NCBI GenBank assembly: GCA_001648575.1
Contig: LQXN01000067.1
Location: 372,001 to 436,000 of the forward strand
Reading direction: 5' to 3'
Length of the DNA stretch: 64,000 bases
From: Sutcliffiella horikoshii DSM 8719
GTDB lineage: Bacteria > Bacillota > Bacilli > Bacillales > Bacillaceae_I
Shown here: positions 1-64,000 of the stretch, piece by piece
Layout of the letters: every line of letters begins with the position of its first letter
How positions within the stretch are numbered: position 1 is the stretch's first letter
The notes under the pieces: generated by a model
What the model saw: the letters and a program-made list of their open reading frames with translations, nothing else
Databases searched by the model: none
What the model was told of the DNA's origin: nothing
Translations under genes and position numbers: made by a program

Positions 1-2011
1 CTGCCAGTTTTCCTGTATCACGGACAGCATCAATGGCTAGGGTCATACCTTTAACCCAGTTCAGGCTGTCAAAGATACGGAATACATCGATACCTGCATA
101 TGCAGATTTTTCGACGAATTCCTTTATCAAGTTATCCGGGTAATTCTTATAGCCAACTGCATTGGACGCACGAAGCAACATCTGGAAGAGTACATTTGGC
201 GCTTTGTCACGCAGGGTCAGAAGGCGATCCCACGGATTTTCACTTAAGAATCGGTATGCAACATCAAATGTGGCCCCGCCCCACATCTCCATAGAGAAAA
301 GGTTAGGAAGTAACTTTGCTGTTGGTTCCGCTATTAGGTTCATATCGTTGGTACGAAGGCGAGTAGCTAACAGAGATTGGTGGGCATCCCTGAATGTGGT
401 GTCTGTTAGCAACACTTCCTTTTGGTCGTTCACCCATTTCACTAACCCATCTGCCCCACGCTCGTCCAGAATTTGTTTAGTACCACTTGGCACTTCGTCG
501 ATTCCTGTTACATCTGGCATCCTTGGATTCGTAAATATTGGTTTTTTCCTTTTTTCAACTCCAGGAAAACCGTTGACGGTTACTGTTCCGATATAAGAAA
601 GCATCTTCGTACCGCGGTCCTTTCTTTTCGGAAACACAAAAAGTTCAGGTGTGGTATCGATAAAGGATGTATCATATTCCCCATTCATAAAGTTTGGATG
701 TTTCACTACGTTTTCCAAGAACGGAATGTTCGTCTTAATCCCACGGATACGGAACTCCTTCAAGTTACGCTCCATTTTAGAGGCAGCCTGTTCAAAGGTA
801 AGGGCCCATGTGGAAAGTTTCACAAGCAATGAATCATAATAAGGAGTTATGACTGCACCTTGATAACCATTTCCAGCATCAAGACGTACTCCAAATCCAC
901 CACCTGAACGATATGCCATGATTTTCCCGGTATCAGGCATAAACCCATTCAACGGATCCTCTGTTGTTACACGGGACTGGATGGCAAAACCATGCACATG
1001 AATATCTTCTTGCTTTGGTATACCAAGTTTGCTGCTATGTAGTTCATGTCCCTCAGCAATCATGATTTGACTCTGGACGATATCCACCCCTGTTATCATT
1101 TCCGTAATCGTGTGTTCAACCTGTACACGAGGGTTAACCTCAATGAAATAGAATTCATCATCAGCGACAAGGAACTCAACGGTTCCTGCATTAATATAAT
1201 CAACGTTTTTCATCAATTCGACAGCCGCATTACAGATCCGATCACGCAAATCGTCAGTAAGGGAAACGCTCGGAGCAATTTCCACTACCTTTTGATGTCG
1301 TCTTTGAATGGAGCAATCACGTTCGTAGAGATGAATGATTTCCCCGTACTTATCTCCTAGTATTTGAACTTCGATATGCTTCGGATTTTCAATCAACTTC
1401 TCAACATATACATCATCATTACCAAAAGCAGCCTTTGCTTCGGATTTAGCCCTGTCCAACGATTCTCTTAGCTCCGATTTACTGCGGACTATACGCATAC
1501 CGCGCCCTCCGCCACCCAGAGCTGCTTTAATCATTAATGGATATCCATAAGTAGAAGCGAAATCCATGACCTCGTCCAATGAATGGACAGGCCCGTCCGT
1601 CCCTGGAATCACAGGTATGTTGGCAAGTTGAGCTTGAGTTCTGGCCTTCACCTTGTCCCCAAACATATCTAGATGCTTGGAAGTCGGTCCGATAAAGATG
1701 ATTCCTTCATCTTCACACTTTTTTGCAAAATGAATGTTTTCTGAAAGGAATCCATATCCAGGATGAATGGCGTCAACATCATTCGCTTTTGCAATTTCGA
1801 TGATACCATCAATATCCAGATAGGCATCTATCGGTTTTTTCCCTTCTCCTACCAAATATGCCTCATCTGCTTTATATCGATGAAACGATCCGATATCTTC
1901 ATTTGAGTAAATAGCAACTGTGCGAATATTTAATTCAGTACAAGCTCGAAAAACACGAATTGCAATCTCGCCACGGTTTGCAACAAGGACTTTATTAATT
2001 TTTCTTGTCAT
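1..2011 (-). CDS. pycA: Pyruvate carboxylase, N-terminal 670 codons (cut by window edge)
   Basis: Biotin-dependent enzyme that carboxylates pyruvate to oxaloacetate, the main anaplerotic reaction in Bacillus. The start is the ATG at 2011 behind a GGGGGAG ribosome site, and the protein opens MTRKINKVLVANRGEIAIRV, typical of a biotin carboxylase domain. The ATP-grasp glycine loop KAALGGGGRGMRI is read around 1490-1535. The carboxyltransferase domain begins near the left edge (FDVAYRFLSENPW, then LFQMLL and NAVGYKNYPDN). The rest of that domain and the C-terminal biotinyl domain lie outside the window. The only odd point is the neighbour: ftsW is not upstream, as it is in B. subtilis. Identity is very secure. 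Confidence 0.97.
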   Translation of the reverse strand, partial: MTRKINKVLVANRGEIAIRVFRACTELNIRTVAIYSNEDIGSFHRYKADEAYLVGEGKKPIDAYLDIDGIIEIAKANDVDAIHPGYGFLSENIHFAKKCEDEGIIFIGPTSKHLDMFGDKVKARTQAQLANIPVIPGTDGPVHSLDEVMDFASTYGYPLMIKAALGGGGRGMRIVRSKSELRESLDRAKSEAKAAFGNDDVYVEKLIENPKHIEVQILGDKYGEIIHLYERDCSIQRRHQKVVEIAPSVSLTDDLRDRICNAAVELMKNVDYINAGTVEFLVADDEFYFIEVNPRVQVEHTITEMITGVDIVQSQIMIAEGHELHSSKLGIPKQEDIHVHGFAIQSRVTTEDPLNGFMPDTGKIMAYRSGGGFGVRLDAGNGYQGAVITPYYDSLLVKLSTWALTFEQAASKMERNLKEFRIRGIKTNIPFLENVVKHPNFMNGEYDTSFIDTTPELFVFPKRKDRGTKMLSYIGTVTVNGFPGVEKRKKPIFTNPRMPDVTGIDEVPSGTKQILDERGADGLVKWVNDQKEVLLTDTTFRDAHQSLLATRLRTNDMNLIAEPTAKLLPNLFSMEMWGGATFDVAYRFLSENPWDRLLTLRDKAPNVLFQMLLRASNAVGYKNYPDNLIKEFVEKSAYAGIDVFRIFDSLNWVKGMTLAIDAVRDTGKLA

Positions 2012-2067
2012 ATTGTCTCCCCCTAGTAGCTACTTCTCGTCTTGGAAAAGTTTAGAATATTTTATCA

Positions 2068-2084
2068 ATTATACATGCATTATA
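2068..2084 (-). promoter_or_regulatory. Candidate pycA -10 elements
   Basis: Two perfect TATAAT hexamers on the minus strand (2068-2073 and 2079-2084) lie 55-75 bases upstream of the pycA start. No good -35 hexamer is found at 17 bases for either. The promoter is therefore only a candidate. The rest of the 303-base gap between pycA and ylaN holds the ylaN terminator and nothing else I recognise. Confidence 0.35.
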
Positions 2085-2270
2085 CATTATTTTTCGATAG
2101 TTTTCCTCTTTTTCATATTATTCGGGTAAATTATGTAGAATAAAGTAGATTTTTGATGGCCGGATTATTGATTTGTTACTGACGCATAAGGAAAACACAT
2201 CAGTATTTAACATAACAATTGATCATGAATATGAAACTGCAACAAATCTTAAATAACCAGCCTTTAATAA

Positions 2271-2308
2271 AAACGCCCAACCGGCTTTAATAGCATGGTT
2301 GAGCGTTT
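2271..2308 (-). terminator. ylaN terminator
   Basis: Inverted arms AAACGC(T/C)CAACC and GGTTG(A/G)GCGTTT, followed on the minus strand by a TTTT run. It lies directly after ylaN, so pycA is probably transcribed from its own promoter. Confidence 0.85.
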
Positions 2309-2314
2309 ATATCT

Positions 2315-2596
2315 TTAATTTTTTTCCCAGGCTTCATAAAGAGCAGAGAGTTCCTTTTCCAACTTGGACAGGATTTCTTTTCCCTCTTTTTCAGTAATCA
2401 AGCCTAAGCGAACAGCAAAGTCCATCTCACGGGACAAGCCGAACATCTGTGTATCCAACACTTCCTCATACAATGGACATTGCGGCATTGTAAGATTGTC
2501 CATTTGGACTTGAATAAGTTTTAATATTTTATCTGAATCAGCTTTTAAAAGCGAAATAGCTTTATCACGATGATCGACCACGATATCTGATGCCAA
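2315..2596 (-). CDS. ylaN: YlaN family protein
   Basis: Small conserved Firmicutes protein of 93 residues, all-helical by composition, without membrane segment or signal. It matches the YlaN (DUF1507) family in length and sequence pattern ([20 protein letters not shown]). Published work links YlaN to iron homeostasis through binding of Fur; nothing in the sequence itself shows that. The start is a TTG at 2596, with GGAGGGG six bases upstream. It has its own terminator and in B. subtilis would be followed by ftsW, which is absent here. Confidence 0.9.
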
Positions 2597-2700
2597 TATC
2601 GACCCCTCCGTTCACGTACAATTACCTAACTTATCTATAAATTTTATCGTTATTCTTAAAAAATTGCAAGGAGGATAAGTTTATTTACTATGATCATATA

Positions 2701-3630
2701 TTAAAACATACTTAAATCATATTTCTCTTGTAGTAATTCAAGAAGTTTAAGACCTGTATGACTGTTCCCTACCTCATTCAAAGCCGGACCAAATATACCG
2801 ATTCCCATTCTTCCCGGAACAGAACCCATGATTCCTCCTGACACTCCGCTTTTTGCAGGGATTCCGATTCTAATGGCAAATTCGCCTGAAGCATTATACA
2901 TTCCACACGTCACCATGAAAGTTTTACATATCCTTGCCACTTCTTTAGGCATTACTTGCTCGTCTGTCAGAGGATTTCTTCCGTCCATTGCAAAGACCAA
3001 TCCCACCCTTGCCAACTGTAGACAATTCAGCCTTATAGCACATTGTTTCGTATAAACCTCCATGATTTCTTCTACATTCCCGTGGATCACTCCATCCCCT
3101 TTCATGTAAAAACAGAGTGACCTGTTTAAAAATGAAGTCGTGAACTCGGAAATTGCCACCTCTTCACAATAGTCGATCTCAGGTTCATTGGTGAGTTTCT
3201 TGACAAAGTTCATGATATAATCCACTTTTTCCTCTGCACTACTCCCCTTGATCATAGAGGTAACCGCAAGGGCTCCCGCATTAATCATCGGATTTAACGG
3301 TTTTGCCTTTGAAGAGGTTTCAAGCTTAATGATGGAATTGAATGGATCGCCGGTCGGTTCCATGCCCACTCTATGAAAAACACGCTCAGGTCCATAATCC
3401 ATGAGAACGAGGGCAAGGGTTATTATTTTGGAAATACTTTGGAGGGTAAACTTTTTGTTGATGTCTCCAGCTGAAAAGCAGTCTCCTTCAGGATAAGCTA
3501 TTGCACAAGACAAATGATCCGGACTTTCCTTTTGAAGTGCAGGTATGTAGTTTGCTACTTTCCCTTCAAATGATAATTTTCTCGCTTTCTCCACTAACGC
3601 ACTTAATGTTTGTCCATCTCTACACGCCAT
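2701..3630 (-). CDS. glsA: Glutaminase
   Basis: Hydrolyses L-glutamine to glutamate and ammonia in the cytoplasm. The 309-residue protein shows the serine beta-lactamase-like fold motifs of bacterial glutaminases: the catalytic S-x-x-K in FTLQSISKII, NPMINAGALA, and the C-terminal SGVSGGI loop. An ATG at 3639 is possible, but the GAGGAAGG site would then touch the start. The ATG at 3630 has 9-base spacing and gives the usual 309 residues of the B. subtilis YlaM/GlsA2 type. It lies in the ylaN-ylaM-ylaL order, divergent from ylaL. Confidence 0.93.
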   Translation of the reverse strand: MACRDGQTLSALVEKARKLSFEGKVANYIPALQKESPDHLSCAIAYPEGDCFSAGDINKKFTLQSISKIITLALVLMDYGPERVFHRVGMEPTGDPFNSIIKLETSSKAKPLNPMINAGALAVTSMIKGSSAEEKVDYIMNFVKKLTNEPEIDYCEEVAISEFTTSFLNRSLCFYMKGDGVIHGNVEEIMEVYTKQCAIRLNCLQLARVGLVFAMDGRNPLTDEQVMPKEVARICKTFMVTCGMYNASGEFAIRIGIPAKSGVSGGIMGSVPGRMGIGIFGPALNEVGNSHTGLKLLELLQEKYDLSMF

Positions 3631-3764
3631 TGACCCCATCCTTCCTCACGCGCTGTTATTTACCATTAGCTAGACGATATTCTACCTTTAGATTCCCCGA
3701 GAACATGACAAAAAAACATACAAGTTATATAATGATGGAAAGGATTACATTCAAGGGGGACAAC

Positions 3765-4265
3765 ATGGAGAATATCATCAGAATTGAAGGCAAAGTCAAC
3801 TTTTCCATAACGCTTGATCCAGGAGTATGGATCTTTGACGATAGAAGAATTGATCTTGATACATATTTTATAGAAGATAAGCGTGAAAAAAGAGACGAGC
3901 TTGAGGAATATACAAAAGAGGTCTCTAAACATTGGGAACGTGAAATTAGAGAAGGCGCAATACATCCACCTACATTGAAGTCGGAGCGCAGGTTCGAAAA
4001 ACAAAAGCTTTTGAACGGAACTTTTGGAATTAAATTCGGACCTTTCCTTCATAATGCTGAACCACAACCAGCTTCAACAAAAGTGGTCTTTGTAGGAGAG
4101 GGAAACGAACTGGAAGTCGATATCCCAACAGCACAAGAAATGATATTAGCCTTCTCCAAAAACGGAAAGCCGTTAAAGGAAGACGGTCCTGTTCATGTAT
4201 ATTTTGAGGATGGCTCGAACCAGGATAAACCATTTACCAATGTTCATCGCATTATTGTAAAATGA
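3765..4265 (+). CDS. ylaL: YlaL family protein
   Basis: Conserved cytoplasmic protein of 166 residues whose cellular role is not established. It is recognised by position between glsA and ylaK and by the N-terminus MENIIRIEGKVNFSITLDPG. Homologues are sometimes labelled peptidyl-prolyl isomerase, but I see no cyclophilin, FKBP or parvulin motif, so I do not adopt that label. The open frame extends upstream to 3501, but the AAGGGGGAC site fixes the ATG at 3765. Transcribed divergently from glsA and ending in a two-way terminator shared with ylaK. Confidence 0.85.
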   Translation: MENIIRIEGKVNFSITLDPGVWIFDDRRIDLDTYFIEDKREKRDELEEYTKEVSKHWEREIREGAIHPPTLKSERRFEKQKLLNGTFGIKFGPFLHNAEPQPASTKVVFVGEGNELEVDIPTAQEMILAFSKNGKPLKEDGPVHVYFEDGSNQDKPFTNVHRIIVK

Positions 4266-4270
4266 TCTGA

Positions 4271-4300
4271 GTGCCGCAAAAATTTTGCGGCACTTTTTTT
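4271..4300. terminator. Bidirectional terminator between ylaL and ylaK
   Basis: Perfect arms GTGCCGCAAAA and TTTTGCGGCAC with a T run on the plus strand. It closes ylaL and lies just beyond the ylaK end on the opposite strand. Confidence 0.9.
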
Positions 4301-4302
4301 GT

Positions 4303-4343
4303 CTTGGCATGCTTTTTCACCTGTGAAAAGCAACAAACTTTAA
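4303..4343. repeat. Fragment of a second dispersed repeat family
   Basis: The stretch containing GGCATGC, TTCACCTGTGAA and AGCAACA also occurs, with small changes, at 51014-51075. It includes a small palindrome around TTTTCACCTGTGAAAA. Both copies lie downstream of genes and next to terminators. It may be a truncated copy of a longer repeat. Confidence 0.4.
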
Positions 4344-4354
4344 GAGAAGAGTAT

Positions 4355-5683
4355 TTACAAAAGATCTGCAGCAAGCTTTGCAAGCATGGAACGTTCACCT
4401 TTTACAAACTTCACATGACCTGCAAGCTTCTGGTCTTTAAACCGCTCGACAACATAGGTCAATCCATTATTATACTCATCAAGATAAGGATGATCAATTT
4501 GTTCCGGATCTCCCATCAGAACAATTTTACTGCGCTCCCCCACCCTTGTCAGGATCGTCTTGACTTCATGCTTGGTAAGGTTTTGAGCTTCATCTATGAT
4601 GATGAATTGTTCCGGTATGCTTCTTCCCCTTATATACGTGAGCGCTTCAACCTCTATAGACCCCATACCTGCCAAGATGGCGTCAAGTTCCCCTGGTTTC
4701 TTGGTATTAAATAGATATTCTAGATTATCGTAAATCGGCTGCATCCAAGGGCGTAATTTCTCCTCTTTTTCCCCAGGAAGGAATCCGATATCTTTTCCTA
4801 CAGGTACTATCGGCCGTGCAACTAGCAGTTTTTTATAACGGTTCAGATCCTCCGTTTGCATCAACCCTGCCGCCAATGCCAGAAGTGTTTTCCCCGTTCC
4901 TGCCTTGCCCGTCAAAGTAACCAGTGGTATATCGGTCCGAAGCAACATTTCAAACGCCATTGTTTGTTGTACATTCCGCGGTCTGATCCCCCAAATATGG
5001 TCCTGATCAAAGACCAGCTTTTTTACTTTTTTCGCTGTTGCATCGATAATGCCCAATGCAGAAGCAGAACCCCCAAGTGCATCTTTCATAATGATGAACT
5101 GGTTCGCATAAAAAGGGTGATTGGCAAGCTCCGCAACACCTATTTCTCCTTTAAGATAAAAAGTGTTCAGCGTATCCGGCTGTACATAAACCTCCAAGAA
5201 CCCTTTGTAAATATGATCCACTTCCACAACACGGTCGTTAAGGAAGTCTTCAGAAATCAACCCGATTGCATCCGCTTTGACCCGGACAAGCGCATCTTTA
5301 CTAACTAGTATTACTAATCGCCCATCCTCTTTTGTCTGTTCTTCTAGTGAAAGATTCTTTGCCACAGCCAGAATTCTATTATCATTTGTCTTTTCCACAA
5401 AAATTTCCTGCAGCTGATGAAAGCTTCGATGGTTCAATTCAATGCGGAGCGCCCCTCCGTTATGCAAGGGGATTTTTTCATGGAGCTTTCCTGTTGCTCT
5501 TAGAGAGTCAATAATCTTTGAAACCTGCCTTGCATTCCTTCCAATTTCATCCATATATCTTTTTTTCGAATCCACTTCTTCCAATACCACCGCAGGAATA
5601 ACTACCTCATTATCTGCAAATGAATAGATTGCATATGGATCCTGTAACAGTACGTTCGTATCTAATACGTAAATTTTACCCAA
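4355..5683 (-). CDS. ylaK: PhoH family ATPase with PIN domain (YlaK)
   Basis: Two-domain protein: an N-terminal PIN-type RNase domain (VLDTNVLLQDP, residues about 5-15, with the conserved acidic residues) and a C-terminal PhoH ATPase domain with Walker A (GKAGTGKT, about residue 260) and Walker B (FIIIDEAQN). PhoH2-type proteins of this architecture couple ATPase/helicase activity to RNA cleavage in related organisms. The open frame extends to 5734, but the best start is TTG at 5683 with AGGAGG seven bases upstream, giving 442 residues. Divergent from ylaJ, as in B. subtilis. Confidence 0.92.
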   Translation of the reverse strand: MGKIYVLDTNVLLQDPYAIYSFADNEVVIPAVVLEEVDSKKRYMDEIGRNARQVSKIIDSLRATGKLHEKIPLHNGGALRIELNHRSFHQLQEIFVEKTNDNRILAVAKNLSLEEQTKEDGRLVILVSKDALVRVKADAIGLISEDFLNDRVVEVDHIYKGFLEVYVQPDTLNTFYLKGEIGVAELANHPFYANQFIIMKDALGGSASALGIIDATAKKVKKLVFDQDHIWGIRPRNVQQTMAFEMLLRTDIPLVTLTGKAGTGKTLLALAAGLMQTEDLNRYKKLLVARPIVPVGKDIGFLPGEKEEKLRPWMQPIYDNLEYLFNTKKPGELDAILAGMGSIEVEALTYIRGRSIPEQFIIIDEAQNLTKHEVKTILTRVGERSKIVLMGDPEQIDHPYLDEYNNGLTYVVERFKDQKLAGHVKFVKGERSMLAKLAADLL

Positions 5684-5910
5684 CCTGCCGCCTCCTACTC
5701 TCAGCCCATCTTTAGTCTTTCTGGAGTGAATCAAGGCATCCTCCCTTTCATTATATGGCCCCGATATAATTAGTGTGTTACTACTTGACCATAAAAGAGG
5801 GACGGACCGTTGTTAAAATATATGTCGGAATGAATAAAGATAGAAGAACAAATAAACAATAAAATCAAGACAGATGAAATAGGAATCATCCCTAGAAGGA
5901 GTGAAATAAG

Positions 5911-6540
5911 GTGAAAAGATATTTTCTATTGACCGCCATTGTGTCATTGGCCCTTTCCGGTTGTATGAATAACCAGCCGCGAAATATTTCAAACGACAGA
6001 GAAAACTCTCAGATCATTCATGTAAAGGACTCCGCAGATGTACAGGCGGATAGAAAAACAGGACAGGAAGTTTCCGCGCATCTCGTGGAATTGGCTACAA
6101 GAGTGCCAAATGTAAATGATGCAACAGCTGTCGTGTTAGGACCGTATGCAGTAGTTGGAATTGATGTTAACTCCGATTTAAATCGAGAGAGAGTGAGTAC
6201 CATTAAGTACTCTGTTGCGGAAAGTTTAAAAAGTGATCCATACGGGGCAACTGCTGTCATTCTTGCAGATGCTGATTCCTTTGTAAGGTTGCAGGAAATG
6301 GGGAGGGATATTCAAAATGGCCGACCTATAACCGGAATCATGGAAGAACTCGCTGAAATCGTTGGACGGGTCATGCCTGAGATCCCAATTGATTTAAAGG
6401 AACCGACGGCTCCAAACCCGACAGAACAAAACAACCCCCAGCTACCAGAGGGGCAACAAAAGGAACTTGAACAAAAGCAACAAAATCAGTCCAACCATTA
6501 TAAGGATGAAGAGCGAAATAAGAAAGTGAAACAGGATTAA
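5911..6540 (+). CDS. ylaJ: YhcN/YlaJ family sporulation lipoprotein
   Basis: Predicted lipoprotein of 209 residues. It starts at GTG with an AGAAGGAG site and has a signal peptide ending in the lipobox LALSGC, then an acid/asparagine-rich linker. The YhcN/YlaJ domain follows (ADRKTGQEVSAHLVELATRV ... AVVLGPYAVVGIDV), and the tail is rich in Q, N and charged residues (about 165-209). Family members are associated with forespore expression and spore germination or outgrowth. A strong two-way terminator follows. Identity is supported by both motif and synteny. Confidence 0.9.
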   Translation: MKRYFLLTAIVSLALSGCMNNQPRNISNDRENSQIIHVKDSADVQADRKTGQEVSAHLVELATRVPNVNDATAVVLGPYAVVGIDVNSDLNRERVSTIKYSVAESLKSDPYGATAVILADADSFVRLQEMGRDIQNGRPITGIMEELAEIVGRVMPEIPIDLKEPTAPNPTEQNNPQLPEGQQKELEQKQQNQSNHYKDEERNKKVKQD

Positions 6541-6573
6541 GTGTCGTAGCAGTTGCATTCGTTTTAGCTGTCT

Positions 6574-6610
6574 CTGCGCAGAGGGTCATAATACCTCTGC
6601 GCAGCTTTTT
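6574..6610. terminator. ylaJ terminator
   Basis: Eleven-base perfect stem CTGCGCAGAGG / CCTCTGCGCAG followed by TTTTT on the plus strand. Confidence 0.92.
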
Positions 6611-6640
6611 TATTGAGGAACGTTAACAGGTGGAAGCTGG

Positions 6641-6700
6641 TTTACCCGGAATTCTAGAGATTTATCCGGAATTCTGCAGATTTATCATGAAATCGATAAA
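6641..6700. repeat. Short 20-bp tandem repeat
   Basis: Two adjacent 20-base units (6646-6665 and 6666-6685) are identical except for two bases. The shared part is CCGGAATTCT-NN-AGATTTAT. A third, degenerate unit follows. It lies in the 250-base gap between converging genes and has no coding signal. Confidence 0.7.
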
Positions 6701-6755
6701 TCCCCTAAAAACTCGACATCACTCATCCCCTTCAATTATCCCTGCAAAGCACAAA

Positions 6756-6779
6756 GAAAGCAGGTCTCCACCTGCTTTC
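6756..6779 (-). terminator. Terminator of the flavin-oxidase-like gene
   Basis: Ten-base perfect stem GAAAGCAGGT / ACCTGCTTTC. On the minus strand it is followed by TTTG. Confidence 0.75.
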
Positions 6780-6792
6780 AACCGATTAACCA

Positions 6793-7251
6793 TTATTCAT
6801 ATTTCCGTATGGCCGTCATCACCTGATGATCCAGTTTCTTTGCTGCATCTTTATCATAGGTTTTTTCAAATCTTGGCTCCACACTAATTTTTGCCCCGTA
6901 AAACATGACATCCCTTACTTCTTTTACCTCAAGATGCAATAATGCCAATTTTAAAGGGAGTTCTTCCATTTTCTCCACTTTCACAATTGCTTTAGTATGG
7001 ATGGCATACACGGAATCATTCGCCATCAGGTTTACCACTAATTCATTGTTATGTATTACATTTTTCACGATACGTGACTCCGCATTGACAGCAAGAAGTA
7101 TGGATTTCTCATCTGGTGCATATAACCAGGAGATTGCACTGACATTTGGTCCGCCTGATTCGTAATCTACAGTACTAATAGTGACAAGTATTTCCTTTTG
7201 TAATGCGGCTTTAAGCGGATCCACAAGAACATTTTCAACAAGGTTAGGCAT
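6793..7251 (-). CDS. Pyridoxamine 5'-phosphate oxidase-like (split-barrel flavin) protein
   Basis: A 152-residue protein of the PNPOx-like split beta-barrel type (ILVTISTVDYESGGPNVSAISW ... SILLAVNAESRIVKNV). Such proteins bind FMN, haem or F420; the true substrate cannot be read from sequence. The open frame begins with a GTG at 7266, but the GGGGGAAGG element lies inside that extension and points to the ATG at 7251 (MPNLVENVLV). It is inserted between ylaJ and ylaI, transcribed against both, and has its own terminator. Confidence 0.75.
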   Translation of the reverse strand: MPNLVENVLVDPLKAALQKEILVTISTVDYESGGPNVSAISWLYAPDEKSILLAVNAESRIVKNVIHNNELVVNLMANDSVYAIHTKAIVKVEKMEELPLKLALLHLEVKEVRDVMFYGAKISVEPRFEKTYDKDAAKKLDHQVMTAIRKYE

Positions 7252-7462
7252 TGTCCTTCCCCCCACTGTATTTTTATGGTGTGCTACAATCCTTTAAAAA
7301 TGAGTCATTTTCACTTATCTTACCACATCCTCTTTTCCATAGAAAGATTCGGTTAGGGAACAGACTGTTGATAAACCATTAAATCTCTGGTTTACCGATT
7401 AATTCTTAATTCCCCCCCTTTATGCTATACTATTGATTAACATTGAATAAATGAGGTGACCC

Positions 7463-7663
7463 ATGAGAGTCAAGTGTGTAATTTGCGATAAAATTGAAAG
7501 TATAAATGACGAAACACTAGTCGCGAAAAGACTTCGCAACAGACCAATACATACATATATGTGCGATGAATGCAGTGAGAGGATAGAAAAAAGAACCAAC
7601 GAAAGAAAAGCTACAGGGAACTTCAAACTGTATGAACAAAAACAAAATCAGGATGAATGGTAG
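7463..7663 (+). CDS. ylaI: YlaI family zinc-finger-like protein
   Basis: A 66-residue cytoplasmic protein with two Cys-x-x-Cys pairs (CVICDK near residue 5 and CDECSE near residue 34), the pattern of a small zinc ribbon. It matches YlaI (DUF2197), whose function is unknown. A GAGGTG site precedes the ATG. The next gene starts after only three bases, so they are probably co-translated. Confidence 0.88.
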   Translation: MRVKCVICDKIESINDETLVAKRLRNRPIHTYMCDECSERIEKRTNERKATGNFKLYEQKQNQDEW

Positions 7664-7666
7664 ACC

Positions 7667-8101
7667 TTGATACTTAGAGGTGCATTTACAGGGCTAATCA
7701 GCGGGATCCTGATGGGTCTTTTCATTAAAGCTCTTGAATTCCTTTCCGGAAAAAAGATATACGTGCTTTTGTTGAATATCGACTTTATTCCTGGTTTCCA
7801 AAAGGCTAGCTTTTCTGAACTCACAGAATTCTCCTTTCATCTGATTATTGCGGCAGTGATCGGGATCATGTTTGCTTTCCTAATGGAGCATTTCGGTTTT
7901 GTTCGTAAAAGGAAGCAGTATCTGGTAGCAATAGGCATCACTCTCCCTACTGTTCTACTGTATTTTCCCTTAACGATTCTGGCTATAAAGGAAACACCTG
8001 ACCCTACAGACGTAATAGCAATCGGCTTATGGTCAATCGGGCATATAACATTCGCACTTTTTCTACCTATATTTTACAAATTATCAAAGTCCAATTGCTG
8101 A
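7667..8101 (+). CDS. Predicted four-helix membrane protein
   Basis: A 144-residue integral membrane protein that I do not recognise. Four hydrophobic segments are seen (about residues 5-25, 55-75, 85-105 and 115-135), with a KRKQ positive cluster between the second and third. The start is TTG at 7667, three bases after the ylaI stop. The ribosome site is weak (AGGATGAATGG), which fits translational coupling to ylaI. A terminator follows. Confidence 0.65.
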   Translation: MILRGAFTGLISGILMGLFIKALEFLSGKKIYVLLLNIDFIPGFQKASFSELTEFSFHLIIAAVIGIMFAFLMEHFGFVRKRKQYLVAIGITLPTVLLYFPLTILAIKETPDPTDVIAIGLWSIGHITFALFLPIFYKLSKSNC

Positions 8102-8132
8102 AATGCTACAATTTTTAAGAAAAGAACCAAAT

Positions 8133-8189
8133 AAAAAGGATAGGTCCCTCGCAAGTGTCAAACACCCGGGAAGGAGCTATCCTTTTTTT
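8133..8189. terminator. Terminator between converging genes
   Basis: Stem AAAAAGGATAG / CTATCCTTTTT with an inner GTCCC / GGGA(A) pairing. T runs occur on both strands, so it can serve both converging genes. Confidence 0.75.
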
Positions 8190-8472
8190 ATTCATAATTA
8201 TGATACTTTTCAGGTTCGTTTTGAATTTGTTCAAGCATCACGTCGATCAATTCGATTGGGAATCTAACTTTATGACGCTCCCCATCTTTATCGTATTCAA
8301 TGTAATACATTGGATCCTCTTTGGAAACGACGATGTTTGCCAGCTTGTGATCCTCAAGGAGAATGCCCTCAAAAAGTTCCTTAGTATCTTGGGCGGATTT
8401 ATCATCTGTCCTTGCTTCAGCCACCACTTTTATGGTCAACCAATTATATAATGTATCTTGTAAGGACCTCAT
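8188..8472 (-). CDS. Conserved hypothetical cytoplasmic protein
   Basis: A 94-residue soluble protein without recognised motif (MRSLQDTLYNWLTIKVVAEA ... HKVRFPIELIDVMLEQI). Its ribosome site GGAGG overlaps the ylaH stop codon, and the ATG lies nine bases on. It is therefore translated with ylaH from one message and may work with that membrane protein. No function can be assigned. Confidence 0.75.
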   Translation of the reverse strand: MRSLQDTLYNWLTIKVVAEARTDDKSAQDTKELFEGILLEDHKLANIVVSKEDPMYYIEYDKDGERHKVRFPIELIDVMLEQIQNEPEKYHNYE

Positions 8473-8487
8473 CAGGAACGTCCTCCA

Positions 8488-8802
8488 TTAAGATTCCGTA
8501 CTTTCCGCTTGTTTGGAACGATGAAGGCGGATTTTATAGATGATGAGAATTAAAGCTGCAACTATTAATCCTTCTGCAACAGGTAGAAATGCTCCCAGAA
8601 AAGTCAGAACAGTACTCCCAAATGCCAGAAAGAAATAAATGACGGCAGATTTCAAGATAGGCAGTTTAAGAGCGAATCCAAGTTTGTACACTAATATGGA
8701 CAGTGCGAGAATAGTAAAATAAAGTAGCCACATGCCTAAATCAGGATTTTCATCGACACGGTATAGACCAGCAAAAAAGGATAGTCTTTCTGTAACATCC
8801 AT
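8488..8802 (-). CDS. ylaH: YlaH-like membrane protein
   Basis: A 104-residue protein with three hydrophobic segments (about residues 24-42, 47-66 and 70-90) and a basic cytoplasmic tail (KIRLHRSKQ). It matches the YlaH-like family by length, sequence and position downstream of typA (ylaG). Role unknown. ATG start with a GGGGAA site; the 94-residue gene follows directly. Confidence 0.82.
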
Positions 8803-8844
8803 TGTCTATTCCCCATTTCTAACTTATTTTAGAAAAAAAGGATA

Positions 8845-8876
8845 GCATGGGTTGCTCGTTAGTAAAGCAACCCTGC
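8845..8876 (-). terminator. typA terminator
   Basis: Stem GCAGGGTTGCT / AGCAACCCATGC (one mismatch), followed within a few bases on the minus strand by a run of seven T. Confidence 0.8.
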
Positions 8877-8896
8877 TTCCCTCATAAAATAAATTC

Positions 8897-10732
8897 TTAA
8901 GCTTCCGCGAATTTTTTCTTTTTCGCTGCTCTTTCACGTTCGTTCTTATCAAGAAGTTTTTTACGTAAACGGATGGATTGTGGAGTAATCTCACAGTACT
9001 CATCGTCGTTCAAGTATTCTAAAGACTCCTCTAATGTCATAAGACGAGGTTTTTTCATGCTAACTGTTTGATCTTTCGTTGCAGAACGAACGTTAGTTGC
9101 CTGCTTCATTTTACAAACGTTAACCACAAGGTCATTTTCACGGTTATGCTCTCCAACGATCATTCCTTCGTAAACCTCTGTTCCAGGCTCAACAAAGATA
9201 ACTCCGCGGTCTTCAATACCCATGATACCGTATGTTGATGCTTTACCTGATTCCATGGAAACAAGAACACCTTGGCGACGTCCACCTACTTGACCCGCTG
9301 CCATTGGCTGATAACTGTCAAATGTGTGGTTGATGATTCCGTATCCGCGAGTAAGGGATAAGAATTCAGTCGTGTAACCGATCAATCCACGGGAAGGTAC
9401 CATGAAGATCAAACGGACTTGACCATTACCATTGTTGATCATGTCTACCATTTCACCTTTACGGGCACCGATGGACTCCATGATGGATCCAGTGTAATCT
9501 TCAGGTACATCGATTTGCACACGCTCAACCGGCTCTGATTTCACCCCATCAATACTCTTGATGATTACTTCAGGTTTTGAAACTTGAAGCTCAAATCCTT
9601 CACGGCGCATGTTTTCGATCAGGATGGAAAGATGGAGCTCTCCACGACCTGAAACAACCCACGCATCAGGAGAATCAGTTGGATCTACACGTAAACTTAC
9701 GTCTGTCTCCAACTGAGCTTCTAGACGCTCTTCAATTTTACGAGAAGTTACAAATTTACCTTCTTTACCTGCAAACGGACTGTTGTTTACCAAGAATGTC
9801 ATTTGTAGAGTCGGCTCATCGATACGTAGTACAGGAAGTGCATCCTGGTGGTCAACCGGGCAAACAGTTTCCCCTACGTTGATATCTTCCATTCCGGAAA
9901 CGGCTACAAGGTCACCAGCTTTTGCTTCTTCGATTTCCACACGTTTAAGACCGATGAAACCGAATAGCTTGCTTACACGGAATTGTTTTACAGAACCGTC
10001 AAGCTTCATTAGAGCAACTTGTTGGCCAACTTTCATGGTTCCACGGAAGATACGTCCAACCCCGATACGTCCAACATAGTCATTGTAGTCAAGAAGGGCT
10101 ACTTGGAATTGAAGTGGCTCAGCACTATTATCAATTGGAGCTGGGATATGTTCAACAATGGACTCATAGATTGCTTCCATGTTTTCATCTTGCTTTTCAG
10201 GATTTGTACTAGCTGTACCGTTGATTGCAGATGCATAAACAACTGGGAATTCTAATTGTTCTTCGTTTGCACCTAACTCGATGAACAAGTCAATTACTTC
10301 GTCAACAACTTCAGTTGGACGAGCAAAATCACGGTCAATTTTGTTTACAACTACGATTGGTGTCAAGTTCTGCTCTAACGCTTTTTTCAATACAAAGCGT
10401 GTTTGAGGCATACAACCTTCATATGCATCAACTACTAAAAGCACACCATCAACCATTTTCATAATACGTTCCACTTCTCCACCAAAGTCGGCATGTCCTG
10501 GTGTGTCCATGATGTTAATACGCGTATCTTTATAGTTAATTGCCGTATTTTTAGCTAATATGGTAATCCCACGTTCTCTTTCTAGATCATTGGAGTCCAT
10601 GGCACGTTCTGCTACCTGCTCGTTCGTTCTAAACGTACCAGCCTGATGTAGCAATTTGTCCACTAACGTTGTTTTACCATGGTCTACGTGAGCGATAATT
10701 GCGATGTTTCTGATATCATTGCGGATGTTCAC
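8897..10732 (-). CDS. typA: Ribosome-associated GTPase TypA/BipA
   Basis: Translational GTPase of 611 residues that binds the 70S ribosome and helps assembly and stress growth. G-domain motifs are complete: G1 AHVDHGKTT (residue 14), G2 RGITI, G3 DTPGHADFG, and G4 NKID. Domain II and the BipA-specific C-terminal region follow ([37 protein letters not shown]). The start is GTG at 10732, eight bases after GGGAG; an overlapping ATG AAA TAG just upstream cannot encode it. The basic C-terminus ([15 protein letters not shown]) is normal for the family. Confidence 0.97.
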
Positions 10733-10860
10733 TATTTCATCTCCCTAATTATACAACTTAATAACTTTAGTATTATACCACAAACATGGTAGAAAAGAGA
10801 AAGGGACTTATGTAAAATATAAGTTATATGTTCTTAGCTTCATCAGGAGGAGTTGATTTT

Positions 10861-11046
10861 ATGAAAAATATCAAGTGGATTTTAATGGTATATGCCATTT
10901 TGGCAGCGGTTTCTTTAGGTACTATTGGAATAGCTATAGGGGAAAGAAATACTGTAGGTACAGTATTGGCATTTATTCTTTTTGCAATTGTCATGGGCCT
11001 TGGATTCAAAACAAAAAGAAAAATGCGTGAAAATGGTCAATTATAA
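10861..11046 (+). CDS. ylaF: YlaF family small membrane protein (DUF5325)
   Basis: A 61-residue protein with two membrane segments (about 5-22 and 31-48) and a basic C-terminus (KTKRKMRENG). The AGGAGGAG site eight bases upstream fixes the ATG at 10861 rather than the longer frame from 10828. Position next to typA matches YlaF. Function unknown. Confidence 0.85.
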   Translation: MKNIKWILMVYAILAAVSLGTIGIAIGERNTVGTVLAFILFAIVMGLGFKTKRKMRENGQL

Positions 11047-11100
11047 AAAGTACAATATGTTACTGCTATAATTTACCTTTTATTTTTAGGGAGCGTATGC

Positions 11101-11138
11101 AAAAACCCACGGCATTTTACTCGGACCGTGGGTTTTTA
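11101..11138. terminator. Bidirectional terminator of ylaF and suhB
   Basis: Stem AAAAACCCACGG / CCGTGGGTTTTT with T runs on both strands. Confidence 0.9.
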
Positions 11139-11139
11139 T

Positions 11140-11937
11140 TTATTTCTTCAACTTATATAAAAAGTCTTTGCTGATTTCCTCATGTAAACCAGGTTTGCTT
11201 ACGAACACACTATTTTGTTCTAGCATATTTAGAGATTCCCCATGAAGATTAGTTACTTTTCCCCCTAGTTCATTCACCAGGATCAACCCTGCAGCAAAAT
11301 CCCATGGAGATAGCCTCATGGAAAAATATGCGTCAATGCGGCCTGTGGCTACATAAGCCATTTCTAAAGCAGCTGAACCATATGATCTAGTGCCCCTTAC
11401 TTTCTTCACCAACGGAGCAAATATGGTAGGATCTATGCGTTTATTTTCTGTGATCCAAGTAGCATTTAAAGCAATTATTGACTGATCCACACTTACTTCC
11501 TCTAAAGCAGGTAGTTTTGTATCATTCAAATAGGCTCCCTCACCAGCTGCAGCATGATATAGCTCATCATGAACAACATCGTAAATAAGGCCGATCTTCC
11601 CTACTCCATCCTCGTAAACCGCCACAGATATTGCAAAGTTCCTTTGTTGATGAATAAAATTCATTGTTCCATCAATAGGATCGATAATCCATACCGTACC
11701 ATCCAAATTATCCAATTCATCTCCAAATCCTTCTTCCCCTAATATTTGGTGGTCAGGATAGATCTCCCTGATACGTTCTATGAAAAATTTTTCTGTTTCC
11801 TTATCTATATTTGTGACAAGGTCATCAGGAGAAGTTTTGCTATGTATCATCAGTTCTGTTGAAAACGATTCACGGATTCTTTCCCCTGCTTCTCTTGTCC
11901 ATTTTTTCGCGTTTTCATCAATCTCCCGCCAATTCAT
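11140..11937 (-). CDS. suhB: Inositol monophosphatase family protein
   Basis: Metal-dependent phosphatase of 265 residues. The metal-binding motifs are intact: LGEEGFG (Glu, about residue 70), IDPIDGTMNF (about 85-94) and the C-terminal SPWDFAAGL (about 212). The physiological substrate (inositol phosphate, NADP or another sugar phosphate) is not decided by sequence. Corresponds to YktC of B. subtilis by order. ATG start with a GGCAGGAG site; it has a terminator on each side, so it is monocistronic. Confidence 0.93.
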   Translation of the reverse strand: MNWREIDENAKKWTREAGERIRESFSTELMIHSKTSPDDLVTNIDKETEKFFIERIREIYPDHQILGEEGFGDELDNLDGTVWIIDPIDGTMNFIHQQRNFAISVAVYEDGVGKIGLIYDVVHDELYHAAAGEGAYLNDTKLPALEEVSVDQSIIALNATWITENKRIDPTIFAPLVKKVRGTRSYGSAALEMAYVATGRIDAYFSMRLSPWDFAAGLILVNELGGKVTNLHGESLNMLEQNSVFVSKPGLHEEISKDFLYKLKK

Positions 11938-12055
11938 CTTATCTCCTGCCCTTCTTACTCAATATGTTAGTTTTTCATGCGTCAATAAAGATTTTATGTA
12001 TGTTTTAGCTTACTGAAACGAGTAGGTAAAAGCAAGTAATCCGACACACAGAAAA

Positions 12056-12076
12056 ACGAACCTCATACAGGTTCGT
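12056..12076 (-). terminator. Terminator of the ykzI-like gene
   Basis: Perfect stem ACGAACCT / AGGTTCGT followed by TTTTTC on the minus strand. Confidence 0.85.
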
Positions 12077-12092
12077 CAGGTAGCATGTGCCA

Positions 12093-12281
12093 CTAAACCT
12101 CTAGATTTAACATTTCTTTTCGAAATTGCTCTAACTTGGACTTTGACTTTTTGATTTTATCCTTGTCGCTTTCTTGTATCGCTTCATACAGAACCGCCAG
12201 TTCATAGTCGATCTCCATTCGCAATACCGCCCGTTGGTTTTCTTCCTTTTTCTTTTTCCACGGTGTCGCTACTTGTTTCAT
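12093..12281 (-). CDS. ykzI: Small charged helical protein, ykzI position
   Basis: A 62-residue, highly charged protein, probably coiled coil from about residue 15 to the end (ENQRAVLRMEIDYELAVLYE ... KSKLEQFRKEML). It occupies the place of ykzI between yktB and yktC. The longer frame starting with TTG at 12299 contains the GAGGGAGG ribosome site; that site is eight bases before the ATG at 12281, which is therefore chosen. Function unknown; the symbol rests on position more than on sequence. Confidence 0.7.
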   Translation of the reverse strand: MKQVATPWKKKKEENQRAVLRMEIDYELAVLYEAIQESDKDKIKKSKSKLEQFRKEMLNLEV

Positions 12282-12497
12282 CCTCATTCCCTCCCTCAAT
12301 TTAAGTTCTCGCTGGCAAAAGATTCAATTTTAAATGGTTGCTATATCATATGAAGGGAATGAAAGTTGGTAACTAAAATGTGCAGTAACCCAAAAAGAAA
12401 CAGTCAGTAGAAAAATCGTATATTTTGGCACGGAAAATCGGCTATGATAAAATGGAAAATATCATGTGAACAAACATACGAGAAATGGAGCGATTTC

Positions 12498-13139
12498 ATG
12501 GGTAGAGAGAAGTTTAACGGGTTTAAAAAACAAGACTTTGAAGTTTTCACCATAGATGGATTAGAAGATAGAATGGAAGCTTTGAAATATCAAATACAGC
12601 CTAAATTTGAACAGCTTGGAGAACATTTTTCTCCTTCATTAACAGCGATGACAGGCGAAGAAATCCACTACCATGTGGCAAAGCACGCAAGAAGAACCAA
12701 GAACCCTCCAAAAGACTCCTGGGTAGCATTCGGAAGCAATCCCAGAGGATATAAGATGCTTCCACATTTTCAGATTGGCCTATGGGAAACACATGTATTC
12801 GTGTGGTTTGCTGTCATATATGAAGCACCAATGAAGGAAGCCTTCGGAGAAACCTTGCTAGATGATATCAAGAAGATCCGCAAGAAGATCCCTTCTGATT
12901 ACGTCTGGTCAAAAGACCATACCAAACCTGAAGTTATTCGCCAAAGTGATTTGACTGAAAAAGCTCATAAGGAACTTTTCGAACGCCTGATCAATGTTAA
13001 AAAAGCAGAAATACTATGTGGCATACAGATTCCTCAAGAAGAAGCAATCAAGCTCTCCGGTGATGAGACCATTGCAAGAATTGAAGAAGCCTTCCAAAAG
13101 TTGCGGGAGCTTTACAACCTTTCGAAACAGGCGGTATAA
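12498..13139 (+). CDS. yktB: UPF0637 family protein YktB
   Basis: A 213-residue cytoplasmic protein of the YktB/UPF0637 (DUF1054) family, recognised by its start (FNGFKKQDFEVFTIDGLEDR) and the WVAFGSNPRGYK and HFQIGLWETHVFVWFA segments. Function is not established. The open frame reaches back to 12444, but GGAG seven bases before the ATG at 12498 supports the shorter form, which has the family length. Confidence 0.9.
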   Translation: MGREKFNGFKKQDFEVFTIDGLEDRMEALKYQIQPKFEQLGEHFSPSLTAMTGEEIHYHVAKHARRTKNPPKDSWVAFGSNPRGYKMLPHFQIGLWETHVFVWFAVIYEAPMKEAFGETLLDDIKKIRKKIPSDYVWSKDHTKPEVIRQSDLTEKAHKELFERLINVKKAEILCGIQIPQEEAIKLSGDETIARIEEAFQKLRELYNLSKQAV

Positions 13140-13150
13140 ATGTAAATGTA

Positions 13151-13182
13151 AAAAACCCAAAAGATTTTTTCTTTTGGGTTTT
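13151..13182. terminator. Bidirectional terminator of yktB and yktA
   Basis: Stem AAAACCCAAAAGA / TCTTTTGGGTTTT with T runs on both strands. Confidence 0.88.
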
Positions 13183-13189
13183 ATCATCA

Positions 13190-13465
13190 TTACTTGGACA
13201 TGCTTACCTTTTCCCCCGGTTGCATTTCCTTTGCTTTTTTAATGGTTCTGTAAACAGAAAATCCGCTTAATTCTTCGTATTCGTTTGCCAGATTCCGTTC
13301 ATCCGCTTTTCCAGGCACTATTTCTTTAAAGCGTCGATATAACGACAATAGCCTGTCCCGTTCGACACCTTTGCTGTAACTCATTTCAACAGCCTCATAA
13401 AATGCTATAACATCAACCACTTCTTCTGTAGACCATTCGTATGATATAGGATAAGAGAAGTCCAT
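13190..13465 (-). CDS. yktA: UPF0223 family protein YktA
   Basis: A 91-residue protein matching UPF0223/YktA (MDFSYPISYEWSTEEVVDVI ... SFSVYRTIKKAKEM). Function unknown; no membrane or signal segment. ATG start with an AGAGGTG site. It faces yktB across a shared terminator, as expected for the ykt cluster. Confidence 0.9.
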   Translation of the reverse strand: MDFSYPISYEWSTEEVVDVIAFYEAVEMSYSKGVERDRLLSLYRRFKEIVPGKADERNLANEYEELSGFSVYRTIKKAKEMQPGEKVSMSK

Positions 13466-13606
13466 ATGTTCACCTCTTTACAATGTATATGTATTCTAAG
13501 AATAAGGCTATTTTCTCATAGATGTAGCTATTCACTGCTTAGGCACTTATAACCAACAAAGTTTATGAAAATAGCCAAGAATAAAGTATAACACTTCCTC
13601 CCTCTA

Positions 13607-14563
13607 TTATGTCCACTTGTTTCTTATTCCTTCCCCTTCTTCAATCATCCGTGAGAGGAGGTCTTTCACTGTGGGCACATCGTCGATCAAACCCATCACT
13701 TGCCCAGCCCATGCATATCCAGAATCCACTTTACCATCATAAATGAATTGCTTATTGGCAGTCCCTGCGATAAACTCCTTTAGTTCCTCATATCCCTTTT
13801 GTTCTTGTTCTAATTTTAGAATTTGATCTGTCCAGGAGTTATGAATTGCCCTTGCAGGAGCTCCCAAACTTCTTTTAATGACAACTGTATCATTCTCTGT
13901 CCCCTTAATAAGCAAATCTTTATATATTGGATGGGCATGTATACACTCCTTTGTAGCGATGAACCTTGTTCCCATTTCAATCCCTTCTGCACCAAGGGCC
14001 AAGGCTGCCATCAATCCGCGGCCGTCCCCTATACCCCCTGAGGCGATTACAGGGATGTTCAAGGCATCAACCACCTTTGGCACTAAAACCATCGTACCCA
14101 AATCGTTCTTGCCAAGATGACCGCCTCCCTCCTGTCCTACGACCATCACCGCGTCCGCACCCAGCTCTTCTGCCTTTTCTGCTTGCCTGCGCGCCGCCAC
14201 CAACACAAGTTTCTTACAGTTTGCATTCTCAAGTCTTTTGAAAATTGGTGCAGGGTTGCCTCCAGTCATAGAAATAACTGGTACTTTTTCATCCATGGCA
14301 ACATCCAACATATGCTCAAATGGCCTTCCGTGTTGTCCAATGGCAAAATTCACGCCAAAAGGCTGATCCGTCAGCTTCCTGACCTTTCTGATTTCCGCAC
14401 GTAGTTTTTCTGGAGTTTCCAAGCTCATTGCCGTAATTTGCCCAAGACCACCCGCATTGGAGACCGCTGCGGCAAGGTCCGCATATGCCAAGTATGCCAA
14501 ACCTCCTTGAATGATGGGGTACTTAATATTTAATATATCTGTAACTCTTGTATGCCACTTCAT
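13607..14563 (-). CDS. Nitronate monooxygenase-like flavoprotein
   Basis: FMN-dependent TIM-barrel oxidoreductase of the nitronate monooxygenase / FabK-like family, 318 residues. Family signals are the N-terminal YPIIQGGLAYLAYADLAAAV, SNAGGLGQI, the phosphate-binding VVGQEGGGHLG (about residue 143), PVIASGGIGDGRG and ALGAEGIEMGTRFIATKE. Nitronate oxidation cannot be told from enoyl-ACP reduction by sequence alone. ATG at 14563 has GGGGAAGG six bases upstream. The gene is not part of the B. subtilis speA-yktA order and so looks like a lineage-specific insertion. Confidence 0.82.
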   Translation of the reverse strand: MKWHTRVTDILNIKYPIIQGGLAYLAYADLAAAVSNAGGLGQITAMSLETPEKLRAEIRKVRKLTDQPFGVNFAIGQHGRPFEHMLDVAMDEKVPVISMTGGNPAPIFKRLENANCKKLVLVAARRQAEKAEELGADAVMVVGQEGGGHLGKNDLGTMVLVPKVVDALNIPVIASGGIGDGRGLMAALALGAEGIEMGTRFIATKECIHAHPIYKDLLIKGTENDTVVIKRSLGAPARAIHNSWTDQILKLEQEQKGYEELKEFIAGTANKQFIYDGKVDSGYAWAGQVMGLIDDVPTVKDLLSRMIEEGEGIRNKWT

Positions 14564-14773
14564 TGTCAACCTTCCCCTTTCTACCTCTTTTAATTGTTTC
14601 TTTATTTATTATTAAAATCCTGTTTTTTTCACTCAATTAACCTAAAGAAAAATCTATGCAACAAACAATATAAATGCTATAATTTCATTTGTTTTAAGTG
14701 AATGTTTGTTCTGTGTCTTTAGATACGTTAAGATAAACGAAATCAAGATAAAATGAAGAGGTGCATAAGTAAG

Positions 14774-16255
14774 TTGACATATTCTCAAATTGATACACCA
14801 TTATTTACTGGACTATTAAATCATGCAAAAAAAAATCCGATCCAATTTCATATTCCCGGTCATAAAAAAGGGGCAGGAATCGATCCTGAGTTTCGTGAAT
14901 TCATCGGTGATAATGCTCTTTCCATTGACTTGATCAATATTGGCCCACTTGATGACCTCCATCAGCCAAAAGGTATGATTAAAGATGCGCAGGACCTTGC
15001 AGCCAAAGCTTTTGGTGCTGATCATACGTTCTTTTCCGTTCAAGGTACAAGTGGGGCAATTATGACGATGGTGATGGCTGTTTGCGGCCCGGGAGAGAAA
15101 ATTATCGTTCCTAGGAATGTTCACAAATCTGTAATGTCAGCTATTGTTTTCTCAGGTGCCGTTCCTATCTTCATCCATCCTGAGGTGGATAAAGAGTTGG
15201 GGATTTCACATGGCATAACTACCGAATCGGTGGAAAAGGCTTTAACAAAGCATCCCGATGCAAAAGGTGTACTTGTCATAAACCCTACTTATTTCGGGAT
15301 ATCAGCCGATTTGAGCCAGATTGTAGAAATTGCGCATTCTTTCAATGTACCAGTCCTTGTGGACGAGGCCCATGGCGTCCATATTCATTTTCATGAAGAG
15401 CTTCCGTTATCTGCCATGCAAGCTGGTGCAGATATGGCTGCGACCAGTGTGCATAAACTTGGAGGATCCATGACGCAAAGCTCCATCTTGAATGTACGTG
15501 AAGGACTTGTAAATGTAAACAGAATTCAAGGTATATTGAGCATGTTGACGACAACCTCCACATCTTACCTTCTTCTTGCTTCATTGGATGTTGCTCGTAA
15601 ACGTCTCGCAACAGAAGGGCATATGCTGATTGAAAAAACAATACAATTGGCTAACAAAACGCGCAATGCCATAAATGAAATAGACCACCTGCAATGTATC
15701 GGCCCTGAAATTTTAGGAAGAAAAGCTACTTTTGATTACGATCCGACCAAATTGATCATCTCCGTAAAAAGCCTAAACCTGACCGGCTATGATGTGGAAA
15801 AATGGTTACGGCAGAAATATAATATCGAGGTCGAGTTATCCGATTTATACAATATTCTTTGTATTATTACCCCTGGTGACTCAGAGATGGAGACAGGGAC
15901 TTTAGTTGAAGCATTAAAAGAGCTTTCTGAAGAGTTCAAACATCAAGCAGGGGATTTGGAAAAAGAAGTGAAGGTATTACTTCCAGATATCCCTGTTCTT
16001 GCAATTGCGCCACGTGATGCATTTTACTCAGAGACTGAAGTTGTACCATTTGAAGAATCAGCTGGGCGCATTATCGCTGAATTCATCATGGTCTATCCTC
16101 CTGGCATCCCAATTTTCACTCCGGGTGAGATCATCACAGAAGATAATTTATCCTATATAACCAAAACATTGGAAGTTGGCCTTCCTGTTCAAGGACCGGA
16201 AGATTATGAGCTGAAAAGTTTACGGGTAATCAAAGAGCATAAAGCAATTCAATAA
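14774..16255 (+). CDS. speA: Arginine decarboxylase
   Basis: PLP-dependent decarboxylase of the Orn/Lys/Arg fold-type I family, the first step of polyamine synthesis (arginine to agmatine). It has the FHIPGHKKGAG N-terminal motif, LVDEAHGVH, and the PLP lysine in TSVHKLGGSMTQSS. The start is uncertain: ATG 14753 lacks a ribosome site, while TTG 14774 follows AGAGGTG by 11 bases and gives 493 residues, near the B. subtilis length. SR1 lies convergently downstream and shares the terminator, as the B. subtilis sr1 gene also neighbours speA. Confidence 0.93.
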   Translation: MTYSQIDTPLFTGLLNHAKKNPIQFHIPGHKKGAGIDPEFREFIGDNALSIDLINIGPLDDLHQPKGMIKDAQDLAAKAFGADHTFFSVQGTSGAIMTMVMAVCGPGEKIIVPRNVHKSVMSAIVFSGAVPIFIHPEVDKELGISHGITTESVEKALTKHPDAKGVLVINPTYFGISADLSQIVEIAHSFNVPVLVDEAHGVHIHFHEELPLSAMQAGADMAATSVHKLGGSMTQSSILNVREGLVNVNRIQGILSMLTTTSTSYLLLASLDVARKRLATEGHMLIEKTIQLANKTRNAINEIDHLQCIGPEILGRKATFDYDPTKLIISVKSLNLTGYDVEKWLRQKYNIEVELSDLYNILCIITPGDSEMETGTLVEALKELSEEFKHQAGDLEKEVKVLLPDIPVLAIAPRDAFYSETEVVPFEESAGRIIAEFIMVYPPGIPIFTPGEIITEDNLSYITKTLEVGLPVQGPEDYELKSLRVIKEHKAIQ

Positions 16256-16258
16256 ATG

Positions 16259-16293
16259 AAAAAAGCAGGCTCTCCTATAGGAGCCTGCTTTTT
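16259..16293. terminator. Bidirectional terminator of speA and SR1
   Basis: Stem AAAAGCAGGCTC / GAGCCTGCTTTT with T runs on both strands. It ends speA on the plus strand and the SR1 RNA on the minus strand. Confidence 0.9.
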
Positions 16294-16319
16294 CGTATTC
16301 CCTCTATCAATATATGATT

Positions 16320-16445
16320 CTAGGCTAAGTCTTCGCTTTTTTCAGAGCACTGACAATCTGCACATTTGGCATAATACGTCGTAACTTTTTCGTCCTCAAA
16401 ATGATCTACCGCGCTGTTACAAGTTTGACAAATGATTGTACCCAT
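16320..16445 (-). CDS. sr1P: GapA-binding peptide SR1P
   Basis: A 41-residue peptide opening MGTIICQTCN and continuing HFEDEKVTTYYAKCADCQC. The start MGTIxCQxCN and the FEDEKVT block are those of SR1P, which in B. subtilis binds glyceraldehyde dehydrogenase GapA and, with it, stimulates RNase J1. Two Cys-x-x-Cys pairs suggest metal binding. ATG at 16445 lies three bases after a GAGGTTGAAGGG stretch with a usable Shine-Dalgarno core. Confidence 0.9.
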   Translation of the reverse strand: MGTIICQTCNSAVDHFEDEKVTTYYAKCADCQCSEKSEDLA

Positions 16446-16496
16446 ACCCTTCAACCTCTTTCCGTAAAGAAATTTTTATTGCAAAGTCGCCATAAA

Positions 16497-16510
16497 TGAA
16501 AGCGTTTTAT
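16497..16510. promoter_or_regulatory. cre-like site in SR1 leader
   Basis: TGAAAGCGTTTTAT matches the CcpA operator consensus TGWAANCGNTNWCA except in the last two bases. It lies a few bases downstream of the deduced SR1 start point, where CcpA binding would block transcription. Minor CcpA control of SR1 is known in B. subtilis. Confidence 0.6.
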
Positions 16511-16522
16511 GTTGTTAAATAC

Positions 16523-16551
16523 ATCATAAACCCTCAAATGTGTTATGTCAA
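16523..16551 (-). promoter_or_regulatory. SigA promoter of SR1
   Basis: Minus-strand TTGACA (16551-16546), a 17-base spacer and TATGAT (16528-16523). This is one of the strongest SigA-type promoters in the window. Confidence 0.88.
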
Positions 16552-16560
16552 TGGGTATAT

Positions 16561-16571
16561 TGTATAACACA
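16561..16571 (-). promoter_or_regulatory. CcpN-box-like sequence upstream of SR1
   Basis: TGTGTTATACA fits the reported CcpN consensus TRTGHYATAYW at all 11 positions and lies 10 bases upstream of the -35 hexamer. A second, weaker match on the plus strand (16539-16549, TGTGTTATGTC) overlaps the -35 region. In B. subtilis CcpN represses sr1, gapB and pckA on sugars using paired boxes. Confidence 0.65.
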
Positions 16572-16617
16572 TTTATTTTTTGTTTATAAAGTTGAAAGTC
16601 GCTTTACAAGTAAAAAG

Positions 16618-16643
16618 TCACCGTCCGATAACTGGACGATGAC
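16618..16643 (-). terminator. Terminator of the DUF3055 gene
   Basis: Stem GTCA(T/C)CGTCC / GGACG(G/A)TGAC followed by TTTTT on the minus strand. Confidence 0.85.
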
Positions 16644-16663
16644 CTCAGAACTACAATGGGATT

Positions 16664-16963
16664 TTATTCATATTGTTCTTGGAACGGACTGGTAGGAATG
16701 GCTTCAGTAAAGAATTCAGCAAGATCTTCTGCCTGCTCTTGTGAATCAATTCGGAAAACATGTTGAAGGTGGTTTAAGTCAGTAATGTCTTTAGGGTCGA
16801 GGAGTGTGGAACGGCCAGTTTGCATACAGATGACGAGAGGCTTACCAAAAAACATATTCGTGTAAACAATACCAAAATCATATCTGATATCTTTAGTCGT
16901 AAAGCCAACAAATCGAACAGGGACATTCTCATTGTTATCATAAAGCTTGTCAAATAAGTTCAT
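16664..16963 (-). CDS. SAV0927/DUF3055 family protein
   Basis: A 99-residue cytoplasmic protein recognised as the SAV0927 (DUF3055) family from MNLFDKLYDNNENVPVRFVG and DFGIVYTNMFFGKPLVICMQ. Function unknown. The frame is open for 23 more codons upstream, but a perfect AAGGAGG eight bases before the ATG at 16963 decides the start. It is monocistronic, with its own terminator. Confidence 0.85.
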   Translation of the reverse strand: MNLFDKLYDNNENVPVRFVGFTTKDIRYDFGIVYTNMFFGKPLVICMQTGRSTLLDPKDITDLNHLQHVFRIDSQEQAEDLAEFFTEAIPTSPFQEQYE

Positions 16964-17117
16964 AAGGTACCTCCTTATAATTTTTTGGTTATTCAGAATA
17001 TTATTATAACTCAACAGATGCCTGATTTGCAAGAATTTTCACTTAGTGATTGTCAGGAGTTTTGTGCTAATGCTAGAATGGTACTAGATGAATTTGTCAT
17101 ATTTAGGAGTGAAAATA

Positions 17118-17543
17118 ATGGCCAGTAGCGCTTACATTAATCTAGTCTCCAAATCTAAAGAGAAAACGCTTACCGTTGAAGATGTGAAGGAATTATTACA
17201 CTATTATAAAGAAATAACCTCCAAAACCGGGAAACAGTTGGGATGGGAATACAGCGGGGCAGCTTTCCCATATGAAATCAAAGAAAAGCCTGAAGGAAAA
17301 GGTCAGTGGTTTTATCTGAAGGGCACGGAAGACCGCTATAAAATGATTCTTATCGGTGTGGGTACCCAAACTGATCATTCAGATGAGTTAGAACCCCTTC
17401 CTTACATACAAGTCACCTTGCACGACCAGAGCACCCATGGAGACAAAGGAAAGGCAAATGAACTATGTAAGTTCCTTGCGAAGAAACTTGAAGCAGAGTT
17501 AAAGCTCTTTACCGGCAGCATCATGTATTATTATAAGCGCTAA
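17118..17543 (+). CDS. DUF1885 family protein
   Basis: A 141-residue soluble protein of the DUF1885 family (SSAYINLVSKSKEKTLTVED ... HYYKEITSKTGKQLGWEYSG). A structure is known for a Geobacillus member, but not a function. TAGGAG seven bases upstream supports the ATG at 17118 over the longer frame from 17088. Its terminator is interrupted by repeat element A: the hairpin nearest the gene has lost the T run, and a second copy with the T run lies beyond the element. Confidence 0.8.
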   Translation: MASSAYINLVSKSKEKTLTVEDVKELLHYYKEITSKTGKQLGWEYSGAAFPYEIKEKPEGKGQWFYLKGTEDRYKMILIGVGTQTDHSDELEPLPYIQVTLHDQSTHGDKGKANELCKFLAKKLEAELKLFTGSIMYYYKR

Positions 17544-17550
17544 AGATGTA

Positions 17551-17818
17551 AAGCCCGCTATAATTAGCGGGCTTCAGACTGTTGACAAAGCCCTAAATAT
17601 TTTTAAATTTGCATCCTGCTATTGATCTTCGTTCCAGGCGCTTCGCTTTTCGCGGGCGGTCCGGAAGCCTCCTCGGGCTTACGCCCTGCGGGGTCTTCCA
17701 TGTCCCTTCCTCCCGCAGAAGTCTGCGCGCCTTCCACTACGATCAACACAGGTTTTGCATATCTCAAAGATAAAAAAACTTTGTCTACACACTGAAGCCC
17801 GCTATTATTAGCGGGCTT
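17551..17818 (-). mobile_element. Repeat element A (220 bp) flanked by duplicated terminator hairpins
   Basis: The element core is 17575-17794. On the minus strand it begins CAGTGTGTAGACAAAG and ends CTTTGTCAACAGTCTG, giving short inverted ends TGTWGACAAAG. The centre is GC-rich (about 60%) and bounded by inverted GTTGATC / GATCAA(T/C) blocks. The 24-base terminator hairpin (AAGCCCGC ... GCGGGCTT) stands on both sides, 17551-17574 and 17795-17818, differing at one base. Only the right copy keeps the T run. No coding potential. Confidence 0.85.
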
Positions 17819-17821
17819 TTT

Positions 17822-18751
17822 TTATTCCATTTCAGAAGTACGCTCATGATCTCCGATTAGGTCTGGATCAAGTATTTCATAGTTTTTTGCTTGAAGGCCT
17901 TTTACAATATCGGCTAAGGCATCCTTGGTCCATTCTCTATCATGCATGAGGAGGTTGCTGCCACTGCTTAGCAGTTCCGTATTGACCATGATGTCTGCAA
18001 GAGCCTCCGCATCCATATATTCATTTTCCCAATCATATCCATAAGTCCAATTCATCAATATCATTCCTTCTTGCTTGACAAGGTCTGTGGCATAATCAGT
18101 ATTTGTACCAAAAGGTGCACGGAAGAATCGTGGACGCTCTCCCGTTATTTCCTCCACTCTATCGCTTAAGGAAACAATCTCCTCATACTGTTCATCCTCG
18201 GTCAGCTGCCTTAAAGACTTATGTGTCATTGTATGGTTTCCGATAGGAAATCCCATATCATAAATTTCTTTAAGTGTGTTGCGTTCTTGTTCCGTTTCCA
18301 AGAAGTGGCTATTAACAAAAAATATGGCTTTCACGTTCAGTTCTTTAAGGATAGTTGCCATCTCAAGGGCATACCTATCAGGAGCATCATCAATTGTCAG
18401 CAATACTACATTGGGATTTATGGCACTGCTCAGAGGATCAATCGACTCTATTGTCCAATTACTCTCGTTCACTATGTATTGCGGTTCTTGAGAATCTTCG
18501 TTACTGGAATTCGGGTTATCATCCTCTCCCCCGCCATCCTCAGGTTTATCTTCCCCAGGTTCTTGTTCTTCAACAGGTTCTTCTGTTGATGCCGGCACTT
18601 CTTCCTCATCAACTACTTTATCATCAGAGGGTTCATTTTTTTGTGTTTGACCATCAGCCGCATCAGATCCTTGCTCTTCATTTACTTGTCCAGTTTCCCC
18701 GCAAGCTACAAGGAGGAGCAGTAATAATGCAGATAGTATCCATTTTTTCAT
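17822..18751 (-). CDS. Polysaccharide deacetylase lipoprotein
   Basis: Predicted surface lipoprotein of 309 residues with a signal peptide and lipobox (LLLLLVACGETG). A low-complexity linker rich in D, E, S and P follows (about 25-100), then a NodB deacetylase domain with the metal/catalytic motifs TIDDAPD (motif 1), NHTMTH (motif 2, H-x3-H) and FRAPFG (motif 3). Probably removes acetyl groups from cell-wall glycans; the substrate is not determinable. GGAGG upstream of ATG 18751 selects this start. Located between element A and an untranslated stretch without recognisable features. Confidence 0.87.
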   Translation of the reverse strand: MKKWILSALLLLLLVACGETGQVNEEQGSDAADGQTQKNEPSDDKVVDEEEVPASTEEPVEEQEPGEDKPEDGGGEDDNPNSSNEDSQEPQYIVNESNWTIESIDPLSSAINPNVVLLTIDDAPDRYALEMATILKELNVKAIFFVNSHFLETEQERNTLKEIYDMGFPIGNHTMTHKSLRQLTEDEQYEEIVSLSDRVEEITGERPRFFRAPFGTNTDYATDLVKQEGMILMNWTYGYDWENEYMDAEALADIMVNTELLSSGSNLLMHDREWTKDALADIVKGLQAKNYEILDPDLIGDHERTSEME

Positions 18752-19032
18752 CTTCTTTCCTCCATATGTAAGGTTCATCTTTAATCATACTAGCAACCAC
18801 TATATGAAGGCAATGTTTTTCCTGCATTTTGAATTTTATAGTAATGCTCTTTTCTATAAAATTGTTGCTAACTACTAGCAAAAATTAGGTGATTGGACTT
18901 GCTGTCCTTATACATACTCTATACGGTAACAAAGTGAAAAGAGCACGACAGTAAGGAATATTTAAGCAACAAAGGTTAAGAAGACAGCCTATATCAATGT
19001 TTATTCATTAATAATGTATATTTAACTTACAA

Positions 19033-19278
19033 CTAGCCAAAGACAAAATAGTAAAATAGGCTCTGAAAACTAAAATAAAAAACAAAACTTATGGCAGTAG
19101 TCAATGCTGCTTGTTTTTTCTTATGAATAATCGACATGGCTAGTGTATAACAAAGATAGATAAAAATACCTAATAGGATGATTTTTGCTTGCATTTTGTC
19201 TCTGGCAGAAAACCATTCGATCAGACTATACGTGCCCCAGAAGATATTTTGTATTAAAAAGACCACATAATTTTTCAT
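19033..19278 (-). CDS. Small membrane protein, unknown
   Basis: An 81-residue protein with three hydrophobic segments (about 3-20, 31-50 and 56-80) and a basic turn (HKKKQ). AAGGAG eight bases upstream of the ATG supports expression. I recognise no family. Nothing else is seen in the 281-base gap before the deacetylase gene. Confidence 0.65.
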   Translation of the reverse strand: MKNYVVFLIQNIFWGTYSLIEWFSARDKMQAKIILLGIFIYLCYTLAMSIIHKKKQAALTTAISFVFYFSFQSLFYYFVFG

Positions 19279-19507
19279 AAAAGCAGCTCCTTACTGCATA
19301 TTTCTATTTATGTATCCGATTTTCCCATAAAGAAAACCTTTGTAATAAATATGCTGTGTAGGAGCTTTCTATTTTTCAATTTTGTAACATTTCGATGACA
19401 AGCAAGGGTTGCATTGTTTTTAGTGGTAGAATAGCACCATTAGTAAAACAACTTTTTGATAGCTTTATAGACCATATAGATGTTTCATATAGAAAGTGAG
19501 GATTGCC

Positions 19508-19900
19508 ATGATTAGAGGCTCTGTCATCTTTTTTACTTTGTCTTTTTTCATTTTATCTTCTTGCCAAGAAAACCAAACGATTACTCACATTCAATTTCCG
19601 GATGATGCCCATACACTTGTTTTTTTCTCCGATGAAGCCAACTTACAGGATGAACATACATACTATGATGCTATCATCGACTTGAGAAATACATTCCCTG
19701 ATGAAGTGGCTAACTTAAAAGTGGTCCACTCAGAGAACGAAAAGAATTTATACAAGCAGTTCAATGTTAAATCTACACCTTCTTTAATTGTTGTCCATCA
19801 TAATGAAGTAGTAACCCAGGTGGAAGGCTCTAAGCCAAAAGAAGATATTGTCGTTTCGATTGAACAGGCTCTTCATAATGCAGGTGAATCCACTAATTAA
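19508..19900 (+). CDS. slp: Small peptidoglycan-associated lipoprotein Slp, thioredoxin-like
   Basis: A 130-residue lipoprotein (lipobox ILSSCQ, cysteine about residue 17) with a thioredoxin-like body (TLVFFSDEANLQDEHTYYDA ... FNVKSTPSLIVVH) that lacks the CxxC active site, so it is not a disulfide oxidoreductase. Position between speA and pdhD and the DEHTYYDAIIDL segment match B. subtilis slp. GAGG six bases before ATG 19508 selects the start over the GTG at 19496. Role in the envelope unknown. Confidence 0.82.
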   Translation: MIRGSVIFFTLSFFILSSCQENQTITHIQFPDDAHTLVFFSDEANLQDEHTYYDAIIDLRNTFPDEVANLKVVHSENEKNLYKQFNVKSTPSLIVVHHNEVVTQVEGSKPKEDIVVSIEQALHNAGESTN

Positions 19901-19933
19901 AGTGTGATTGCCTGCTTTTTTTATCGCAACATG

Positions 19934-19964
19934 AAAGAGCCTCCGATATTTTCGGAGGCTCTTT
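19934..19964. terminator. Bidirectional terminator of slp and the pdh operon
   Basis: Stem AAAGAGCCTCCGA / TCGGAGGCTCTTT; works in both directions. Confidence 0.9.
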
Positions 19965-19974
19965 AAGTAATGAT

Positions 19975-21387
19975 TTATTTAACAATATGAATCGGGCTTC
20001 CCATGGCAACTTCCGCAGCTTCCATTGTGATTTCTCCCAATGTTGGGTGTGCGTGGATAGTCATGGCGATATCTTCAGCTGTCATTCCAGCTTCGATAGC
20101 TAGTCCAAGTTCAGCGATCATGTCAGATGCACTGGAACCGGCAATTTGAGCACCGATGATCAATCCATCTTCTTTACGAGTTACAAGCTTTAAGAATCCG
20201 TCTGTTGCGTTCAATGCCAATGCACGGCCGTTCGCAGCAAATGGGAATTTAGCAGCTGTTACTTCAATTCCTTCTTCTTTTGCTTGTGCTTCTGTGTAAC
20301 CGACAGATGCAAGTTCCGGTTCTGAGAATACTACTGCAGGAATACCTAAGTAGTCAATCTCACTAGGCTCACCAGCAATTGCTTCTGCAGCAATCTTACC
20401 TTCGTAAGATGCTTTATGTGCAAGCGGTGGTCCATCAACGATATCACCAATCGCGTAGATGTTAGAAACGCTAGTGCGGCACTGCTTGTCAATTTTGACA
20501 ACGCCACGATCTGTCATTTCTACACCTACTTGCTCAAGGCCAAGCTCATCTGTGTTAGGACGGCGACCAACAGTAACCAATACATAATCAGCGTCGATTG
20601 TTTGCTCCTCGCCTTTTACTTCAATGGTAACTTTCACACCGTCTTCAGTTTCTTCTACACCTTTTGCCATCGCTTTTGTGAAGATTTCTACGTTACCTTT
20701 TTTCTTTAGGTTACGTTTAACAAGAGAGCTCATTTGCTTTTCGAATCCAGCCAAGATCTCGTCTGCTGCTTCCACAATGACAACTTCTGTTCCAAAGTTT
20801 GCATAAGCTGTACCTAGCTCAGTACCGATGTAACCTCCGCCAATAACAACTAGTTTCTTTGGAATGTCTTTAAGTGCCAATGCACCTGTAGAGTCAAGAA
20901 CACGTTTAGAGTACTTGAAAGTCGGGATTTCGATTGGGCGAGAACCTGTTGCAATGATACAGTTATTGAACTTGTAAGTTTGCGCAGAGTTATCATCCAT
21001 GATACGAACTGTGTTACCGTCTACGAAGTATGCTTCCCCAGAAACGATGTCTACTTTATTCCCCTTAAGTAGACCTTCTACTCCGCCAGTCAATTTCTTC
21101 ACAACTCCAGCTTTCCATTCTTGAACTTTTGAGAAATCCACTGTTACATTCTCAGCTTTGATTCCCATGTCTTCAGAATGTTGAGCTGTTTCAAAGCGGT
21201 GACCTGCAGAAATTAACGCCTTAGAAGGGATACATCCAACATTTAGACATACTCCGCCAAGTGTGTTCTTTTCTACGATTGTTACCTTTTGTCCCAGTTG
21301 AGCAGCGCGGATTGCAGCAACATATCCGCCAGGGCCCGAACCGATGACAAGCGTATCTACATCAATTGCGAAATCTCCTACTACCAT
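19975..21387 (-). CDS. pdhD: Dihydrolipoamide dehydrogenase (E3)
   Basis: FAD flavoprotein of 470 residues that reoxidises the lipoyl arm of E2 in pyruvate dehydrogenase, passing electrons to NAD. It shows the FAD-binding [17 protein letters not shown], the redox disulfide [15 protein letters not shown] (about residues 45-60), the NAD-binding [10 protein letters not shown] and the C-terminal catalytic HAHPTLGE. The stop of pdhC is only a few bases upstream, so the two are co-translated. Last gene of the pdhABCD operon. Confidence 0.98.
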
Positions 21388-21390
21388 TTA

Positions 21391-22752
21391 TTAACCCTCC
21401 ATTAACATTAATTGTGGATCGTTCAATAGGCGCTTGATATGGTTAAGCGCATTTTGAGCAGTAGCGCCATCAATCATACGATGGTCAAAGCTTAGTGATA
21501 ATGCAAGAACTGGAGCCACTACAATTTCTCCGTCTTTCACTACAGGTTTTTCTGCGATACGGCCGATACCTAGAATCGCAACCTCAGGATGGTTAATTAC
21601 CGGTGTGAACCATTGTCCGCCAGCAGATCCGATGTTAGTGATAGTGCAAGAAGCACCTTTCATTTCATCAGACGCCAATTTACCGTCACGTGCTTTTCCA
21701 GCAAGTTCGTTGATTTCGTTGGAAATAGAGAAGATCGACTTTCTGTCTGCATCTTTCACAACAGGAACCAATAAACCTTTTTCTGTATCAGCAGCTATTC
21801 CGATGTTGTAATAGTGCTTGTGGACAATTTCATCTGTTGCATCATCAAGAGATGTATTAAGTACAGGATACTCACGTAACGCAGATGTAAGTGCTTTAAC
21901 TACGTATGGTAAGAATGTTAACTTAATACCTTTGTCTGCTGCAACTGATTTGAATTTCTTACGGTGTGCAACAAGCTCTGTCACATCGATCTCATCCATC
22001 AATGTTACGTGAGGTGCAGTGTGCTTGGAGTTAACCATCGCTTTTGCGATCGCACGGCGCATACCACTCATTTTCTCACGAGTCTCTGGGTAAAGACCCG
22101 CTGGAATTGCTTGTTTTTCTTGTTTTGCTTCAGCTTTTTCTTCTTTTGCCGCAGGAGCTGCTTCTGTAGTAGTTTCTTCAGCTTTAGCGCCGCCTCCGCT
22201 TAAGAATGCGTCGATGTCGCTTTTTAGAACACGCCCGTTGTCCCCGGAACCGGATACTTGACGGATTTCTACGCCTTTTTCACGAGCATATTTACGTACA
22301 GATGGCATCGCGATTACACGTTTGTTCGTATCTACTTCTACTTGCTCTTGAGCGCCTGCGCCTGTTTCAACATCAGGCTCATCTTTTTGAGTTTCTTCTT
22401 TCTTCACATCTTGACCAGCTTCAGCAGTTGACTGAACTTGTCCTTCTGTTTTTTCATCAGCTGTTTCTTCGTCACTACCGTGGTCGTCTCCCTTGAACTT
22501 AAGGTCTTCATAACCAGGAGCATCAAGTGTGATGATGGTTTGTCCAACAGTTGCCACTGTCCCTTCATCCACTTTTAATTCCGTAACTTTTCCTTTTACA
22601 GGAGATGGAATTTCAACGACTGCTTTATCATTTTGTACTTCACAAAGTACATCATCTTCTTCGATTTCGTCACCTGGTTTCACGAACCACTTTACGATTT
22701 CACCTTCATGGATACCTTCACCGATATCTGGCAGTTTAAATTCGAATGCCAC
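21391..22752 (-). CDS. pdhC: Pyruvate dehydrogenase E2, dihydrolipoamide acetyltransferase
   Basis: Core of the complex, 453 residues. One lipoyl domain with the modified lysine in [12 protein letters not shown] (about residue 42), an acidic/Q-rich linker, the E1/E3-binding domain ([15 protein letters not shown]), an Ala/Lys/Glu linker, and the acetyltransferase domain ending in the catalytic [13 protein letters not shown]. Start is GTG at 22752, nine bases after AGGAGG; a TTG three codons earlier is too close. Unusually, almost 300 bases separate it from pdhB, and that gap holds a degenerate repeat core. Confidence 0.97.
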
Positions 22753-22803
22753 TGTATTCAACCTCCTATGATAGATAGCTTTTTAAGGAATCTGTTTACG
22801 TCT

Positions 22804-22927
22804 GTAGATTTCCGTTCCAGGTGTTCGCTTATCCTTAGGTCGGTGCTTGATCCTCCTCACAACGCTTCAGGGGTCTCAACCTACCGGTGCCTCCCACAGG
22901 AGTCTCACACCTTGCACTACAATCTAC
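22804..22927 (-). repeat. Degenerate repeat core F within the pdh operon
   Basis: A 124-base segment bounded by GTAGAT and ATCTAC. On the minus strand it is clearly related to the centre of elements A-D (shared blocks include TGCAAGG-GAGACTCCTG, GAGACCCC, GAGGAGG, AAGCGAACACCTGGAACG). It lacks the TGTWGACAAAG ends and the flanking hairpins. It would fold into one long stem in the message between pdhB and pdhC. Confidence 0.7.
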
Positions 22928-23047
22928 AGGGAAATTAATCAAACGAGATACCTGATTTTCTTTTTGCTTATAAAATGGAGAGCCCACTCTTGGCTAGGCG
23001 AAGAATGGACTTCCGTATGGTAGTTCAAGCTGCGAACTAGTTATATA

Positions 23048-24025
23048 TTAGAAGTTCAGAACTTTTTTAGCTGTTTCCAGAACGTCTTTATGATTTGGCA
23101 ACCACACGCTCTCAGCTTGAGAGAATGGGAATACTGTATCAGGAGCAGTAACGCGCAATACCGGCGCTTCTAAGCTAAGAATTGCACGGTCATTTATTTC
23201 TGCTACGATACTTGCACCGATACCTGCTTGTTTTTGCGCTTCTTGAACCACCATCGCACGGCCTGTTTTTTCAACAGATGCAATAATTGTTTCAATATCT
23301 AACGGGCTGATTGTACGTATGTCGATCACTTCAGCAGAAACGCCGTCTTTTTCAAGCTGCTCAGCTGCTTTCAAACACTCATGAACCATTGCTCCATAAG
23401 TGATCATTGTGATGTCGGAACCTTCACGTTTAACATCTGCTTTACCGATTTCGATAGTATATTCTTCTTCTGGTACTTCTTGACGGAAAGAACGGTATAA
23501 TTTCATGTGCTCCAAGAAAACAACAGGGTCGTTATCACGGATTGCAGAAATCAAAAGACCTTTCGCATCATACGGAGTTGCAGGAATTACCACTTTAAGA
23601 CCTGGTTGTTGTGCCATAAGTCCTTCTAAGCTGTCTGCATGAAGTTCAGGTGTATGAACTCCACCACCGAATGGAGAACGGATTGTCACTGGAGAATGCC
23701 AGCGTCCACCTGTACGGTAACGCATACGAGCCAGCTGTCCACTAACAGAGTCCATTACTTCGTATACGAAACCGAAGAATTGGATTTCCATTACAGGACG
23801 GAATCCAGTTACGCCAAAGCCGACAGCAAGTCCACCGATCCCTGATTCTGCAAGTGGCGTGTCAAAAACGCGGTCTTCTCCGAATTCAGCTTGAAGTCCT
23901 TCAGTTGCACGGAAAACCCCACCATTTTGACCAACGTCTTCACCGAACAGCAAGACGTTTTCGTCATTTTTCAATTCTGTGCGTAACGCATCAGTGATTG
24001 CTTGAATCATAGTCATTTGCGCCAT
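23048..24025 (-). CDS. pdhB: Pyruvate dehydrogenase E1 beta subunit
   Basis: A 325-residue transketolase-like subunit that forms the ThDP-dependent E1 with PdhA and decarboxylates pyruvate. Typical segments are [35 protein letters not shown] and the C-terminal [20 protein letters not shown] at 24025 lies four bases after the pdhA stop; the AAGGAG site is inside the end of pdhA, so translation is coupled. Confidence 0.98.
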
Positions 24026-24028
24026 GGC

Positions 24029-25144
<1,116 letters not shown>

Positions 25145-25818
25145 CTACGTCACCTCTTCCTTTCTATTAAGAGAACTATTTAATACATCATTACATACAA
25201 AAATAGGTTACCCAAAAACGTGTTTTAAAAGACATTTTTCTGTTTGTGATGCAAAAACGTATCTTTCCTCTTTTAGTGCTTGCCGAAATAGTACGGACAA
25301 GCAAAAAGAATCATCCTGTATTAATGTTTCCATGAAAAATATTAATACAACTTTTCACCCAGGTCAAGTTTACAACAATCGCAATAATTCCGTCAATCTG
25401 TTTGCTTAAGCTGAATTTATTTTCCATAAAATTGAAAAGCCATCACATAAACCAAGCACTGTACTAATACAATTAAGATTACTGTATTATAAAAAGCAAT
25501 AATTTATACTTTCTCATTATCTTATAATAATATTCTAACGCTATTTATCCCTTTCCCGCTATCAACTGATCTTAACCATCTTTGCTTATTTGGCTATAGC
25601 AGCATAAAAATGTGATGGTGATTAACCTGGTTGTTAGAAGTTGTTATCCTAAAATTTGTTTTGTTGCTTTTATGTCTTTTAAAACCATCCTAACTTTCGT
25701 GTTTTCCTTGAAATAGTCAATCTATTCTTGTGATTTTTTAGAGATTTTACAAAACATACTTCGAGAAAAGACCCTTGTTATAAAACAATGTTTTAAATTT
25801 TAGTATTACAGAAAACAA
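25145..25818. other. Long AT-rich intergenic region upstream of pdhA
   Basis: About 670 bases without a supported gene. It contains the candidate pdh promoter. No open frame with a ribosome site, no riboswitch-like fold and no cre site of good quality was seen by eye. Confidence 0.5.
25339..25367 (-). promoter_or_regulatory. Candidate SigA promoter of pdhABCD
   Basis: Minus-strand TTGACC (25367-25362), a 17-base spacer and TAATAT (25344-25339). The -35 is good and the -10 matches at four of six. The leader would be about 190 bases. Confidence 0.5.
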
Positions 25819-25850
25819 AATCCATAGAAGGGTGAACGCTTCTATGGATT
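25819..25850 (-). terminator. ykyA terminator
   Basis: Twelve-base stem AATCCATAGAAG / CTTCTATGGATT followed by TTTTGTTTT on the minus strand. Confidence 0.85.
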
Positions 25851-25864
25851 CCGAATATTAATAT

Positions 25865-26530
25865 TTAGTTGTTATAAGAAACATCAAGCCCAGCCTTTTT
25901 ATAAAATTCTAGTTTTGCTTCATTGTATTCCCCGGTAAAGGCATTGAAGGAATCATTTGCTTCATTGATTTTTTCATATTTTTCGTTCAAATTATTAATT
26001 TGCATTTGTAATTCTTCAAGTGTAAGGTCTTCGGTTTGAAACAACTCATACATGTCCTTTTCGATCACCATAGATTCTTTATAATGATTCCATAACGTCA
26101 TATATGCTTCATAACGCTGCTCCATAAGCTGATACAAGGCTTGAGCCTCTTTCTTTAGCTCATCATCTTCCAAAGACTCCATAGCCGCCTTCACTTCCAC
26201 AAACTCTTCCCGTGCCGCCTCAATGCTCTTTTTCTCCTCTTCCATTGCGGCTTCCTTTTGTTCTACTAAGCCCAATCCTTCTTGTGAAAGCTTGACAATC
26301 TGATCAAACTCTTTCATTCCAAGGCTTAAGATCTCTTCGTAAATGGCAGATTCCTTTTTTTCCAACTCTAACAAAGGTTCTTGTTGTTCTTCAAAGCTAG
26401 CTTCAAGTTCGACTACCTTTTCCAACGTCTGAAAAATCTCCTGTTCTGGAGAATCACCATTCGTACATCCAGTCAAAAACAATGAAAAAGCTAAAGCCCC
26501 GGAACATAATGTTCTATTCCACAAACGCAA
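25865..26530 (-). CDS. ykyA: YkyA family lipoprotein, coiled coil
   Basis: A 221-residue predicted lipoprotein (lipobox LFLTGC) followed by an almost wholly alpha-helical, Glu/Lys-rich coiled-coil body. It corresponds to YkyA by position between pdhA and the deformylase gene and by fold pattern. Function unknown. The frame opens with an ATG at 26548, but GGGGGG lies seven bases before TTG 26530, which gives the cleaner signal peptide (LRLWNRTLCSGALAFSLFL). Divergent from def. Confidence 0.8.
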   Translation of the reverse strand: MRLWNRTLCSGALAFSLFLTGCTNGDSPEQEIFQTLEKVVELEASFEEQQEPLLELEKKESAIYEEILSLGMKEFDQIVKLSQEGLGLVEQKEAAMEEEKKSIEAAREEFVEVKAAMESLEDDELKKEAQALYQLMEQRYEAYMTLWNHYKESMVIEKDMYELFQTEDLTLEELQMQINNLNEKYEKINEANDSFNAFTGEYNEAKLEFYKKAGLDVSYNN

Positions 26531-26713
26531 TTTAAATCCCCCCAACATTTCTTCTCTATTAACTATAAATTTTATTGCTAATTTTTACAATATCTTTGAT
26601 GAATTGTTTTATTTAGATTTTCACTTTTGTTAAAATATTTCATGATTCATAATAGCTAACATGTATACTTATGTATAGAGTATATTATATGTATAAAGGA
26701 TAGGAGTGAAGAA

Positions 26714-27268
26714 ATGCTTACTACTAAAGATATAATAAAGGAAGGCCACCCTACATTGCGAGCTGTAGCGAGGGATGTTTCCCTGCCGCCTTCACAAGAT
26801 GATATAGCAATATTACAAAAAATGATGGAGTACCTGCAAAACAGTCAAAACCCTGAAATTTCTTTGCAGTACAATTTACGCCCCGGTGTGGGTTTGGCAG
26901 CTCCGCAAATAAATGTAGCCAAAAAGATAATTGCAGTCCATATTACAGATGAAACTGGAAAGTTACATAGCTACACACTCTTTAACCCAAGGATTGTCAG
27001 TCATTCCGTTGAGAAGAGCTACCTTACTACTGGCGAAGGATGCCTTTCCGTGGAAAGGGATGTGCCGGGTCTTGTACCAAGGTATGCAAGGGTGACGGTG
27101 AAAGCGACCAATTTGCAAGGTGAAGAAGTCAAGCTTCGTCTTAAAGGGCTGGTTGCAATCGTGTTCCAACATGAAATCGATCATTTGCACGGTGTCATGT
27201 TCTATGACCACATCAACCAACAGAATCCATTCCAACCACCTGAAGGCGCTTTGCCGATTGAACGATAA
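26714..27268 (+). CDS. defB: Peptide deformylase, type 2
   Basis: Removes the N-formyl group from nascent proteins; metal-dependent. All three motifs are intact: GVGLAAPQI (motif I), EGCLSV (motif II, cysteine ligand) and QHEIDHLHG (motif III, HExxH). At 184 residues with the insert typical of the Gram-positive type 2 enzyme, it corresponds to B. subtilis DefB (YkrB). ATG with a TAGGAGTG site. Monocistronic. Confidence 0.95.
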   Translation: MLTTKDIIKEGHPTLRAVARDVSLPPSQDDIAILQKMMEYLQNSQNPEISLQYNLRPGVGLAAPQINVAKKIIAVHITDETGKLHSYTLFNPRIVSHSVEKSYLTTGEGCLSVERDVPGLVPRYARVTVKATNLQGEEVKLRLKGLVAIVFQHEIDHLHGVMFYDHINQQNPFQPPEGALPIER

Positions 27269-27274
27269 TAAAAA

Positions 27275-27302
27275 AAAGCCTGACTTAGCGATCAGGCTTT
27301 TT
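27275..27302 (+). terminator. defB terminator
   Basis: Stem AAAAGCCTGA / TCAGGCTTTT followed by T residues. Confidence 0.88.
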
Positions 27303-27373
27303 TATTATTGTTCTTGATATATTTCAGGTATTCATTTCCCTCTGTGCATTTGCTGCTTTTTGATATATAACGC

Positions 27374-28171
27374 CTATAATGTTACGGGTTTGTTTAGGAG
27401 GCCGACTAGTTCGAGACCATGTAATATCCCATCTTCCGCAACATCTTTTGTAACATGGTTGGCCACTTTAAATAATTCAGGGTGGGAATTTCCCATGGCG
27501 ACTCCAGTGCCAACGAAATCAATCATTTCCACATCATTCAAGCCATCTCCAAAAGCGTACACATTTTCCTTTTTAAAAGGTAATCTTTCAAGCATCCTTT
27601 GGATACCAATAGCTTTGGAACCTCCCCTTGGCAGTATATCTGTGGAATACGGATGCCATCTGATAAAGTGAAACTCATTATAAGCATCCATGTATTTTTG
27701 TTGATCTTTATCTTCTATAAACAATAAAGCCTGATAAATTTCAGATTCATCAAGGAAGGAAGGGCCGAACTCCGGATGTTTAAATTTCAGACTTCCCATA
27801 CTTTCATGAATGAAAGGATGATCTTCAACATTCGCCTTCATCTTCTCATGATTTAAGTAAACTAGCGGGTGGGCCGATTTTGCCGCGTTTTCACGTAGTA
27901 TATGCATCTTCTCAGCATTAAGGGGGTTTTTGTAGATCACTTCCCCTTCAAAAACAACGTATTGGCCGTTGAAACTGACAAAAGTATCAATATCTAATTC
28001 TTTACGTAGATCCTCAAACATAAATGGAGCTCTTCCTGTAGCAATCGCTACATACACTCCACTTTCCTTTAACTGTTTAATTGCCTTCTTGGTTGATTCA
28101 GGCAATTCTTTTTCATGATCAAGTAATGTTCCGTCTATATCAAAAAATACTATTTTATCGTTTTTTTCCAT
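27374..28171 (-). CDS. ykrA: Cof-type HAD phosphatase YkrA
   Basis: A 265-residue HAD-superfamily hydrolase of the Cof subfamily with a C2 cap. The nucleophile motif is VFFDIDGTLLD (residues about 7-17), the threonine-like motif VAIATGRAP, and the metal motif YAFGDGLNDVEM near the C-terminus. Substrate unknown, probably a small phosphorylated sugar or nucleotide. AAGGTGG five bases before the ATG at 28171 marks the start. Lies between defB and the rnjA region as ykrA does. Confidence 0.87.
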   Translation of the reverse strand: MEKNDKIVFFDIDGTLLDHEKELPESTKKAIKQLKESGVYVAIATGRAPFMFEDLRKELDIDTFVSFNGQYVVFEGEVIYKNPLNAEKMHILRENAAKSAHPLVYLNHEKMKANVEDHPFIHESMGSLKFKHPEFGPSFLDESEIYQALLFIEDKDQQKYMDAYNEFHFIRWHPYSTDILPRGGSKAIGIQRMLERLPFKKENVYAFGDGLNDVEMIDFVGTGVAMGNSHPELFKVANHVTKDVAEDGILHGLELVGLLNKPVTL

Positions 28172-28191
28172 TTTTACCACCTTACTCTTTT

Positions 28192-29097
28192 TTAGACTGC
28201 AATTTTCTTTACCACTTTTTCTTTTTTTGTTTTGGTTTTATACGAAGACAAATATACACCACTGAAAATGAGAAATAAACCAATAAGCATATGAGGCGTT
28301 ATGTTTTCTCCCAATAAAACGCTTCCCCATATCATGGCAGAAATAGGTACTAAATATGTGACAAGTGATGCAAACTCAGCACTGCCTTCTTTCACCATGT
28401 AATAATAGAGTAGATAAGCAAAGCCTGAACCGAACACACCTAAACCAATCAAGGAAATGACTGCATCCATACTATTAATGGAATGAAATCCTGAAGGTTC
28501 AATTATAGCCATCACCACACCGGAGATAATCCCCGCCACTGCTAGGGTGCTGAATGAGATCACCATTATCGGTATGTCTTGTAAATACTTTTTACTGATA
28601 TGCGCCCCAAATCCATAACACATGGTTGCCCCAAGCATCGTACCCACCCCAAGAAGATTATTCTGAAACAATTGGAATAGATTTAACTCCAGGAGGACGA
28701 TTATTCCACAGAATCCCACCAGCACACCTACCCATTGCATTTTGACCATTTTACTTGAAAAAATGGTAAAGCCAATTAGAATGGTCCAAATCGGTGTTGT
28801 TGCGTTTACAACTGATGCCAGGCTGCTACTGATTATCGTTTCGCTGACAGCAATCAATGCCCAAGGCAAGGCATTATTTAGCAATGCAATAAAAAAAATC
28901 GGAAGCAAGGGAAGCCTCTTCACGGTTTTAAGTTTATTTTGAACGATCAATAAGAGGAGTAACGTCACTGCCCCAAAGACACATCGCCAGAAAACCACAC
29001 CCCATACACCTAGGTCAACCACAAGCAATTTAATAAATAAAAAGGACATTCCCCAAATCAAACTAAGCGTTAATAATGCTAAATAGAGACGTTTCAT
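28192..29097 (-). CDS. EamA (DMT) family transporter
   Basis: A 301-residue integral membrane protein with ten predicted helices and the internal duplication of the EamA/drug-metabolite transporter family (LIWGMSFLFIK in the first half; GSGFAYLLYYYMVKEGSAEFAS and IWGSVLLGE in the second). Ends in a very basic tail (SYKTKTKKEKVVKK), expected on the cytoplasmic side. Substrate unknown. It ends 20 bases before ykrA and is probably co-transcribed with it. Confidence 0.85.
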   Translation of the reverse strand: MKRLYLALLTLSLIWGMSFLFIKLLVVDLGVWGVVFWRCVFGAVTLLLLLIVQNKLKTVKRLPLLPIFFIALLNNALPWALIAVSETIISSSLASVVNATTPIWTILIGFTIFSSKMVKMQWVGVLVGFCGIIVLLELNLFQLFQNNLLGVGTMLGATMCYGFGAHISKKYLQDIPIMVISFSTLAVAGIISGVVMAIIEPSGFHSINSMDAVISLIGLGVFGSGFAYLLYYYMVKEGSAEFASLVTYLVPISAMIWGSVLLGENITPHMLIGLFLIFSGVYLSSYKTKTKKEKVVKKIAV

Positions 29098-29409
29098 CTT
29101 ACTTTACCACCTTGAATTTTAGGGTATCGAAATAAGTTTATTTTAATCTACATGAAGAAAGCGTTTTCTGTCAATTAAAAGTTGATGTAAAGATGATGTT
29201 TGACTGAAGAGTATAAACGCCTTATTCCCAATGCAGCATTAATATGTTACTCTGATAATAAACATACTTGATTCTGCGTACATTGTTCAGAAGTAAAAGC
29301 CATTCCTTGTGTACTAAATTTCGTATATTTTCCAGCAACAATTTTGTCTGTTTGACGCATATTAACTAGTAACAAACAGATCGTACACTGAATACAAGGA
29401 GTGATTGTT
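29098..29409. other. Intergenic region, no feature recognised
   Basis: About 310 AT-rich bases between the EamA gene and the microgene. It must contain promoters for both, but I could not find a hexamer pair of normal spacing. TTGACG at 29352-29357 has no matching -10. Confidence 0.4.
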
Positions 29410-29481
29410 ATGTTAAGAAGGCTGAGAAAGAAGATACTACGTAGAATGAACGATATTCTAAATCGAAAAACGATTGCCTAG
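29410..29481 (+). CDS. 23-residue basic amphipathic peptide microgene
   Basis: ATG 29410, five codons rich in Arg/Lys and Leu, and a TAG at 29481. The peptide is MLRRLRKKILRRMNDILNRK followed by TIA. ACAAGGAG lies seven bases upstream and a terminator hairpin starts 14 bases after the stop, so it has all signals of an independent tiny gene. The peptide has net charge about +9 and a hydrophobic face every three to four residues. It could be a membrane-active or RNA-binding peptide. No family recognised. Confidence 0.6.
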   Translation: MLRRLRKKILRRMNDILNRKTIA

Positions 29482-29495
29482 GCTATTCCGTTGAT

Positions 29496-29519
29496 GAGTC
29501 CTTCTTCGCAGAAGGACTC
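29496..29519 (+). terminator. Terminator-like hairpin after the microgene
   Basis: Perfect stem GAGTCCTTC / GAAGGACTC with a six-base loop. The T tract after it is weak (TTACAT). Confidence 0.65.
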
Positions 29520-29935
29520 TTACATATTATATCGGCAATAAATTTTACAAAGAAAACATTGGTAACTATAATAGGAATAAGCTATCAAGAATTCCTTACA
29601 TATATATTGTCGCTTTTAATTCCTTTTTGAATTGGAGAAGATAGAAGAAGCTACATTCAGAAAAGAATGAAATCTTCCTTCGAATCGTATATAATATAGG
29701 TTAATAATGGCTTTTTGGCCAATGAGCGGCTATATGGATATTTCTAGGAAGCATTATTTTAATTTGCGTTGTCTTTTTGTAGGGAGGAAAGCATTGTAGC
29801 TTGACACAAGTTAGTGGGTCGACGGACACTTCTGCGCTTTTCCCTTGCATAAAATAACTATATAAACCATTCTCCCCTGTTATCGCAAAAGCAGTGGAAC
29901 AATGGACAAGAAATGATTTAGAAGGAGAGATAGGA
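29520..29935. other. Leader region of rpoY-rnjA
   Basis: About 415 bases without a supported gene. TATAAT occurs at 29690-29695 but has no convincing -35. If that is the promoter, the leader is about 240 bases long and could carry regulation of rnjA. No known riboswitch fold recognised. Confidence 0.4.
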
Positions 29936-30145
29936 ATGTTATTCAAAGTGTATTATCAAGAAGACGTTGCAGAAGCACCAGTAAGAGAAAAAACAGAATC
30001 TCTATTTGTAGAAGCCTCTGCCGTCTTCGAGGTCCGCAGAAAACTAAAGGACAAGCCTTATAACATAGAATTCATCCAACCGGTATCCGGAGACTTCTAT
30101 GAGTACGAAAAACAATCTGAAAACTTTAAAGTATTGGAGATCTGA
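29936..30145 (+). CDS. rpoY: RNA polymerase epsilon subunit
   Basis: Small accessory subunit of Firmicutes RNA polymerase, 69 residues ([20 protein letters not shown] ... [15 protein letters not shown]). In B. subtilis it is YkzG and sits directly upstream of rnjA, as here, six bases apart. GAAGGAGAG before ATG 29936 fixes the start; the frame from 29894 is an extension without a ribosome site. Confidence 0.95.
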
Positions 30146-30151
30146 TAGACA

Positions 30152-31819
30152 ATGAAATTTGTAAAAAACAATCAAGCAGCAGTATTCGCTTTAGGCGGGC
30201 TGGGTGAGATCGGGAAAAACACCTATGCAGTCCAGTTCCAGGATGAAATAATCCTAATTGATGCTGGAATCAAATTTCCTGAAGACGAATTACTGGGAAT
30301 CGACTACGTTATTCCTGACTACACGTATCTTGTAAAAAACCAAGAAAAAATCAAAGGTCTATTCGTCACTCACGGACACGAGGACCACATCGGCGGTATT
30401 CCTTATCTTCTTCGAGAAGTGGATATCCCGATTTACGGTGGCAAGCTTGCACTTGGCCTTATCAAAAACAAGTTAGAAGAACACGGTTTGCTACGTAAAG
30501 CAAAGCTAATCGAAATCCAGGAAGATGATATCATTAAGTTCCGTAAAACTTCGGTAACATTCTTCCGCACCACTCACAGTATCCCGGACTCATACGGAGT
30601 TGTTGTAAAAACACCTCAAGGGAATATTGTCCACACTGGTGACTTCAAGTTTGACTTCACTCCAGTTGGAGAGCCTGCAAACTTAACGAAAATGGCCGAG
30701 ATCGGAAAAGAAGGCGTCCTTTGCCTATTATCTGACAGCACAAACAGTGAAATCCCTGACTTCACCATGTCAGAGCGCCGCGTTGGAGAGAGTATCCAGG
30801 ACATCTTCCGTAAAGTTGATGGCCGTGTGATTTTCGCTACGTTCGCATCTAACATCCACCGTCTGCAACAAGTAGTGGAAGCCGCTGTTGCACACGGCAG
30901 AAAAGTCGCTGTCTTCGGTCGCAGCATGGAAGCAGCCATCAATATCGGTCAGGATCTTGGTTATATCCAAGCGCCTAAAGATACATTTATCGAAACGAAC
31001 CAAATTAACCGCATGCCGGCTAACAAAGTCACTATCCTTTGTACCGGAAGCCAAGGTGAACCAATGGCAGCTCTCTCCAGAATCGCCAACGGTACTCACC
31101 GTCAGATTCAAATCATTCCTGGAGACACGGTTGTATTTTCTTCTTCCCCTATCCCAGGAAACACATTGAGTGTAAACCGCACAATCAATATGTTATTCCG
31201 TGCCGGTGCAGATGTTATCCATGGTTCATTAAGCGACATCCATACTTCCGGGCATGGTGGACAGCAAGAACAAAAGCTTATGCTTCGCTTGATCAAACCA
31301 AAATACTTCATGCCGATTCACGGTGAATACCGCATGCAGATCACGCACAAACAGCTTGCGATTGATTGTGGAGTTCCTCAAGAAAATTGCTTTATTATGG
31401 ACAATGGTGAAGTGCTTGCGCTTAGCGAAAATGAGGCATCCGTAGCTGGTAAAATACCATCCGGTAATGTTTACATTGACGGAAATGGTATCGGCGATAT
31501 CGGAAACATCGTTCTACGTGACCGCCGCATCCTTTCAGAAGAAGGTCTAGTGGTTGTTGTTGTAAGCATTAACATGAAAGACTTCCGCATTGCATCCGGC
31601 CCAGACATCATCTCACGCGGTTTCGTGTATATGAGAGAATCCGGTGATCTGATCAACGATGCACAGTCCTTGATTTCCAAGCATCTGAATAAGATTATGG
31701 AACGCCGTACAACACAATGGTCCGAAATTAAGAATGAGATTACGGATACCCTTGCTCCGTTCCTATACGAGAAGACGAAACGCCGACCAATGATACTTCC
31801 TATCATTATGGAAGTATGA
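30152..31819 (+). CDS. rnjA: Ribonuclease J1
   Basis: A 555-residue 5'-3' exoribonuclease and endonuclease central to mRNA turnover in Bacillus. Metallo-beta-lactamase domain with the zinc motif [10 protein letters not shown] (about residues 73-82), HTGDFKFD, the beta-CASP region ([25 protein letters not shown]) and the later SGHGGQQE and PIHGEYRM histidines. It is co-transcribed with rpoY and has a strong terminator. SR1P, encoded at 16.4 kb, is reported to modulate this enzyme through GapA in B. subtilis. Confidence 0.98.
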
Positions 31820-31833
31820 TGATTATCAAGCTT

Positions 31834-31868
31834 AACTCCCGCAGAATATAGTTCTGCGGGAGTTTTTT
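31834..31868 (+). terminator. rnjA terminator
   Basis: Stem AACTCCCGCAGAA / TTCTGCGGGAGTT followed by a T run. Confidence 0.92.
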
Positions 31869-31972
31869 TATGATGGTATTAGTTATAACGTGGTAAAGCG
31901 TTAGCGAGACTAAGAATCTCCTCTTGGAGAAGATCGGAGAGAATAATAGGCAGAACCGACGCATTCCGTTAC

Positions 31973-32182
31973 TGTGAAGGGATTTTCTTGACTTGTGACG
32001 GGATTATTGTTGATTGTGACGGGATTTTCACCTCTTGTGATGGGTTTCCGCTCTCTTATGACGGGATTATAACGAACCCCTACATGGCAAAACCCGTTTC
32101 CCAATGAAAATTCCTTATTTATGAAGGGATTGACCATTCTTATGACGGGATTACCGGTTGTTGTGACGGAATAATTCAAAAG
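31973..32182. repeat. 21-bp phased repeat array
   Basis: Ten consecutive 21-base steps. Units start at 31973, 31994, 32015, 32036, 32057, 32120, 32141 and 32162 and share TRTGAHGGGATT, followed by about nine variable bases. The two steps from 32078 to 32119 are degenerate, but the phase is kept exactly through them. A minus-strand frame across it reads a NPVI/NPVT heptad, but it has no ribosome site. It lies between rnjA and the prfB remnant. Confidence 0.85.
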
Positions 32183-32274
32183 ACTCTTCCTAGACAACTA
32201 TTTGTACAAGAATTATTGTTAGAATTCCCTTCCATAACGGCTCTATACTTATTTGATCTCACCTCCCATATAAA

Positions 32275-32308
32275 AAACACCTCCAGCCAGCCCAGGCCAG
32301 AGGTGTTT
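32275..32308 (-). terminator. Terminator retained after the prfB remnant
   Basis: Stem AAACACCTC / GAGGTGTTT followed on the minus strand by TTTTTTATAT. Confidence 0.75.
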
Positions 32309-32319
32309 CAAGTCATCTA

Positions 32320-32696
<377 letters not shown>

Positions 32697-32705
32697 CTAT
32701 CATAA

Positions 32706-33371
32706 TTATTCTTCTACTAAATTCTTCTCGAATCGAGTTATATCTGTATCTGCCCCGATTACTATCAGGATATCCCCCTGCCTTATTGCATCAGAAGCTT
32801 GAGGGGAGACAATGATATCTTTTCCACGCTTGATCGCTACAATGTTGATACCATATTTAGCTCGGATGTCTAAATCAATTAAGGTGTTTCCATCAAGACG
32901 GCGACTTGCAACTATCTCCACAATACTATGTTCATCTGAAAGCTCCAAATAATCCAAAACATTATTCGAAACGATATTATGCGCGATGCGCCTTCCCATA
33001 TCCCGCTCAGGATGTACGACCTGATCAGCACCAATTCTACTCAACACTTTTTCGTGGTAGTCATTGGTCGCTTTGACCGTAATATGTTTCACACCCAATT
33101 CCTTTAGTATCAAGGTGGTAAGGATACTCGCCTGTATGTTATCGCCTATAGCGACTATGACATGATCGAAGTTACGGATCCCGATACTTTTAAGCACAGC
33201 CTCATCTGTAGTATCACCCACTACTGCATGAGAAGCAATATTGGCAAACTGATTCACTTTTTCTTCATCGTTATCAATGGCCAGTACCTCTACTCCCTCG
33301 TCACTTAATGCCTGTACCATACTTCCCCCAAAACGCCCAAGGCCAATTACGGCAAACTCTTTCTTTTTCAA
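32706..33371 (-). CDS. ktrC: Potassium uptake regulator KtrC (TrkA/RCK protein)
   Basis: Cytoplasmic gating subunit of a Ktr potassium channel, 221 residues. RCK_N Rossmann domain with GLGRFGGSM (nucleotide-binding glycines), ID/NDEEKVN and [14 protein letters not shown] domain from about 135 ([20 protein letters not shown]). The RCK_C domain of such proteins is a known c-di-AMP target, which links it to DarB in this window. The channel subunit is not encoded nearby. TTG at 33371, eight bases after GGGGG, is the best start; the ATG at 33386 lies before that site. Confidence 0.93.
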
Positions 33372-33498
33372 CGGTGGTTCCCCCATTTTTAAAGGTTTTC
33401 TATAAATACAATTGTATCATAATCCTGTATTTACTATATTTAAAAATCCCACTTTTTAATCATCATTCAAAAAATTCATTGAATTAATGAATCAAAAA

Positions 33499-33512
33499 GT
33501 GTAAAATTACAC
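33499..33512. promoter_or_regulatory. Palindromic operator candidate upstream of XRE gene
   Basis: GTGTAA-AA-TTACAC, perfect six-base arms, immediately upstream of TATAAT at 33514-33519. A palindrome touching the -10 element of an XRE-type regulator gene suggests autoregulation. Confidence 0.5.
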
Positions 33513-33612
33513 ATATAATAGAAAAAAGCTCATTTCTCATAACAGGTGGATTAAAATTAAGAAAAGCAACGAAGTATACATAAAAACCTATAAAAGGAGT
33601 ATTGTTACCCAT

Positions 33613-34080
33613 ATGATGGACCAAAGCGAAGTCATTTCCCTAATCTCAACTAAACTTAAACTGATACGGACCGAGTATGATTACACGCAAGATAGAATGG
33701 CTGAAATATTAGGCATTTCTAAAAAAACACTAGTCCAGATTGAAAAAGGAAGAACAAACGCTGCTTGGACAGTATGCGCGGCCACATGCGCTTTGTTCAG
33801 GGAGAGTGATGTCTTATCATCGATCCTTGGTGCTGATCCATTAGAAGTACTCGAAACCATTGCACATGAAAGAATTGATTCTCCAAAGGATAAAACGTTG
33901 GGCGGAAAAGTCTGGTGGAAAGAACTTAAGAATGAAGGCTCATTCCGACTGCAACAAAATGTCATCAGTCAACACTACCGCATTCTTGATGAGTTGGATT
34001 TTCGTTGGTACAGCTCCTTTGAAAAAAAGGACGCTCTTCTAAAACTGAAAGAATTCTCAAGACAGAAGAAAGGAGAATGA
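33613..34080 (+). CDS. XRE-family transcriptional regulator
   Basis: A 155-residue DNA-binding protein. Helix-turn-helix at about residues 15-55 (LIRTEYDYTQDRMAEILGIS, KKTLVQIEKGRTNAAW); the C-terminal half is a separate basic, Trp-rich region (GGKVWWKELKNEGSFRLQQN, FRWYSS) that I cannot name. An AAAGGAG site lies upstream, but the spacing (13 bases) is long; a second ATG is adjacent. The stop overlaps the ribosome site of the 29-residue membrane peptide that follows. Confidence 0.82.
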   Translation: MMDQSEVISLISTKLKLIRTEYDYTQDRMAEILGISKKTLVQIEKGRTNAAWTVCAATCALFRESDVLSSILGADPLEVLETIAHERIDSPKDKTLGGKVWWKELKNEGSFRLQQNVISQHYRILDELDFRWYSSFEKKDALLKLKEFSRQKKGE

Positions 34081-34084
34081 ACAC

Positions 34085-34174
34085 ATGGAAATAAATATAG
34101 TCTTTCTTATTGTTGTCCTATGTCCCATTTTTCTTGCTGTTTGTTATATTACTGAAAAACTTGACTATCACTAA
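34085..34174 (+). CDS. 29-residue single-span membrane peptide
   Basis: ATG at 34085, TAA at 34174; MEINIVFLIVVLCPIFLAVC followed by YITEKLDYH. One hydrophobic span with an acidic N-terminus and a charged C-terminus. AAAGGAG lies nine bases upstream and overlaps the end of the XRE gene, so the two are translationally linked. Too short for normal gene calling. Function unknown; could be a small regulatory or toxin-like membrane peptide. Confidence 0.65.
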   Translation: MEINIVFLIVVLCPIFLAVCYITEKLDYH

Positions 34175-34281
34175 TCACTAACTTTGGTAAAGTGAACGAA
34201 AATAACGAAGGAAACTTTGGTTTAAATTGCAATAGCAAAAAAGTATACGAAAATAGCCATTAAAAAAGCGAGGGAATAGTG

Positions 34282-34647
34282 ATGAAAAAAAGAACCCTAG
34301 CCAGTGCAATTCTTCTACTGATAATATTCTTGCCAATTGGAAGTTATAATGCATATGTGTATGCTGGGGAACAAACAAGATATTCTGCAATATCTTCGCA
34401 TTTGTTGTCAGAGCGTGGATATAATCAAGATGACATCAGAAGCATAAATATAGAATATTGCCTTTCCTGTGTGTTTCTATCTTATGAGCCATGGATTATT
34501 ACTGTTGTATACGAAGACGAACCTGAGGCAATTTACTATTACCACGTTTCTAATGGCAATGTCACTCAAGGCGGACTTTCTGGAAGTACACCTGAAGAAC
34601 AATATCATCATCTTGAAGATGCACCAGCGGATATCAAAAAGAGATGA
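34282..34647 (+). CDS. DUF3139-like secreted or membrane-anchored protein
   Basis: A 121-residue protein with an N-terminal signal/anchor (LASAILLLIIFLPIGSYNAY) followed by a small extracytoplasmic domain (LLSERGYNQDDIRSI ... VVYEDEPEAIYYYHVSNGNV) resembling the DUF3139 group. A Cys pair (YCLSC) occurs near residue 57. GAGGG seven bases before ATG 34282 marks the start. Function unknown. Confidence 0.65.
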   Translation: MKKRTLASAILLLIIFLPIGSYNAYVYAGEQTRYSAISSHLLSERGYNQDDIRSINIEYCLSCVFLSYEPWIITVVYEDEPEAIYYYHVSNGNVTQGGLSGSTPEEQYHHLEDAPADIKKR

Positions 34648-34667
34648 TCATGCCTTTTTATCAATAC

Positions 34668-34705
34668 AAAAAGAGACATCGGTCCTTGAACCAATGTCTC
34701 TTTTT
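34668..34705. terminator. Bidirectional terminator between DUF3139 gene and ABC exporter
   Basis: Stem AAAAAGAGACAT / ATGTCTCTTTTT with T runs on both strands. Confidence 0.88.
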
Positions 34706-34709
34706 ATTC

Positions 34710-36557
34710 TCAGCTCACATCCTGCATTGTAAACTGCGCTTTAACCAAGTGATAATATATACCACCGTGATCCATCAACTTATCATGATTGCCCTGCTCC
34801 ATGATATTCCCATGGTCAAGGACAATGATGTTATCTGCTTCCCGAATAGTAGATAATCGGTGAGCGATTATAATTGCTGTACGGCCTTTTAGCAACTGTT
34901 TAAGGGCAGTCTGGATTTTCACTTCCGTTTCGGTATCAATGCTCGCAGTCGCTTCATCTAAAATGATGATGCTCGGGTCTGCCAGCAACGCTCTGGCAAA
35001 GGAAATCAACTGCCTCTCTCCAACAGAAAGGACATTACCTCTCTCCTCTACTTCTGTTTCATATCCATTTTTCAGACGCTCGATAAACTCATTTGCGCCA
35101 ACTGCCTCAGCAGCGGATCTTACTTCTTCATCTGTAGCAGTAGGTCTGCCGAAACGGATATTATCATTAATAGTCCCAGAGAAAATAAATGTATCCTGCA
35201 ACACAACACTGATTTGAGAACGAAGGCTTTGAAGAGAAATATCACGGATATTATGACCGTCGATCTTAACTTCTCCCCCTGTTGCATCATAGAAACGTGA
35301 AATCAAGTTGGCGATGGTTGTTTTTCCAGATCCAGTATGACCGACCAATGCCACTGTCTGACCTGCTTCCATTTTCAACGAAATACGATTTAGCGCTGTG
35401 CGCTTACTGTCATAAGAGAATTCCACATCTTTGAACTCGATTTCCCCGCGAATGGAATCTAATTGGATTGCATTGTCCTTTTCATCCACAATTGGTTTCT
35501 CATCCAAAAATTCAAAAATCCGTTCAGAAGAAGCCATCCCGACAAGAAGCATATTGTACAGCTGACCTAATCTTGAAATCGGCTCCCAGAACATTCCTAA
35601 GTAAAAAGCAAAGGAAATGAATATACCGACAGTTAGCGTACTCGTGCCACCTGTAAGAGATTGTTGGATAAGGTATGCTCCATACCAGATAAGAATTGCC
35701 GTCCCTACAGCATTTGTCATTTCAACAAATGGACGGAAAATCGCATTCTGTTTAGTCGCATTTTTCCAAGACTCAAAGTTTTCGGTATTAATCCTATCGA
35801 AGAACCCCATGTTTTCTCGTTCTTGCGTAAAGGATTGTGTCACGCGAACCCCTTGGATACTTTCATTTAAGTGAGAGTTAAGCATGGATTGCTTTATTCG
35901 AACATCCTGCCAAGCTCTTCTGATTTTCCTGCGCAAGCTTGTGGAAATGAAGAACATGATCGGCAAAATAATTAATATTGCGGTTGCCAATTCAGGACTT
36001 AATGAAAATAGAATCACTACTATACCAATTAGTAGAATAAAGTCCATAAGCAGATTAATAACACCGTTTGTAAATAATTCTTGCAAAGAGTTGATATCAT
36101 TCATGATTCGAACAAGGATTGATCCCGCCGAACGTTGATCGAAAAAGCGATGGGAAAGCCCTTGAACATGTGTAAATAAATGCTTTCTTAAATCATAAAT
36201 CACCTTCTGACCAAGCATGTTCATCCATCGTATCCTCAATGCATTTGCCACATAAGACACCAGATATAAAATAGATACAATCACCGCTAAATTGACAAGC
36301 ATATCCATGTCTTTCTGCTTAATGGCCACATCATATAAATATTTACCAATGATGATCGGAATTGCTAATCTTACCGCTGTTGCAATTAACATCGTAATGA
36401 CTGCTAATGGCAGCAAGTTTTTCGAATAAGGTTTCATATATGAGAAGAGACGCCACATCTGTTGCCAGTTAAAAGGCTTCTCTATCGCATTATCAGTAGA
36501 ATAATAGAACCTTTTCTTCACATTATCATTCAATTCAATTTTCTGTTTTTTGCGCAT
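34710..36557 (-). CDS. ABC exporter half-transporter, catalytically complete subunit (YfiC-like)
   Basis: A 615-residue membrane-ATPase fusion: six helices (about residues 45-345), then a nucleotide-binding domain with Walker A GHTGSGKTT, signature LSVGE, Walker B IIILDEATAS and H-loop IIAHRLS. The glutamate after Walker B is present. It follows the partner gene by 16 bases with an AGGTG site. Together they form a heterodimeric exporter resembling B. subtilis YfiB/YfiC; the substrate is unknown, lipid or drug export being typical. Confidence 0.88.
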   Translation of the reverse strand: MRKKQKIELNDNVKKRFYYSTDNAIEKPFNWQQMWRLFSYMKPYSKNLLPLAVITMLIATAVRLAIPIIIGKYLYDVAIKQKDMDMLVNLAVIVSILYLVSYVANALRIRWMNMLGQKVIYDLRKHLFTHVQGLSHRFFDQRSAGSILVRIMNDINSLQELFTNGVINLLMDFILLIGIVVILFSLSPELATAILIILPIMFFISTSLRRKIRRAWQDVRIKQSMLNSHLNESIQGVRVTQSFTQERENMGFFDRINTENFESWKNATKQNAIFRPFVEMTNAVGTAILIWYGAYLIQQSLTGGTSTLTVGIFISFAFYLGMFWEPISRLGQLYNMLLVGMASSERIFEFLDEKPIVDEKDNAIQLDSIRGEIEFKDVEFSYDSKRTALNRISLKMEAGQTVALVGHTGSGKTTIANLISRFYDATGGEVKIDGHNIRDISLQSLRSQISVVLQDTFIFSGTINDNIRFGRPTATDEEVRSAAEAVGANEFIERLKNGYETEVEERGNVLSVGERQLISFARALLADPSIIILDEATASIDTETEVKIQTALKQLLKGRTAIIIAHRLSTIREADNIIVLDHGNIMEQGNHDKLMDHGGIYYHLVKAQFTMQDVS

Positions 36558-36573
36558 TCTTTTTCACCTGCCT

Positions 36574-38328
36574 TCAGTTAGTCTGAGCTTCCAAAACCGT
36601 TTTTTGGTCCTTGTACTGGATATCATAAATTCTTCGATATGCCCCGTTCTTTTGGACAAGCTCGTCATGTGTACCGCGCTCCACAACTTTTCCTTCTTCT
36701 AACACGAGGATTTCATCGGCATGTTTAAGTGAAGAAATTCTGTGCGCGATGATGAATGTTGTTCTGCCGGCCAATGCGGCCTTTAATTCTCTTTGTATAT
36801 TAAACTCGGTTTGCATATCCACTGCACTTGTTGCATCATCCAATACTAGGATACTCGGATCAAGAATCAACGCACGAGCGATCGCGATACGTTGTTTCTG
36901 ACCGCCGGAAAGCCCCATTCCACGTTCTCCAAGCATTGTGTCATAGCCGTCAGGAAGTTCCATGATAAATTCATGGGCCTGCGCCATTTTTGCAGCCCTA
37001 ACGATTTCTTCCATGGAAGCATTCGGTCGGCCGTATGCGATATTTGATTTAATAGTGGAAGAAAATAAGAACGATTCCTGAAGCACAAATCCGATTTGAT
37101 TTCGAAGTGAGTACAACGAGTATTTATTTACTTCTTCCCCATCAATCAAAATACGGCCGGACTGCGGCTCATAAAATCTTGTGATAAGCTGTGTGATACT
37201 TGTTTTCCCGGATCCTGTTGCACCGATTAATCCAATCTGCTTTCCTGGAGTCGCATCAAACGATACATTTTCAAGCGCAGTTTTATCCTCATTTGGATAA
37301 CTGAATGTAACATCCTCAAACGTAACATGACCTTTTAAATTCGGTACATCTTTAGCATCTGGAGAATCTTGAATGTCCTCTTCTGCCTCTAGAATCTCCA
37401 ATAACCGCTCTCCAGAAGCTTTTGCTTGTGAGAATTGATTGATGACAAATCCTAAGTTTGCAATCGGCCAGACAATGTACCAGACTAAACTAAAGAAAGC
37501 TACAAGTGCCCCCTCCGATAACTGGCCATTGATTACCAAATACCCACCAAAAGCAAGAAGCCCCACCACACAGGCATTACCAATGAATTCCATGAGCGGA
37601 AAGAACTTTGCCCAAATATTCGAAGTAGAAATATATTTATCCTTGTAGTCCACATTGGAATCATTGAACTTATTAATTTGGTAACCTTCACGTGATAAAG
37701 ATTTTACTGTGTTGATCCCACTGATGTTTTCTTGTACATTCGTGTTCAATTTACCGAATGACTTACGAATTCCACGGAATGCCGGGTGAACCCTTTTATC
37801 AAAACGGTACGTGACAAATGCAAGGAATGGCATAGCCAGCAATGTGACAAAAGTTAAGGCTACTGAATAATAGAACATCAAACCTAAACTAATGGTTACT
37901 AACAGTACGAATCGAATCAATTCTGCAAAGCCAAATGATAAAAAGAACCTGAATCCCTCGACATCCGCTGTCAGCCTTGACATCAAGTCCCCTGTCTTGG
38001 CATTGTCATAATAACGAAACGGCAGAAATTGCAGTTTTTCATACAGTTCATTTCTTAAGCGATACACAGAACGAATTCCGAATAGGTCGCCTAAAAATTG
38101 ATTGAAATACGTAAATAACCCCTTTAATGCCATGATTCCAATGAAGCCAAGTGCAATATATGGTACGTATTGGAATTGTTGTTTTTCTATCACTTCATCA
38201 ATGGTCACCTGTAAAATAACAGGATAGATGACGGTGATGACCGTAACCAATAGCAAAAAAATCAATGATATATAGAAATTTTTGCGATAAGGCCAATAAA
38301 ACTCTTTTAACTTCTTAAAAGTCTCCAC
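36574..38328 (-). CDS. ABC exporter half-transporter, degenerate catalytic subunit (YfiB-like)
   Basis: A 584-residue partner with six helices (about 15-310) and a nucleotide-binding domain: Walker A GATGSGKTS, signature LSGGQ, H-loop IIAHRIS. In Walker B the catalytic Glu is replaced by Asp (ILVLDDATSAVD), the hallmark of the degenerate site in heterodimeric exporters. Start is GTG at 38328, seven bases after GGGAGGG. Expressed first in a two-gene operon. Family is certain, YfiB assignment only by resemblance. Confidence 0.88.
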   Translation of the reverse strand: METFKKLKEFYWPYRKNFYISLIFLLLVTVITVIYPVILQVTIDEVIEKQQFQYVPYIALGFIGIMALKGLFTYFNQFLGDLFGIRSVYRLRNELYEKLQFLPFRYYDNAKTGDLMSRLTADVEGFRFFLSFGFAELIRFVLLVTISLGLMFYYSVALTFVTLLAMPFLAFVTYRFDKRVHPAFRGIRKSFGKLNTNVQENISGINTVKSLSREGYQINKFNDSNVDYKDKYISTSNIWAKFFPLMEFIGNACVVGLLAFGGYLVINGQLSEGALVAFFSLVWYIVWPIANLGFVINQFSQAKASGERLLEILEAEEDIQDSPDAKDVPNLKGHVTFEDVTFSYPNEDKTALENVSFDATPGKQIGLIGATGSGKTSITQLITRFYEPQSGRILIDGEEVNKYSLYSLRNQIGFVLQESFLFSSTIKSNIAYGRPNASMEEIVRAAKMAQAHEFIMELPDGYDTMLGERGMGLSGGQKQRIAIARALILDPSILVLDDATSAVDMQTEFNIQRELKAALAGRTTFIIAHRISSLKHADEILVLEEGKVVERGTHDELVQKNGAYRRIYDIQYKDQKTVLEAQTN

Positions 38329-38573
38329 ATGTATTCCCTCCCTTTGTTAACTCATGCTGGAAAATATAAGATAGTATCTAATATATCGAGTTTCGAAATA
38401 ATTATCCAGTCTTTTTTGGAAAAATTTAAATTATTTATACTATTATTTTATTTGTTTATTGCACATTACGTAAGAGACAGGAAGACGGATGTTTTCTACA
38501 TCTTTAGTCGGAGATGAATGAACAACTTTAGAGTATATGAAACTGGACTGAGGAAAATAATCTGTAGACATAA

Positions 38574-38602
38574 AAAAGGATCGCCCATCAAGGCAATCCT
38601 TT
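38574..38602 (-). terminator. ykuV terminator
   Basis: Stem AAAGGAT(T)GCC / GGC(G)ATCCTTT followed by TTTTT on the minus strand. Confidence 0.8.
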
Positions 38603-38619
38603 GCTATATTTTATATTTC

Positions 38620-39069
38620 TTATTTTTCCGTTTCACCTAAAACACGGTTTACACGTTTTTCTAGCATCTTCATCCCGCTTCCTCCTGCTTGGAAATGGCG
38701 AAGATTACCTTCTGCATCAAAAACATAATAAGCAGGTACATACTGATTTTCAAATGCATCTGTCAATTTATGTTCACCGTCAACGAATATCGGCTGGGAG
38801 ATATCATGCTCACTCGCCGTCTTCTTAATGGAATCAAGATTCAAATCGTCCTCAGAGCGTGGCATGTGAACGGCGATTACATTCAATTTGTCTTTGTAGT
38901 TATCACGAAACTCATTTACTTGAGGCATCGCTTCTTTACATAGGTGACAGCTTACTGACCAAAAATGGATTAGCGTTGGCTTTTCTCCAATTAAATCCTC
39001 TTTAGTCACCTGACCGTTCAACCATTCGGTAGCGCCTGTCATTTCAGGCATCGGGGAGCGTAATTTCAT
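38620..39069 (-). CDS. ykuV: Thiol-disulfide oxidoreductase YkuV
   Basis: A 149-residue TlpA/ResA-like thioredoxin without signal peptide. Active-site dithiol in VSCHLCKEAMPQ (about residue 42-45), with cis-proline in YVPAYYVFD. Lies downstream of the peroxiredoxin ykuU and probably reduces it or related oxidised partners. AGGAGG upstream of ATG 39069 decides the start against the longer frame. A hairpin separates it from ykuU, so it may be expressed by read-through. Confidence 0.9.
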   Translation of the reverse strand: MKLRSPMPEMTGATEWLNGQVTKEDLIGEKPTLIHFWSVSCHLCKEAMPQVNEFRDNYKDKLNVIAVHMPRSEDDLNLDSIKKTASEHDISQPIFVDGEHKLTDAFENQYVPAYYVFDAEGNLRHFQAGGSGMKMLEKRVNRVLGETEK

Positions 39070-39109
39070 ACTTAACAACCTCCTATATAGATATATGTAT
39101 GGCAAAGAA

Positions 39110-39135
39110 AAGGCCTAACGAAAACGTTAGACCTT
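39110..39135 (-). terminator. Attenuating terminator between ykuU and ykuV
   Basis: Stem AAGG(T/C)CTAACG / CGTTAG(G/A)CCTT followed by TTCTTTG on the minus strand. It lies inside the operon, so partial read-through is likely. Confidence 0.7.
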
Positions 39136-39152
39136 ATTTTTGTTGTATCAAA

Positions 39153-39695
39153 TTATAATGTAGCTTGTCCAGGCTTCCAGTTAGCCGGGCAAAGTCCACC
39201 GGTTTGTAATGCTTGAAGTACACGAAGTGTTTCTTCTACATCACGGCCGATGTTGTTGTGGAATACTGTTTGGTATTGAAGTTCGCCTTCTGGGCTGATG
39301 ATGTATAAACCACGTAGAGCGATACCTTCGTCTTCGATAAGAACACCGTAGTCGCGAGATACAACGTGATTAGTGTCAGCAGCTAAAGGATATCTTAATT
39401 CGCCAAGACCGTTGTCTTTGCGATCTGTATTGATCCATGCTAAGTGAGTGTGGATAGTATCAGTAGATACTCCAATGATTTCTGCATCTAAGTCTTCGAA
39501 CTCATCGTAACGATCAGACATTGCAGTGATTTCAGTCGGGCAAACGAACGTGAAATCCATTGGGTAGAAGAAAAGCACTGTCCACTTATCGTTTTTCATA
39601 TTTTCTTCTAAGCTTACTTTTCCAAATTCTTTGTTTGGTAATACAGCGTCCATTTCAAAACGTGGAGCTTGTTTACCTACCATGCGTTCTGCCAT
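39153..39695 (-). CDS. ykuU: 2-Cys peroxiredoxin YkuU
   Basis: A 180-residue AhpC/Prx1-type peroxidase. Peroxidatic cysteine in DFTFVCPTEI (about residue 51) and resolving cysteine in GGLCPANWKPG (about 168). Detoxifies peroxides and is recycled by a thioredoxin-like partner such as YkuV. Good GGAGG site. A strong promoter with an iron- or peroxide-type operator candidate lies upstream. Order ykuT-ykuU-ykuV as in B. subtilis. Confidence 0.95.
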   Translation of the reverse strand: MAERMVGKQAPRFEMDAVLPNKEFGKVSLEENMKNDKWTVLFFYPMDFTFVCPTEITAMSDRYDEFEDLDAEIIGVSTDTIHTHLAWINTDRKDNGLGELRYPLAADTNHVVSRDYGVLIEDEGIALRGLYIISPEGELQYQTVFHNNIGRDVEETLRVLQALQTGGLCPANWKPGQATL

Positions 39696-39723
39696 TTGTA
39701 AATCCCTCCAAGTTGTAATTTCA

Positions 39724-39751
39724 AATGAGAATTTATGTAGTTGATTCTCAT
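39724..39751. promoter_or_regulatory. Fur/PerR-like operator candidate in ykuU leader
   Basis: Inverted half-sites AATGAGAAT and ATTCTCATT separated by ten bases lie about 20-45 bases after the deduced start point. Each half resembles the TGATAAT-type half-site of Fur-family operators, but the centre spacing does not fit a standard 7-1-7 box. PerR or Fur control of a peroxiredoxin would be sensible. Confidence 0.4.
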
Positions 39752-39775
39752 TTACTTTTTATATCAACATCCACT

Positions 39776-39804
39776 ATTATAAACCACTCTTTATTTTTAG
39801 TCAA
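39776..39804 (-). promoter_or_regulatory. SigA promoter of ykuU
   Basis: Minus-strand TTGACT, a 17-base spacer and a perfect TATAAT. The deduced leader is about 70 bases. Confidence 0.85.
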
Positions 39805-39994
39805 TGTTAAATGATAATTAATTTAATTAAGGCGTATATAAAACTGGTTCTTTACCACTTTGTTGGTATTCCCTCTCTCCCAGTGATTTAATCTCCTGTG
39901 GGAAATGGGAATTTTTTCTCCAGTGTTTATAGTAACATTCTTTCCTGAGAGAATAAAACAATAAGCTCTGCTTGAAATGCTTCTGTTGAATTAT

Positions 39995-40023
39995 TTGGTT
40001 TTCTTATGTGAATCCTTTATAAT
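39995..40023 (+). promoter_or_regulatory. SigA promoter of ykuT
   Basis: TTGGTT, a 17-base spacer and TATAAT, about 40 bases upstream of the ribosome site. Confidence 0.65.
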
Positions 40024-40069
40024 GCCTTATTAGGACTACATATATATTACTAGAAGGGAGTACACTTAA

Positions 40070-40909
40070 ATGGTATTTGATATTACAAACATTGATCTTT
40101 ACGCAATTTTGGTTGCGGTTGGAATTATCTTCTTAAAGTTCCTTGTAATCATCATTGTATATGCGATTGTAAAATCGCTCGGTACAAGAATCATTACCCG
40201 ACTGTTTGAACGAGCAACGAAACGCCAAGGGTTAACGCCCGGAAGAGCAAAAACCTTGGAAAAACTCACAATAAATATTTTTACATATGCATTGATTTTC
40301 TTCCTAATAATCATGGTGCTTGAAAATGTTTTTGATGTAAGAACGACTGCAATATTAGCAGGTGCCGGAATCGTAGGTCTTGCCATCGGATTCGGTGCCC
40401 AAGGAATCGTCAGTGATGTAGTGACCGGATTCTTTCTGCTCTTGGAAAAGCAAGTTGATGTGGATGACTATGTGACAACGGCAGGCTTTTCAGGGATTGT
40501 AGAAGAGGTTGGTCTGCGCACCACTAAAATAAGGGACTTTGATGGTTCCCTTCATTATGTACCGAATCGGGAGATATCCAATTTGACCAATCATTCCAGA
40601 GGGAATATGCGTGCTCTTGTCGATATCGGCATCTCTTATGATGATAATATCGATTTTGCCATTCAAGTTATGCAAAGCGTCTGTGATCAGGTTGCTGCAG
40701 AAGATGAATCAATCATTGATGGTCCAAATGTAGTTGGAGTACAAGGCCTTGGTGACTCGGATGTCGTTATCCGAATCATTGCAAAAACTGAAAATATGCA
40801 ACAATGGGCTGTAGAACGTAAGCTGAGGAAAGCATTGAAAGAGGCGCTTGATGCAAATGGAATCGACATCCCATTTCCGCATCAAGTATATATCGAGAAA
40901 AAGGATTGA
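40070..40909 (+). CDS. ykuT: Mechanosensitive channel, MscS family (YkuT)
   Basis: A 279-residue channel that opens on membrane tension to release solutes. Three helices (about 12-35, 68-88, 95-125); the pore helix has the AGAGIVGLAIGFGAQGIVSD Gly/Ala pattern of MscS TM3, and the cytoplasmic beta domain starts at VDDYVTTAGFSGIVEEVGLR. GAAGGGAG upstream of ATG. Corresponds to YkuT by position beside ykuU and ykuS. Confidence 0.93.
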   Translation: MVFDITNIDLYAILVAVGIIFLKFLVIIIVYAIVKSLGTRIITRLFERATKRQGLTPGRAKTLEKLTINIFTYALIFFLIIMVLENVFDVRTTAILAGAGIVGLAIGFGAQGIVSDVVTGFFLLLEKQVDVDDYVTTAGFSGIVEEVGLRTTKIRDFDGSLHYVPNREISNLTNHSRGNMRALVDIGISYDDNIDFAIQVMQSVCDQVAAEDESIIDGPNVVGVQGLGDSDVVIRIIAKTENMQQWAVERKLRKALKEALDANGIDIPFPHQVYIEKKD

Positions 40910-40919
40910 ATTTCAAGTG

Positions 40920-40950
40920 AAGTCTGGAGTATATGCTCTGGACTTTTTTG
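40920..40950 (+). terminator. ykuT terminator
   Basis: Ten-pair stem AAGTCTGGAG / CTCTGGACTT, including two G-T pairs, then TTTTTT. Confidence 0.85.
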
Positions 40951-40973
40951 TATATGAAATCCGGTTTCCCCAT

Positions 40974-40999
40974 CAAAAAAAGAGCCATTGCGGCTCCTT
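40974..40999 (-). terminator. ykuS terminator
   Basis: Stem AAAAAGAGCC / GGCTCCTTTTT with a T run on the minus strand, directly after the ykuS stop. Confidence 0.8.
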
Positions 41000-41002
41000 T
41001 TT

Positions 41003-41248
41003 TTAATGGCTAATTCTGCTTTCTACCTGCTGGCAAATCTGGTCTGCCGTCATTCCACTTGCTTCAATCACGGAACCTGCAGTGACACTATTGGAGATTC
41101 CCATTACATTATTGTCTATACCCGTTACTACACAGCAGTCGCAGCCCTTGGCATCGTTTTCGTTCGTCAATTGAACTACATCGTAGCCTTTTTGCTTCAA
41201 TGCTTCTTGAACATCTGTCAAGGATTGTTCTACACCGATTTTTGGCAT
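41003..41248 (-). CDS. ykuS: UPF0180 family protein YkuS
   Basis: An 81-residue protein of the UPF0180 family ([20 protein letters not shown] ... [17 protein letters not shown]). Two cysteines close together (CDCC) may bind metal or be redox active, but the function is unknown. GAGGAGGTGG precedes the ATG. It is placed between ykuT and ykuR as expected. Confidence 0.92.
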
Positions 41249-41318
41249 ATGTAATCCACCTCCTCTTCGTTAATTTGGCTCGCAATCACGAAATTATACG
41301 GAGGGGAAAATAAAAATG

Positions 41319-42449
41319 TCAGTTTGCTTTAAAATTCAGGTAAGAAATAATCGTACTTATCGCTACACCTATAGCGTCTTCGTTTGGATTCAATTTAGAA
41401 TGATGCAGCCCGTAAGGTGATTCTGCACCGAGCCAGAACATGAAACCAGGGATATTTTCAATCATATATCCATAGTCCTCTCCTGTCATAGCCTCTTTGC
41501 ATTCCACTACACGAACATTGGTGTTCTCCGATACATACTGCATAAATTCTTCTGTAAGTGCCAGATCATTATCCACCTGATGATACATACTTCCGTAATC
41601 TATTGAAGTTTCACAGTTATAACCAATCTCTACCCCATGGACAAGTGCTTCTATCCGCTCTTTTACTTTTTTCATGCTTTCCACGGAAAGGGTACGGATA
41701 GTCCCTTCTAGTCTGGCACGCTCTGCAATGATGTTTTGGACAGTTCCACCGGTTATTTTCCCTACCGTAATAACCGCACTGTCTAGTGGATCTACATTAC
41801 GGGCTATGACTGTCTGCAATTGGGTAACAAGTGAACATGCGGCAACCACCATATCATTTGTTTGATGTGGGTATGCTGCATGGCCCCCTCGGCCTTTTAA
41901 GTCGATAAACAGCTCAGAAGTATTCGCAAAAAGAAGTCCCGGCTTTGTTGCAATAGTCCCGACTGGATACTCGGGAGCTATATGGAGTGCAATAATCAAA
42001 TCGGGTTTCCAAGCTTTAAAAACATCTGTTTGTATCATTGGCAAAGCACCACCGGGTCCCTCTTCAGCAGGTTGGAACATAAATAGTAAGTTATCCTTGG
42101 GAGGAAGTTGAGAAAAATGTGTCAGTATTCCAAGAGCGATGCTCATATGAATATCATGGCCGCATGCATGCATCATACCCTCGTGTAAAGAATGAAAGGG
42201 CAAATCAGTTTCTTCGGTAATCGGCAATCCATCAATGTCCGCTCTGTACCCGATCGTTTTTGATGGTTCGGTTCCTTGAACTCTTACAAAAATGCCAGTT
42301 TCCCATAGTTTATACTCTATATGATCCTGCGGGAGCTTTTGTATATAATGCAGCAAATATCCTTGTGTTTTGGTTTCTTGAAATCCCTTTTCAGGAATTT
42401 GATGTAGATCCCTTCGTATCTGGATATAGGGATTGATCAAATTTGTCAA
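41319..42449 (-). CDS. ykuR: N-acetyldiaminopimelate deacetylase
   Basis: M20-family metallopeptidase of 376 residues that removes the acetyl group in the acetylase branch of lysine/diaminopimelate synthesis. Metal-binding motifs [21 protein letters not shown] (about residue 94), EEGPGGA and the late MTGEDYGYM are seen. The frame runs to 42512, but TTG at 42449 with GAGAGG upstream gives the family length (about 375). Follows dapH in the same direction, though a terminator hairpin lies between. Confidence 0.92.
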
Positions 42450-42490
42450 AATAATTCCTCTCTTTCTATTCAATCTGACTTCTATTGAAG

Positions 42491-42523
42491 AAAAAGGCGT
42501 GGAGTAAAACACCCACGCCTTTT
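42491..42523 (-). terminator. Hairpin after dapH
   Basis: Stem AAAAGGCGTGG / CCACGCCTTTT followed by TTC on the minus strand. It separates dapH from ykuR and could attenuate ykuR. Confidence 0.8.
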
Positions 42524-42534
42524 CCTAGACTTTA

Positions 42535-43245
42535 TTATAGTTGACGAAGTTCTTGTTTGATTTCTGTTTTGGACTTCGTTTTTTCATCAATTTCCTTGAT
42601 TTTCTTAGCAGGTGTCCCAGCAACAACTGTGTATGGTGCAACATCATCAATAACGATGGCGCCTGCTGCTACTACTGCACCTTTTCCTACAGTTACACCC
42701 TCAAGCACTACTGCATTAGCTCCGATCACCACGTCGTCTTCAATGACAACCGGTTTTGCGGATGGCGGCTCGATCACACCTGCAAGAACAGATCCCGCAC
42801 CGATGTGGCAGTTCTTACCGACAGTAGCACGCCCACCAAGAACAACATTCATGTCTATCATTGTACCTTCTCCAACTACAGAGCCGATATTGATGGATGC
42901 ACCCATCATAATGACAGCATTGTCTCCGATTTCCACTTGATCACGGATGATAGCACCTGGCTCAATCCGTGCTTTTATACCTTTCATATCAAGAAGCGGG
43001 ATTGCTGAGTTGCGACGGTCGTTTTCCACCACATAATCTTCAATTTTAGATTCATTTTCTTTAAGGGCAACTTCAATTTCAGCCCATTCGCCAAATACTA
43101 CTCCGCTGTTTCCATTTAAGAAAGTTTTAGAAGAAGAGCCAAAGTCGATGCCTTCTACTTCACCTTTCACATAAACCTTTACAGGTGTGGATTTTGTGCT
43201 GTTTTGAATAAAAGAAATAATCTCGTTTGCGTCCATCATTTTCAT
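42535..43245 (-). CDS. dapH: Tetrahydrodipicolinate N-acetyltransferase
   Basis: Transfers acetyl from acetyl-CoA to tetrahydrodipicolinate in meso-diaminopimelate synthesis. At 236 residues it has the family length, with an N-terminal DapH domain ([20 protein letters not shown]) and a left-handed beta-helix of hexapeptide repeats ([20 protein letters not shown], then [15 protein letters not shown] and [13 protein letters not shown]). ATG with AGGAGG nine bases upstream. ykuR, the next enzyme needed, lies downstream. Confidence 0.96.
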
Positions 43246-43341
43246 TATGTATTTCCTCCTAAAACAATAAGTCTTTATCCCTTTACTCTATCAAACAAAG
43301 AAAAGTGTGACAAGTAAAATAATTTTTTTACTTTTAACCAT

Positions 43342-43372
43342 AAAAAAAGAGAGACTTAAGCCTCTCTTTTTT
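43342..43372 (-). terminator. Terminator overlapping the end of the DUF368 gene
   Basis: Stem AAAAAAGAGAG / CTCTCTTTTTT. The upstream arm on the minus strand lies within the last codons (KREA) of the gene. Confidence 0.8.
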
Positions 43373-44189
43373 GTACCATTTTATCATTCGTTCTTGCAAT
43401 GAATTGAACAATGATCACACCTGCAAGGAAAGTGAATATGGATACTACGTTTACAAGCATACTGGTTGAGAAACCATTATAAACAACAGCAGTGGATCCA
43501 ATTACAAGTCCAATGATCGCAGCAAAGGTCATTTTAGGATAGTGAAAAAGAACAAATTTAATTACTTTACTTGAAACAATAAACCCTACTGCAACACCTG
43601 CACCAATTACAAGGATGATTGGCAGGTTCAAGCCCTTAAGAGCGGCAATGGCTGTGGTATAGTACCCCAAGATCAACAGAACAAGGGAACCGCTTATCCC
43701 CGGGAGCAACATGCTCATGCTCGCCAGCCAGCCAGCAAAAAACAAACTGATCGCCGAACTGATGGTCAATGTTTCAATGACAGGCCTTGTGGATTCCTGT
43801 AAAAATGCCATGGAAGCCACCAAAACAAGTGGAATTATCAGTGCAACATAATGACGGGCTGTAAATGTGTTTTTCATATCGGATTCTTTCGCCAATAGAG
43901 GCAAAACACCAATAATCAGACCTAAAAATAAGAAGTGAGTTGGTTCAGGGTAAGATTTTAAAAGAAAGTCCAAGATATGACTAAAAAGGAGCAGCGCTGT
44001 TCCAATCCCGATACCAAGTGGTATAAGGAATTTAAGATGCTTTGCCCAATCCTTACTGAAAAAACCACTGATCGCTTCAATCAATCGATCATAAATTCCT
44101 AGTATGAACGCAATGGTTCCCCCGCTTACTCCGGGGATTACATCACAAATGCCCATTAAAATACCACGATAAATATTTTTCCATTCCAT
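43356..44189 (-). CDS. DUF368 undecaprenyl-phosphate transporter (PopT-like)
   Basis: A polytopic protein of about 277 residues with eight or more helices and the DUF368 signature GICDVIPGVSGGTIAFILGI near the N-terminus, repeated in part later (SMLLPGISGSLVLLILG). DUF368 proteins (PopT) recycle undecaprenyl phosphate across the membrane for wall synthesis. ATG 44189 is chosen (AAGGTGG 11 bases upstream); a GTG at 44204 is possible but lies inside the ribosome site. Not part of the B. subtilis ykuQ-ccpC order. Confidence 0.85.
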   Translation of the reverse strand: MEWKNIYRGILMGICDVIPGVSGGTIAFILGIYDRLIEAISGFFSKDWAKHLKFLIPLGIGIGTALLLFSHILDFLLKSYPEPTHFLFLGLIIGVLPLLAKESDMKNTFTARHYVALIIPLVLVASMAFLQESTRPVIETLTISSAISLFFAGWLASMSMLLPGISGSLVLLILGYYTTAIAALKGLNLPIILVIGAGVAVGFIVSSKVIKFVLFHYPKMTFAAIIGLVIGSTAVVYNGFSTSMLVNVVSIFTFLAGVIIVQFIARTNDKMVQKREA

Positions 44190-44274
44190 TTCCGATCGTT
44201 CCACCTTAATCTTCAGTCTAGTTATTCAAGTTCTTATATTACTACTACTTAAAAGGATAATCCAATGAAATCTA

Positions 44275-45156
44275 TTATTGGTTTGTAGATTTTTGATAGT
44301 CGGTTACGATTTCCATGAAGGCTTGGACCTGCTTTAATTGAAATGCAGATTCATATCCGATCAGCCAGGTATCTCTATGAAGTTGGGAAACATCATCTTC
44401 TTCAAGGGGAATTTTTTTTATGTTCTCGTAATCGTCCTGCAAAGTGATGGATGGGAGAATCGCGTATCCAATCCCATTCAAGGCCATCTGCTTACATGTT
44501 TCAATCTGATCCACGACGATTGTCCTTTTAGGTGGTGATTGAAACTTCTTATGCCACCAGACCTGAATTTCCTGATAGTAGGTAGAGTCACTTTTGAATT
44601 GTATAAACGGCCGCTCTGTATGTTCAAGATCTGAAAGCTCTTCAATCTCCGTATCAACTAAGTATAGGTTATCCTTAAGAAGATGTTTTTTCACACCCTT
44701 CCATTCTGGATTTCCTCGAATAATCCCTACATGCACCTCGTCTTCATAAAGACTCTTGACGATATCGCTGCTCCAGCCGGTAACAAGGGAAACTTTAGCA
44801 TTGGGGTATTTTTGAATGAATTTTTTTAAAACCTTTGGCAGCCAATATTGACCTATGATAGTAGCAACTGCTATCTTAAGTGTCCCATGCACTTCCTTGT
44901 CCAAAGATGTAATTTCCTCTCTCACCTTAGCATCCTTGGCCAAGACTTCTTCTGAAAACTCCACAATCTTCTCCCCGGCTGGTGTAATCAACAGGCCTTT
45001 TTGTGTACGGATGAAAATCTTGGTATTCCATGCTTTCTCGATAGATTGCAGCCTCTGGGAAAGAGCTGGCTGTGAGACAAATAAGCGTTCTGCAGCCTTT
45101 CTCATATTCTTTTCTTTTGCAAGAACGGATAATATCTGAAATTCTGATGTATTCAT
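44275..45156 (-). CDS. ccpC: LysR-type regulator CcpC
   Basis: Citrate-responsive repressor of the TCA branch genes citZ and citB in B. subtilis. The 293-residue protein has a winged HTH (NMRKAAERLFVSQPALSQRL, residues about 17-36) and a LysR substrate domain (GTLKIAVATIIGQYWLPKVL; DQIETCKQMALNGIGYAILP). These blocks closely match CcpC rather than other LysR proteins. A perfect ATAA-N7-TTAT dyad lies between it and the divergent TSUP gene, consistent with autoregulation. Confidence 0.92.
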   Translation of the reverse strand: MNTSEFQILSVLAKEKNMRKAAERLFVSQPALSQRLQSIEKAWNTKIFIRTQKGLLITPAGEKIVEFSEEVLAKDAKVREEITSLDKEVHGTLKIAVATIIGQYWLPKVLKKFIQKYPNAKVSLVTGWSSDIVKSLYEDEVHVGIIRGNPEWKGVKKHLLKDNLYLVDTEIEELSDLEHTERPFIQFKSDSTYYQEIQVWWHKKFQSPPKRTIVVDQIETCKQMALNGIGYAILPSITLQDDYENIKKIPLEEDDVSQLHRDTWLIGYESAFQLKQVQAFMEIVTDYQKSTNQ

Positions 45157-45170
45157 AGTTTAACCTCAAT

Positions 45171-45185
45171 ATAAGTTTTTCTTAT
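45171..45185. promoter_or_regulatory. CcpC-type dyad operator
   Basis: ATAAGTTTTTCTTAT, an exact ATAA-N7-TTAT dyad as described for CcpC binding at citB and citZ. It lies 15 bases upstream of the ccpC start and about 80 bases upstream of the divergent transporter gene. Confidence 0.75.
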
Positions 45186-45263
45186 AGTATATCTTAATTT
45201 TTATGTATTTTCATTATGACTTTGACTGCCATACAATAAATGAGAAGGGATGGAGGAGAAAAT

Positions 45264-46004
45264 ATGGAAACATCTTACTATTATCTTATACTTATTGGAT
45301 TCATTGCAACTTTCGTCGGGACATTCGGAGGAGGCGGAGGATTAATCAACCTGCCATCGATGCTGCTTTTAGGAGTGCCGATTCATTCTGCTATTGCAGC
45401 AAATAAATTTTCCAACACATTTAGCTCGTTCTCAAGCTTTTATACTATTTGGAAACGAAAAGAGGTCAAGTTAAAGTTAGGTTTATCCATTCTGCCCTAC
45501 ACTATTACAGGCGGAATACTAGGTGCTTTGCTAGCTTCCTATTTAACAGAAGATGTCCTCTTAAGAGTAGCTTTACTATTATTAATCGCAGCCACAACTT
45601 TGAATATAGTGAAATCCAGACTGACTAAACGCCAAATTGATGGTACCACCCCACGGCTTTTCTATCCGACATACATCGGGATCGGGGCCTTTGATGGTTT
45701 ATTTGGACCTGGTCAAGCCACCCTGCTCATGCATTCCTTCTTAAATGTAGGGTACTCATTCCTGACCAGCATCGGACTAACAAGACTCCAGACTTTCTCA
45801 AGCTGTTTTGTTTCCTTCATCGTATATTTTTCAATGGGGCACTTTGATTGGAGAGTGGGGTTGGCACTTGGCACCGGATCTTTACTCGGAGCTCAAACAG
45901 CTGTTAGACTCGCTGATAAACTGAGCTTTCTCCCATGGCAGAAAATCCTTAGTGTTTTTTCCATTTTCCTGATAGGTTATTTACTCGTGAAAATACTATT
46001 CTAA
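45264..46004 (+). CDS. TSUP/TauE-SafE family transporter
   Basis: A 246-residue membrane protein with about eight helices and the Gly-rich start typical of TSUP proteins (LIGFIATFVGTFGGGGGLIN). The second half repeats the pattern (IGIGAFDGLFGPGQATLLMH). Family members move sulfite, sulfonates or other organic anions. GGAGG before ATG 45264 sets the start. Divergent from ccpC across the CcpC dyad, so it may belong to the CcpC regulon and carry a carboxylate; that is inference. Confidence 0.83.
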   Translation: METSYYYLILIGFIATFVGTFGGGGGLINLPSMLLLGVPIHSAIAANKFSNTFSSFSSFYTIWKRKEVKLKLGLSILPYTITGGILGALLASYLTEDVLLRVALLLLIAATTLNIVKSRLTKRQIDGTTPRLFYPTYIGIGAFDGLFGPGQATLLMHSFLNVGYSFLTSIGLTRLQTFSSCFVSFIVYFSMGHFDWRVGLALGTGSLLGAQTAVRLADKLSFLPWQKILSVFSIFLIGYLLVKILF

Positions 46005-46009
46005 TAAAA

Positions 46010-46036
46010 ACCGGCACTCCTAATGTGAATGCCGGT
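46010..46036. terminator. Bidirectional terminator of TSUP and MFS genes
   Basis: Stem ACCGGCA / TGCCGGT with modest A/T flanks; it lies between converging stop codons. Confidence 0.7.
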
Positions 46037-46045
46037 ACACAATGA

Positions 46046-47554
46046 TTACTCTTTTTTGGGCAAGAGTAAAATCAAGAGGAAACTTACAACCGCAAACCCG
46101 GCAACCACGAGGTAAACCGTATGCAAGGCAGAAGTCAGCCCATCCTGCAGCAGGATCCTCATGGAATCGGAAAGTTGATTCCGTTGTTCTTCATTCAATA
46201 ACAAAGTCGTTGAATCAAGAGAAAATTGCTCCAGCTCCCCATTCTCTTGCAAATGCTCTTGGATGCGTGAATTCAAGATTCCACCAAGTAGGGCAGCACC
46301 AATCGTACTTCCAAGTGTCCTCATAAACATATTTGATGCCGTTGCCACACCGCGTTTCTGCCAAGGAACATTACTTTGGATGGAAACGATGAATGCCGTT
46401 GTGGAAAAGCCCATGCCCACTCCAATCATAAAGGAACCAAACGCCGCCCATATAGGTCCGTCATCAGGACTCAGCGTCATAAAAATGATGCTGCCCAAAA
46501 TGAGCGCTACTCCTCCAATGATGGAGGTTGTCCTAAAACCTATTTTTAACAATAGCCTGCCTGCAATCATCGCGGCTATCGGCCAACCTATAGACATGGT
46601 CGTCAAAGTAAACCCTGCTACAATCGGTGGCCGCTCCATCACTCCCTGTACGAAAGCTGGCAAAAAGCTTGAAATTCCTATCAATATGACTCCGGTTGTC
46701 AATGAGGTGGTATTTGCAATAAAGATGGACCGCTCCTGCCAAATATCAAATGGCATCATCGGGTCTTTCGCCCTTCTTTCCTGCAGAACGAAAAGTGTGA
46801 AGGTTATAGCAGATAAGGCGATAAGGCCGAGCACGGGTCCAGAATTCCATGACCACCTTACTCCTCCTTCTACCATCACCAGCATAAAAGAGCTGACGGA
46901 TAGAAACAGAAGTCCTGCACCTGCATAATCAATTGAGTGCTTTTTCTTTTCCACTCCCTCATGAAGAAAAAGATACAACCCTATGATTGCCAATATCCCT
47001 AATGGTATGTTCACCCAAAAGACAAATCTCCAGCTGACAAATTGGACTAGCAAACCGCCAATGGCTGGTCCAAGGACGGCCGAAATCCCCCATACACTTG
47101 ATAGGTACCCTTGAATTTTCGCCCTTTCTTCTTTCGTATACATGTCCCCGACTATCGTGGAGGCAATCGGCATGACCGCCCCGGCTCCAAAACCTTGAAT
47201 AAAGCGGAATACGATCAACATTTCGATGGAAGTCGCCATCCCGCATAATAAGGAACCGATAAGAAACACGATAATACCGAAAGTGAGAATCGGCTTTCTT
47301 CCAAATAAATCAGAGAGCTTACCGTATATCAAAACCGTTACGGCATTCATCAACAAGTAAGAGGAGAATACCCAGCTATATAAGGAGAACCCTCCTAAAT
47401 CAGCTGCAATGGCAGGCATGGCCGTGGAAACGATGGTAGCTTCTATTGCTGCCATGAACATGGCGAGCATGATCGCCGCCAATACAAATGGTTTTTTTGT
47501 TTTGTTTGAAGAGGCTTGTTCCATTTGCTGCCTCTCAAGTGTTGCTGTCCCCAT
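46046..47554 (-). CDS. MFS multidrug exporter, DHA2 (14-helix) family
   Basis: A 502-residue proton antiporter of the EmrB/QacA type. Seen are 14 hydrophobic segments, motif A (GKLSDLFGRKP after TM2), the DHA2 motif near TM1 (MAAIEATIVSTAMPAIAADL) and motif C around GISAVLGPAIGGLL in TM5. Substrate not predictable; drugs, dyes or metabolites are usual. ATG with GAAGGGG upstream. Inserted between the TSUP gene and darB, without a local regulator. Confidence 0.87.
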   Translation of the reverse strand: MGTATLERQQMEQASSNKTKKPFVLAAIMLAMFMAAIEATIVSTAMPAIAADLGGFSLYSWVFSSYLLMNAVTVLIYGKLSDLFGRKPILTFGIIVFLIGSLLCGMATSIEMLIVFRFIQGFGAGAVMPIASTIVGDMYTKEERAKIQGYLSSVWGISAVLGPAIGGLLVQFVSWRFVFWVNIPLGILAIIGLYLFLHEGVEKKKHSIDYAGAGLLFLSVSSFMLVMVEGGVRWSWNSGPVLGLIALSAITFTLFVLQERRAKDPMMPFDIWQERSIFIANTTSLTTGVILIGISSFLPAFVQGVMERPPIVAGFTLTTMSIGWPIAAMIAGRLLLKIGFRTTSIIGGVALILGSIIFMTLSPDDGPIWAAFGSFMIGVGMGFSTTAFIVSIQSNVPWQKRGVATASNMFMRTLGSTIGAALLGGILNSRIQEHLQENGELEQFSLDSTTLLLNEEQRNQLSDSMRILLQDGLTSALHTVYLVVAGFAVVSFLLILLLPKKE

Positions 47555-47654
47555 GTCTTCCCCTTCTCTCTTTATAATTGCCTACTATTTCGTGCCTCTA
47601 TATAAATTGTACCCATTCAACAATTTTATGCAACCATCAGCTTTTAGATAAACA

Positions 47655-47684
47655 AAAAAAGACCCTACTAATCAAGGTCTTTTT
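47655..47684 (-). terminator. darB terminator
   Basis: Stem AAAAAGACC(C) / (A)GGTCTTTTT with T residues on the minus strand. Confidence 0.82.
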
Positions 47685-48126
47685 CGTTGTTGTTTTTTTG
47701 AAAATGTGTATGCAAACGATCTAAAATCGTTCGTCTTGTTAAAATTCCTTCAAACATATTATCCTCGTCTTGTACACAGACAAAAGGATGGTCCACCAAT
47801 AGTTCCAGCCCTTTTTCCACCGTGTCATTCATCTTCAAGCTCGGCAGTTCTTTATTCATTACATCTTCCACCGTCATATGTTCAAGCTTGTCGAATTCAA
47901 TCCGTTCCAATCCCAAGATGGAATCCATGATATGTGTCGTACTTACCAAGCCATGCAGTTTATATTTGGGATCTAAGACCGGCACTGCCGTGTATCCCGT
48001 TTTTGTAAGTACCAATAATGCATGTTCCAAGTTATTCTTTACCTGGACATGTGCAACCCGTTCTGCGGGGATGATTAAATCTCTAATCGTTGCTCCTAAA
48101 ACCTTATCACTCTGGAGGCTGATCAT
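47668..48126 (-). CDS. darB: Cyclic di-AMP-binding CBS protein DarB/CbpB (YkuL)
   Basis: A 152-residue protein made of two CBS domains (about 10-70, 83-140; VAHVQVKNNLEHALLVLTKT and VEDVMNKELPSLKMNDTVEK). In B. subtilis the same protein (YkuL) binds c-di-AMP and, when free of it, activates the (p)ppGpp synthetase Rel and pyruvate carboxylase. pycA is also in this window, though 46 kb away. ATG with GAGAGGAAG. In the order ccpC-ykuL-ykzF-ykuK. Confidence 0.9.
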   Translation of the reverse strand: MISLQSDKVLGATIRDLIIPAERVAHVQVKNNLEHALLVLTKTGYTAVPVLDPKYKLHGLVSTTHIMDSILGLERIEFDKLEHMTVEDVMNKELPSLKMNDTVEKGLELLVDHPFVCVQDEDNMFEGILTRRTILDRLHTHFQKNNNEKDLD

Positions 48127-48270
48127 AAATGTTCTTCCTCTCTTTATTTACTCTCTAATACTATATGCAGTATCATGTAATTGACCAATATCATTGTAGC
48201 ATAGATCGGCCTTGGACTCGAATTTTTACAATTAGAAAGTTATCGTCTTTCTTCGACATGTTTCCTCACA

Positions 48271-48294
48271 AAAAAACTGCCCTCTTAAGGCAGC
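48271..48294 (-). terminator. ykzF terminator
   Basis: Stem CTGCC(TT) / (CT)GGCAG followed by TTTTTTTG on the minus strand. Confidence 0.8.
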
Positions 48295-48311
48295 TCGTAT
48301 TTCCCATGATA

Positions 48312-48482
48312 TTATGATATTTTTTCGTACAATTCAATAAGCTGCTGATAGGTCTTTGTTTCTAATTTCTTTTCTCCTACCTCAATATCATTTATTTCAC
48401 TGATCACCAGTTCCTTGGCTACATCTGTTGATATCAATAAGGCAACCAGCAGTTCTTTTTCTTCATGTGTTAAAGTCACCAT
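48312..48482 (-). CDS. ykzF: Small helical protein, ykzF position
   Basis: A 56-residue acidic, helical protein (MVTLTHEEKELLVALLISTD ... KTYQQLIELYEKIS) in the place of ykzF directly after ykuK. The frame extends into ykuK, but AAGGAG occurs 12 bases before the ATG at 48482, after the ykuK stop. Function unknown. The start is the least certain point. Confidence 0.65.
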   Translation of the reverse strand: MVTLTHEEKELLVALLISTDVAKELVISEINDIEVGEKKLETKTYQQLIELYEKIS

Positions 48483-48513
48483 TTCTTCAAACAACTCCTT
48501 TCCATGATATGTT

Positions 48514-49032
48514 TTACTTCGTATAACGGTTTGCATAACAAAAGGCTGTGTATGCATCCGGTTTAATTTTGGCGTCCAAACCCATAGCCGTGATTCTGCC
48601 TGTCATCTCTTGGATGAAATCCTTGGTAGCACCTTTTTGTCCAATATCTAAGTGGATTTCAAAATGGAAATCAGCACCATGCTCCAAGTGTGGCAACAGC
48701 AGGTTTTGTATCTTTTCAAGTTTTTCCACTGAAAACAGCATTGCGATCTCTTGGCTCAAAGCCGTTTCAAGCGATATTTTTTCATGAAGGCTTTTTATGG
48801 CCCTATTGGCGATATACGGTCTTACGCATCCCCATGCACCTTTCCCCACTCTATGGAGGTGTATAGCTGTCATGAACTTTGTCTCCATTTGGTGGACATG
48901 TGAATCGGTTCCAATGGACAGTAAGTAAGGGGCTCTTACATCTTTTTGGATAAACATAAGGATTTTTTCATAAGCTTGTTCAAAAGTAAGGTAGCCGTGG
49001 GTAATATTTATAAATTTACTGGGGTTATCCAT
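48514..49032 (-). CDS. ykuK: YkuK family protein (DUF458)
   Basis: A 172-residue protein of the DUF458/YkuK family, with an RNase H-like fold suggested for the family. Characteristic are YLLSIGTDSHVHQMETKFMT and HFEIHLDIGQKGATKDFI. It has conserved Asp/His positions but no proven activity. AAAGGAAGTGG precedes the ATG. First gene of a ykuK-ykzF unit. Confidence 0.9.
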   Translation of the reverse strand: MDNPSKFINITHGYLTFEQAYEKILMFIQKDVRAPYLLSIGTDSHVHQMETKFMTAIHLHRVGKGAWGCVRPYIANRAIKSLHEKISLETALSQEIAMLFSVEKLEKIQNLLLPHLEHGADFHFEIHLDIGQKGATKDFIQEMTGRITAMGLDAKIKPDAYTAFCYANRYTK

Positions 49033-49183
49033 TTATCCACTTCCTTTTCCGTACTTCCCTTATACTTATATGTTCCTTTCTCCAAAAAAATTATTAAATT
49101 TCTTAATATGTCTGTATATACCTCATTATTGACGGTATTTTATATGGAATATACTTACTAGATTTTTTTCTGAGAAATATTTA

Positions 49184-49210
49184 AAACCAAGCCACATATT
49201 GACTTGGTTT
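49184..49210. other. Unassigned hairpin
   Basis: Perfect arms AAACCAAG / CTTGGTTT with an 11-base loop in the gap between ykuK and the 88-residue gene. No gene ends next to it. It could be a relic terminator or part of the leader of the downstream gene. Confidence 0.5.
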
Positions 49211-49276
49211 ATATTCATTTGCTTTTTTATTACCTGACATTCACGAAAGCTTCTTGAAAGGAGGAAGGACATATGA

Positions 49277-49543
49277 GTGTATATGCAGATTTTTGTGGAA
49301 GTGTTAAATCATCAGGAAAGTGTTCGTCTAATAAAAAAACTTGAAGATGTAACTGGGGCAGCAAGTCCGACTTTATTCCGATTAGTTAATTTCGGCCCTG
49401 AGAATTGTTGTTTGGTTTTATCATATGAAGTAACTTTGGAAACTGGTGCTACTGCAACCAGGAACTTTATTGTAGACTGTAGTGACATCGCTGGAGTCTC
49501 TTACGTAAACGACGGGGACCTTGGCACAGGGAATTCTATTTAA
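49277..49543 (+). CDS. Hypothetical protein with overlapping upstream frame
   Basis: An 88-residue soluble protein I do not recognise (VEVLNHQESVRLIKKLEDVT ... NFIVDCSDIAGVSYVNDG). GTG 49277 has GGAAGG nine bases upstream. A second frame begins at ATG 49273 with AGGAGG at ideal spacing and ends after 23 codons (MSVYADFCGSVKSSGKCSSN, KKT, TGA), overlapping this gene. One is real and the other either a leader peptide or chance. A strong terminator follows. Confidence 0.55.
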   Translation: MYMQIFVEVLNHQESVRLIKKLEDVTGAASPTLFRLVNFGPENCCLVLSYEVTLETGATATRNFIVDCSDIAGVSYVNDGDLGTGNSI

Positions 49544-49554
49544 TCTACAACATT

Positions 49555-49593
49555 AAAGAAGAGAGCTGCAAATAAACAGCTCTCTTCTTTATT
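49555..49593. terminator. Bidirectional terminator
   Basis: Perfect stem AAAGAAGAGAGCTG / CAGCTCTCTTCTTT, serving the 88-residue gene and the converging zinc-ribbon gene. Confidence 0.9.
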
Positions 49594-49597
49594 GGGT

Positions 49598-49741
49598 TTA
49601 TCCTTTACTTGTCTGAATCTGAGTTTTTGAATAGGCGCAATGCGGGCATCGATACATGACATTTTGATTGGAATGTGCTGTAAGCACCTTATCCATCGTT
49701 TCATCCTTATTACATTTAGGACAATGAACAGTTGGCATCAT
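49598..49741 (-). CDS. Small zinc-ribbon protein
   Basis: A 47-residue protein with two Cys-x-x-Cys pairs (VHCPKCNKDE near the start and YRCPHCAYSK near the end), the pattern of a zinc ribbon. Three consecutive ATGs (49744, 49741, 49738) follow AGGAGTGG; the middle one has the best spacing (8 bases). Function unknown; it might bind RNA or zinc. Lies downstream of the yueI-like gene. Confidence 0.72.
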   Translation of the reverse strand: MMPTVHCPKCNKDETMDKVLTAHSNQNVMYRCPHCAYSKTQIQTSKG

Positions 49742-49756
49742 CATAACCACTCCTAT

Positions 49757-50143
49757 TTACAAACTTCTTTTGAACTCTTCTTGATTGACAAATATTTCTT
49801 CCTTATCAATTGCGGTTGGATTGGCAAGCACCAGTCCTATATTAGTGGAAGATGTCTTATCATCAATAATGGTAAAAGGAATATTATTCTCATTCGCAAT
49901 GCGTATATATTTAGATAGATGCATGTAGTCAAGGTCCCCATCCAAGTACAACCTTGATGAAGGATGTCTTTTCATCAGATTTGCAATCGGTTTATATGGT
50001 TTGGGTTGCAAAACTTGACCATTTGTCAAAGCCAGGATAATCCGCTCACGTAACTGAGAAAGGTATTCTCTTCTTTCGCTTGGTTTGGTCTCGGGTGTAC
50101 CTTTTAAACCTCTATCTATATAATCATCAATATTTTTACCCAT
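49757..50143 (-). CDS. yueI: YueI family protein (DUF1694)
   Basis: A 128-residue protein of the YueI/DUF1694 family (YLSQLRERIILALTNGQVLQ ... RLYLDGDLDYMHLSKYIRIA, NNIPFTIIDD). It resembles a small alpha/beta protein; function unknown. GGGGAGGAAA precedes the ATG. In B. subtilis yueI is elsewhere, so the name rests on family, not position. Confidence 0.8.
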   Translation of the reverse strand: MGKNIDDYIDRGLKGTPETKPSERREYLSQLRERIILALTNGQVLQPKPYKPIANLMKRHPSSRLYLDGDLDYMHLSKYIRIANENNIPFTIIDDKTSSTNIGLVLANPTAIDKEEIFVNQEEFKRSL

Positions 50144-50185
50144 ATACTTTTCCTCCCCAATGAATAACAGGTTGCCCTGCCTTTC

Positions 50186-50425
50186 TTAATGGATCAGATC
50201 GAAAATTTCAATCGCAATCATATCTATATTGTCAAATTGAAATGTTTTAGGGTTCTCCCCTTTTAGGAATACTTCCAATTCATATGTATTTGTCTTATCG
50301 AAGAATTTCACACTGCATACTTTTTCTCCATTCACCTCGAAAAAGCGCTGTGCCGGTTCATTTCCAGCCTCCGAAGTTTCCTTTAAATCATTTAGTCTTT
50401 TTACAATCCCTACTAATAGTGACAT
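50186..50425 (-). CDS. ykuJ: YkuJ family protein
   Basis: A 79-residue protein matching YkuJ (SLLVGIVKRLNDLKETSEAG ... RFFEVNGEKVCSVKFFDKTN). A small alpha/beta fold of unknown function. AGGAGAG precedes the ATG. Here it is followed by yueI and the zinc-ribbon gene instead of ykuK directly. Confidence 0.88.
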   Translation of the reverse strand: MSLLVGIVKRLNDLKETSEAGNEPAQRFFEVNGEKVCSVKFFDKTNTYELEVFLKGENPKTFQFDNIDMIAIEIFDLIH

Positions 50426-50641
50426 GTAACAACTCTCCTTCTATTCCTTCCTACCTATATCATTTACCTTGAGTTGGTTGACCATTCGTATTTTTGTACA
50501 AAACCTTCTCTTTTTCCAGTAAAATAAGGGTAGGAAATATAATTATTATAGTGTTCGACCATAACTTCTCTTTTATTGTAGTCTAAAATGACGAATAAAA
50601 CATAAGAAGTTGTGAATTTTTTCTTACGAGGAGCTGTATCC

Positions 50642-50878
50642 ATGAAAATAATCGTCTATACCCAGCCAGAATGTCCGCCATGTCAGGTGGTCAAACAATT
50701 CTTAACTCACCATAATATCACTTATAAAGTTATTGATATAACTGAAGACCTTGAGGCCAGAGATTATTTAGTGCATGAATTACAGTCATTTTCCACTCCT
50801 ACTGTAACAGTGAATGAGCATGTTGTAAAAGGATTTGACCTCCAACAGCTGCAACAACTTATAGGGATAGAAGAGTAA
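50642..50878 (+). CDS. Glutaredoxin/NrdH-like protein
   Basis: A 78-residue thioredoxin-fold protein with the dithiol active site CPPC in YTQPECPPCQVVKQFL, the cis-Pro segment STPTV, and the C-terminal GFDLQQL helix. Likely a reductant for an enzyme such as ribonucleotide reductase or a bacilliredoxin partner. GAGGAG before ATG 50642 excludes the longer frame from 50612. Lies alone between ykuJ and the DUF3993 gene. Confidence 0.87.
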   Translation: MKIIVYTQPECPPCQVVKQFLTHHNITYKVIDITEDLEARDYLVHELQSFSTPTVTVNEHVVKGFDLQQLQQLIGIEE

Positions 50879-50929
50879 CTTTTCTAGTCTCTTTTGCAAG
50901 AGAATACATCATACCATTAAACGGCGAGC

Positions 50930-51080
50930 GTATGAAAGCTTTTTTGCATAATCAATGATAAAAGGCTGTTTTGGCAAACTTCGTTGTTGCTTCGAATACT
51001 CAAACTAGCTTTTAGGCATGCCTATTTCAATGTTTCTAGGCTGAAACCGACAGTTCACCTGTGAATAGCAACATTAGAGC
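50930..51080. repeat. Second dispersed repeat family, longer copy
   Basis: A 150-base non-coding stretch with imperfect inverted ends (GGCAAACTTCGTTGTTGCTT against AGCAACATTAGAGCC) and a right part matching 4303-4343. It lies between converging genes beside a terminator. A plausible but weakly supported second mobile repeat. Confidence 0.4.
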
Positions 51081-51087
51081 CAAATAA

Positions 51088-51111
51088 AAAGAGCGGGGAG
51101 CCCCGCTCTTT
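51088..51111. terminator. Bidirectional terminator
   Basis: Perfect stem AAAGAGCGGGG / CCCCGCTCTTT between the glutaredoxin and DUF3993 genes. Confidence 0.88.
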
Positions 51112-51129
51112 TACTTGATGTGCTCGCAT

Positions 51130-51816
51130 TTACCTTGCTACTAAAAATGACTGATGCTGTTTTTCTTGTATCAACTGTGATGCTATCATCGGTGCTTTGA
51201 CTGCATATGAATGATGATAGAATGGGGAAAAGATATAACCAAAAGAATATAGGTTAGTCAGGAGCGGTTCATATTTTGCCCCTTCTAAATCTGTTTCGTT
51301 TTGATTTTCATTTAAAGAAAGGATATCTTTCACAAAATCCGGTTCTTCGTATTCGAAACCATACTCCACTACTTCCCAACCTGATGTGTTTTTCTTTAGC
51401 TTTACATATTCGTAATGATCATCATAGAGACTTGGCATGTTTTCTTCAGATTGAAAAAATTCATAAACCGTTATGGTCCCTTCTTCTCTCACTATTTTAG
51501 TTTCATCCGTATAGGAAAAGAAAGGTATATAGTAGGCCGGGAAATCTGTCCCATATGTAATATAACCTTCCTTTTCATTGAAAAGGTGTTCCTCTAAAAA
51601 GTTTTTTTGATATTCTGTTGAGAAATAAGGGTTCAATATGTCATCAATTTCCTTCATAGTGTGATGACGTTCACCTAAAGAAAGCTGAGACTGGAACGCT
51701 TCTTGCAAAAATGCAAATACTTCCTGATCTGTATCTTGCCCCTCGGCAGATGCTGCGGTTGAACCAATCAATAATAAAGTTATGATGGAAATTATGCCCG
51801 TCCAATGTTTCAGCAT
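51130..51816 (-). CDS. Secreted DUF3993 family protein
   Basis: A 228-residue protein with an N-terminal signal peptide (WTGIISIITLLLIGSTAASA, cleavage after ASA) and a soluble extracytoplasmic domain (YFSTEYQKNFLEEHLF ... PAYYIPFFSYTDETKIVREE) of the DUF3993 type. Function unknown. AGGAGGAGG before the ATG promises strong translation. Confidence 0.78.
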   Translation of the reverse strand: MLKHWTGIISIITLLLIGSTAASAEGQDTDQEVFAFLQEAFQSQLSLGERHHTMKEIDDILNPYFSTEYQKNFLEEHLFNEKEGYITYGTDFPAYYIPFFSYTDETKIVREEGTITVYEFFQSEENMPSLYDDHYEYVKLKKNTSGWEVVEYGFEYEEPDFVKDILSLNENQNETDLEGAKYEPLLTNLYSFGYIFSPFYHHSYAVKAPMIASQLIQEKQHQSFLVAR

Positions 51817-51964
51817 CTAATTCTCCTCCTCCTATGATGTGTCTACTAATTGTATCAAGAACCGCTGTCGGCATGGACTGTAACCGTTCGTAAAATTAAT
51901 TGGAAAACTGACAAATTATTCACTATATTTATTTACTACCCTACTCAAACAACCTAAAACCAAA

Positions 51965-52180
51965 AAATCCCCTTACAAATGTAAGAGGTTTCAGTGTGTA
52001 GATAGAGCTTAATAAATTATTTAGTTGATCGCAGTGGAAGTCGCTATGACTCCTGCTGACTAGGTAAGCCCCCGCAGGCGTAACTGAGGCTTACGGACCG
52101 CCCTCCAAATAAGCGAAGCGCATTGAACGAAGATCAACTTTTCCACCAGATAACATAACTAATTTTTAGTTTCTCAACAA
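51965..52180. mobile_element. Decayed repeat element E beside a terminator
   Basis: The hairpin AAATCCCCTTAC / GTAAGAGGTTT (51965-51991, with a TTTTTT run on the minus strand) abuts the element end CAGTGTGTAGATAGAG at 51992. The core follows with GTTGATC / GATCAAC boundaries (GTTGATCGCAGTGGAAG ... GAACGAAGATCAAC), and the right arm ends near 52180 (TCTCAACAA). The right hairpin copy is absent. It is closer to element C than to A, B or D. Confidence 0.75.
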
Positions 52181-52193
52181 TTATACATTCCTG

Positions 52194-52424
52194 TTACCTT
52201 AGTGCAGCATATACGATGTATAACAATATCAACACTGTAGCAACGAACATAGAAACAAAAACCGGATTTTTCATCACATAATGATCTTGAACTTTCTCAC
52301 TGATGGAAGAATCCTGCCCAGTAGCTTGCGTATCAGCACGCCTGCCTAACCGATAAGTATAAACCATTGCACCTGTCACGATGATCAAAGCTAATATAGC
52401 CAAAATAAAATCAAAAGAACCCAT
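52194..52424 (-). CDS. Small membrane protein upstream of the element
   Basis: A 76-residue protein with two membrane helices (about 4-24 and 56-74) joined by a polar loop (RLGRRADTQATGQDSSISEK). AGAGGTG before ATG 52424 sets the start. It follows the EAL gene ykuI by 45 bases and is probably co-transcribed with it. No family recognised. Confidence 0.68.
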   Translation of the reverse strand: MGSFDFILAILALIIVTGAMVYTYRLGRRADTQATGQDSSISEKVQDHYVMKNPVFVSMFVATVLILLYIVYAALR

Positions 52425-52489
52425 TCTTTTCACCTCTCCGAGCAATCTATACTCTTAAGGTAAACAAACAAATAATTTCTATTCGTTCT

Positions 52490-53707
52490 TTAAAGAAGAT
52501 CCTGGTTTTCATACAAATAATTATAAGCAATATCAATATATAAGAATTTCCCCTCAGTGATCAAGCACGAATAGGTGCGGACCGTCTCTCCTGTATCTAT
52601 ATCACTATATATGTCTGAGAGTATTCCTTTTCGTTCCATACTCATTTTCATGACATGCTCAAGGAAATACGGCCTCCAACTCCAATTTTTCCCTATTGAA
52701 GACTCTATAGCTGTCCAACAGTCTTCATCTTTCACCATGTTTGATGATAATTGAAATCCATTTTCGTCACAAACATACATACGGAAACTTATCTCTGATA
52801 TCTTTTCGGCTATGGATAGCAGCCATTCATCCAGCTCTTCCATTTCTATCTTCTTTGGTAGTAATGGTTGAATTAGATTTTGAAGCCTGGCTGTAAATTG
52901 ATGTAAGGCCTGGAGCTTTCTTTTTTCATATCTAATGAATTGCTGAAATTTTTCTTTAAGAACTTTTTTGGCGAAATCGTTTTCTATGAAGACAGGAGAG
53001 GGCTTATGGAGATAGTACCCCTGATAATATCTCCCTCCATTTCTCCATGCATATTGGAGCTGAAAGGAAGCTTCCATTCTTTCATATAATAATGTTGCAC
53101 CGATTTTTCTGGAGAGGACGGCCAATGAATGCAATATATCCTGATGGGCTGCCACTTCATAAGATTGTCTCAATATTTCCAGATTCACTTTAATTATATT
53201 CGGGCTTAGCCGACCTATTTTATCCATATTTCCGCCCGCATCTCCTATATTTGCAACAGAGATTTGGATACCATATGTTTTGTAATAGCTAAAGATGTGA
53301 TGCAAGTGTTCATTTTCCTCTTTAGAAGAAAGCCCATCCAGTTCAATCACAATATTATCAAGTCTTAACCCTTTCGGTACATATGTAAGCAAGAGTTCCA
53401 ATAAGGACTCCCCCTGGTCTTCCAACAACAAATCAGCGCTTTGATTAATAAAAACCTTTAGCATGCAGTTTTGTTCTGTAAAATAATTTAGTGCCTTTTG
53501 GATGATGATCTTATCCACTTCAAGCAGATATTCGCTAGGCACAGTCTTGTCACGGAAAAATGGTCCGAGGCTTATTACGTCCCCATTCTCCATCTGAAAT
53601 CTCCCCAGTACTTCATAGCCTATCACTTCTTGGGCGTCGGCACTGAAAATTGCTTGATAATAGGGAGTGGCCCTTTCTATATTGGCCATAACATCTAGTG
53701 GGTCCAT
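52490..53707 (-). CDS. ykuI: EAL-domain protein YkuI, degenerate
   Basis: A 405-residue protein with an EAL c-di-GMP phosphodiesterase fold (about 15-245) and the C-terminal YkuI_C sensor domain (about 250-405). The catalytic motifs are eroded: EVLGR replaces EALLR, VANIGDAGG stands at the DDFGTG position, and IIKVNLEIL has Asn where IKID has Asp. B. subtilis YkuI is likewise regarded as a binding rather than hydrolysing protein. ATG with AGGGGAG. Likely a c-di-GMP-responsive signalling protein. Confidence 0.9.
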   Translation of the reverse strand: MDPLDVMANIERATPYYQAIFSADAQEVIGYEVLGRFQMENGDVISLGPFFRDKTVPSEYLLEVDKIIIQKALNYFTEQNCMLKVFINQSADLLLEDQGESLLELLLTYVPKGLRLDNIVIELDGLSSKEENEHLHHIFSYYKTYGIQISVANIGDAGGNMDKIGRLSPNIIKVNLEILRQSYEVAAHQDILHSLAVLSRKIGATLLYERMEASFQLQYAWRNGGRYYQGYYLHKPSPVFIENDFAKKVLKEKFQQFIRYEKRKLQALHQFTARLQNLIQPLLPKKIEMEELDEWLLSIAEKISEISFRMYVCDENGFQLSSNMVKDEDCWTAIESSIGKNWSWRPYFLEHVMKMSMERKGILSDIYSDIDTGETVRTYSCLITEGKFLYIDIAYNYLYENQDLL

Positions 53708-53799
53708 CTTTTTTCTCCCCTTTGCCTTTGTTTGGAATGATTATACCACGGCAGAAGAGTAATAAGACAAGATTTTAGGGCAAATGCAATTCGTAAAAA

Positions 53800-54372
53800 T
53801 TAATAGAGTCTCTTCGGTATTTTTAACGATTGCCCGATTTTCAGGCAATCTGTACTCAGGCTGTTCATTTTCCTGATAGCTTCACGGGATATATCATACC
53901 TTTGAGCAATTTTTATAATGCTGTCAGATGTTACAACTGTATGAAGATAACACGGTATTTTCAAGTCCATTCCGGCAAATACTGTGTCTCCTTCCAAATG
54001 ATTTGCCTTCTTGAGGCAAGTTTCATTAATGGATAGCTTTTGCGCTATATCTTCAAGGGTTTCATTTGACTGGATTTTATAAACTGCATGTGCGGGACCT
54101 TCTATCAGTTCCCTTCCAGCTCCATTTTTTTCATCTAAAACTGCAACAAGGAACTGTTGGAATTTTATACGATAACTCTCTACAGCTGTACCCTTGGGTA
54201 GTACTTGCATGGCATATTTTCTGGCTGATTCCAATAAATTTTTTCTTTTTGATATATGTTGTTCTCTGCTGTCATATTCCACTGCGAATTCATAAAAAGC
54301 TTCTGTCGGATTGATGAAAACCGTTAACTCTTTGTTGGTTTCATCCCATTCATACTTATAAAAGATGCTCAC
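53800..54372 (-). CDS. Double-LysM protein
   Basis: A 190-residue protein with two C-terminal LysM domains (AVYKIQSNETLEDIAQKLSI, TVVTSDSIIKIAQRYDISRE) and an unrecognised N-terminal domain (SIFYKYEWDETNKELTVFIN). No signal peptide, so binding of peptidoglycan would be intracellular or in the spore, as for SpoVID/SafA-type proteins. GTG at 54372, seven bases after AGGAGG, is the clear start. Takes the position of ykuG/ykuH. Confidence 0.75.
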   Translation of the reverse strand: MSIFYKYEWDETNKELTVFINPTEAFYEFAVEYDSREQHISKRKNLLESARKYAMQVLPKGTAVESYRIKFQQFLVAVLDEKNGAGRELIEGPAHAVYKIQSNETLEDIAQKLSINETCLKKANHLEGDTVFAGMDLKIPCYLHTVVTSDSIIKIAQRYDISREAIRKMNSLSTDCLKIGQSLKIPKRLY

Positions 54373-54429
54373 TGGTTTTCCTCCTTTTTGCTTAGTATGG
54401 ACAAAAACTGTGGGCAAGTATGAAAAAAA

Positions 54430-54461
54430 CGCATGGAAGCATTTTTCAATGCTTCCATGCG
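54430..54461 (-). terminator. fadH terminator
   Basis: Perfect 14-base stem CGCATGGAAGCATT / AATGCTTCCATGCG followed by a T run on the minus strand. Confidence 0.92.
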
Positions 54462-54468
54462 CAAGGAT

Positions 54469-55233
54469 TTAAAACGGGAATGGTTGAAGCCATTGACCTC
54501 CATCCATAGTGATACATTCCCCATTTATGTAAGCTGCTTTGTCTGAACTTATGAAAAATGCCAGTTCCGCAATCTCTTCAGGAGTACCAAACCGCTTCAA
54601 CGGCACGCTATCTGCAACTTTTTTCGCTTCCTCCTCAGACTGCATTAGCTTGTCTGCTCCACCTGTCCTCTCGATCGGGCCGGGTGCTATTGCATTTACT
54701 CGAATCCCATATTTTGTACCCCATTCCACGGCGAGTGTCCTTGTCAGGGAAAGAACACCAGCTTTAGCTGCAGCGGAATGTACCACTCCTGCACCTGCAT
54801 TCCAAGCGTAGGTTGCAACCATATTGATCATACTGCCTTTTTCATTTCGTGCCATCCAGTATTTACCCACTGCAGAACTGCAGTAAAATGTCCCATTCAG
54901 AACAATATCTATGACCGACTTCCATCCGTTTACTGAAAGCTTTTCCGCAGGACAGATAAAGTTCCCTGCTGCATTATTTACAAGAACGTCAATTCTTCCA
55001 AACTTCTCATCCGTGAGTTTGACCATATGCTCGGCATGATCTGGTTCTCTAACATCCATTTGAATAGTCAAAACTTGCCCTTCTGAACACTGGATTTCTT
55101 CCTTGGCTTTGGCGAGCCGGTCCAGGTCCCTGCCAGTGATGACAACATTATAACCTTCTTTCGCAAATTTCATAGCCATATATTTCCCCATTCCACTTGA
55201 ACCGCCGGTGATAATGACGACTTTGTTTTCCAT
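54469..55233 (-). CDS. fadH: 2,4-dienoyl-CoA reductase (SDR family)
   Basis: A 254-residue short-chain dehydrogenase for beta-oxidation of unsaturated fatty acids (YkuF in B. subtilis). NADP-binding ITGGSSGMGKYMA, NNAAGNFICPAE, and a catalytic region in which the usual Tyr is replaced: NMVATYAWNAGAGVVHSAAA KAG places Lys but not the normal YxxxK. That is normal for dienoyl-CoA reductases. GGGGGAG before the ATG. Divergent from ykuE. Confidence 0.9.
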   Translation of the reverse strand: MENKVVIITGGSSGMGKYMAMKFAKEGYNVVITGRDLDRLAKAKEEIQCSEGQVLTIQMDVREPDHAEHMVKLTDEKFGRIDVLVNNAAGNFICPAEKLSVNGWKSVIDIVLNGTFYCSSAVGKYWMARNEKGSMINMVATYAWNAGAGVVHSAAAKAGVLSLTRTLAVEWGTKYGIRVNAIAPGPIERTGGADKLMQSEEEAKKVADSVPLKRFGTPEEIAELAFFISSDKAAYINGECITMDGGQWLQPFPF

Positions 55234-55440
55234 ATGAAATTCTCCCCCAATCCTATGTCTCTATATTATTTTAACCTAATATTCATAATTATTAAAATGT
55301 TTTATGTCACCCATTCTAAATATTTACCAACAAAAGTAGATAGTAAGAATGAGAAATTTCAATGGAAATGGTGCTATAATGAGTATGCATTTACAACAGT
55401 TGGAGTAGACAATCAATAAATTAGAGATAGGTTGATTATA

Positions 55441-56301
55441 TTGGCTAAGGTAACAAGACGAGGCTTTTTCAAACGAATATTCATACTAGCCTTCACAGCT
55501 CTTCTGACAAGTGGAGCAGGCTATTATTATGCAAGATACATTGAACCCAAACAAATAAAAATATTAAAACATACCATCAAACACCCAGCCATCCCAGAAA
55601 GTTTTTCCGGTATAAAAATTGCTCAATTTTCTGATACTCATATCGGCCATCACTTCAATAAAGCCGATCTGGAGAAAGTCATTCGCAAAATAAATGAAGA
55701 GGAACCTGACATCGTCGTTTTTACAGGAGATTTAATGGACAACCCACTGGAATATGACAGCTCTTATAACCTTATTGGAATATTGAGCAAGGTCAAGGCC
55801 CCTTTAGGAAAGTTTGCAATCTTCGGGAACCATGATCATGGGGGATATGGGACAGAGACCTATGAAGAAATCATGGAAGAATCAGATTTCACTGTATTAA
55901 AGAATGAAAATACATTTGTGGAGATAATTGATGGCAGCAGAATCTATATTGCCGGTGTGGATGATTTAATGCTTGGCAGACCCGATTTCCGTGAAACCCT
56001 TAAGGGCATTCCAGATGAGGCATATACCATTTTGTTGGCACATGAGGGGGATGCGGCTGATTCCATTGCCGAACAGTTCCATGTTAACCTACAATTATCC
56101 GGGCATTCACATGGTGGACAGGTTCAACTACCATTCATAGGACCTCTTATCACCCCTCCTCTTGGTTCCAAATTTTTTGAGGGATTTTATCAACTGGACG
56201 ATTTGACCCTTTACGTGAATAAAGGACTCGGAACGACCAGACAGCCATACCGCTTTTTGGCACCTCCTGAAATCAGCTTTTTCACTTTAGAAAAGGAATA
56301 G
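55441..56301 (+). CDS. ykuE: Tat-exported metallophosphoesterase YkuE
   Basis: A 286-residue calcineurin-like phosphoesterase with a twin-arginine signal (TRRGFFKRIFILAFTALLTS). Metal motifs FSDTHIGHH, VFTGDLMDN, FGNHDHGG and SGHSHGG are complete. B. subtilis YkuE is a Tat substrate bound to the wall. TTG at 55441 (AGG nine bases upstream) is preferred over TTG 55432, which touches the site. tatAy/tatCy are not in the window. Confidence 0.93.
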   Translation: MAKVTRRGFFKRIFILAFTALLTSGAGYYYARYIEPKQIKILKHTIKHPAIPESFSGIKIAQFSDTHIGHHFNKADLEKVIRKINEEEPDIVVFTGDLMDNPLEYDSSYNLIGILSKVKAPLGKFAIFGNHDHGGYGTETYEEIMEESDFTVLKNENTFVEIIDGSRIYIAGVDDLMLGRPDFRETLKGIPDEAYTILLAHEGDAADSIAEQFHVNLQLSGHSHGGQVQLPFIGPLITPPLGSKFFEGFYQLDDLTLYVNKGLGTTRQPYRFLAPPEISFFTLEKE

Positions 56302-56355
56302 GAGATTCATTTCAACGGTTTTTTCTAATTTATTTGGGCTACCCGGTACAAGCGC

Positions 56356-56381
56356 ACAGCTTTCCTTATTCCCATACATTA
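56356..56381 (+). promoter_or_regulatory. SigK-like promoter candidate
   Basis: AC (56356) and, after 15 bases, CATA-CAT-TA (56373-56381), matching the mother-cell SigK consensus AC / CATANNNTA. It lies about 20 bases upstream of the ribosome site of the Pro/Tyr-rich gene. A short consensus, so chance is possible. Confidence 0.45.
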
Positions 56382-56412
56382 TAGGGACACTATAAAGGAG
56401 GCGTATGTCTTG

Positions 56413-56580
56413 ATGAATCGTAATTTCCCACAAAATAGATTTATAGGAGGATTTGGCTTTCCTTTCTTTCCATTTTTAGGTGGATTGGCAGTCGGTTCCC
56501 TGTTAGCGCCAAGGCCCATTTACTACCCACCATACCCCTATTATGCACCGTATCCGCCATATCCTTATTATTATAGATAA
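56413..56580 (+). CDS. Pro/Tyr-rich small protein, possible spore coat component
   Basis: A 55-residue protein: MNRNFPQNRFIGGFGFPFFP, a short hydrophobic Gly/Leu stretch, then a tail made of PYP/YYP repeats. AAAGGAGG lies eight bases before an in-frame TTG (56410) and 11 before the ATG (56413); either may start. Pro/Tyr-rich tails of this kind occur in coat and crust proteins of Bacillus spores. The SigK-like promoter and ykuD next door support this. No family recognised. Confidence 0.7.
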   Translation: MNRNFPQNRFIGGFGFPFFPFLGGLAVGSLLAPRPIYYPPYPYYAPYPPYPYYYR

Positions 56581-56663
56581 TGGTGACACGGTAAGAATAG
56601 CCGCTGCATCAAGTGCAACGGCTTTTTGTCTCGCTTTACATTAAAATAAAGGTGGTGATATAG

Positions 56664-57164
56664 ATGGCCATCCATATCGTAAAACCTGGGGAAACATTGA
56701 ACTTGATTGCCATGGATTACCGCAAGACCTTAGCAGAGATCTTAGCTGCTAACCGTATATCGAATCCAAATATCATCGTACCCGGACAGCGTATTATTAT
56801 CCCCGGCATACCTGATGCGGAAACCATTCCCTACACAATAGAAATTTCCATAGCAAATAAAAGGTTAGTATTGAAGGATAAAGGTGTAGTCATAAAAACT
56901 TATCCTATTGCGGTTGGAAGAATGTTATACAATACCCCAATCGGAGATTTTATCATTGTTAATCGTCAACCGAATCCAGGTGGACCATTTGGGGTGATGT
57001 GGCTATCACTCTCCAAGTTATCCTATGGCATTCATGGCACGAATGATCCGAGTTCTATAGGAAAAGCCGTATCAAAGGGTTGCGTGCGCATGTTCAATCG
57101 AGATGTATTGGAGCTCTCATCCATCGTCCCTAATGGAACGCGTGTTTTTATACGACCACAATAG
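56664..57164 (+). CDS. ykuD: L,D-transpeptidase YkuD
   Basis: A 166-residue enzyme that makes or edits 3-3 cross-links or anchors in peptidoglycan. N-terminal LysM ([20 protein letters not shown]) and a C-terminal YkuD domain with the catalytic IHGTND and SKGCVRMFN (Cys about residue 145). No signal peptide, as in the B. subtilis protein, which is made during sporulation. AAAGGTGG precedes the ATG. Confidence 0.95.
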
Positions 57165-57249
57165 TTTACGCGAATATCAGCATAATAGTAGCTCCCCTTC
57201 CATTTTTTACGAAGGAACAGTATAATAAGGAAAAGGAAAGGAGCCTACT

Positions 57250-57732
57250 ATGCATAATCAAAGCTATACGAATCAAAGAAAACACGATTCCTCCATTGAA
57301 TCTTCTATTGAAAACCTCTCACGTGCCATTTTCACTGTAAATCGGCATGCCAAAACCGCGCCAGACCCAAAGTTTCTCTATACTTTAAAAAGAAAAGCCC
57401 TAGAGAAACTTATTACTGAGGGAAAAGCTACAAAAAAAGGATTACATTTTTCAAGAAATCCCAAAAATAGCAGACAGCAATCTGACGTGCTCGTATCTGC
57501 AGGAGACTATTATTTTCATCTTCCTCCTACTAAGGAGGACTTTACAGAATTGCAGCACCTTGGGGAGCTAAACGACCATTACCGCAATCCAAAGGCAAAT
57601 ATGTCATTGTCAGTGGCTAAGAATTTACTCCAAAGGTATACAAACTTCTACCCTACGGACGGAAAAAAGCAACCTGCAAAAAAACAGTATCAGAAACCCG
57701 TATTCAAAAAACTAGGAGAAAGCTACTTATAA
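57250..57732 (+). CDS. ykyB: YkyB-like protein
   Basis: A 160-residue basic protein of the YkyB-like family (NLSRAIFTVNRHAKTAPDPK ... YTLKRKALEKLI). Function unknown. AAAGGAG eight bases upstream of the ATG. It sits between ykuD and cheV, as ykyB does in B. subtilis. Its terminator is split by repeat element B. Confidence 0.88.
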   Translation: MHNQSYTNQRKHDSSIESSIENLSRAIFTVNRHAKTAPDPKFLYTLKRKALEKLITEGKATKKGLHFSRNPKNSRQQSDVLVSAGDYYFHLPPTKEDFTELQHLGELNDHYRNPKANMSLSVAKNLLQRYTNFYPTDGKKQPAKKQYQKPVFKKLGESYL

Positions 57733-57740
57733 TTAAAGAA

Positions 57741-58023
57741 CAAGGAGTCCAATCAAACGATTGGGCTCCTTGCAGTGTGTAGACAAAGTTATTTTATCTT
57801 TGAGATATGCAATAACAAGTTGATCGTAGTGGAAGGCGCGCAGACTTCTGCGGGAGGAAGGGACAGGGAAGACCCCGCAGGGCGTAAGCCCGAGGAGGCT
57901 TCCGGACCGCCCGCGAAAAGCGAAGCGCCTGGAACGAAGATCAACAGCAGGATGCAAATTTAAAAATATTTAGGGCTTTGTCAACAGTCTGCAAGGAGTC
58001 CAATCAAACGATTGGGCTCCTTG
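57741..58023 (+). mobile_element. Repeat element B (219 bp) flanked by duplicated terminator hairpins
   Basis: Element 57773-57991 begins CAGTGTGTAGACAAAG and ends CTTTGTCAACAGTCTG. The 32-base hairpin (CAAGGAGTCC ... GGGCTCCTTG) is present, identical, at 57741-57772 and 57992-58023. The core is nearly identical to A and D. It lies between converging ykyB and cheV, so it interrupts their shared terminator. A minus-strand frame inside reads Arg/Ser-rich protein but has no start signals. Confidence 0.87.
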
Positions 58024-58029
58024 TTATGT

Positions 58030-58926
58030 TTAGAATAGTTTCGAGTCAATCAAATCTATCAACTTTGTAAGTTGTGGTTTGCTGATCTGCGCATCCGCAC
58101 CAACCTGCTCCCCTTTATGTCTTAAATGATCTGTAATCAATGAGGAAAAAATAATGACCGGCATACCACTTAGAAAGCTGTCACTTTTGATTTTTTTAGT
58201 AAGGTGATGGCCATCCATTTGGGGCATCTCAATGTCTGTGATCAGAAGGTCTACCTGTTCTTGACCATTTTTCACTTCTGTCACCATATACTCCCATGCT
58301 TCCTTCCCATTTTCAAAGAAAAGAGTATGTTCAAAACCTGCAGCTTGTAATGTTTCCTCCAAAAGCTTTCTGAGCATAAAAGAATCTTCCGCTACCAGGA
58401 TTTTTTTATCCCTTCTTTCAGGTTTCACATTCTTGTCCATTCGGGCAGCCTCTTTATCTAGGTTGGGAAAAATATCAAACATGATTTTTTCCACATCCAC
58501 AAGGAGAATCATCTTTGATTCCTGCTTGATCACACCGGTGATATGATCTTCGAATCCCTGTTGGAACGAAGCTGGTTTCTCCATATCCGACCAAGAAACC
58601 CGATGAATTTGAGTAACATGATCCACCTTCAATATAACTTTCATCCCATTAAATTCTGAAACAATGAATTTCTGTTCCGGGTATTGGCATTTATCCTCAA
58701 TCTCTAGAGCTCTTCTTAAATGAATGACAGGAAGAACTTCCCCCCTAAGTTCCAGAACCCCCTCCACATTTGCATGAGAATGCGGAATTTTAGTAACAGC
58801 TACAGGCTTAATGATCTCCCTTACCTTGAGAACATTTATTCCAAAACTGGTTTCACCTAGTAAGAACTCCAAAAATTCAACCTCATTAGTTCCTGAATCC
58901 AACAATATTCCACTTTTATTTTCCAA
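58030..58926 (-). CDS. cheV: Chemotaxis coupling protein CheV
   Basis: A 298-residue fusion of a CheW-like coupling domain (about 13-160; EFLLGETSFGINVLKVREII) and a response-regulator receiver domain (about 175-298; KILVAEDSFMLRKLLEE). The phosphorylated Asp is D231 in LLITDIEMPQMDG; the Lys of the receiver is in ISKPQL. It couples receptors to CheA and helps adaptation. TTG at 58926 with GGAAGGG about ten bases upstream. Position beside ykyB as in B. subtilis. Confidence 0.95.
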   Translation of the reverse strand: MENKSGILLDSGTNEVEFLEFLLGETSFGINVLKVREIIKPVAVTKIPHSHANVEGVLELRGEVLPVIHLRRALEIEDKCQYPEQKFIVSEFNGMKVILKVDHVTQIHRVSWSDMEKPASFQQGFEDHITGVIKQESKMILLVDVEKIMFDIFPNLDKEAARMDKNVKPERRDKKILVAEDSFMLRKLLEETLQAAGFEHTLFFENGKEAWEYMVTEVKNGQEQVDLLITDIEMPQMDGHHLTKKIKSDSFLSGMPVIIFSSLITDHLRHKGEQVGADAQISKPQLTKLIDLIDSKLF

Positions 58927-59005
58927 AATTAATACGCCCTTCCATCCTTAACTAGATGTTGCTCTATAATTTTTATCGGAAAATAAGTGAACTTGTTGAG
59001 ACTCT

Positions 59006-60817
59006 TCAAGAAAAGCTTTTCTCCAATTCATCAACCAATGACCCAACATAGGCTACAGCTGTCTTGATTGGCTCAGGAGACGTCATATCCACACCAGCCA
59101 ATTGCATCAGTTCTAATGGCTTTAACGTACCTCCTGCTTTCAAAGCAGAAAGCCAACGGTCGACTGCCGGCTGTCCTTCCTCTTGAATCAGCTTAGCAGC
59201 AGCTGTGGAAGCTGTCAGGCCCGCTGAATACGTGTATGGATATAGGCCCATATAATAATGAGGCTGACGCATCCAAGTCAAGCCTGCTCCTTCATCCAAT
59301 TCAACTGCATCACCCCAGAAATCAGCTAGCAAAGCAGTTTTCTGTTCACATAGGACATTGGCAGTGATTGGGGTTCCCTTGCCGGCAAGCTCATACACCC
59401 GACGTTGAAGTTCCCCCTCCAAAATATGAGTTACAAAATTATGATAATACGTACCAAGTGATTGTAAGATTACCCAACGACGCATTCTTTCTTCATTCGG
59501 CTTAGCAAGGATATGGTGACTTAGTAACATTTCGTTCATAGTGGAAGGTGCTTCGACAAAATATCTGGATGGACGTGTATTGGAAATTCTTTGGTATCGA
59601 CCTGCCAATCGGAAATGCCCTGCATGGCCTAATTCATGAGCAAGTGTATAGGCATTTCTCATGGAGTCACTCCAGGTCATAAGGATGTATGGATGAACTC
59701 CATAAGGGCTGGAACAAAATGCACCGGACCCCTTTCCAATATTATCCGCCAAGTCAATCCAACGGTTATTCAGCCCCTCTTCCATGATTTCCAGATACTC
59801 CGGACCCATCACTTCCAAAGATTCCAAAATAAGCTTAGATGCTTCATCATAAGTAATTTCAGGATTGAAGTCAGGATCAAGTGGAGCCTTCAAATCACAA
59901 AACTTCATATTCTCAAGGCCTAGTACCTTCTGCTTCAGTTTAGCAAACCTGCGCATATGGGGGGCTAACTCTTGTTGAATGATATCTAATTGATTATGAT
60001 ACATTTCTTTTGTCACTTGCTGATCATGAAGAAGCATATCGGTAACTGAATCATAGTTACGTAATTTAGCCTCCACAACCTGTTTTTTCACTTCTGTTGC
60101 ATAGGTTGCAGCATAAGTATGCTTATATTGTTTAAGAGTCTCAATATAGGATTGATATGCCTTCCTGCGAAGTTCTGTATTTGAAGACCCCTCATAGTTA
60201 GGAAAAGAGTTGAAAGATAAAGGATGCTCTTGACCATCTTCTGTTGTGAAGGACGAAAATCTCATATCTGAGATTAAGCTTCTTTGATAAATCATATATG
60301 GAGCATTGTGTACCTCACCAAATGCGGAAAGAACTTCTTCTGCGTCAGGTGACAGTTTATGAGGCTTAGTCTCCAATACATCCAACAAAGTTTTTTGGAA
60401 CTCTTTCAGTTCAGGCTCATGTTCTATGTAATTTAAAATCGCTTCCTCGTTTAATTGTAGAATTTCAGATTGAACAAAAGAAATTTGTGTACTGAATTGA
60501 GATAACATCCCACCGACTCTTGTTGAATTCGCCTGGTTTTCAGGGTTTGTCCCATCCTCAGATTGCTTTAATGAAGCATATGTCATCACTCTAGCAACTC
60601 TTTCAGTTAACTCATCCTTATCCTTTAGGCAGTCAAGGAGTGTTCTCGCATTAGCAACCACCCTTCCTTTATAACGCGTTACCTTTGAAAGGTCCATCTG
60701 AACGGCAGCAAGCTCCTGTTCCCAATCTTCTTTAGACTTAAATAAATCTTCTAAATTCCAGGTCATTTCCAATGGTACATCTTCTCTGTTACTTGCTCTT
60801 TTCAATAATTGCGCCAT
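59006..60817 (-). CDS. pepF: Oligoendopeptidase F
   Basis: Cytoplasmic M3-family zinc metallopeptidase of 603 residues that cleaves short peptides. Zinc motif AHELGHAGHF (HExxH) at about residue 390 with the downstream glutamate in YFVEAPSTMNEM. N-terminal helical lobe from EMTWNLEDLFKSKEDWEQEL. Its position between cheV and tre is not the B. subtilis arrangement. GGAGGGG before the ATG. No clear terminator directly after it. Confidence 0.95.
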   Translation of the reverse strand: MAQLLKRASNREDVPLEMTWNLEDLFKSKEDWEQELAAVQMDLSKVTRYKGRVVANARTLLDCLKDKDELTERVARVMTYASLKQSEDGTNPENQANSTRVGGMLSQFSTQISFVQSEILQLNEEAILNYIEHEPELKEFQKTLLDVLETKPHKLSPDAEEVLSAFGEVHNAPYMIYQRSLISDMRFSSFTTEDGQEHPLSFNSFPNYEGSSNTELRRKAYQSYIETLKQYKHTYAATYATEVKKQVVEAKLRNYDSVTDMLLHDQQVTKEMYHNQLDIIQQELAPHMRRFAKLKQKVLGLENMKFCDLKAPLDPDFNPEITYDEASKLILESLEVMGPEYLEIMEEGLNNRWIDLADNIGKGSGAFCSSPYGVHPYILMTWSDSMRNAYTLAHELGHAGHFRLAGRYQRISNTRPSRYFVEAPSTMNEMLLSHHILAKPNEERMRRWVILQSLGTYYHNFVTHILEGELQRRVYELAGKGTPITANVLCEQKTALLADFWGDAVELDEGAGLTWMRQPHYYMGLYPYTYSAGLTASTAAAKLIQEEGQPAVDRWLSALKAGGTLKPLELMQLAGVDMTSPEPIKTAVAYVGSLVDELEKSFS

Positions 60818-60950
60818 TATGTCCCCTCCATTTATTTCGTATTTCGAATTATTAAATTCTATTATAATCTAAATGAGTCGTTATTTGTAGGTATTTTTAG
60901 AAAATTATAATTATTAATTGTTGTTCAAACTATATTCAGATTACAAATTA

Positions 60951-61459
60951 AGCCACTCCCATTAGTAGGGAGTGGCTCAGTGTGTAGACAAAGTTATTTT
61001 CGAATGATAAATTCCTGGTTGATCGTAGTGGAAGGAGCGTAGACTCCTGCGGGAGGAAGGGACAGGTAAGACCCCGCAACGAAGTGAGGAGGCTTACGGA
61101 CCGCCCGCTGGAAAGCGAAGCTCCTGTAACGGAGATCAACCGTTCCAACAGATAACCTAACTAAATTTTAGTTTGTCTACGGTCTGAGCCACTCCCATTA
61201 GTAGGGAGTGGCTATATGTGTAAACAAAGTCTTAAATCTATAGGAATATGCAATACCCATGTTGATCGTAGTGGCAGGCGCGCAGACTTCTGCGGGAGGA
61301 AGGGACAGGGAAGACCCCGCAGGGCGTAAGCCCGAGGAGGCTTCCGGACCGCCCGCGAAAAGCGAAGCGCCTGGAACGAAGATCAACAGCAGGATGCAAT
61401 TTTAAAATTTTTAGGGCTTTGTCAACAGTCTGAGCCACTCCCATTAGTAGGGAGTGGCT
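60951..61459 (+). mobile_element. Tandem repeat elements C and D with three terminator hairpins
   Basis: Hairpin copies of 27 bases (AGCCACTCCC ... GGGAGTGGCT), all identical, lie at 60951-60977, 61187-61213 and 61433-61459. Between them are element C (60978-61186, 209 bp) and element D (61214-61432, 219 bp) in the same orientation. D is nearly identical to A and B; C belongs with E to a second subfamily (arm AGATAACCTAACTAAA). The array lies between treR and pepF, at the end of the trehalose operon. Confidence 0.88.
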
Positions 61460-61469
61460 CTGTTGACTC

Positions 61470-62180
61470 TTATATTTTCATTCTTCTTGCAAAATCAACA
61501 AACCTAAATTTGTCCAATCGATGGCGTGACTCCGTATATTGGAAGGGGCTTGCGTCATCAAGGTGAACGATACTTTTTACCACCACTACATGTGACAACC
61601 CATTTAGGTCAAGGTAAGCCCTATCTTCATCTGTTGCTTCCTCCACCGTTACTTCTTTGTCTGCAAAGGCTATTTGTAAAGATAGATCCTTTTCCAAAAA
61701 ATCATATATTGAGTTGCTGCAAATAGAGTGATCAAGTATGGGAACCTGGCTTTTTATAAAATAATCCTTATCAAGTATGATACTTTCCCCGTCTACTTTA
61801 CGGGAACGTACTACCTTCCAAAGGTCACTTTCTCCAAGCTTCTGTTGAAGATCTGCGGTTTCGATTACTGAGTCCAGTTCATGGACTATGGTCTCCCAAG
61901 GACTTCCCATTTTTTCAGCCAATTCCTTAAAGCTGATCAAGCCTGAAATGGGAAAATCAAATTTATCACGATGAAGTACAACAGACCCCTTACCGCGAAT
62001 CTTTTGAATATAACCGTTTTGGGCTAACTGATTCAATGCTTTTCTGACAGTTTCTCTGGATGTATCAAAAAGCTCCAACAGTTCATGCTCAGACGGCAGT
62101 TTTTCTCCCGCAACATATTCATGGCGTTCGATTTTGGAAACAAGCTTCTGATAAATTACCTGATATTTATTATTTTTCAT
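61470..62180 (-). CDS. treR: Trehalose operon repressor (GntR family)
   Basis: A 236-residue repressor of the tre genes, released by trehalose 6-phosphate. N-terminal GntR winged helix (GEKLPSEHELLELFDTSRET, VRKALNQLAQNGYIQKIRGK) and a C-terminal UTRA effector domain (about 95-230; FQYTESRHRLDKFRFVDFAR). TAGGTGG precedes the ATG. Follows treA by 27 bases in a treP-treA-treR order. Its transcript runs into elements D and C. Confidence 0.95.
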   Translation of the reverse strand: MKNNKYQVIYQKLVSKIERHEYVAGEKLPSEHELLELFDTSRETVRKALNQLAQNGYIQKIRGKGSVVLHRDKFDFPISGLISFKELAEKMGSPWETIVHELDSVIETADLQQKLGESDLWKVVRSRKVDGESIILDKDYFIKSQVPILDHSICSNSIYDFLEKDLSLQIAFADKEVTVEEATDEDRAYLDLNGLSHVVVVKSIVHLDDASPFQYTESRHRLDKFRFVDFARRMKI

Positions 62181-62207
62181 TTTCTACCACCTACAGTTAT
62201 TGTAGCA

Positions 62208-63908
62208 TTACTTTTTTAGGTGATAAACGATGGATTCATATGGACGTAAAGAAATTTCTTTAAACTCCTGTGGGGAATCCTCATAATTGCTTAAGATGAT
62301 TTCTGACTTGTAGCCCTCTGCATCAACATCTTCTGGCAATCGGAAAGAGGTTTCTTTCCCGTAGTAATTATTAACCACGAGAAGCTTTTCATTTTCTGTA
62401 TTTCTAATATAGGCGAAAATTTCAGGATGGTCACCTACCAGTAATTGAAAATCACCGTGAGTGATGACATCATATTCCCTGCGGAGCTCAATCAATTTTT
62501 TATAATGATAGAAAACAGAATCTTCATTTTTCAATGCAGCATCCGCATTGATTTCCGGATAATTGCTCGCTACCCCGATCCATGGAGTACCTTTTGTAAA
62601 CCCTGCATTTTCGTCAGCATTCCATTGCACCGGGGTTCTTGAATTATCACGTGACTTATGTCGTAGAATTTCAAGAATTTCCTGTTCACCCATGCCAGCT
62701 TCTTTTTTTAGATTAAATGTGTTTAATGATTCTACATCCCGATAATCACTGATTTTTACAAAGCCGGGGTTGGTCATCCCGAATTCTTCCCCTTGATAGA
62801 TATAAGGAGTACCGCGCATCATGTGCATGCTTGTCGCTAGCATTTTTGCGGATTTGTTGTGGTATTCCTTATCGTCACCATAACGAGAAACAATACGTGG
62901 CTGATCATGATTACACCAGAACAGCGCATTCCAGCCACCACCCTTTTCCATCTCGATCTGCCAAGTAGATAAGATATCCTTCAGCTGTTGAAAATCAAAG
63001 TCGGCAACAGACCATTTTTCCCCATCTGGGTAATCCACTTTCAAGTGATGGAAATTGAAGGTCATGCTTAATTCATTACGGTCTGGACGAGTGTATTTGA
63101 TGCAATGGTCAATTGTTGTGGAGGACATCTCTCCAACTGTCATGCTGTCATATTTAGAAAATACTTCTTCATACATCTCATTCATGTATTCATGGACTCG
63201 TGGTCCATCTGTATAGAATTTCCGACCGTCCCCTGGAGGTACAGAACCATCATCATCCGGAAATTCCTGATCTTTAGAAATAAGGTTAATGACGTCCAGT
63301 CGGAAGCCATCCACTCCTTTATCAAACCAAAAGGTCATCATATCATAAACCTGCTTGCGGACTTCTTCATTTTCCCAGTTCAGATCGGCTTGAGTGACAT
63401 CGAAAAGATGTAAATACCATTGTCCTGTTTTATCATCATACTGCCAAGCATTCCCGCCAAATTTCGACTCCCAATTCGTCGGCTCACTTCCATCTTCCTT
63501 GGAGTCCTTCCAGATATAAAAATCGCGATAAGGATTATTGTCTTTGGCCTCTTTTGATTTTTGGAACCAGTCATGCTCAGTGGAAGTATGGTTAACCACA
63601 ATATCCATTATTACTTTAATTCCTTTACTATGCGCTTCAGATAAAAGCTGGTCAAAGTCCTCCATGGTCCCGTACTCTTCATGAATGGAAAAATAGTCAC
63701 TGATATCATAGCCGTTATCTTTTTGTGGAGACTTATAGATCGGGGTTAACCAGATAACATCGACACCAAGTTCTTTCAGGTAGTCCAGTTTTTCGATGAT
63801 TCCCTGAATATCCCCTACACCATTCCCCGTTGTATCATTAAAGCTTTTGGGATATATCTGATAAACGACAGATCTCTTCCACCAAGGTTCTTTTTCTGTA
63901 TTAGTCAT
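62208..63908 (-). CDS. treA: Alpha,alpha-phosphotrehalase
   Basis: GH13-family hydrolase of 566 residues that splits trehalose 6-phosphate into glucose and glucose 6-phosphate. GH13 motifs are intact: DIVVNHTSTEHDWF (region I), GFRLDVINLIS with the nucleophile Asp (region II), VGEMSS with the acid/base Glu (region III) and FWCNHDQPRI (region IV). ATG with AGAGGTG seven bases upstream; it overlaps the probable end of treP by eight bases (ATGACTAA), so the two are translationally coupled. Confidence 0.96.
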   Translation of the reverse strand: MTNTEKEPWWKRSVVYQIYPKSFNDTTGNGVGDIQGIIEKLDYLKELGVDVIWLTPIYKSPQKDNGYDISDYFSIHEEYGTMEDFDQLLSEAHSKGIKVIMDIVVNHTSTEHDWFQKSKEAKDNNPYRDFYIWKDSKEDGSEPTNWESKFGGNAWQYDDKTGQWYLHLFDVTQADLNWENEEVRKQVYDMMTFWFDKGVDGFRLDVINLISKDQEFPDDDGSVPPGDGRKFYTDGPRVHEYMNEMYEEVFSKYDSMTVGEMSSTTIDHCIKYTRPDRNELSMTFNFHHLKVDYPDGEKWSVADFDFQQLKDILSTWQIEMEKGGGWNALFWCNHDQPRIVSRYGDDKEYHNKSAKMLATSMHMMRGTPYIYQGEEFGMTNPGFVKISDYRDVESLNTFNLKKEAGMGEQEILEILRHKSRDNSRTPVQWNADENAGFTKGTPWIGVASNYPEINADAALKNEDSVFYHYKKLIELRREYDVITHGDFQLLVGDHPEIFAYIRNTENEKLLVVNNYYGKETSFRLPEDVDAEGYKSEIILSNYEDSPQEFKEISLRPYESIVYHLKK

Positions 63909-64000
63909 TAGTAAACACCTCTGTTTTGTTTTTATTCAAGTCTATCTTCGTAGACTTGAATGCTTTATCATCATGCTCTTTACCCTGGGTACTGTATAAT
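63901..64000 (-). CDS. treP: Probable 3' end of treP (trehalose PTS permease), cut by window edge
   Basis: One minus-strand frame is open from the right edge to TAA at 63901-63903 and overlaps the treA start. It reads LYSTQGKEHDDKAFKSTKID and LNKNKTEVFTND. The other two frames stop early. The treP-treA-treR order known in Bacillus makes treP the expected neighbour, but these last 32 residues carry no diagnostic PTS motif. Confidence 0.4.
   Translation of the reverse strand, partial: LYSTQGKEHDDKAFKSTKIDLNKNKTEVFTND
63934..63961. other. Stem-loop upstream of treA
   Basis: Perfect 11-base stem ATTCAAGTCTA / TAGACTTGAAT with a six-base loop. On the minus strand it is followed by A residues, so it is not a terminator. 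It lies within the presumed treP end and could stabilise or limit the treA message. Confidence 0.6.

What the first reader, a model, noticed from the sequence alone, without database searches (positions are those of the whole stretch)
17551..61459. A family of mobile-looking elements that duplicates whole transcription terminators
Elements A (17.6 kb), B (57.8 kb), C and D (61 kb) share inverted ends TGTWGACAAAG and a GC-rich core bounded by GTTGATC/GATCAAC. Each is flanked by direct copies of a terminator hairpin. The hairpin differs between loci (24, 32 and 27 bp), so it belongs to the target rather than the element. The duplicated segment equals the hairpin each time and leaves out the T tract. 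Ordinary target duplications are short and of fixed length. Variable duplications that exactly match a hairpin suggest cutting at the base of a cruciform or single-stranded hairpin, or copying through an RNA 3' end. Similar cores recur in my memory of other Bacillaceae genomes, but I know of no described terminator-duplicating mechanism.
Basis: partly seen in the sequence, partly recalled or inferred. Interest (0 to 1): 0.9.

Follow-up and report, generated by a model that had tools for sequence, protein, structure and literature searches.

The report
Jumping genes that duplicate terminator hairpins
Small mobile DNA elements in a Bacillus relative, and the larger transposons they appear to come from, insert at DNA hairpins and leave one hairpin copy on each side, so the shape of the target rather than the enzyme seems to set the size of the duplication.

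Summary
Elements A-D (209-220 bp) are miniature transposons with 16-bp ends CAGTGTGTAGACAAAG / CAGACTGTTGACAAAG. Of the 40 best copies in the host genome, 38 have matching flanks holding the same hairpin, against 0 of 1560 mismatched flank pairs. The likely parents are IS1182-family DDE transposons. Of 80 relatives' loci, 60 have direct repeats of 19-42 bp that are hairpins, centred exactly on the hairpin's dyad in 57 of 60. Three plasmid pairs with no flank mismatch show one hairpin when empty and two when occupied. I found no paper documenting it in the library I could search. Best model: strand transfer at the two 5' feet of an extruded cruciform, then fill-in. The hairpin is duplicated but most of its T-tract is not, so each copy keeps one side of the terminator. 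RNA copying is not supported. The GC-rich core also lies inside some parent transposons. New variant of a known kind.

The parts
17551..17574 (.). Target hairpin, left copy, element A (24 bp)
   Evidence: 23 of 24 identical to the right copy
17575..17794 (-). Element A, 220-bp miniature transposon with 16-bp terminal inverted repeats
   Evidence: 96% identical to element B
17619..17748 (-). GC-rich structured core of A
   Evidence: nhmmer 135 bits
17795..17818 (.). Target hairpin, right copy, element A, followed by the rest of the T-tract
57741..57772 (.). Target hairpin, left copy, element B (32 bp)
   Evidence: a single hairpin at the orthologous site of G014, G008, G003
57773..57991 (+). 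Element B, 219-bp miniature transposon
57819..57948 (+). GC-rich structured core of B
   Evidence: nhmmer 137 bits; homologous cores lie inside 25 of 60 parent IS copies
57992..58023 (.). Target hairpin, right copy, element B
   Evidence: 32 of 32 identical to the left copy
60951..60977 (.). Target hairpin, first of three copies at the C/D site (27 bp)
60978..61186 (+). Element C, 209-bp miniature transposon with divergent core
   Evidence: ends CAGTGTGTAGACAAAG and CAGACCGTAGACAAAC
61014..61144 (+). GC-rich structured core of C
   Evidence: nhmmer 144 bits
61187..61213 (.). Target hairpin, second copy, between C and D
61214..61432 (+). Element D, 219 bp, left end decayed (ATATGTGTAAACAAAG)
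61259..61390 (+). GC-rich structured core of D
   Evidence: nhmmer 135 bits
61433..61459 (.). Target hairpin, third copy
   Evidence: one such terminator-like hairpin, by eye, at the site in L065, L066, L067

Best explanation
Elements A-D are miniature, transposase-less derivatives (MITEs) of a clade of IS1182-family insertion sequences with 16-bp ends of the type CAGNNTGTNGACAAA. SHOWN: members of the clade sit at imperfect palindromes, mostly terminator-like hairpins; insertion adds the element plus exactly one more copy of the hairpin; the repeat varies (19-42 bp) with the hairpin and is centred on its dyad; arms share little sequence beyond an A-rich foot. INFERRED: the transposase recognises the folded palindrome (a cruciform, i.e. 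a four-way junction). [quoted passage not shown] Unfolding leaves hairpin-long gaps that repair fills in, giving one hairpin per side. IS1272, which removes hairpins, would be the 3'-foot alternative of the same reaction (the authors of PMC5678879 proposed that foot for IS1272). Because most of the T-tract (right) and A-tract (left) is not duplicated, each hairpin copy keeps one flank, so the far copy should still end transcription coming from either side. Duplicated hairpins are new targets, as in the C/D tandem.
For: Host genome 38 of 40 versus 0 of 1560 mismatched flank pairs; contig census 12 of 12 end pairs. Parents: decayed IS in the host genome with IS1182-type transposase, similar ends and a hairpin on both sides, the left copy with a deletion; intact 448-aa copy in G007 (S. 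horikoshii) with exact 30-bp hairpin copies. Eighty relatives: 60 with hairpin direct repeats of 19-42 bp, 58 exact, centre on the dyad in 57 of 60; of the other 20, 3 more have the same hairpin on both sides, 14 a hairpin at the one recognised end with enough flank, 3 differ between sides. Three before/after plasmid pairs with 0 mismatches, one hairpin becoming two. No strong motif in the arms; at most 3 A's inside the repeat although A-runs reach 6 outside it. Tract on one side only: right 12, left 7, so no clear orientation preference.
Against: No experiment; cruciform, ssDNA hairpin or paired-arm complexes cannot be told apart by sequence alone. 3 of 60 repeats are off-centre by 1-1.5 bp. 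I found no intact transposase with these ends in the host's 67-contig assembly. L193, L194, L197, L204 and L214 have different sequences on the two sides; I read this as recombination between copies, or misassembly for L194, without proof. In L137, L140, L171, L184 and L186 one end was not recognised although the contig continues. The 80 loci are the best of 461 found by similarity to one transposase, and 12 come from one genome (Bacillus sp. OV166). The structure model was too poor to use (pLDDT 52).
Confidence: 0.72

Rival explanations
1. The transposase acts on ordinary duplex DNA as a flexible dimer, each half reading one arm of an inverted repeat by sequence, so that spacing varies.
For: Repeats are exactly symmetric about the dyad in 57 of 60, as a dimer would also give; there is an A-rich preference at the cut.
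Against: Apart from the A-rich foot the arms share no strong sequence preference. A rule that demands only that the arms be complementary is hard to read without pairing them. Repeat lengths run from 19 to 42 bp.
Confidence: 0.12
2. The target is a hairpin on single-stranded DNA, for example at the lagging strand of a replication fork, and the copy arises during replication.
For: Short stems with small loops, 3-10 nt (the range my finder allowed), would form on single strands.
Against: A repeat made by staggered attack needs both strands; exact two-strand symmetry fits a cruciform better. Replication-strand bias was not tested (67 contigs).
Confidence: 0.13
3. Copying through the RNA 3' end of a terminator, or transcription-coupled insertion.
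For: 52 of 58 exact target hairpins have an A- or T-tract on at least one side, as terminators do.
Against: The parent elements encode a DDE transposase; 6 of 58 hairpins lack a tract; at most 3 T's of the tract lie inside the repeat; one-sided tracts show no clear orientation preference (12 versus 7).
Confidence: 0.02
4. The hairpins belong to the element, or pre-existed as two copies.
For: None found.
Against: Hairpins differ between sites; empty sites have one.
Confidence: 0.01

Closest known systems
IS1272 and composite transposon TnSha1 (IS1182 family, staphylococci); PMC5678879 (abstract, sections 21-24, part 1 of 2 of the Discussion and passages read) and PMC4923244 (passages read)
   Same: Same transposase family; 16-bp ends; target is a hairpin recognised by shape, often a terminator, without shared sequence
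   Different: They delete the hairpin, wholly or in part, and leave no duplication; the ISSau3-type ends seen here differ (AGGCTGGGACATAA type, L211); separate clade in the tree
Hypothetical 'pathway b' in Fig. 13 of PMC5678879 (legend and text read)
   Different: Given there as a model alternative; the passages I read cite no element for it. Here the outcome is seen in many genomes with exact empty sites
ISEfa7-type elements (Enterococcus faecium)
   Same: L217 shares ends (CAGACTGTAGACAAAG type) and length (1536 bp) with the ISEfa7-annotated L204 and carries exact 25-bp hairpin copies
   Different: A named relative; the paper search that used its name listed no paper containing it. L204 itself has two different hairpins
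ISCfr1 and a Priestia megaterium IS (other IS1182 branches)
   Same: Annotated as IS1182-family transposases
   Different: Short repeats of 5-6 bp by my automatic end call, not hairpins
REP-targeting IS elements and IS110/IS1111 (titles and abstracts seen; otherwise recalled)
   Same: Insert at palindromes or structured or specific sites
   Different: Recognise specific repeat sequences or use guide RNA; no variable whole-hairpin duplication known to me (recalled)

Membership tests
IS1182 family (parent elements) | Transposase of NCBIfam NF033551 above cut-off | tested here: met
   L050: 477.4 bits, cut-off 270; Pfam PF13751, PF05598, PF01609 above their cut-offs
IS1182 family (parent elements) | Single ORF with DDE motif, terminal inverted repeats of about 16 bp | tested here: met
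   448-aa ORF in a 1513-bp element; invariant D149, D276, E403 in 18 relatives (reading them as the catalytic triad is inference)
MITE of this clade (A-D) | Short, no transposase gene, ends matching an autonomous element | tested here: met
   209-220 bp; ends of the own-genome IS differ at 2-3 of 16 positions
MITE of this clade (A-D) | Target repeats of the same kind as the autonomous element | tested here: met
   Hairpin repeats in both
MITE of this clade (A-D) | Mobilised in trans by the clade's transposase | not testable with these tools
   Needs a transposition assay
IS1272 group | Replacement (loss) of the target hairpin, no target duplication | tested here: not met
   Hairpin gained, not lost: 1 copy empty, 2 copies occupied in 3 of 3 pairs of relatives
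IS1272 group | Falls in the IS1272 clade | tested here: not met
   Tree of 32 transposases chosen by me: 7 IS1272-type rows in one clade at 100/98, duplicating rows outside it (the program warned of long branches)
Conventional fixed-length target duplication | Constant repeat length | tested here: not met
   19-42 bp in 60 loci

The most novel reading that the evidence does not exclude
A DDE transposase clade that is a shape-specific strand-transfer enzyme for four-way junctions: the length of its target duplication is set by the target's secondary structure. The hairpin-duplicating and hairpin-deleting (IS1272) branches of IS1182 are then the 5'-foot and 3'-foot outcomes of one reaction. Some members also carry a conserved structured non-coding core near one end that their miniature derivatives keep and that may act in cis.
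Probability: 0.5. Interest if true: 0.78.

Novelty: new variant of a known kind. Interest (0 to 1): 0.63.

Why it matters
In textbook DDE transposition (recalled) the repeat has a fixed length because the enzyme sets the distance between its two cuts. Here the repeat varies more than twofold and matches a hairpin, which turns genome sequence into a record of DNA folding: each insertion would mark a palindrome that was extruded in a living cell. That makes cruciform extrusion at terminators testable in vivo. It also gives natural before/after pairs for biochemistry and suggests how such elements could reach high copy numbers with little harm, since the far hairpin copy keeps the terminator's tract. 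I found no paper in the searched library that documents whole-hairpin duplication (searches). Two reviews by Siguier and colleagues are not held, and ISfinder and TnPedia are out of reach of these tools, so prior notice there is possible.

Tried and rejected
The first protein alignment failed on a frameshifted row; that row and one other were dropped, leaving 18 of 20. Structure prediction gave mean pLDDT 52 and was not used for fold searches. No solved structure matches the transposase by sequence at E 0.001. Empty site of element A: none of the loci then compared covers it. Rfam at gathering thresholds found nothing over the elements. RNA copying, element-borne hairpins and chance were considered and rejected (see rivals). 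A strand-specific RNA role of the core could not be decided: G-T cells exceed A-C cells in a fold of either strand (49 to 19 and 91 to 40). In sister species many core copies lack recognisable ends: of 30 loci (2 from the host genome), 11 had ends within 4 mismatches in all, 10 of these with hairpin-length repeats by the ungapped rule; the 11th (L111, 19 of 28) looks to me like the same hairpin shifted by one base; the other 19 had none.

Limits: the genome search scored 40 of 280 core candidates, so the 40 copies are the best matches, not all copies; the 436-kb contig census is my check on that. There 31 core hits appear: 13 belong to the 12 end pairs plus D; one more (33404) has hairpins on both sides but decayed ends; the other 17 are weaker, old or have other ends. 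In one search partners were chosen partly by repeat score; one search repeats the census without that.
Full report
WHAT IS THERE. The four elements were read and their coordinates checked. Each intact end begins with CAG: CAGTGTGTAGACAAAG at one end and CAGACTGTTGACAAAG at the other (C has CAGACCGTAGACAAAC; D's left end is decayed). Between the ends lies a core of about 130 bases bounded by GTTGATC and GATCAAC. Outside the ends lie direct copies of a hairpin: 24 bp at A (one difference), 32 bp at B (identical), and three identical 27-bp copies around C and D. The C/D arrangement is what one expects if a second element landed on one of the two hairpins made by the first.

HOW GENERAL. The host assembly (4.68 Mb, 67 contigs) gave 45 matches to element B, with 40 of 280 first-look candidates scored. 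I took the 40 best; the five shorter matches are second elements beside them. Aligning 45 bases of left flank with 45 bases of right flank, 38 of 40 reach a local score of 14 or more, while none of 1560 mismatched pairs does (largest 13). The two failures (L034, L038) have lost one end. Stems of score 7 or more sit in 36 of 40 left and 36 of 40 right flanks, against 4.6% of 2000 random 45-mers of one contig. On 436 kb of contig C5, each end with at most one mismatch was paired with the nearest partner without using repeats: 12 of 12 pairs have flank scores of 20 to 32, while 2 of 3000 random pairs reach 14 and none more; five left and seven right ends stayed unpaired.

THE PARENTS. Own-genome hits to Pfam PF13751 include a decayed insertion sequence (L044, C4:393188-394685) whose ends CAGCTTGTAGACAAAG and CAGACCGTAGACAAAC differ from those of the small elements at 2-3 of 16 positions, and which lies between two copies of a hairpin, the left one with a deletion. 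A second, partial copy covers 917 of its 1498 bases. G007, of the same genus, holds an intact one: 1513 bp with a 448-aa transposase and an exact 30-bp hairpin on each side. Its contig (167860 bp) corresponds to a Sutcliffiella horikoshii plasmid of the same length, so I infer that the window lies in the genus Sutcliffiella. The protein scores 477 bits with the IS1182-family model (cut-off 270).

EIGHTY RELATIVES. The search for related loci returned the best 80 of 461 loci, 63-80% identical, in Bacillaceae and near kin. With an end-pair search that did not ask for palindromes, 60 of 80 have direct repeats of 15 bp or more, all between 19 and 42 bp, 58 of them exact. My finder placed a hairpin on each of the 60, and the centre of the repeat falls on the centre of that hairpin in 57 of 60; the other three are off by 1 or 1.5 bp. 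Of the remaining 20, three (L141, L174, L181) show the same hairpin on both sides when ends are sought with a fixed pattern (L141 over a longer stretch); 14 show a hairpin against the one end that is recognised with enough flank (nine at contig ends; in L137, L140, L171, L184 and L186 the other end was not recognised though the contig continues); three (L193, L194, L197) have different sequences on the two sides, with a hairpin on at least one. I saw no fixed short repeat in this group.

BEFORE AND AFTER. Three plasmid pairs give direct proof. For Enterococcus faecium (L217 occupied, L245 empty), Listeria (L215, L246) and an IncC plasmid (L206 in Klebsiella, L247 in E. coli), removing the element and one hairpin copy from the occupied sequence reproduces the empty sequence with 0 mismatches over 1580, 1574 and 1379 bases; the hairpin occurs once when empty and twice when occupied, at 25, 21 and 20 bp. 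In Sutcliffiella relatives I printed ten loci at the site of B: three (G014, G008, G003) carry one hairpin of similar sequence, six carry one hairpin of other sequence, and one (L075) a hairpin plus a core-like insert. At the C/D site I judged by eye that L065, L066 and L067 have one terminator-like hairpin next to the gene; eleven loci were printed and some hold other repeats.

WIDER FAMILY. I fetched 21 plasmid hits, chosen by me from three result lists. Ten have CAG-type ends: 8 with exact hairpin repeats of 20-30 bp (S. horikoshii, which is the G007 element again, S. arlettae, S. simulans, Macrococcoides, Listeria, Peribacillus, E. faecium, Klebsiella) and 2 (L204, L214) with two different hairpins; for L218, annotated ISEfa7, the ends were not found. 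Those with ends of the AGGCTGGGACATAA or a related type (L211, L222-L225), which group with ISSau3/IS1272, showed repeats of 0-5 bp. L219 and L221 could not be resolved and L220 gave 4 bp. ISCfr1 and a Priestia element gave 5-6 bp. These end calls are automatic. In a tree of 32 transposases the seven IS1272-type rows form one clade (100/98); 21 duplicating-type rows group at 93/96 with the Klebsiella row outside; the program warned about long branches. That L221 belongs to TnSha1 and that ISSau3 stands for IS1272 is my inference from the neighbouring fabI gene and the 548-aa length.

THE RULE OF THE CUT. Pooling both boundaries of 58 exact repeats, the base before the cut is A in 84% and the base after it A in 86%; positions +2 and +3 are mostly purines; position +4 is A in only 6% and C in 50%. 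The A-run at the start of the repeat is never longer than 3, nor the T-run at its end, while outside they reach 6 and 8. T- or A-tracts (5 in 8) lie on both sides in 33 sites, right only in 12, left only in 7, neither in 6. So the target is a palindrome, usually terminator-like, and most of the T-tract stays outside the repeat.

MECHANISM. Complementarity without sequence can hardly be read except by pairing, so the target is probably folded. Exact symmetry about the dyad says both strands are cut at equal distance from the loop, which fits the two 5' feet of a cruciform. This is the pathway that PMC5678879 drew as an alternative to the hairpin-removing reaction it proposed for IS1272. Steps shown: target is a hairpin; one copy gained; symmetry; variable length; transposase family. 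Steps inferred: extrusion, foot of attack, fill-in, action in trans on the small elements.

CONSEQUENCE. Because each copy keeps only one tract, transcription from the left should run through the element and stop at the right hairpin, and the reverse. Termination would be preserved while the element becomes part of 3' untranslated RNA (inference). IS1272 by contrast removes the hairpin. Five element pairs lie beside each other in the 45 matches, which suggests that duplicated hairpins are used again; I did not test this against a model.

THE CORE. Cores homologous to those of A-D lie inside 25 of the 60 parent copies, near one end, in all 25 with the GATCAAC edge facing the nearer end. Thirty-eight diverse cores fold into one long hairpin: 11 of 23 pairs with two-sided changes under default scoring, 23 of 41 under the ribosum option. 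The structure was predicted on the same alignment and no shuffle control was run. Lower-scoring cores occur with other ends. Its role is unknown; it is not needed for hairpin targeting, since 35 of the 60 copies had no core detected inside.

LITERATURE. Ten searches. Read: PMC5678879 (abstract, sections 21-24, part 1 of 2 of the Discussion, passages), PMC4923244 (passages), PMC10969869 and PMC3281130 (passages). Not held: two reviews by Siguier and colleagues. PMC5678879 says that their 2015 review mentions palindrome-targeting IS1182 members without detailed data.

Noticed in passing
window 17619-17748, 57819-57948, 61014-61144, 61259-61390: The GC-rich core is a conserved hairpin-forming module also found inside 25 of 60 parent transposons, oriented the same way relative to the nearer end in all 25; it could be a cis-acting DNA structure or an RNA.
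   Followed up: partly
L099, L118, L100, L114 and other loci: In sister species many core copies have no recognisable ends while the core itself stays conserved, as if kept for another reason or homogenised.
   Followed up: partly
L074, L069 and contig C5:341681-341809: Related cores occur between other ends (CCACTGAAAAAGT type), so the core seems shared by more than one miniature-element family.
   Followed up: no
G000 C5:353707-354163, C67:347833-348232, C63:12063-12417, C5:162724-163096; window 60951-61459: Elements sit side by side; at the C/D and C5:353707-354163 sites they share a hairpin in three copies, suggesting that duplicated hairpins attract further insertions.
   Followed up: partly
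window 16259-16483, minus strand: Rfam SR1 small RNA (RF02376), 53.6 bits.
   Followed up: no
L070, L071: By eye, the intergenic site orthologous to C/D holds a tandem array of a repeated unit in two relatives; L073 has a different array.
   Followed up: no
L045-L048 (own genome): A divergent IS1182-like transposase (451 aa, 262.8 bits, just below the family cut-off of 270) is intact in L045; three further fragments lie at contig ends.
   Followed up: no
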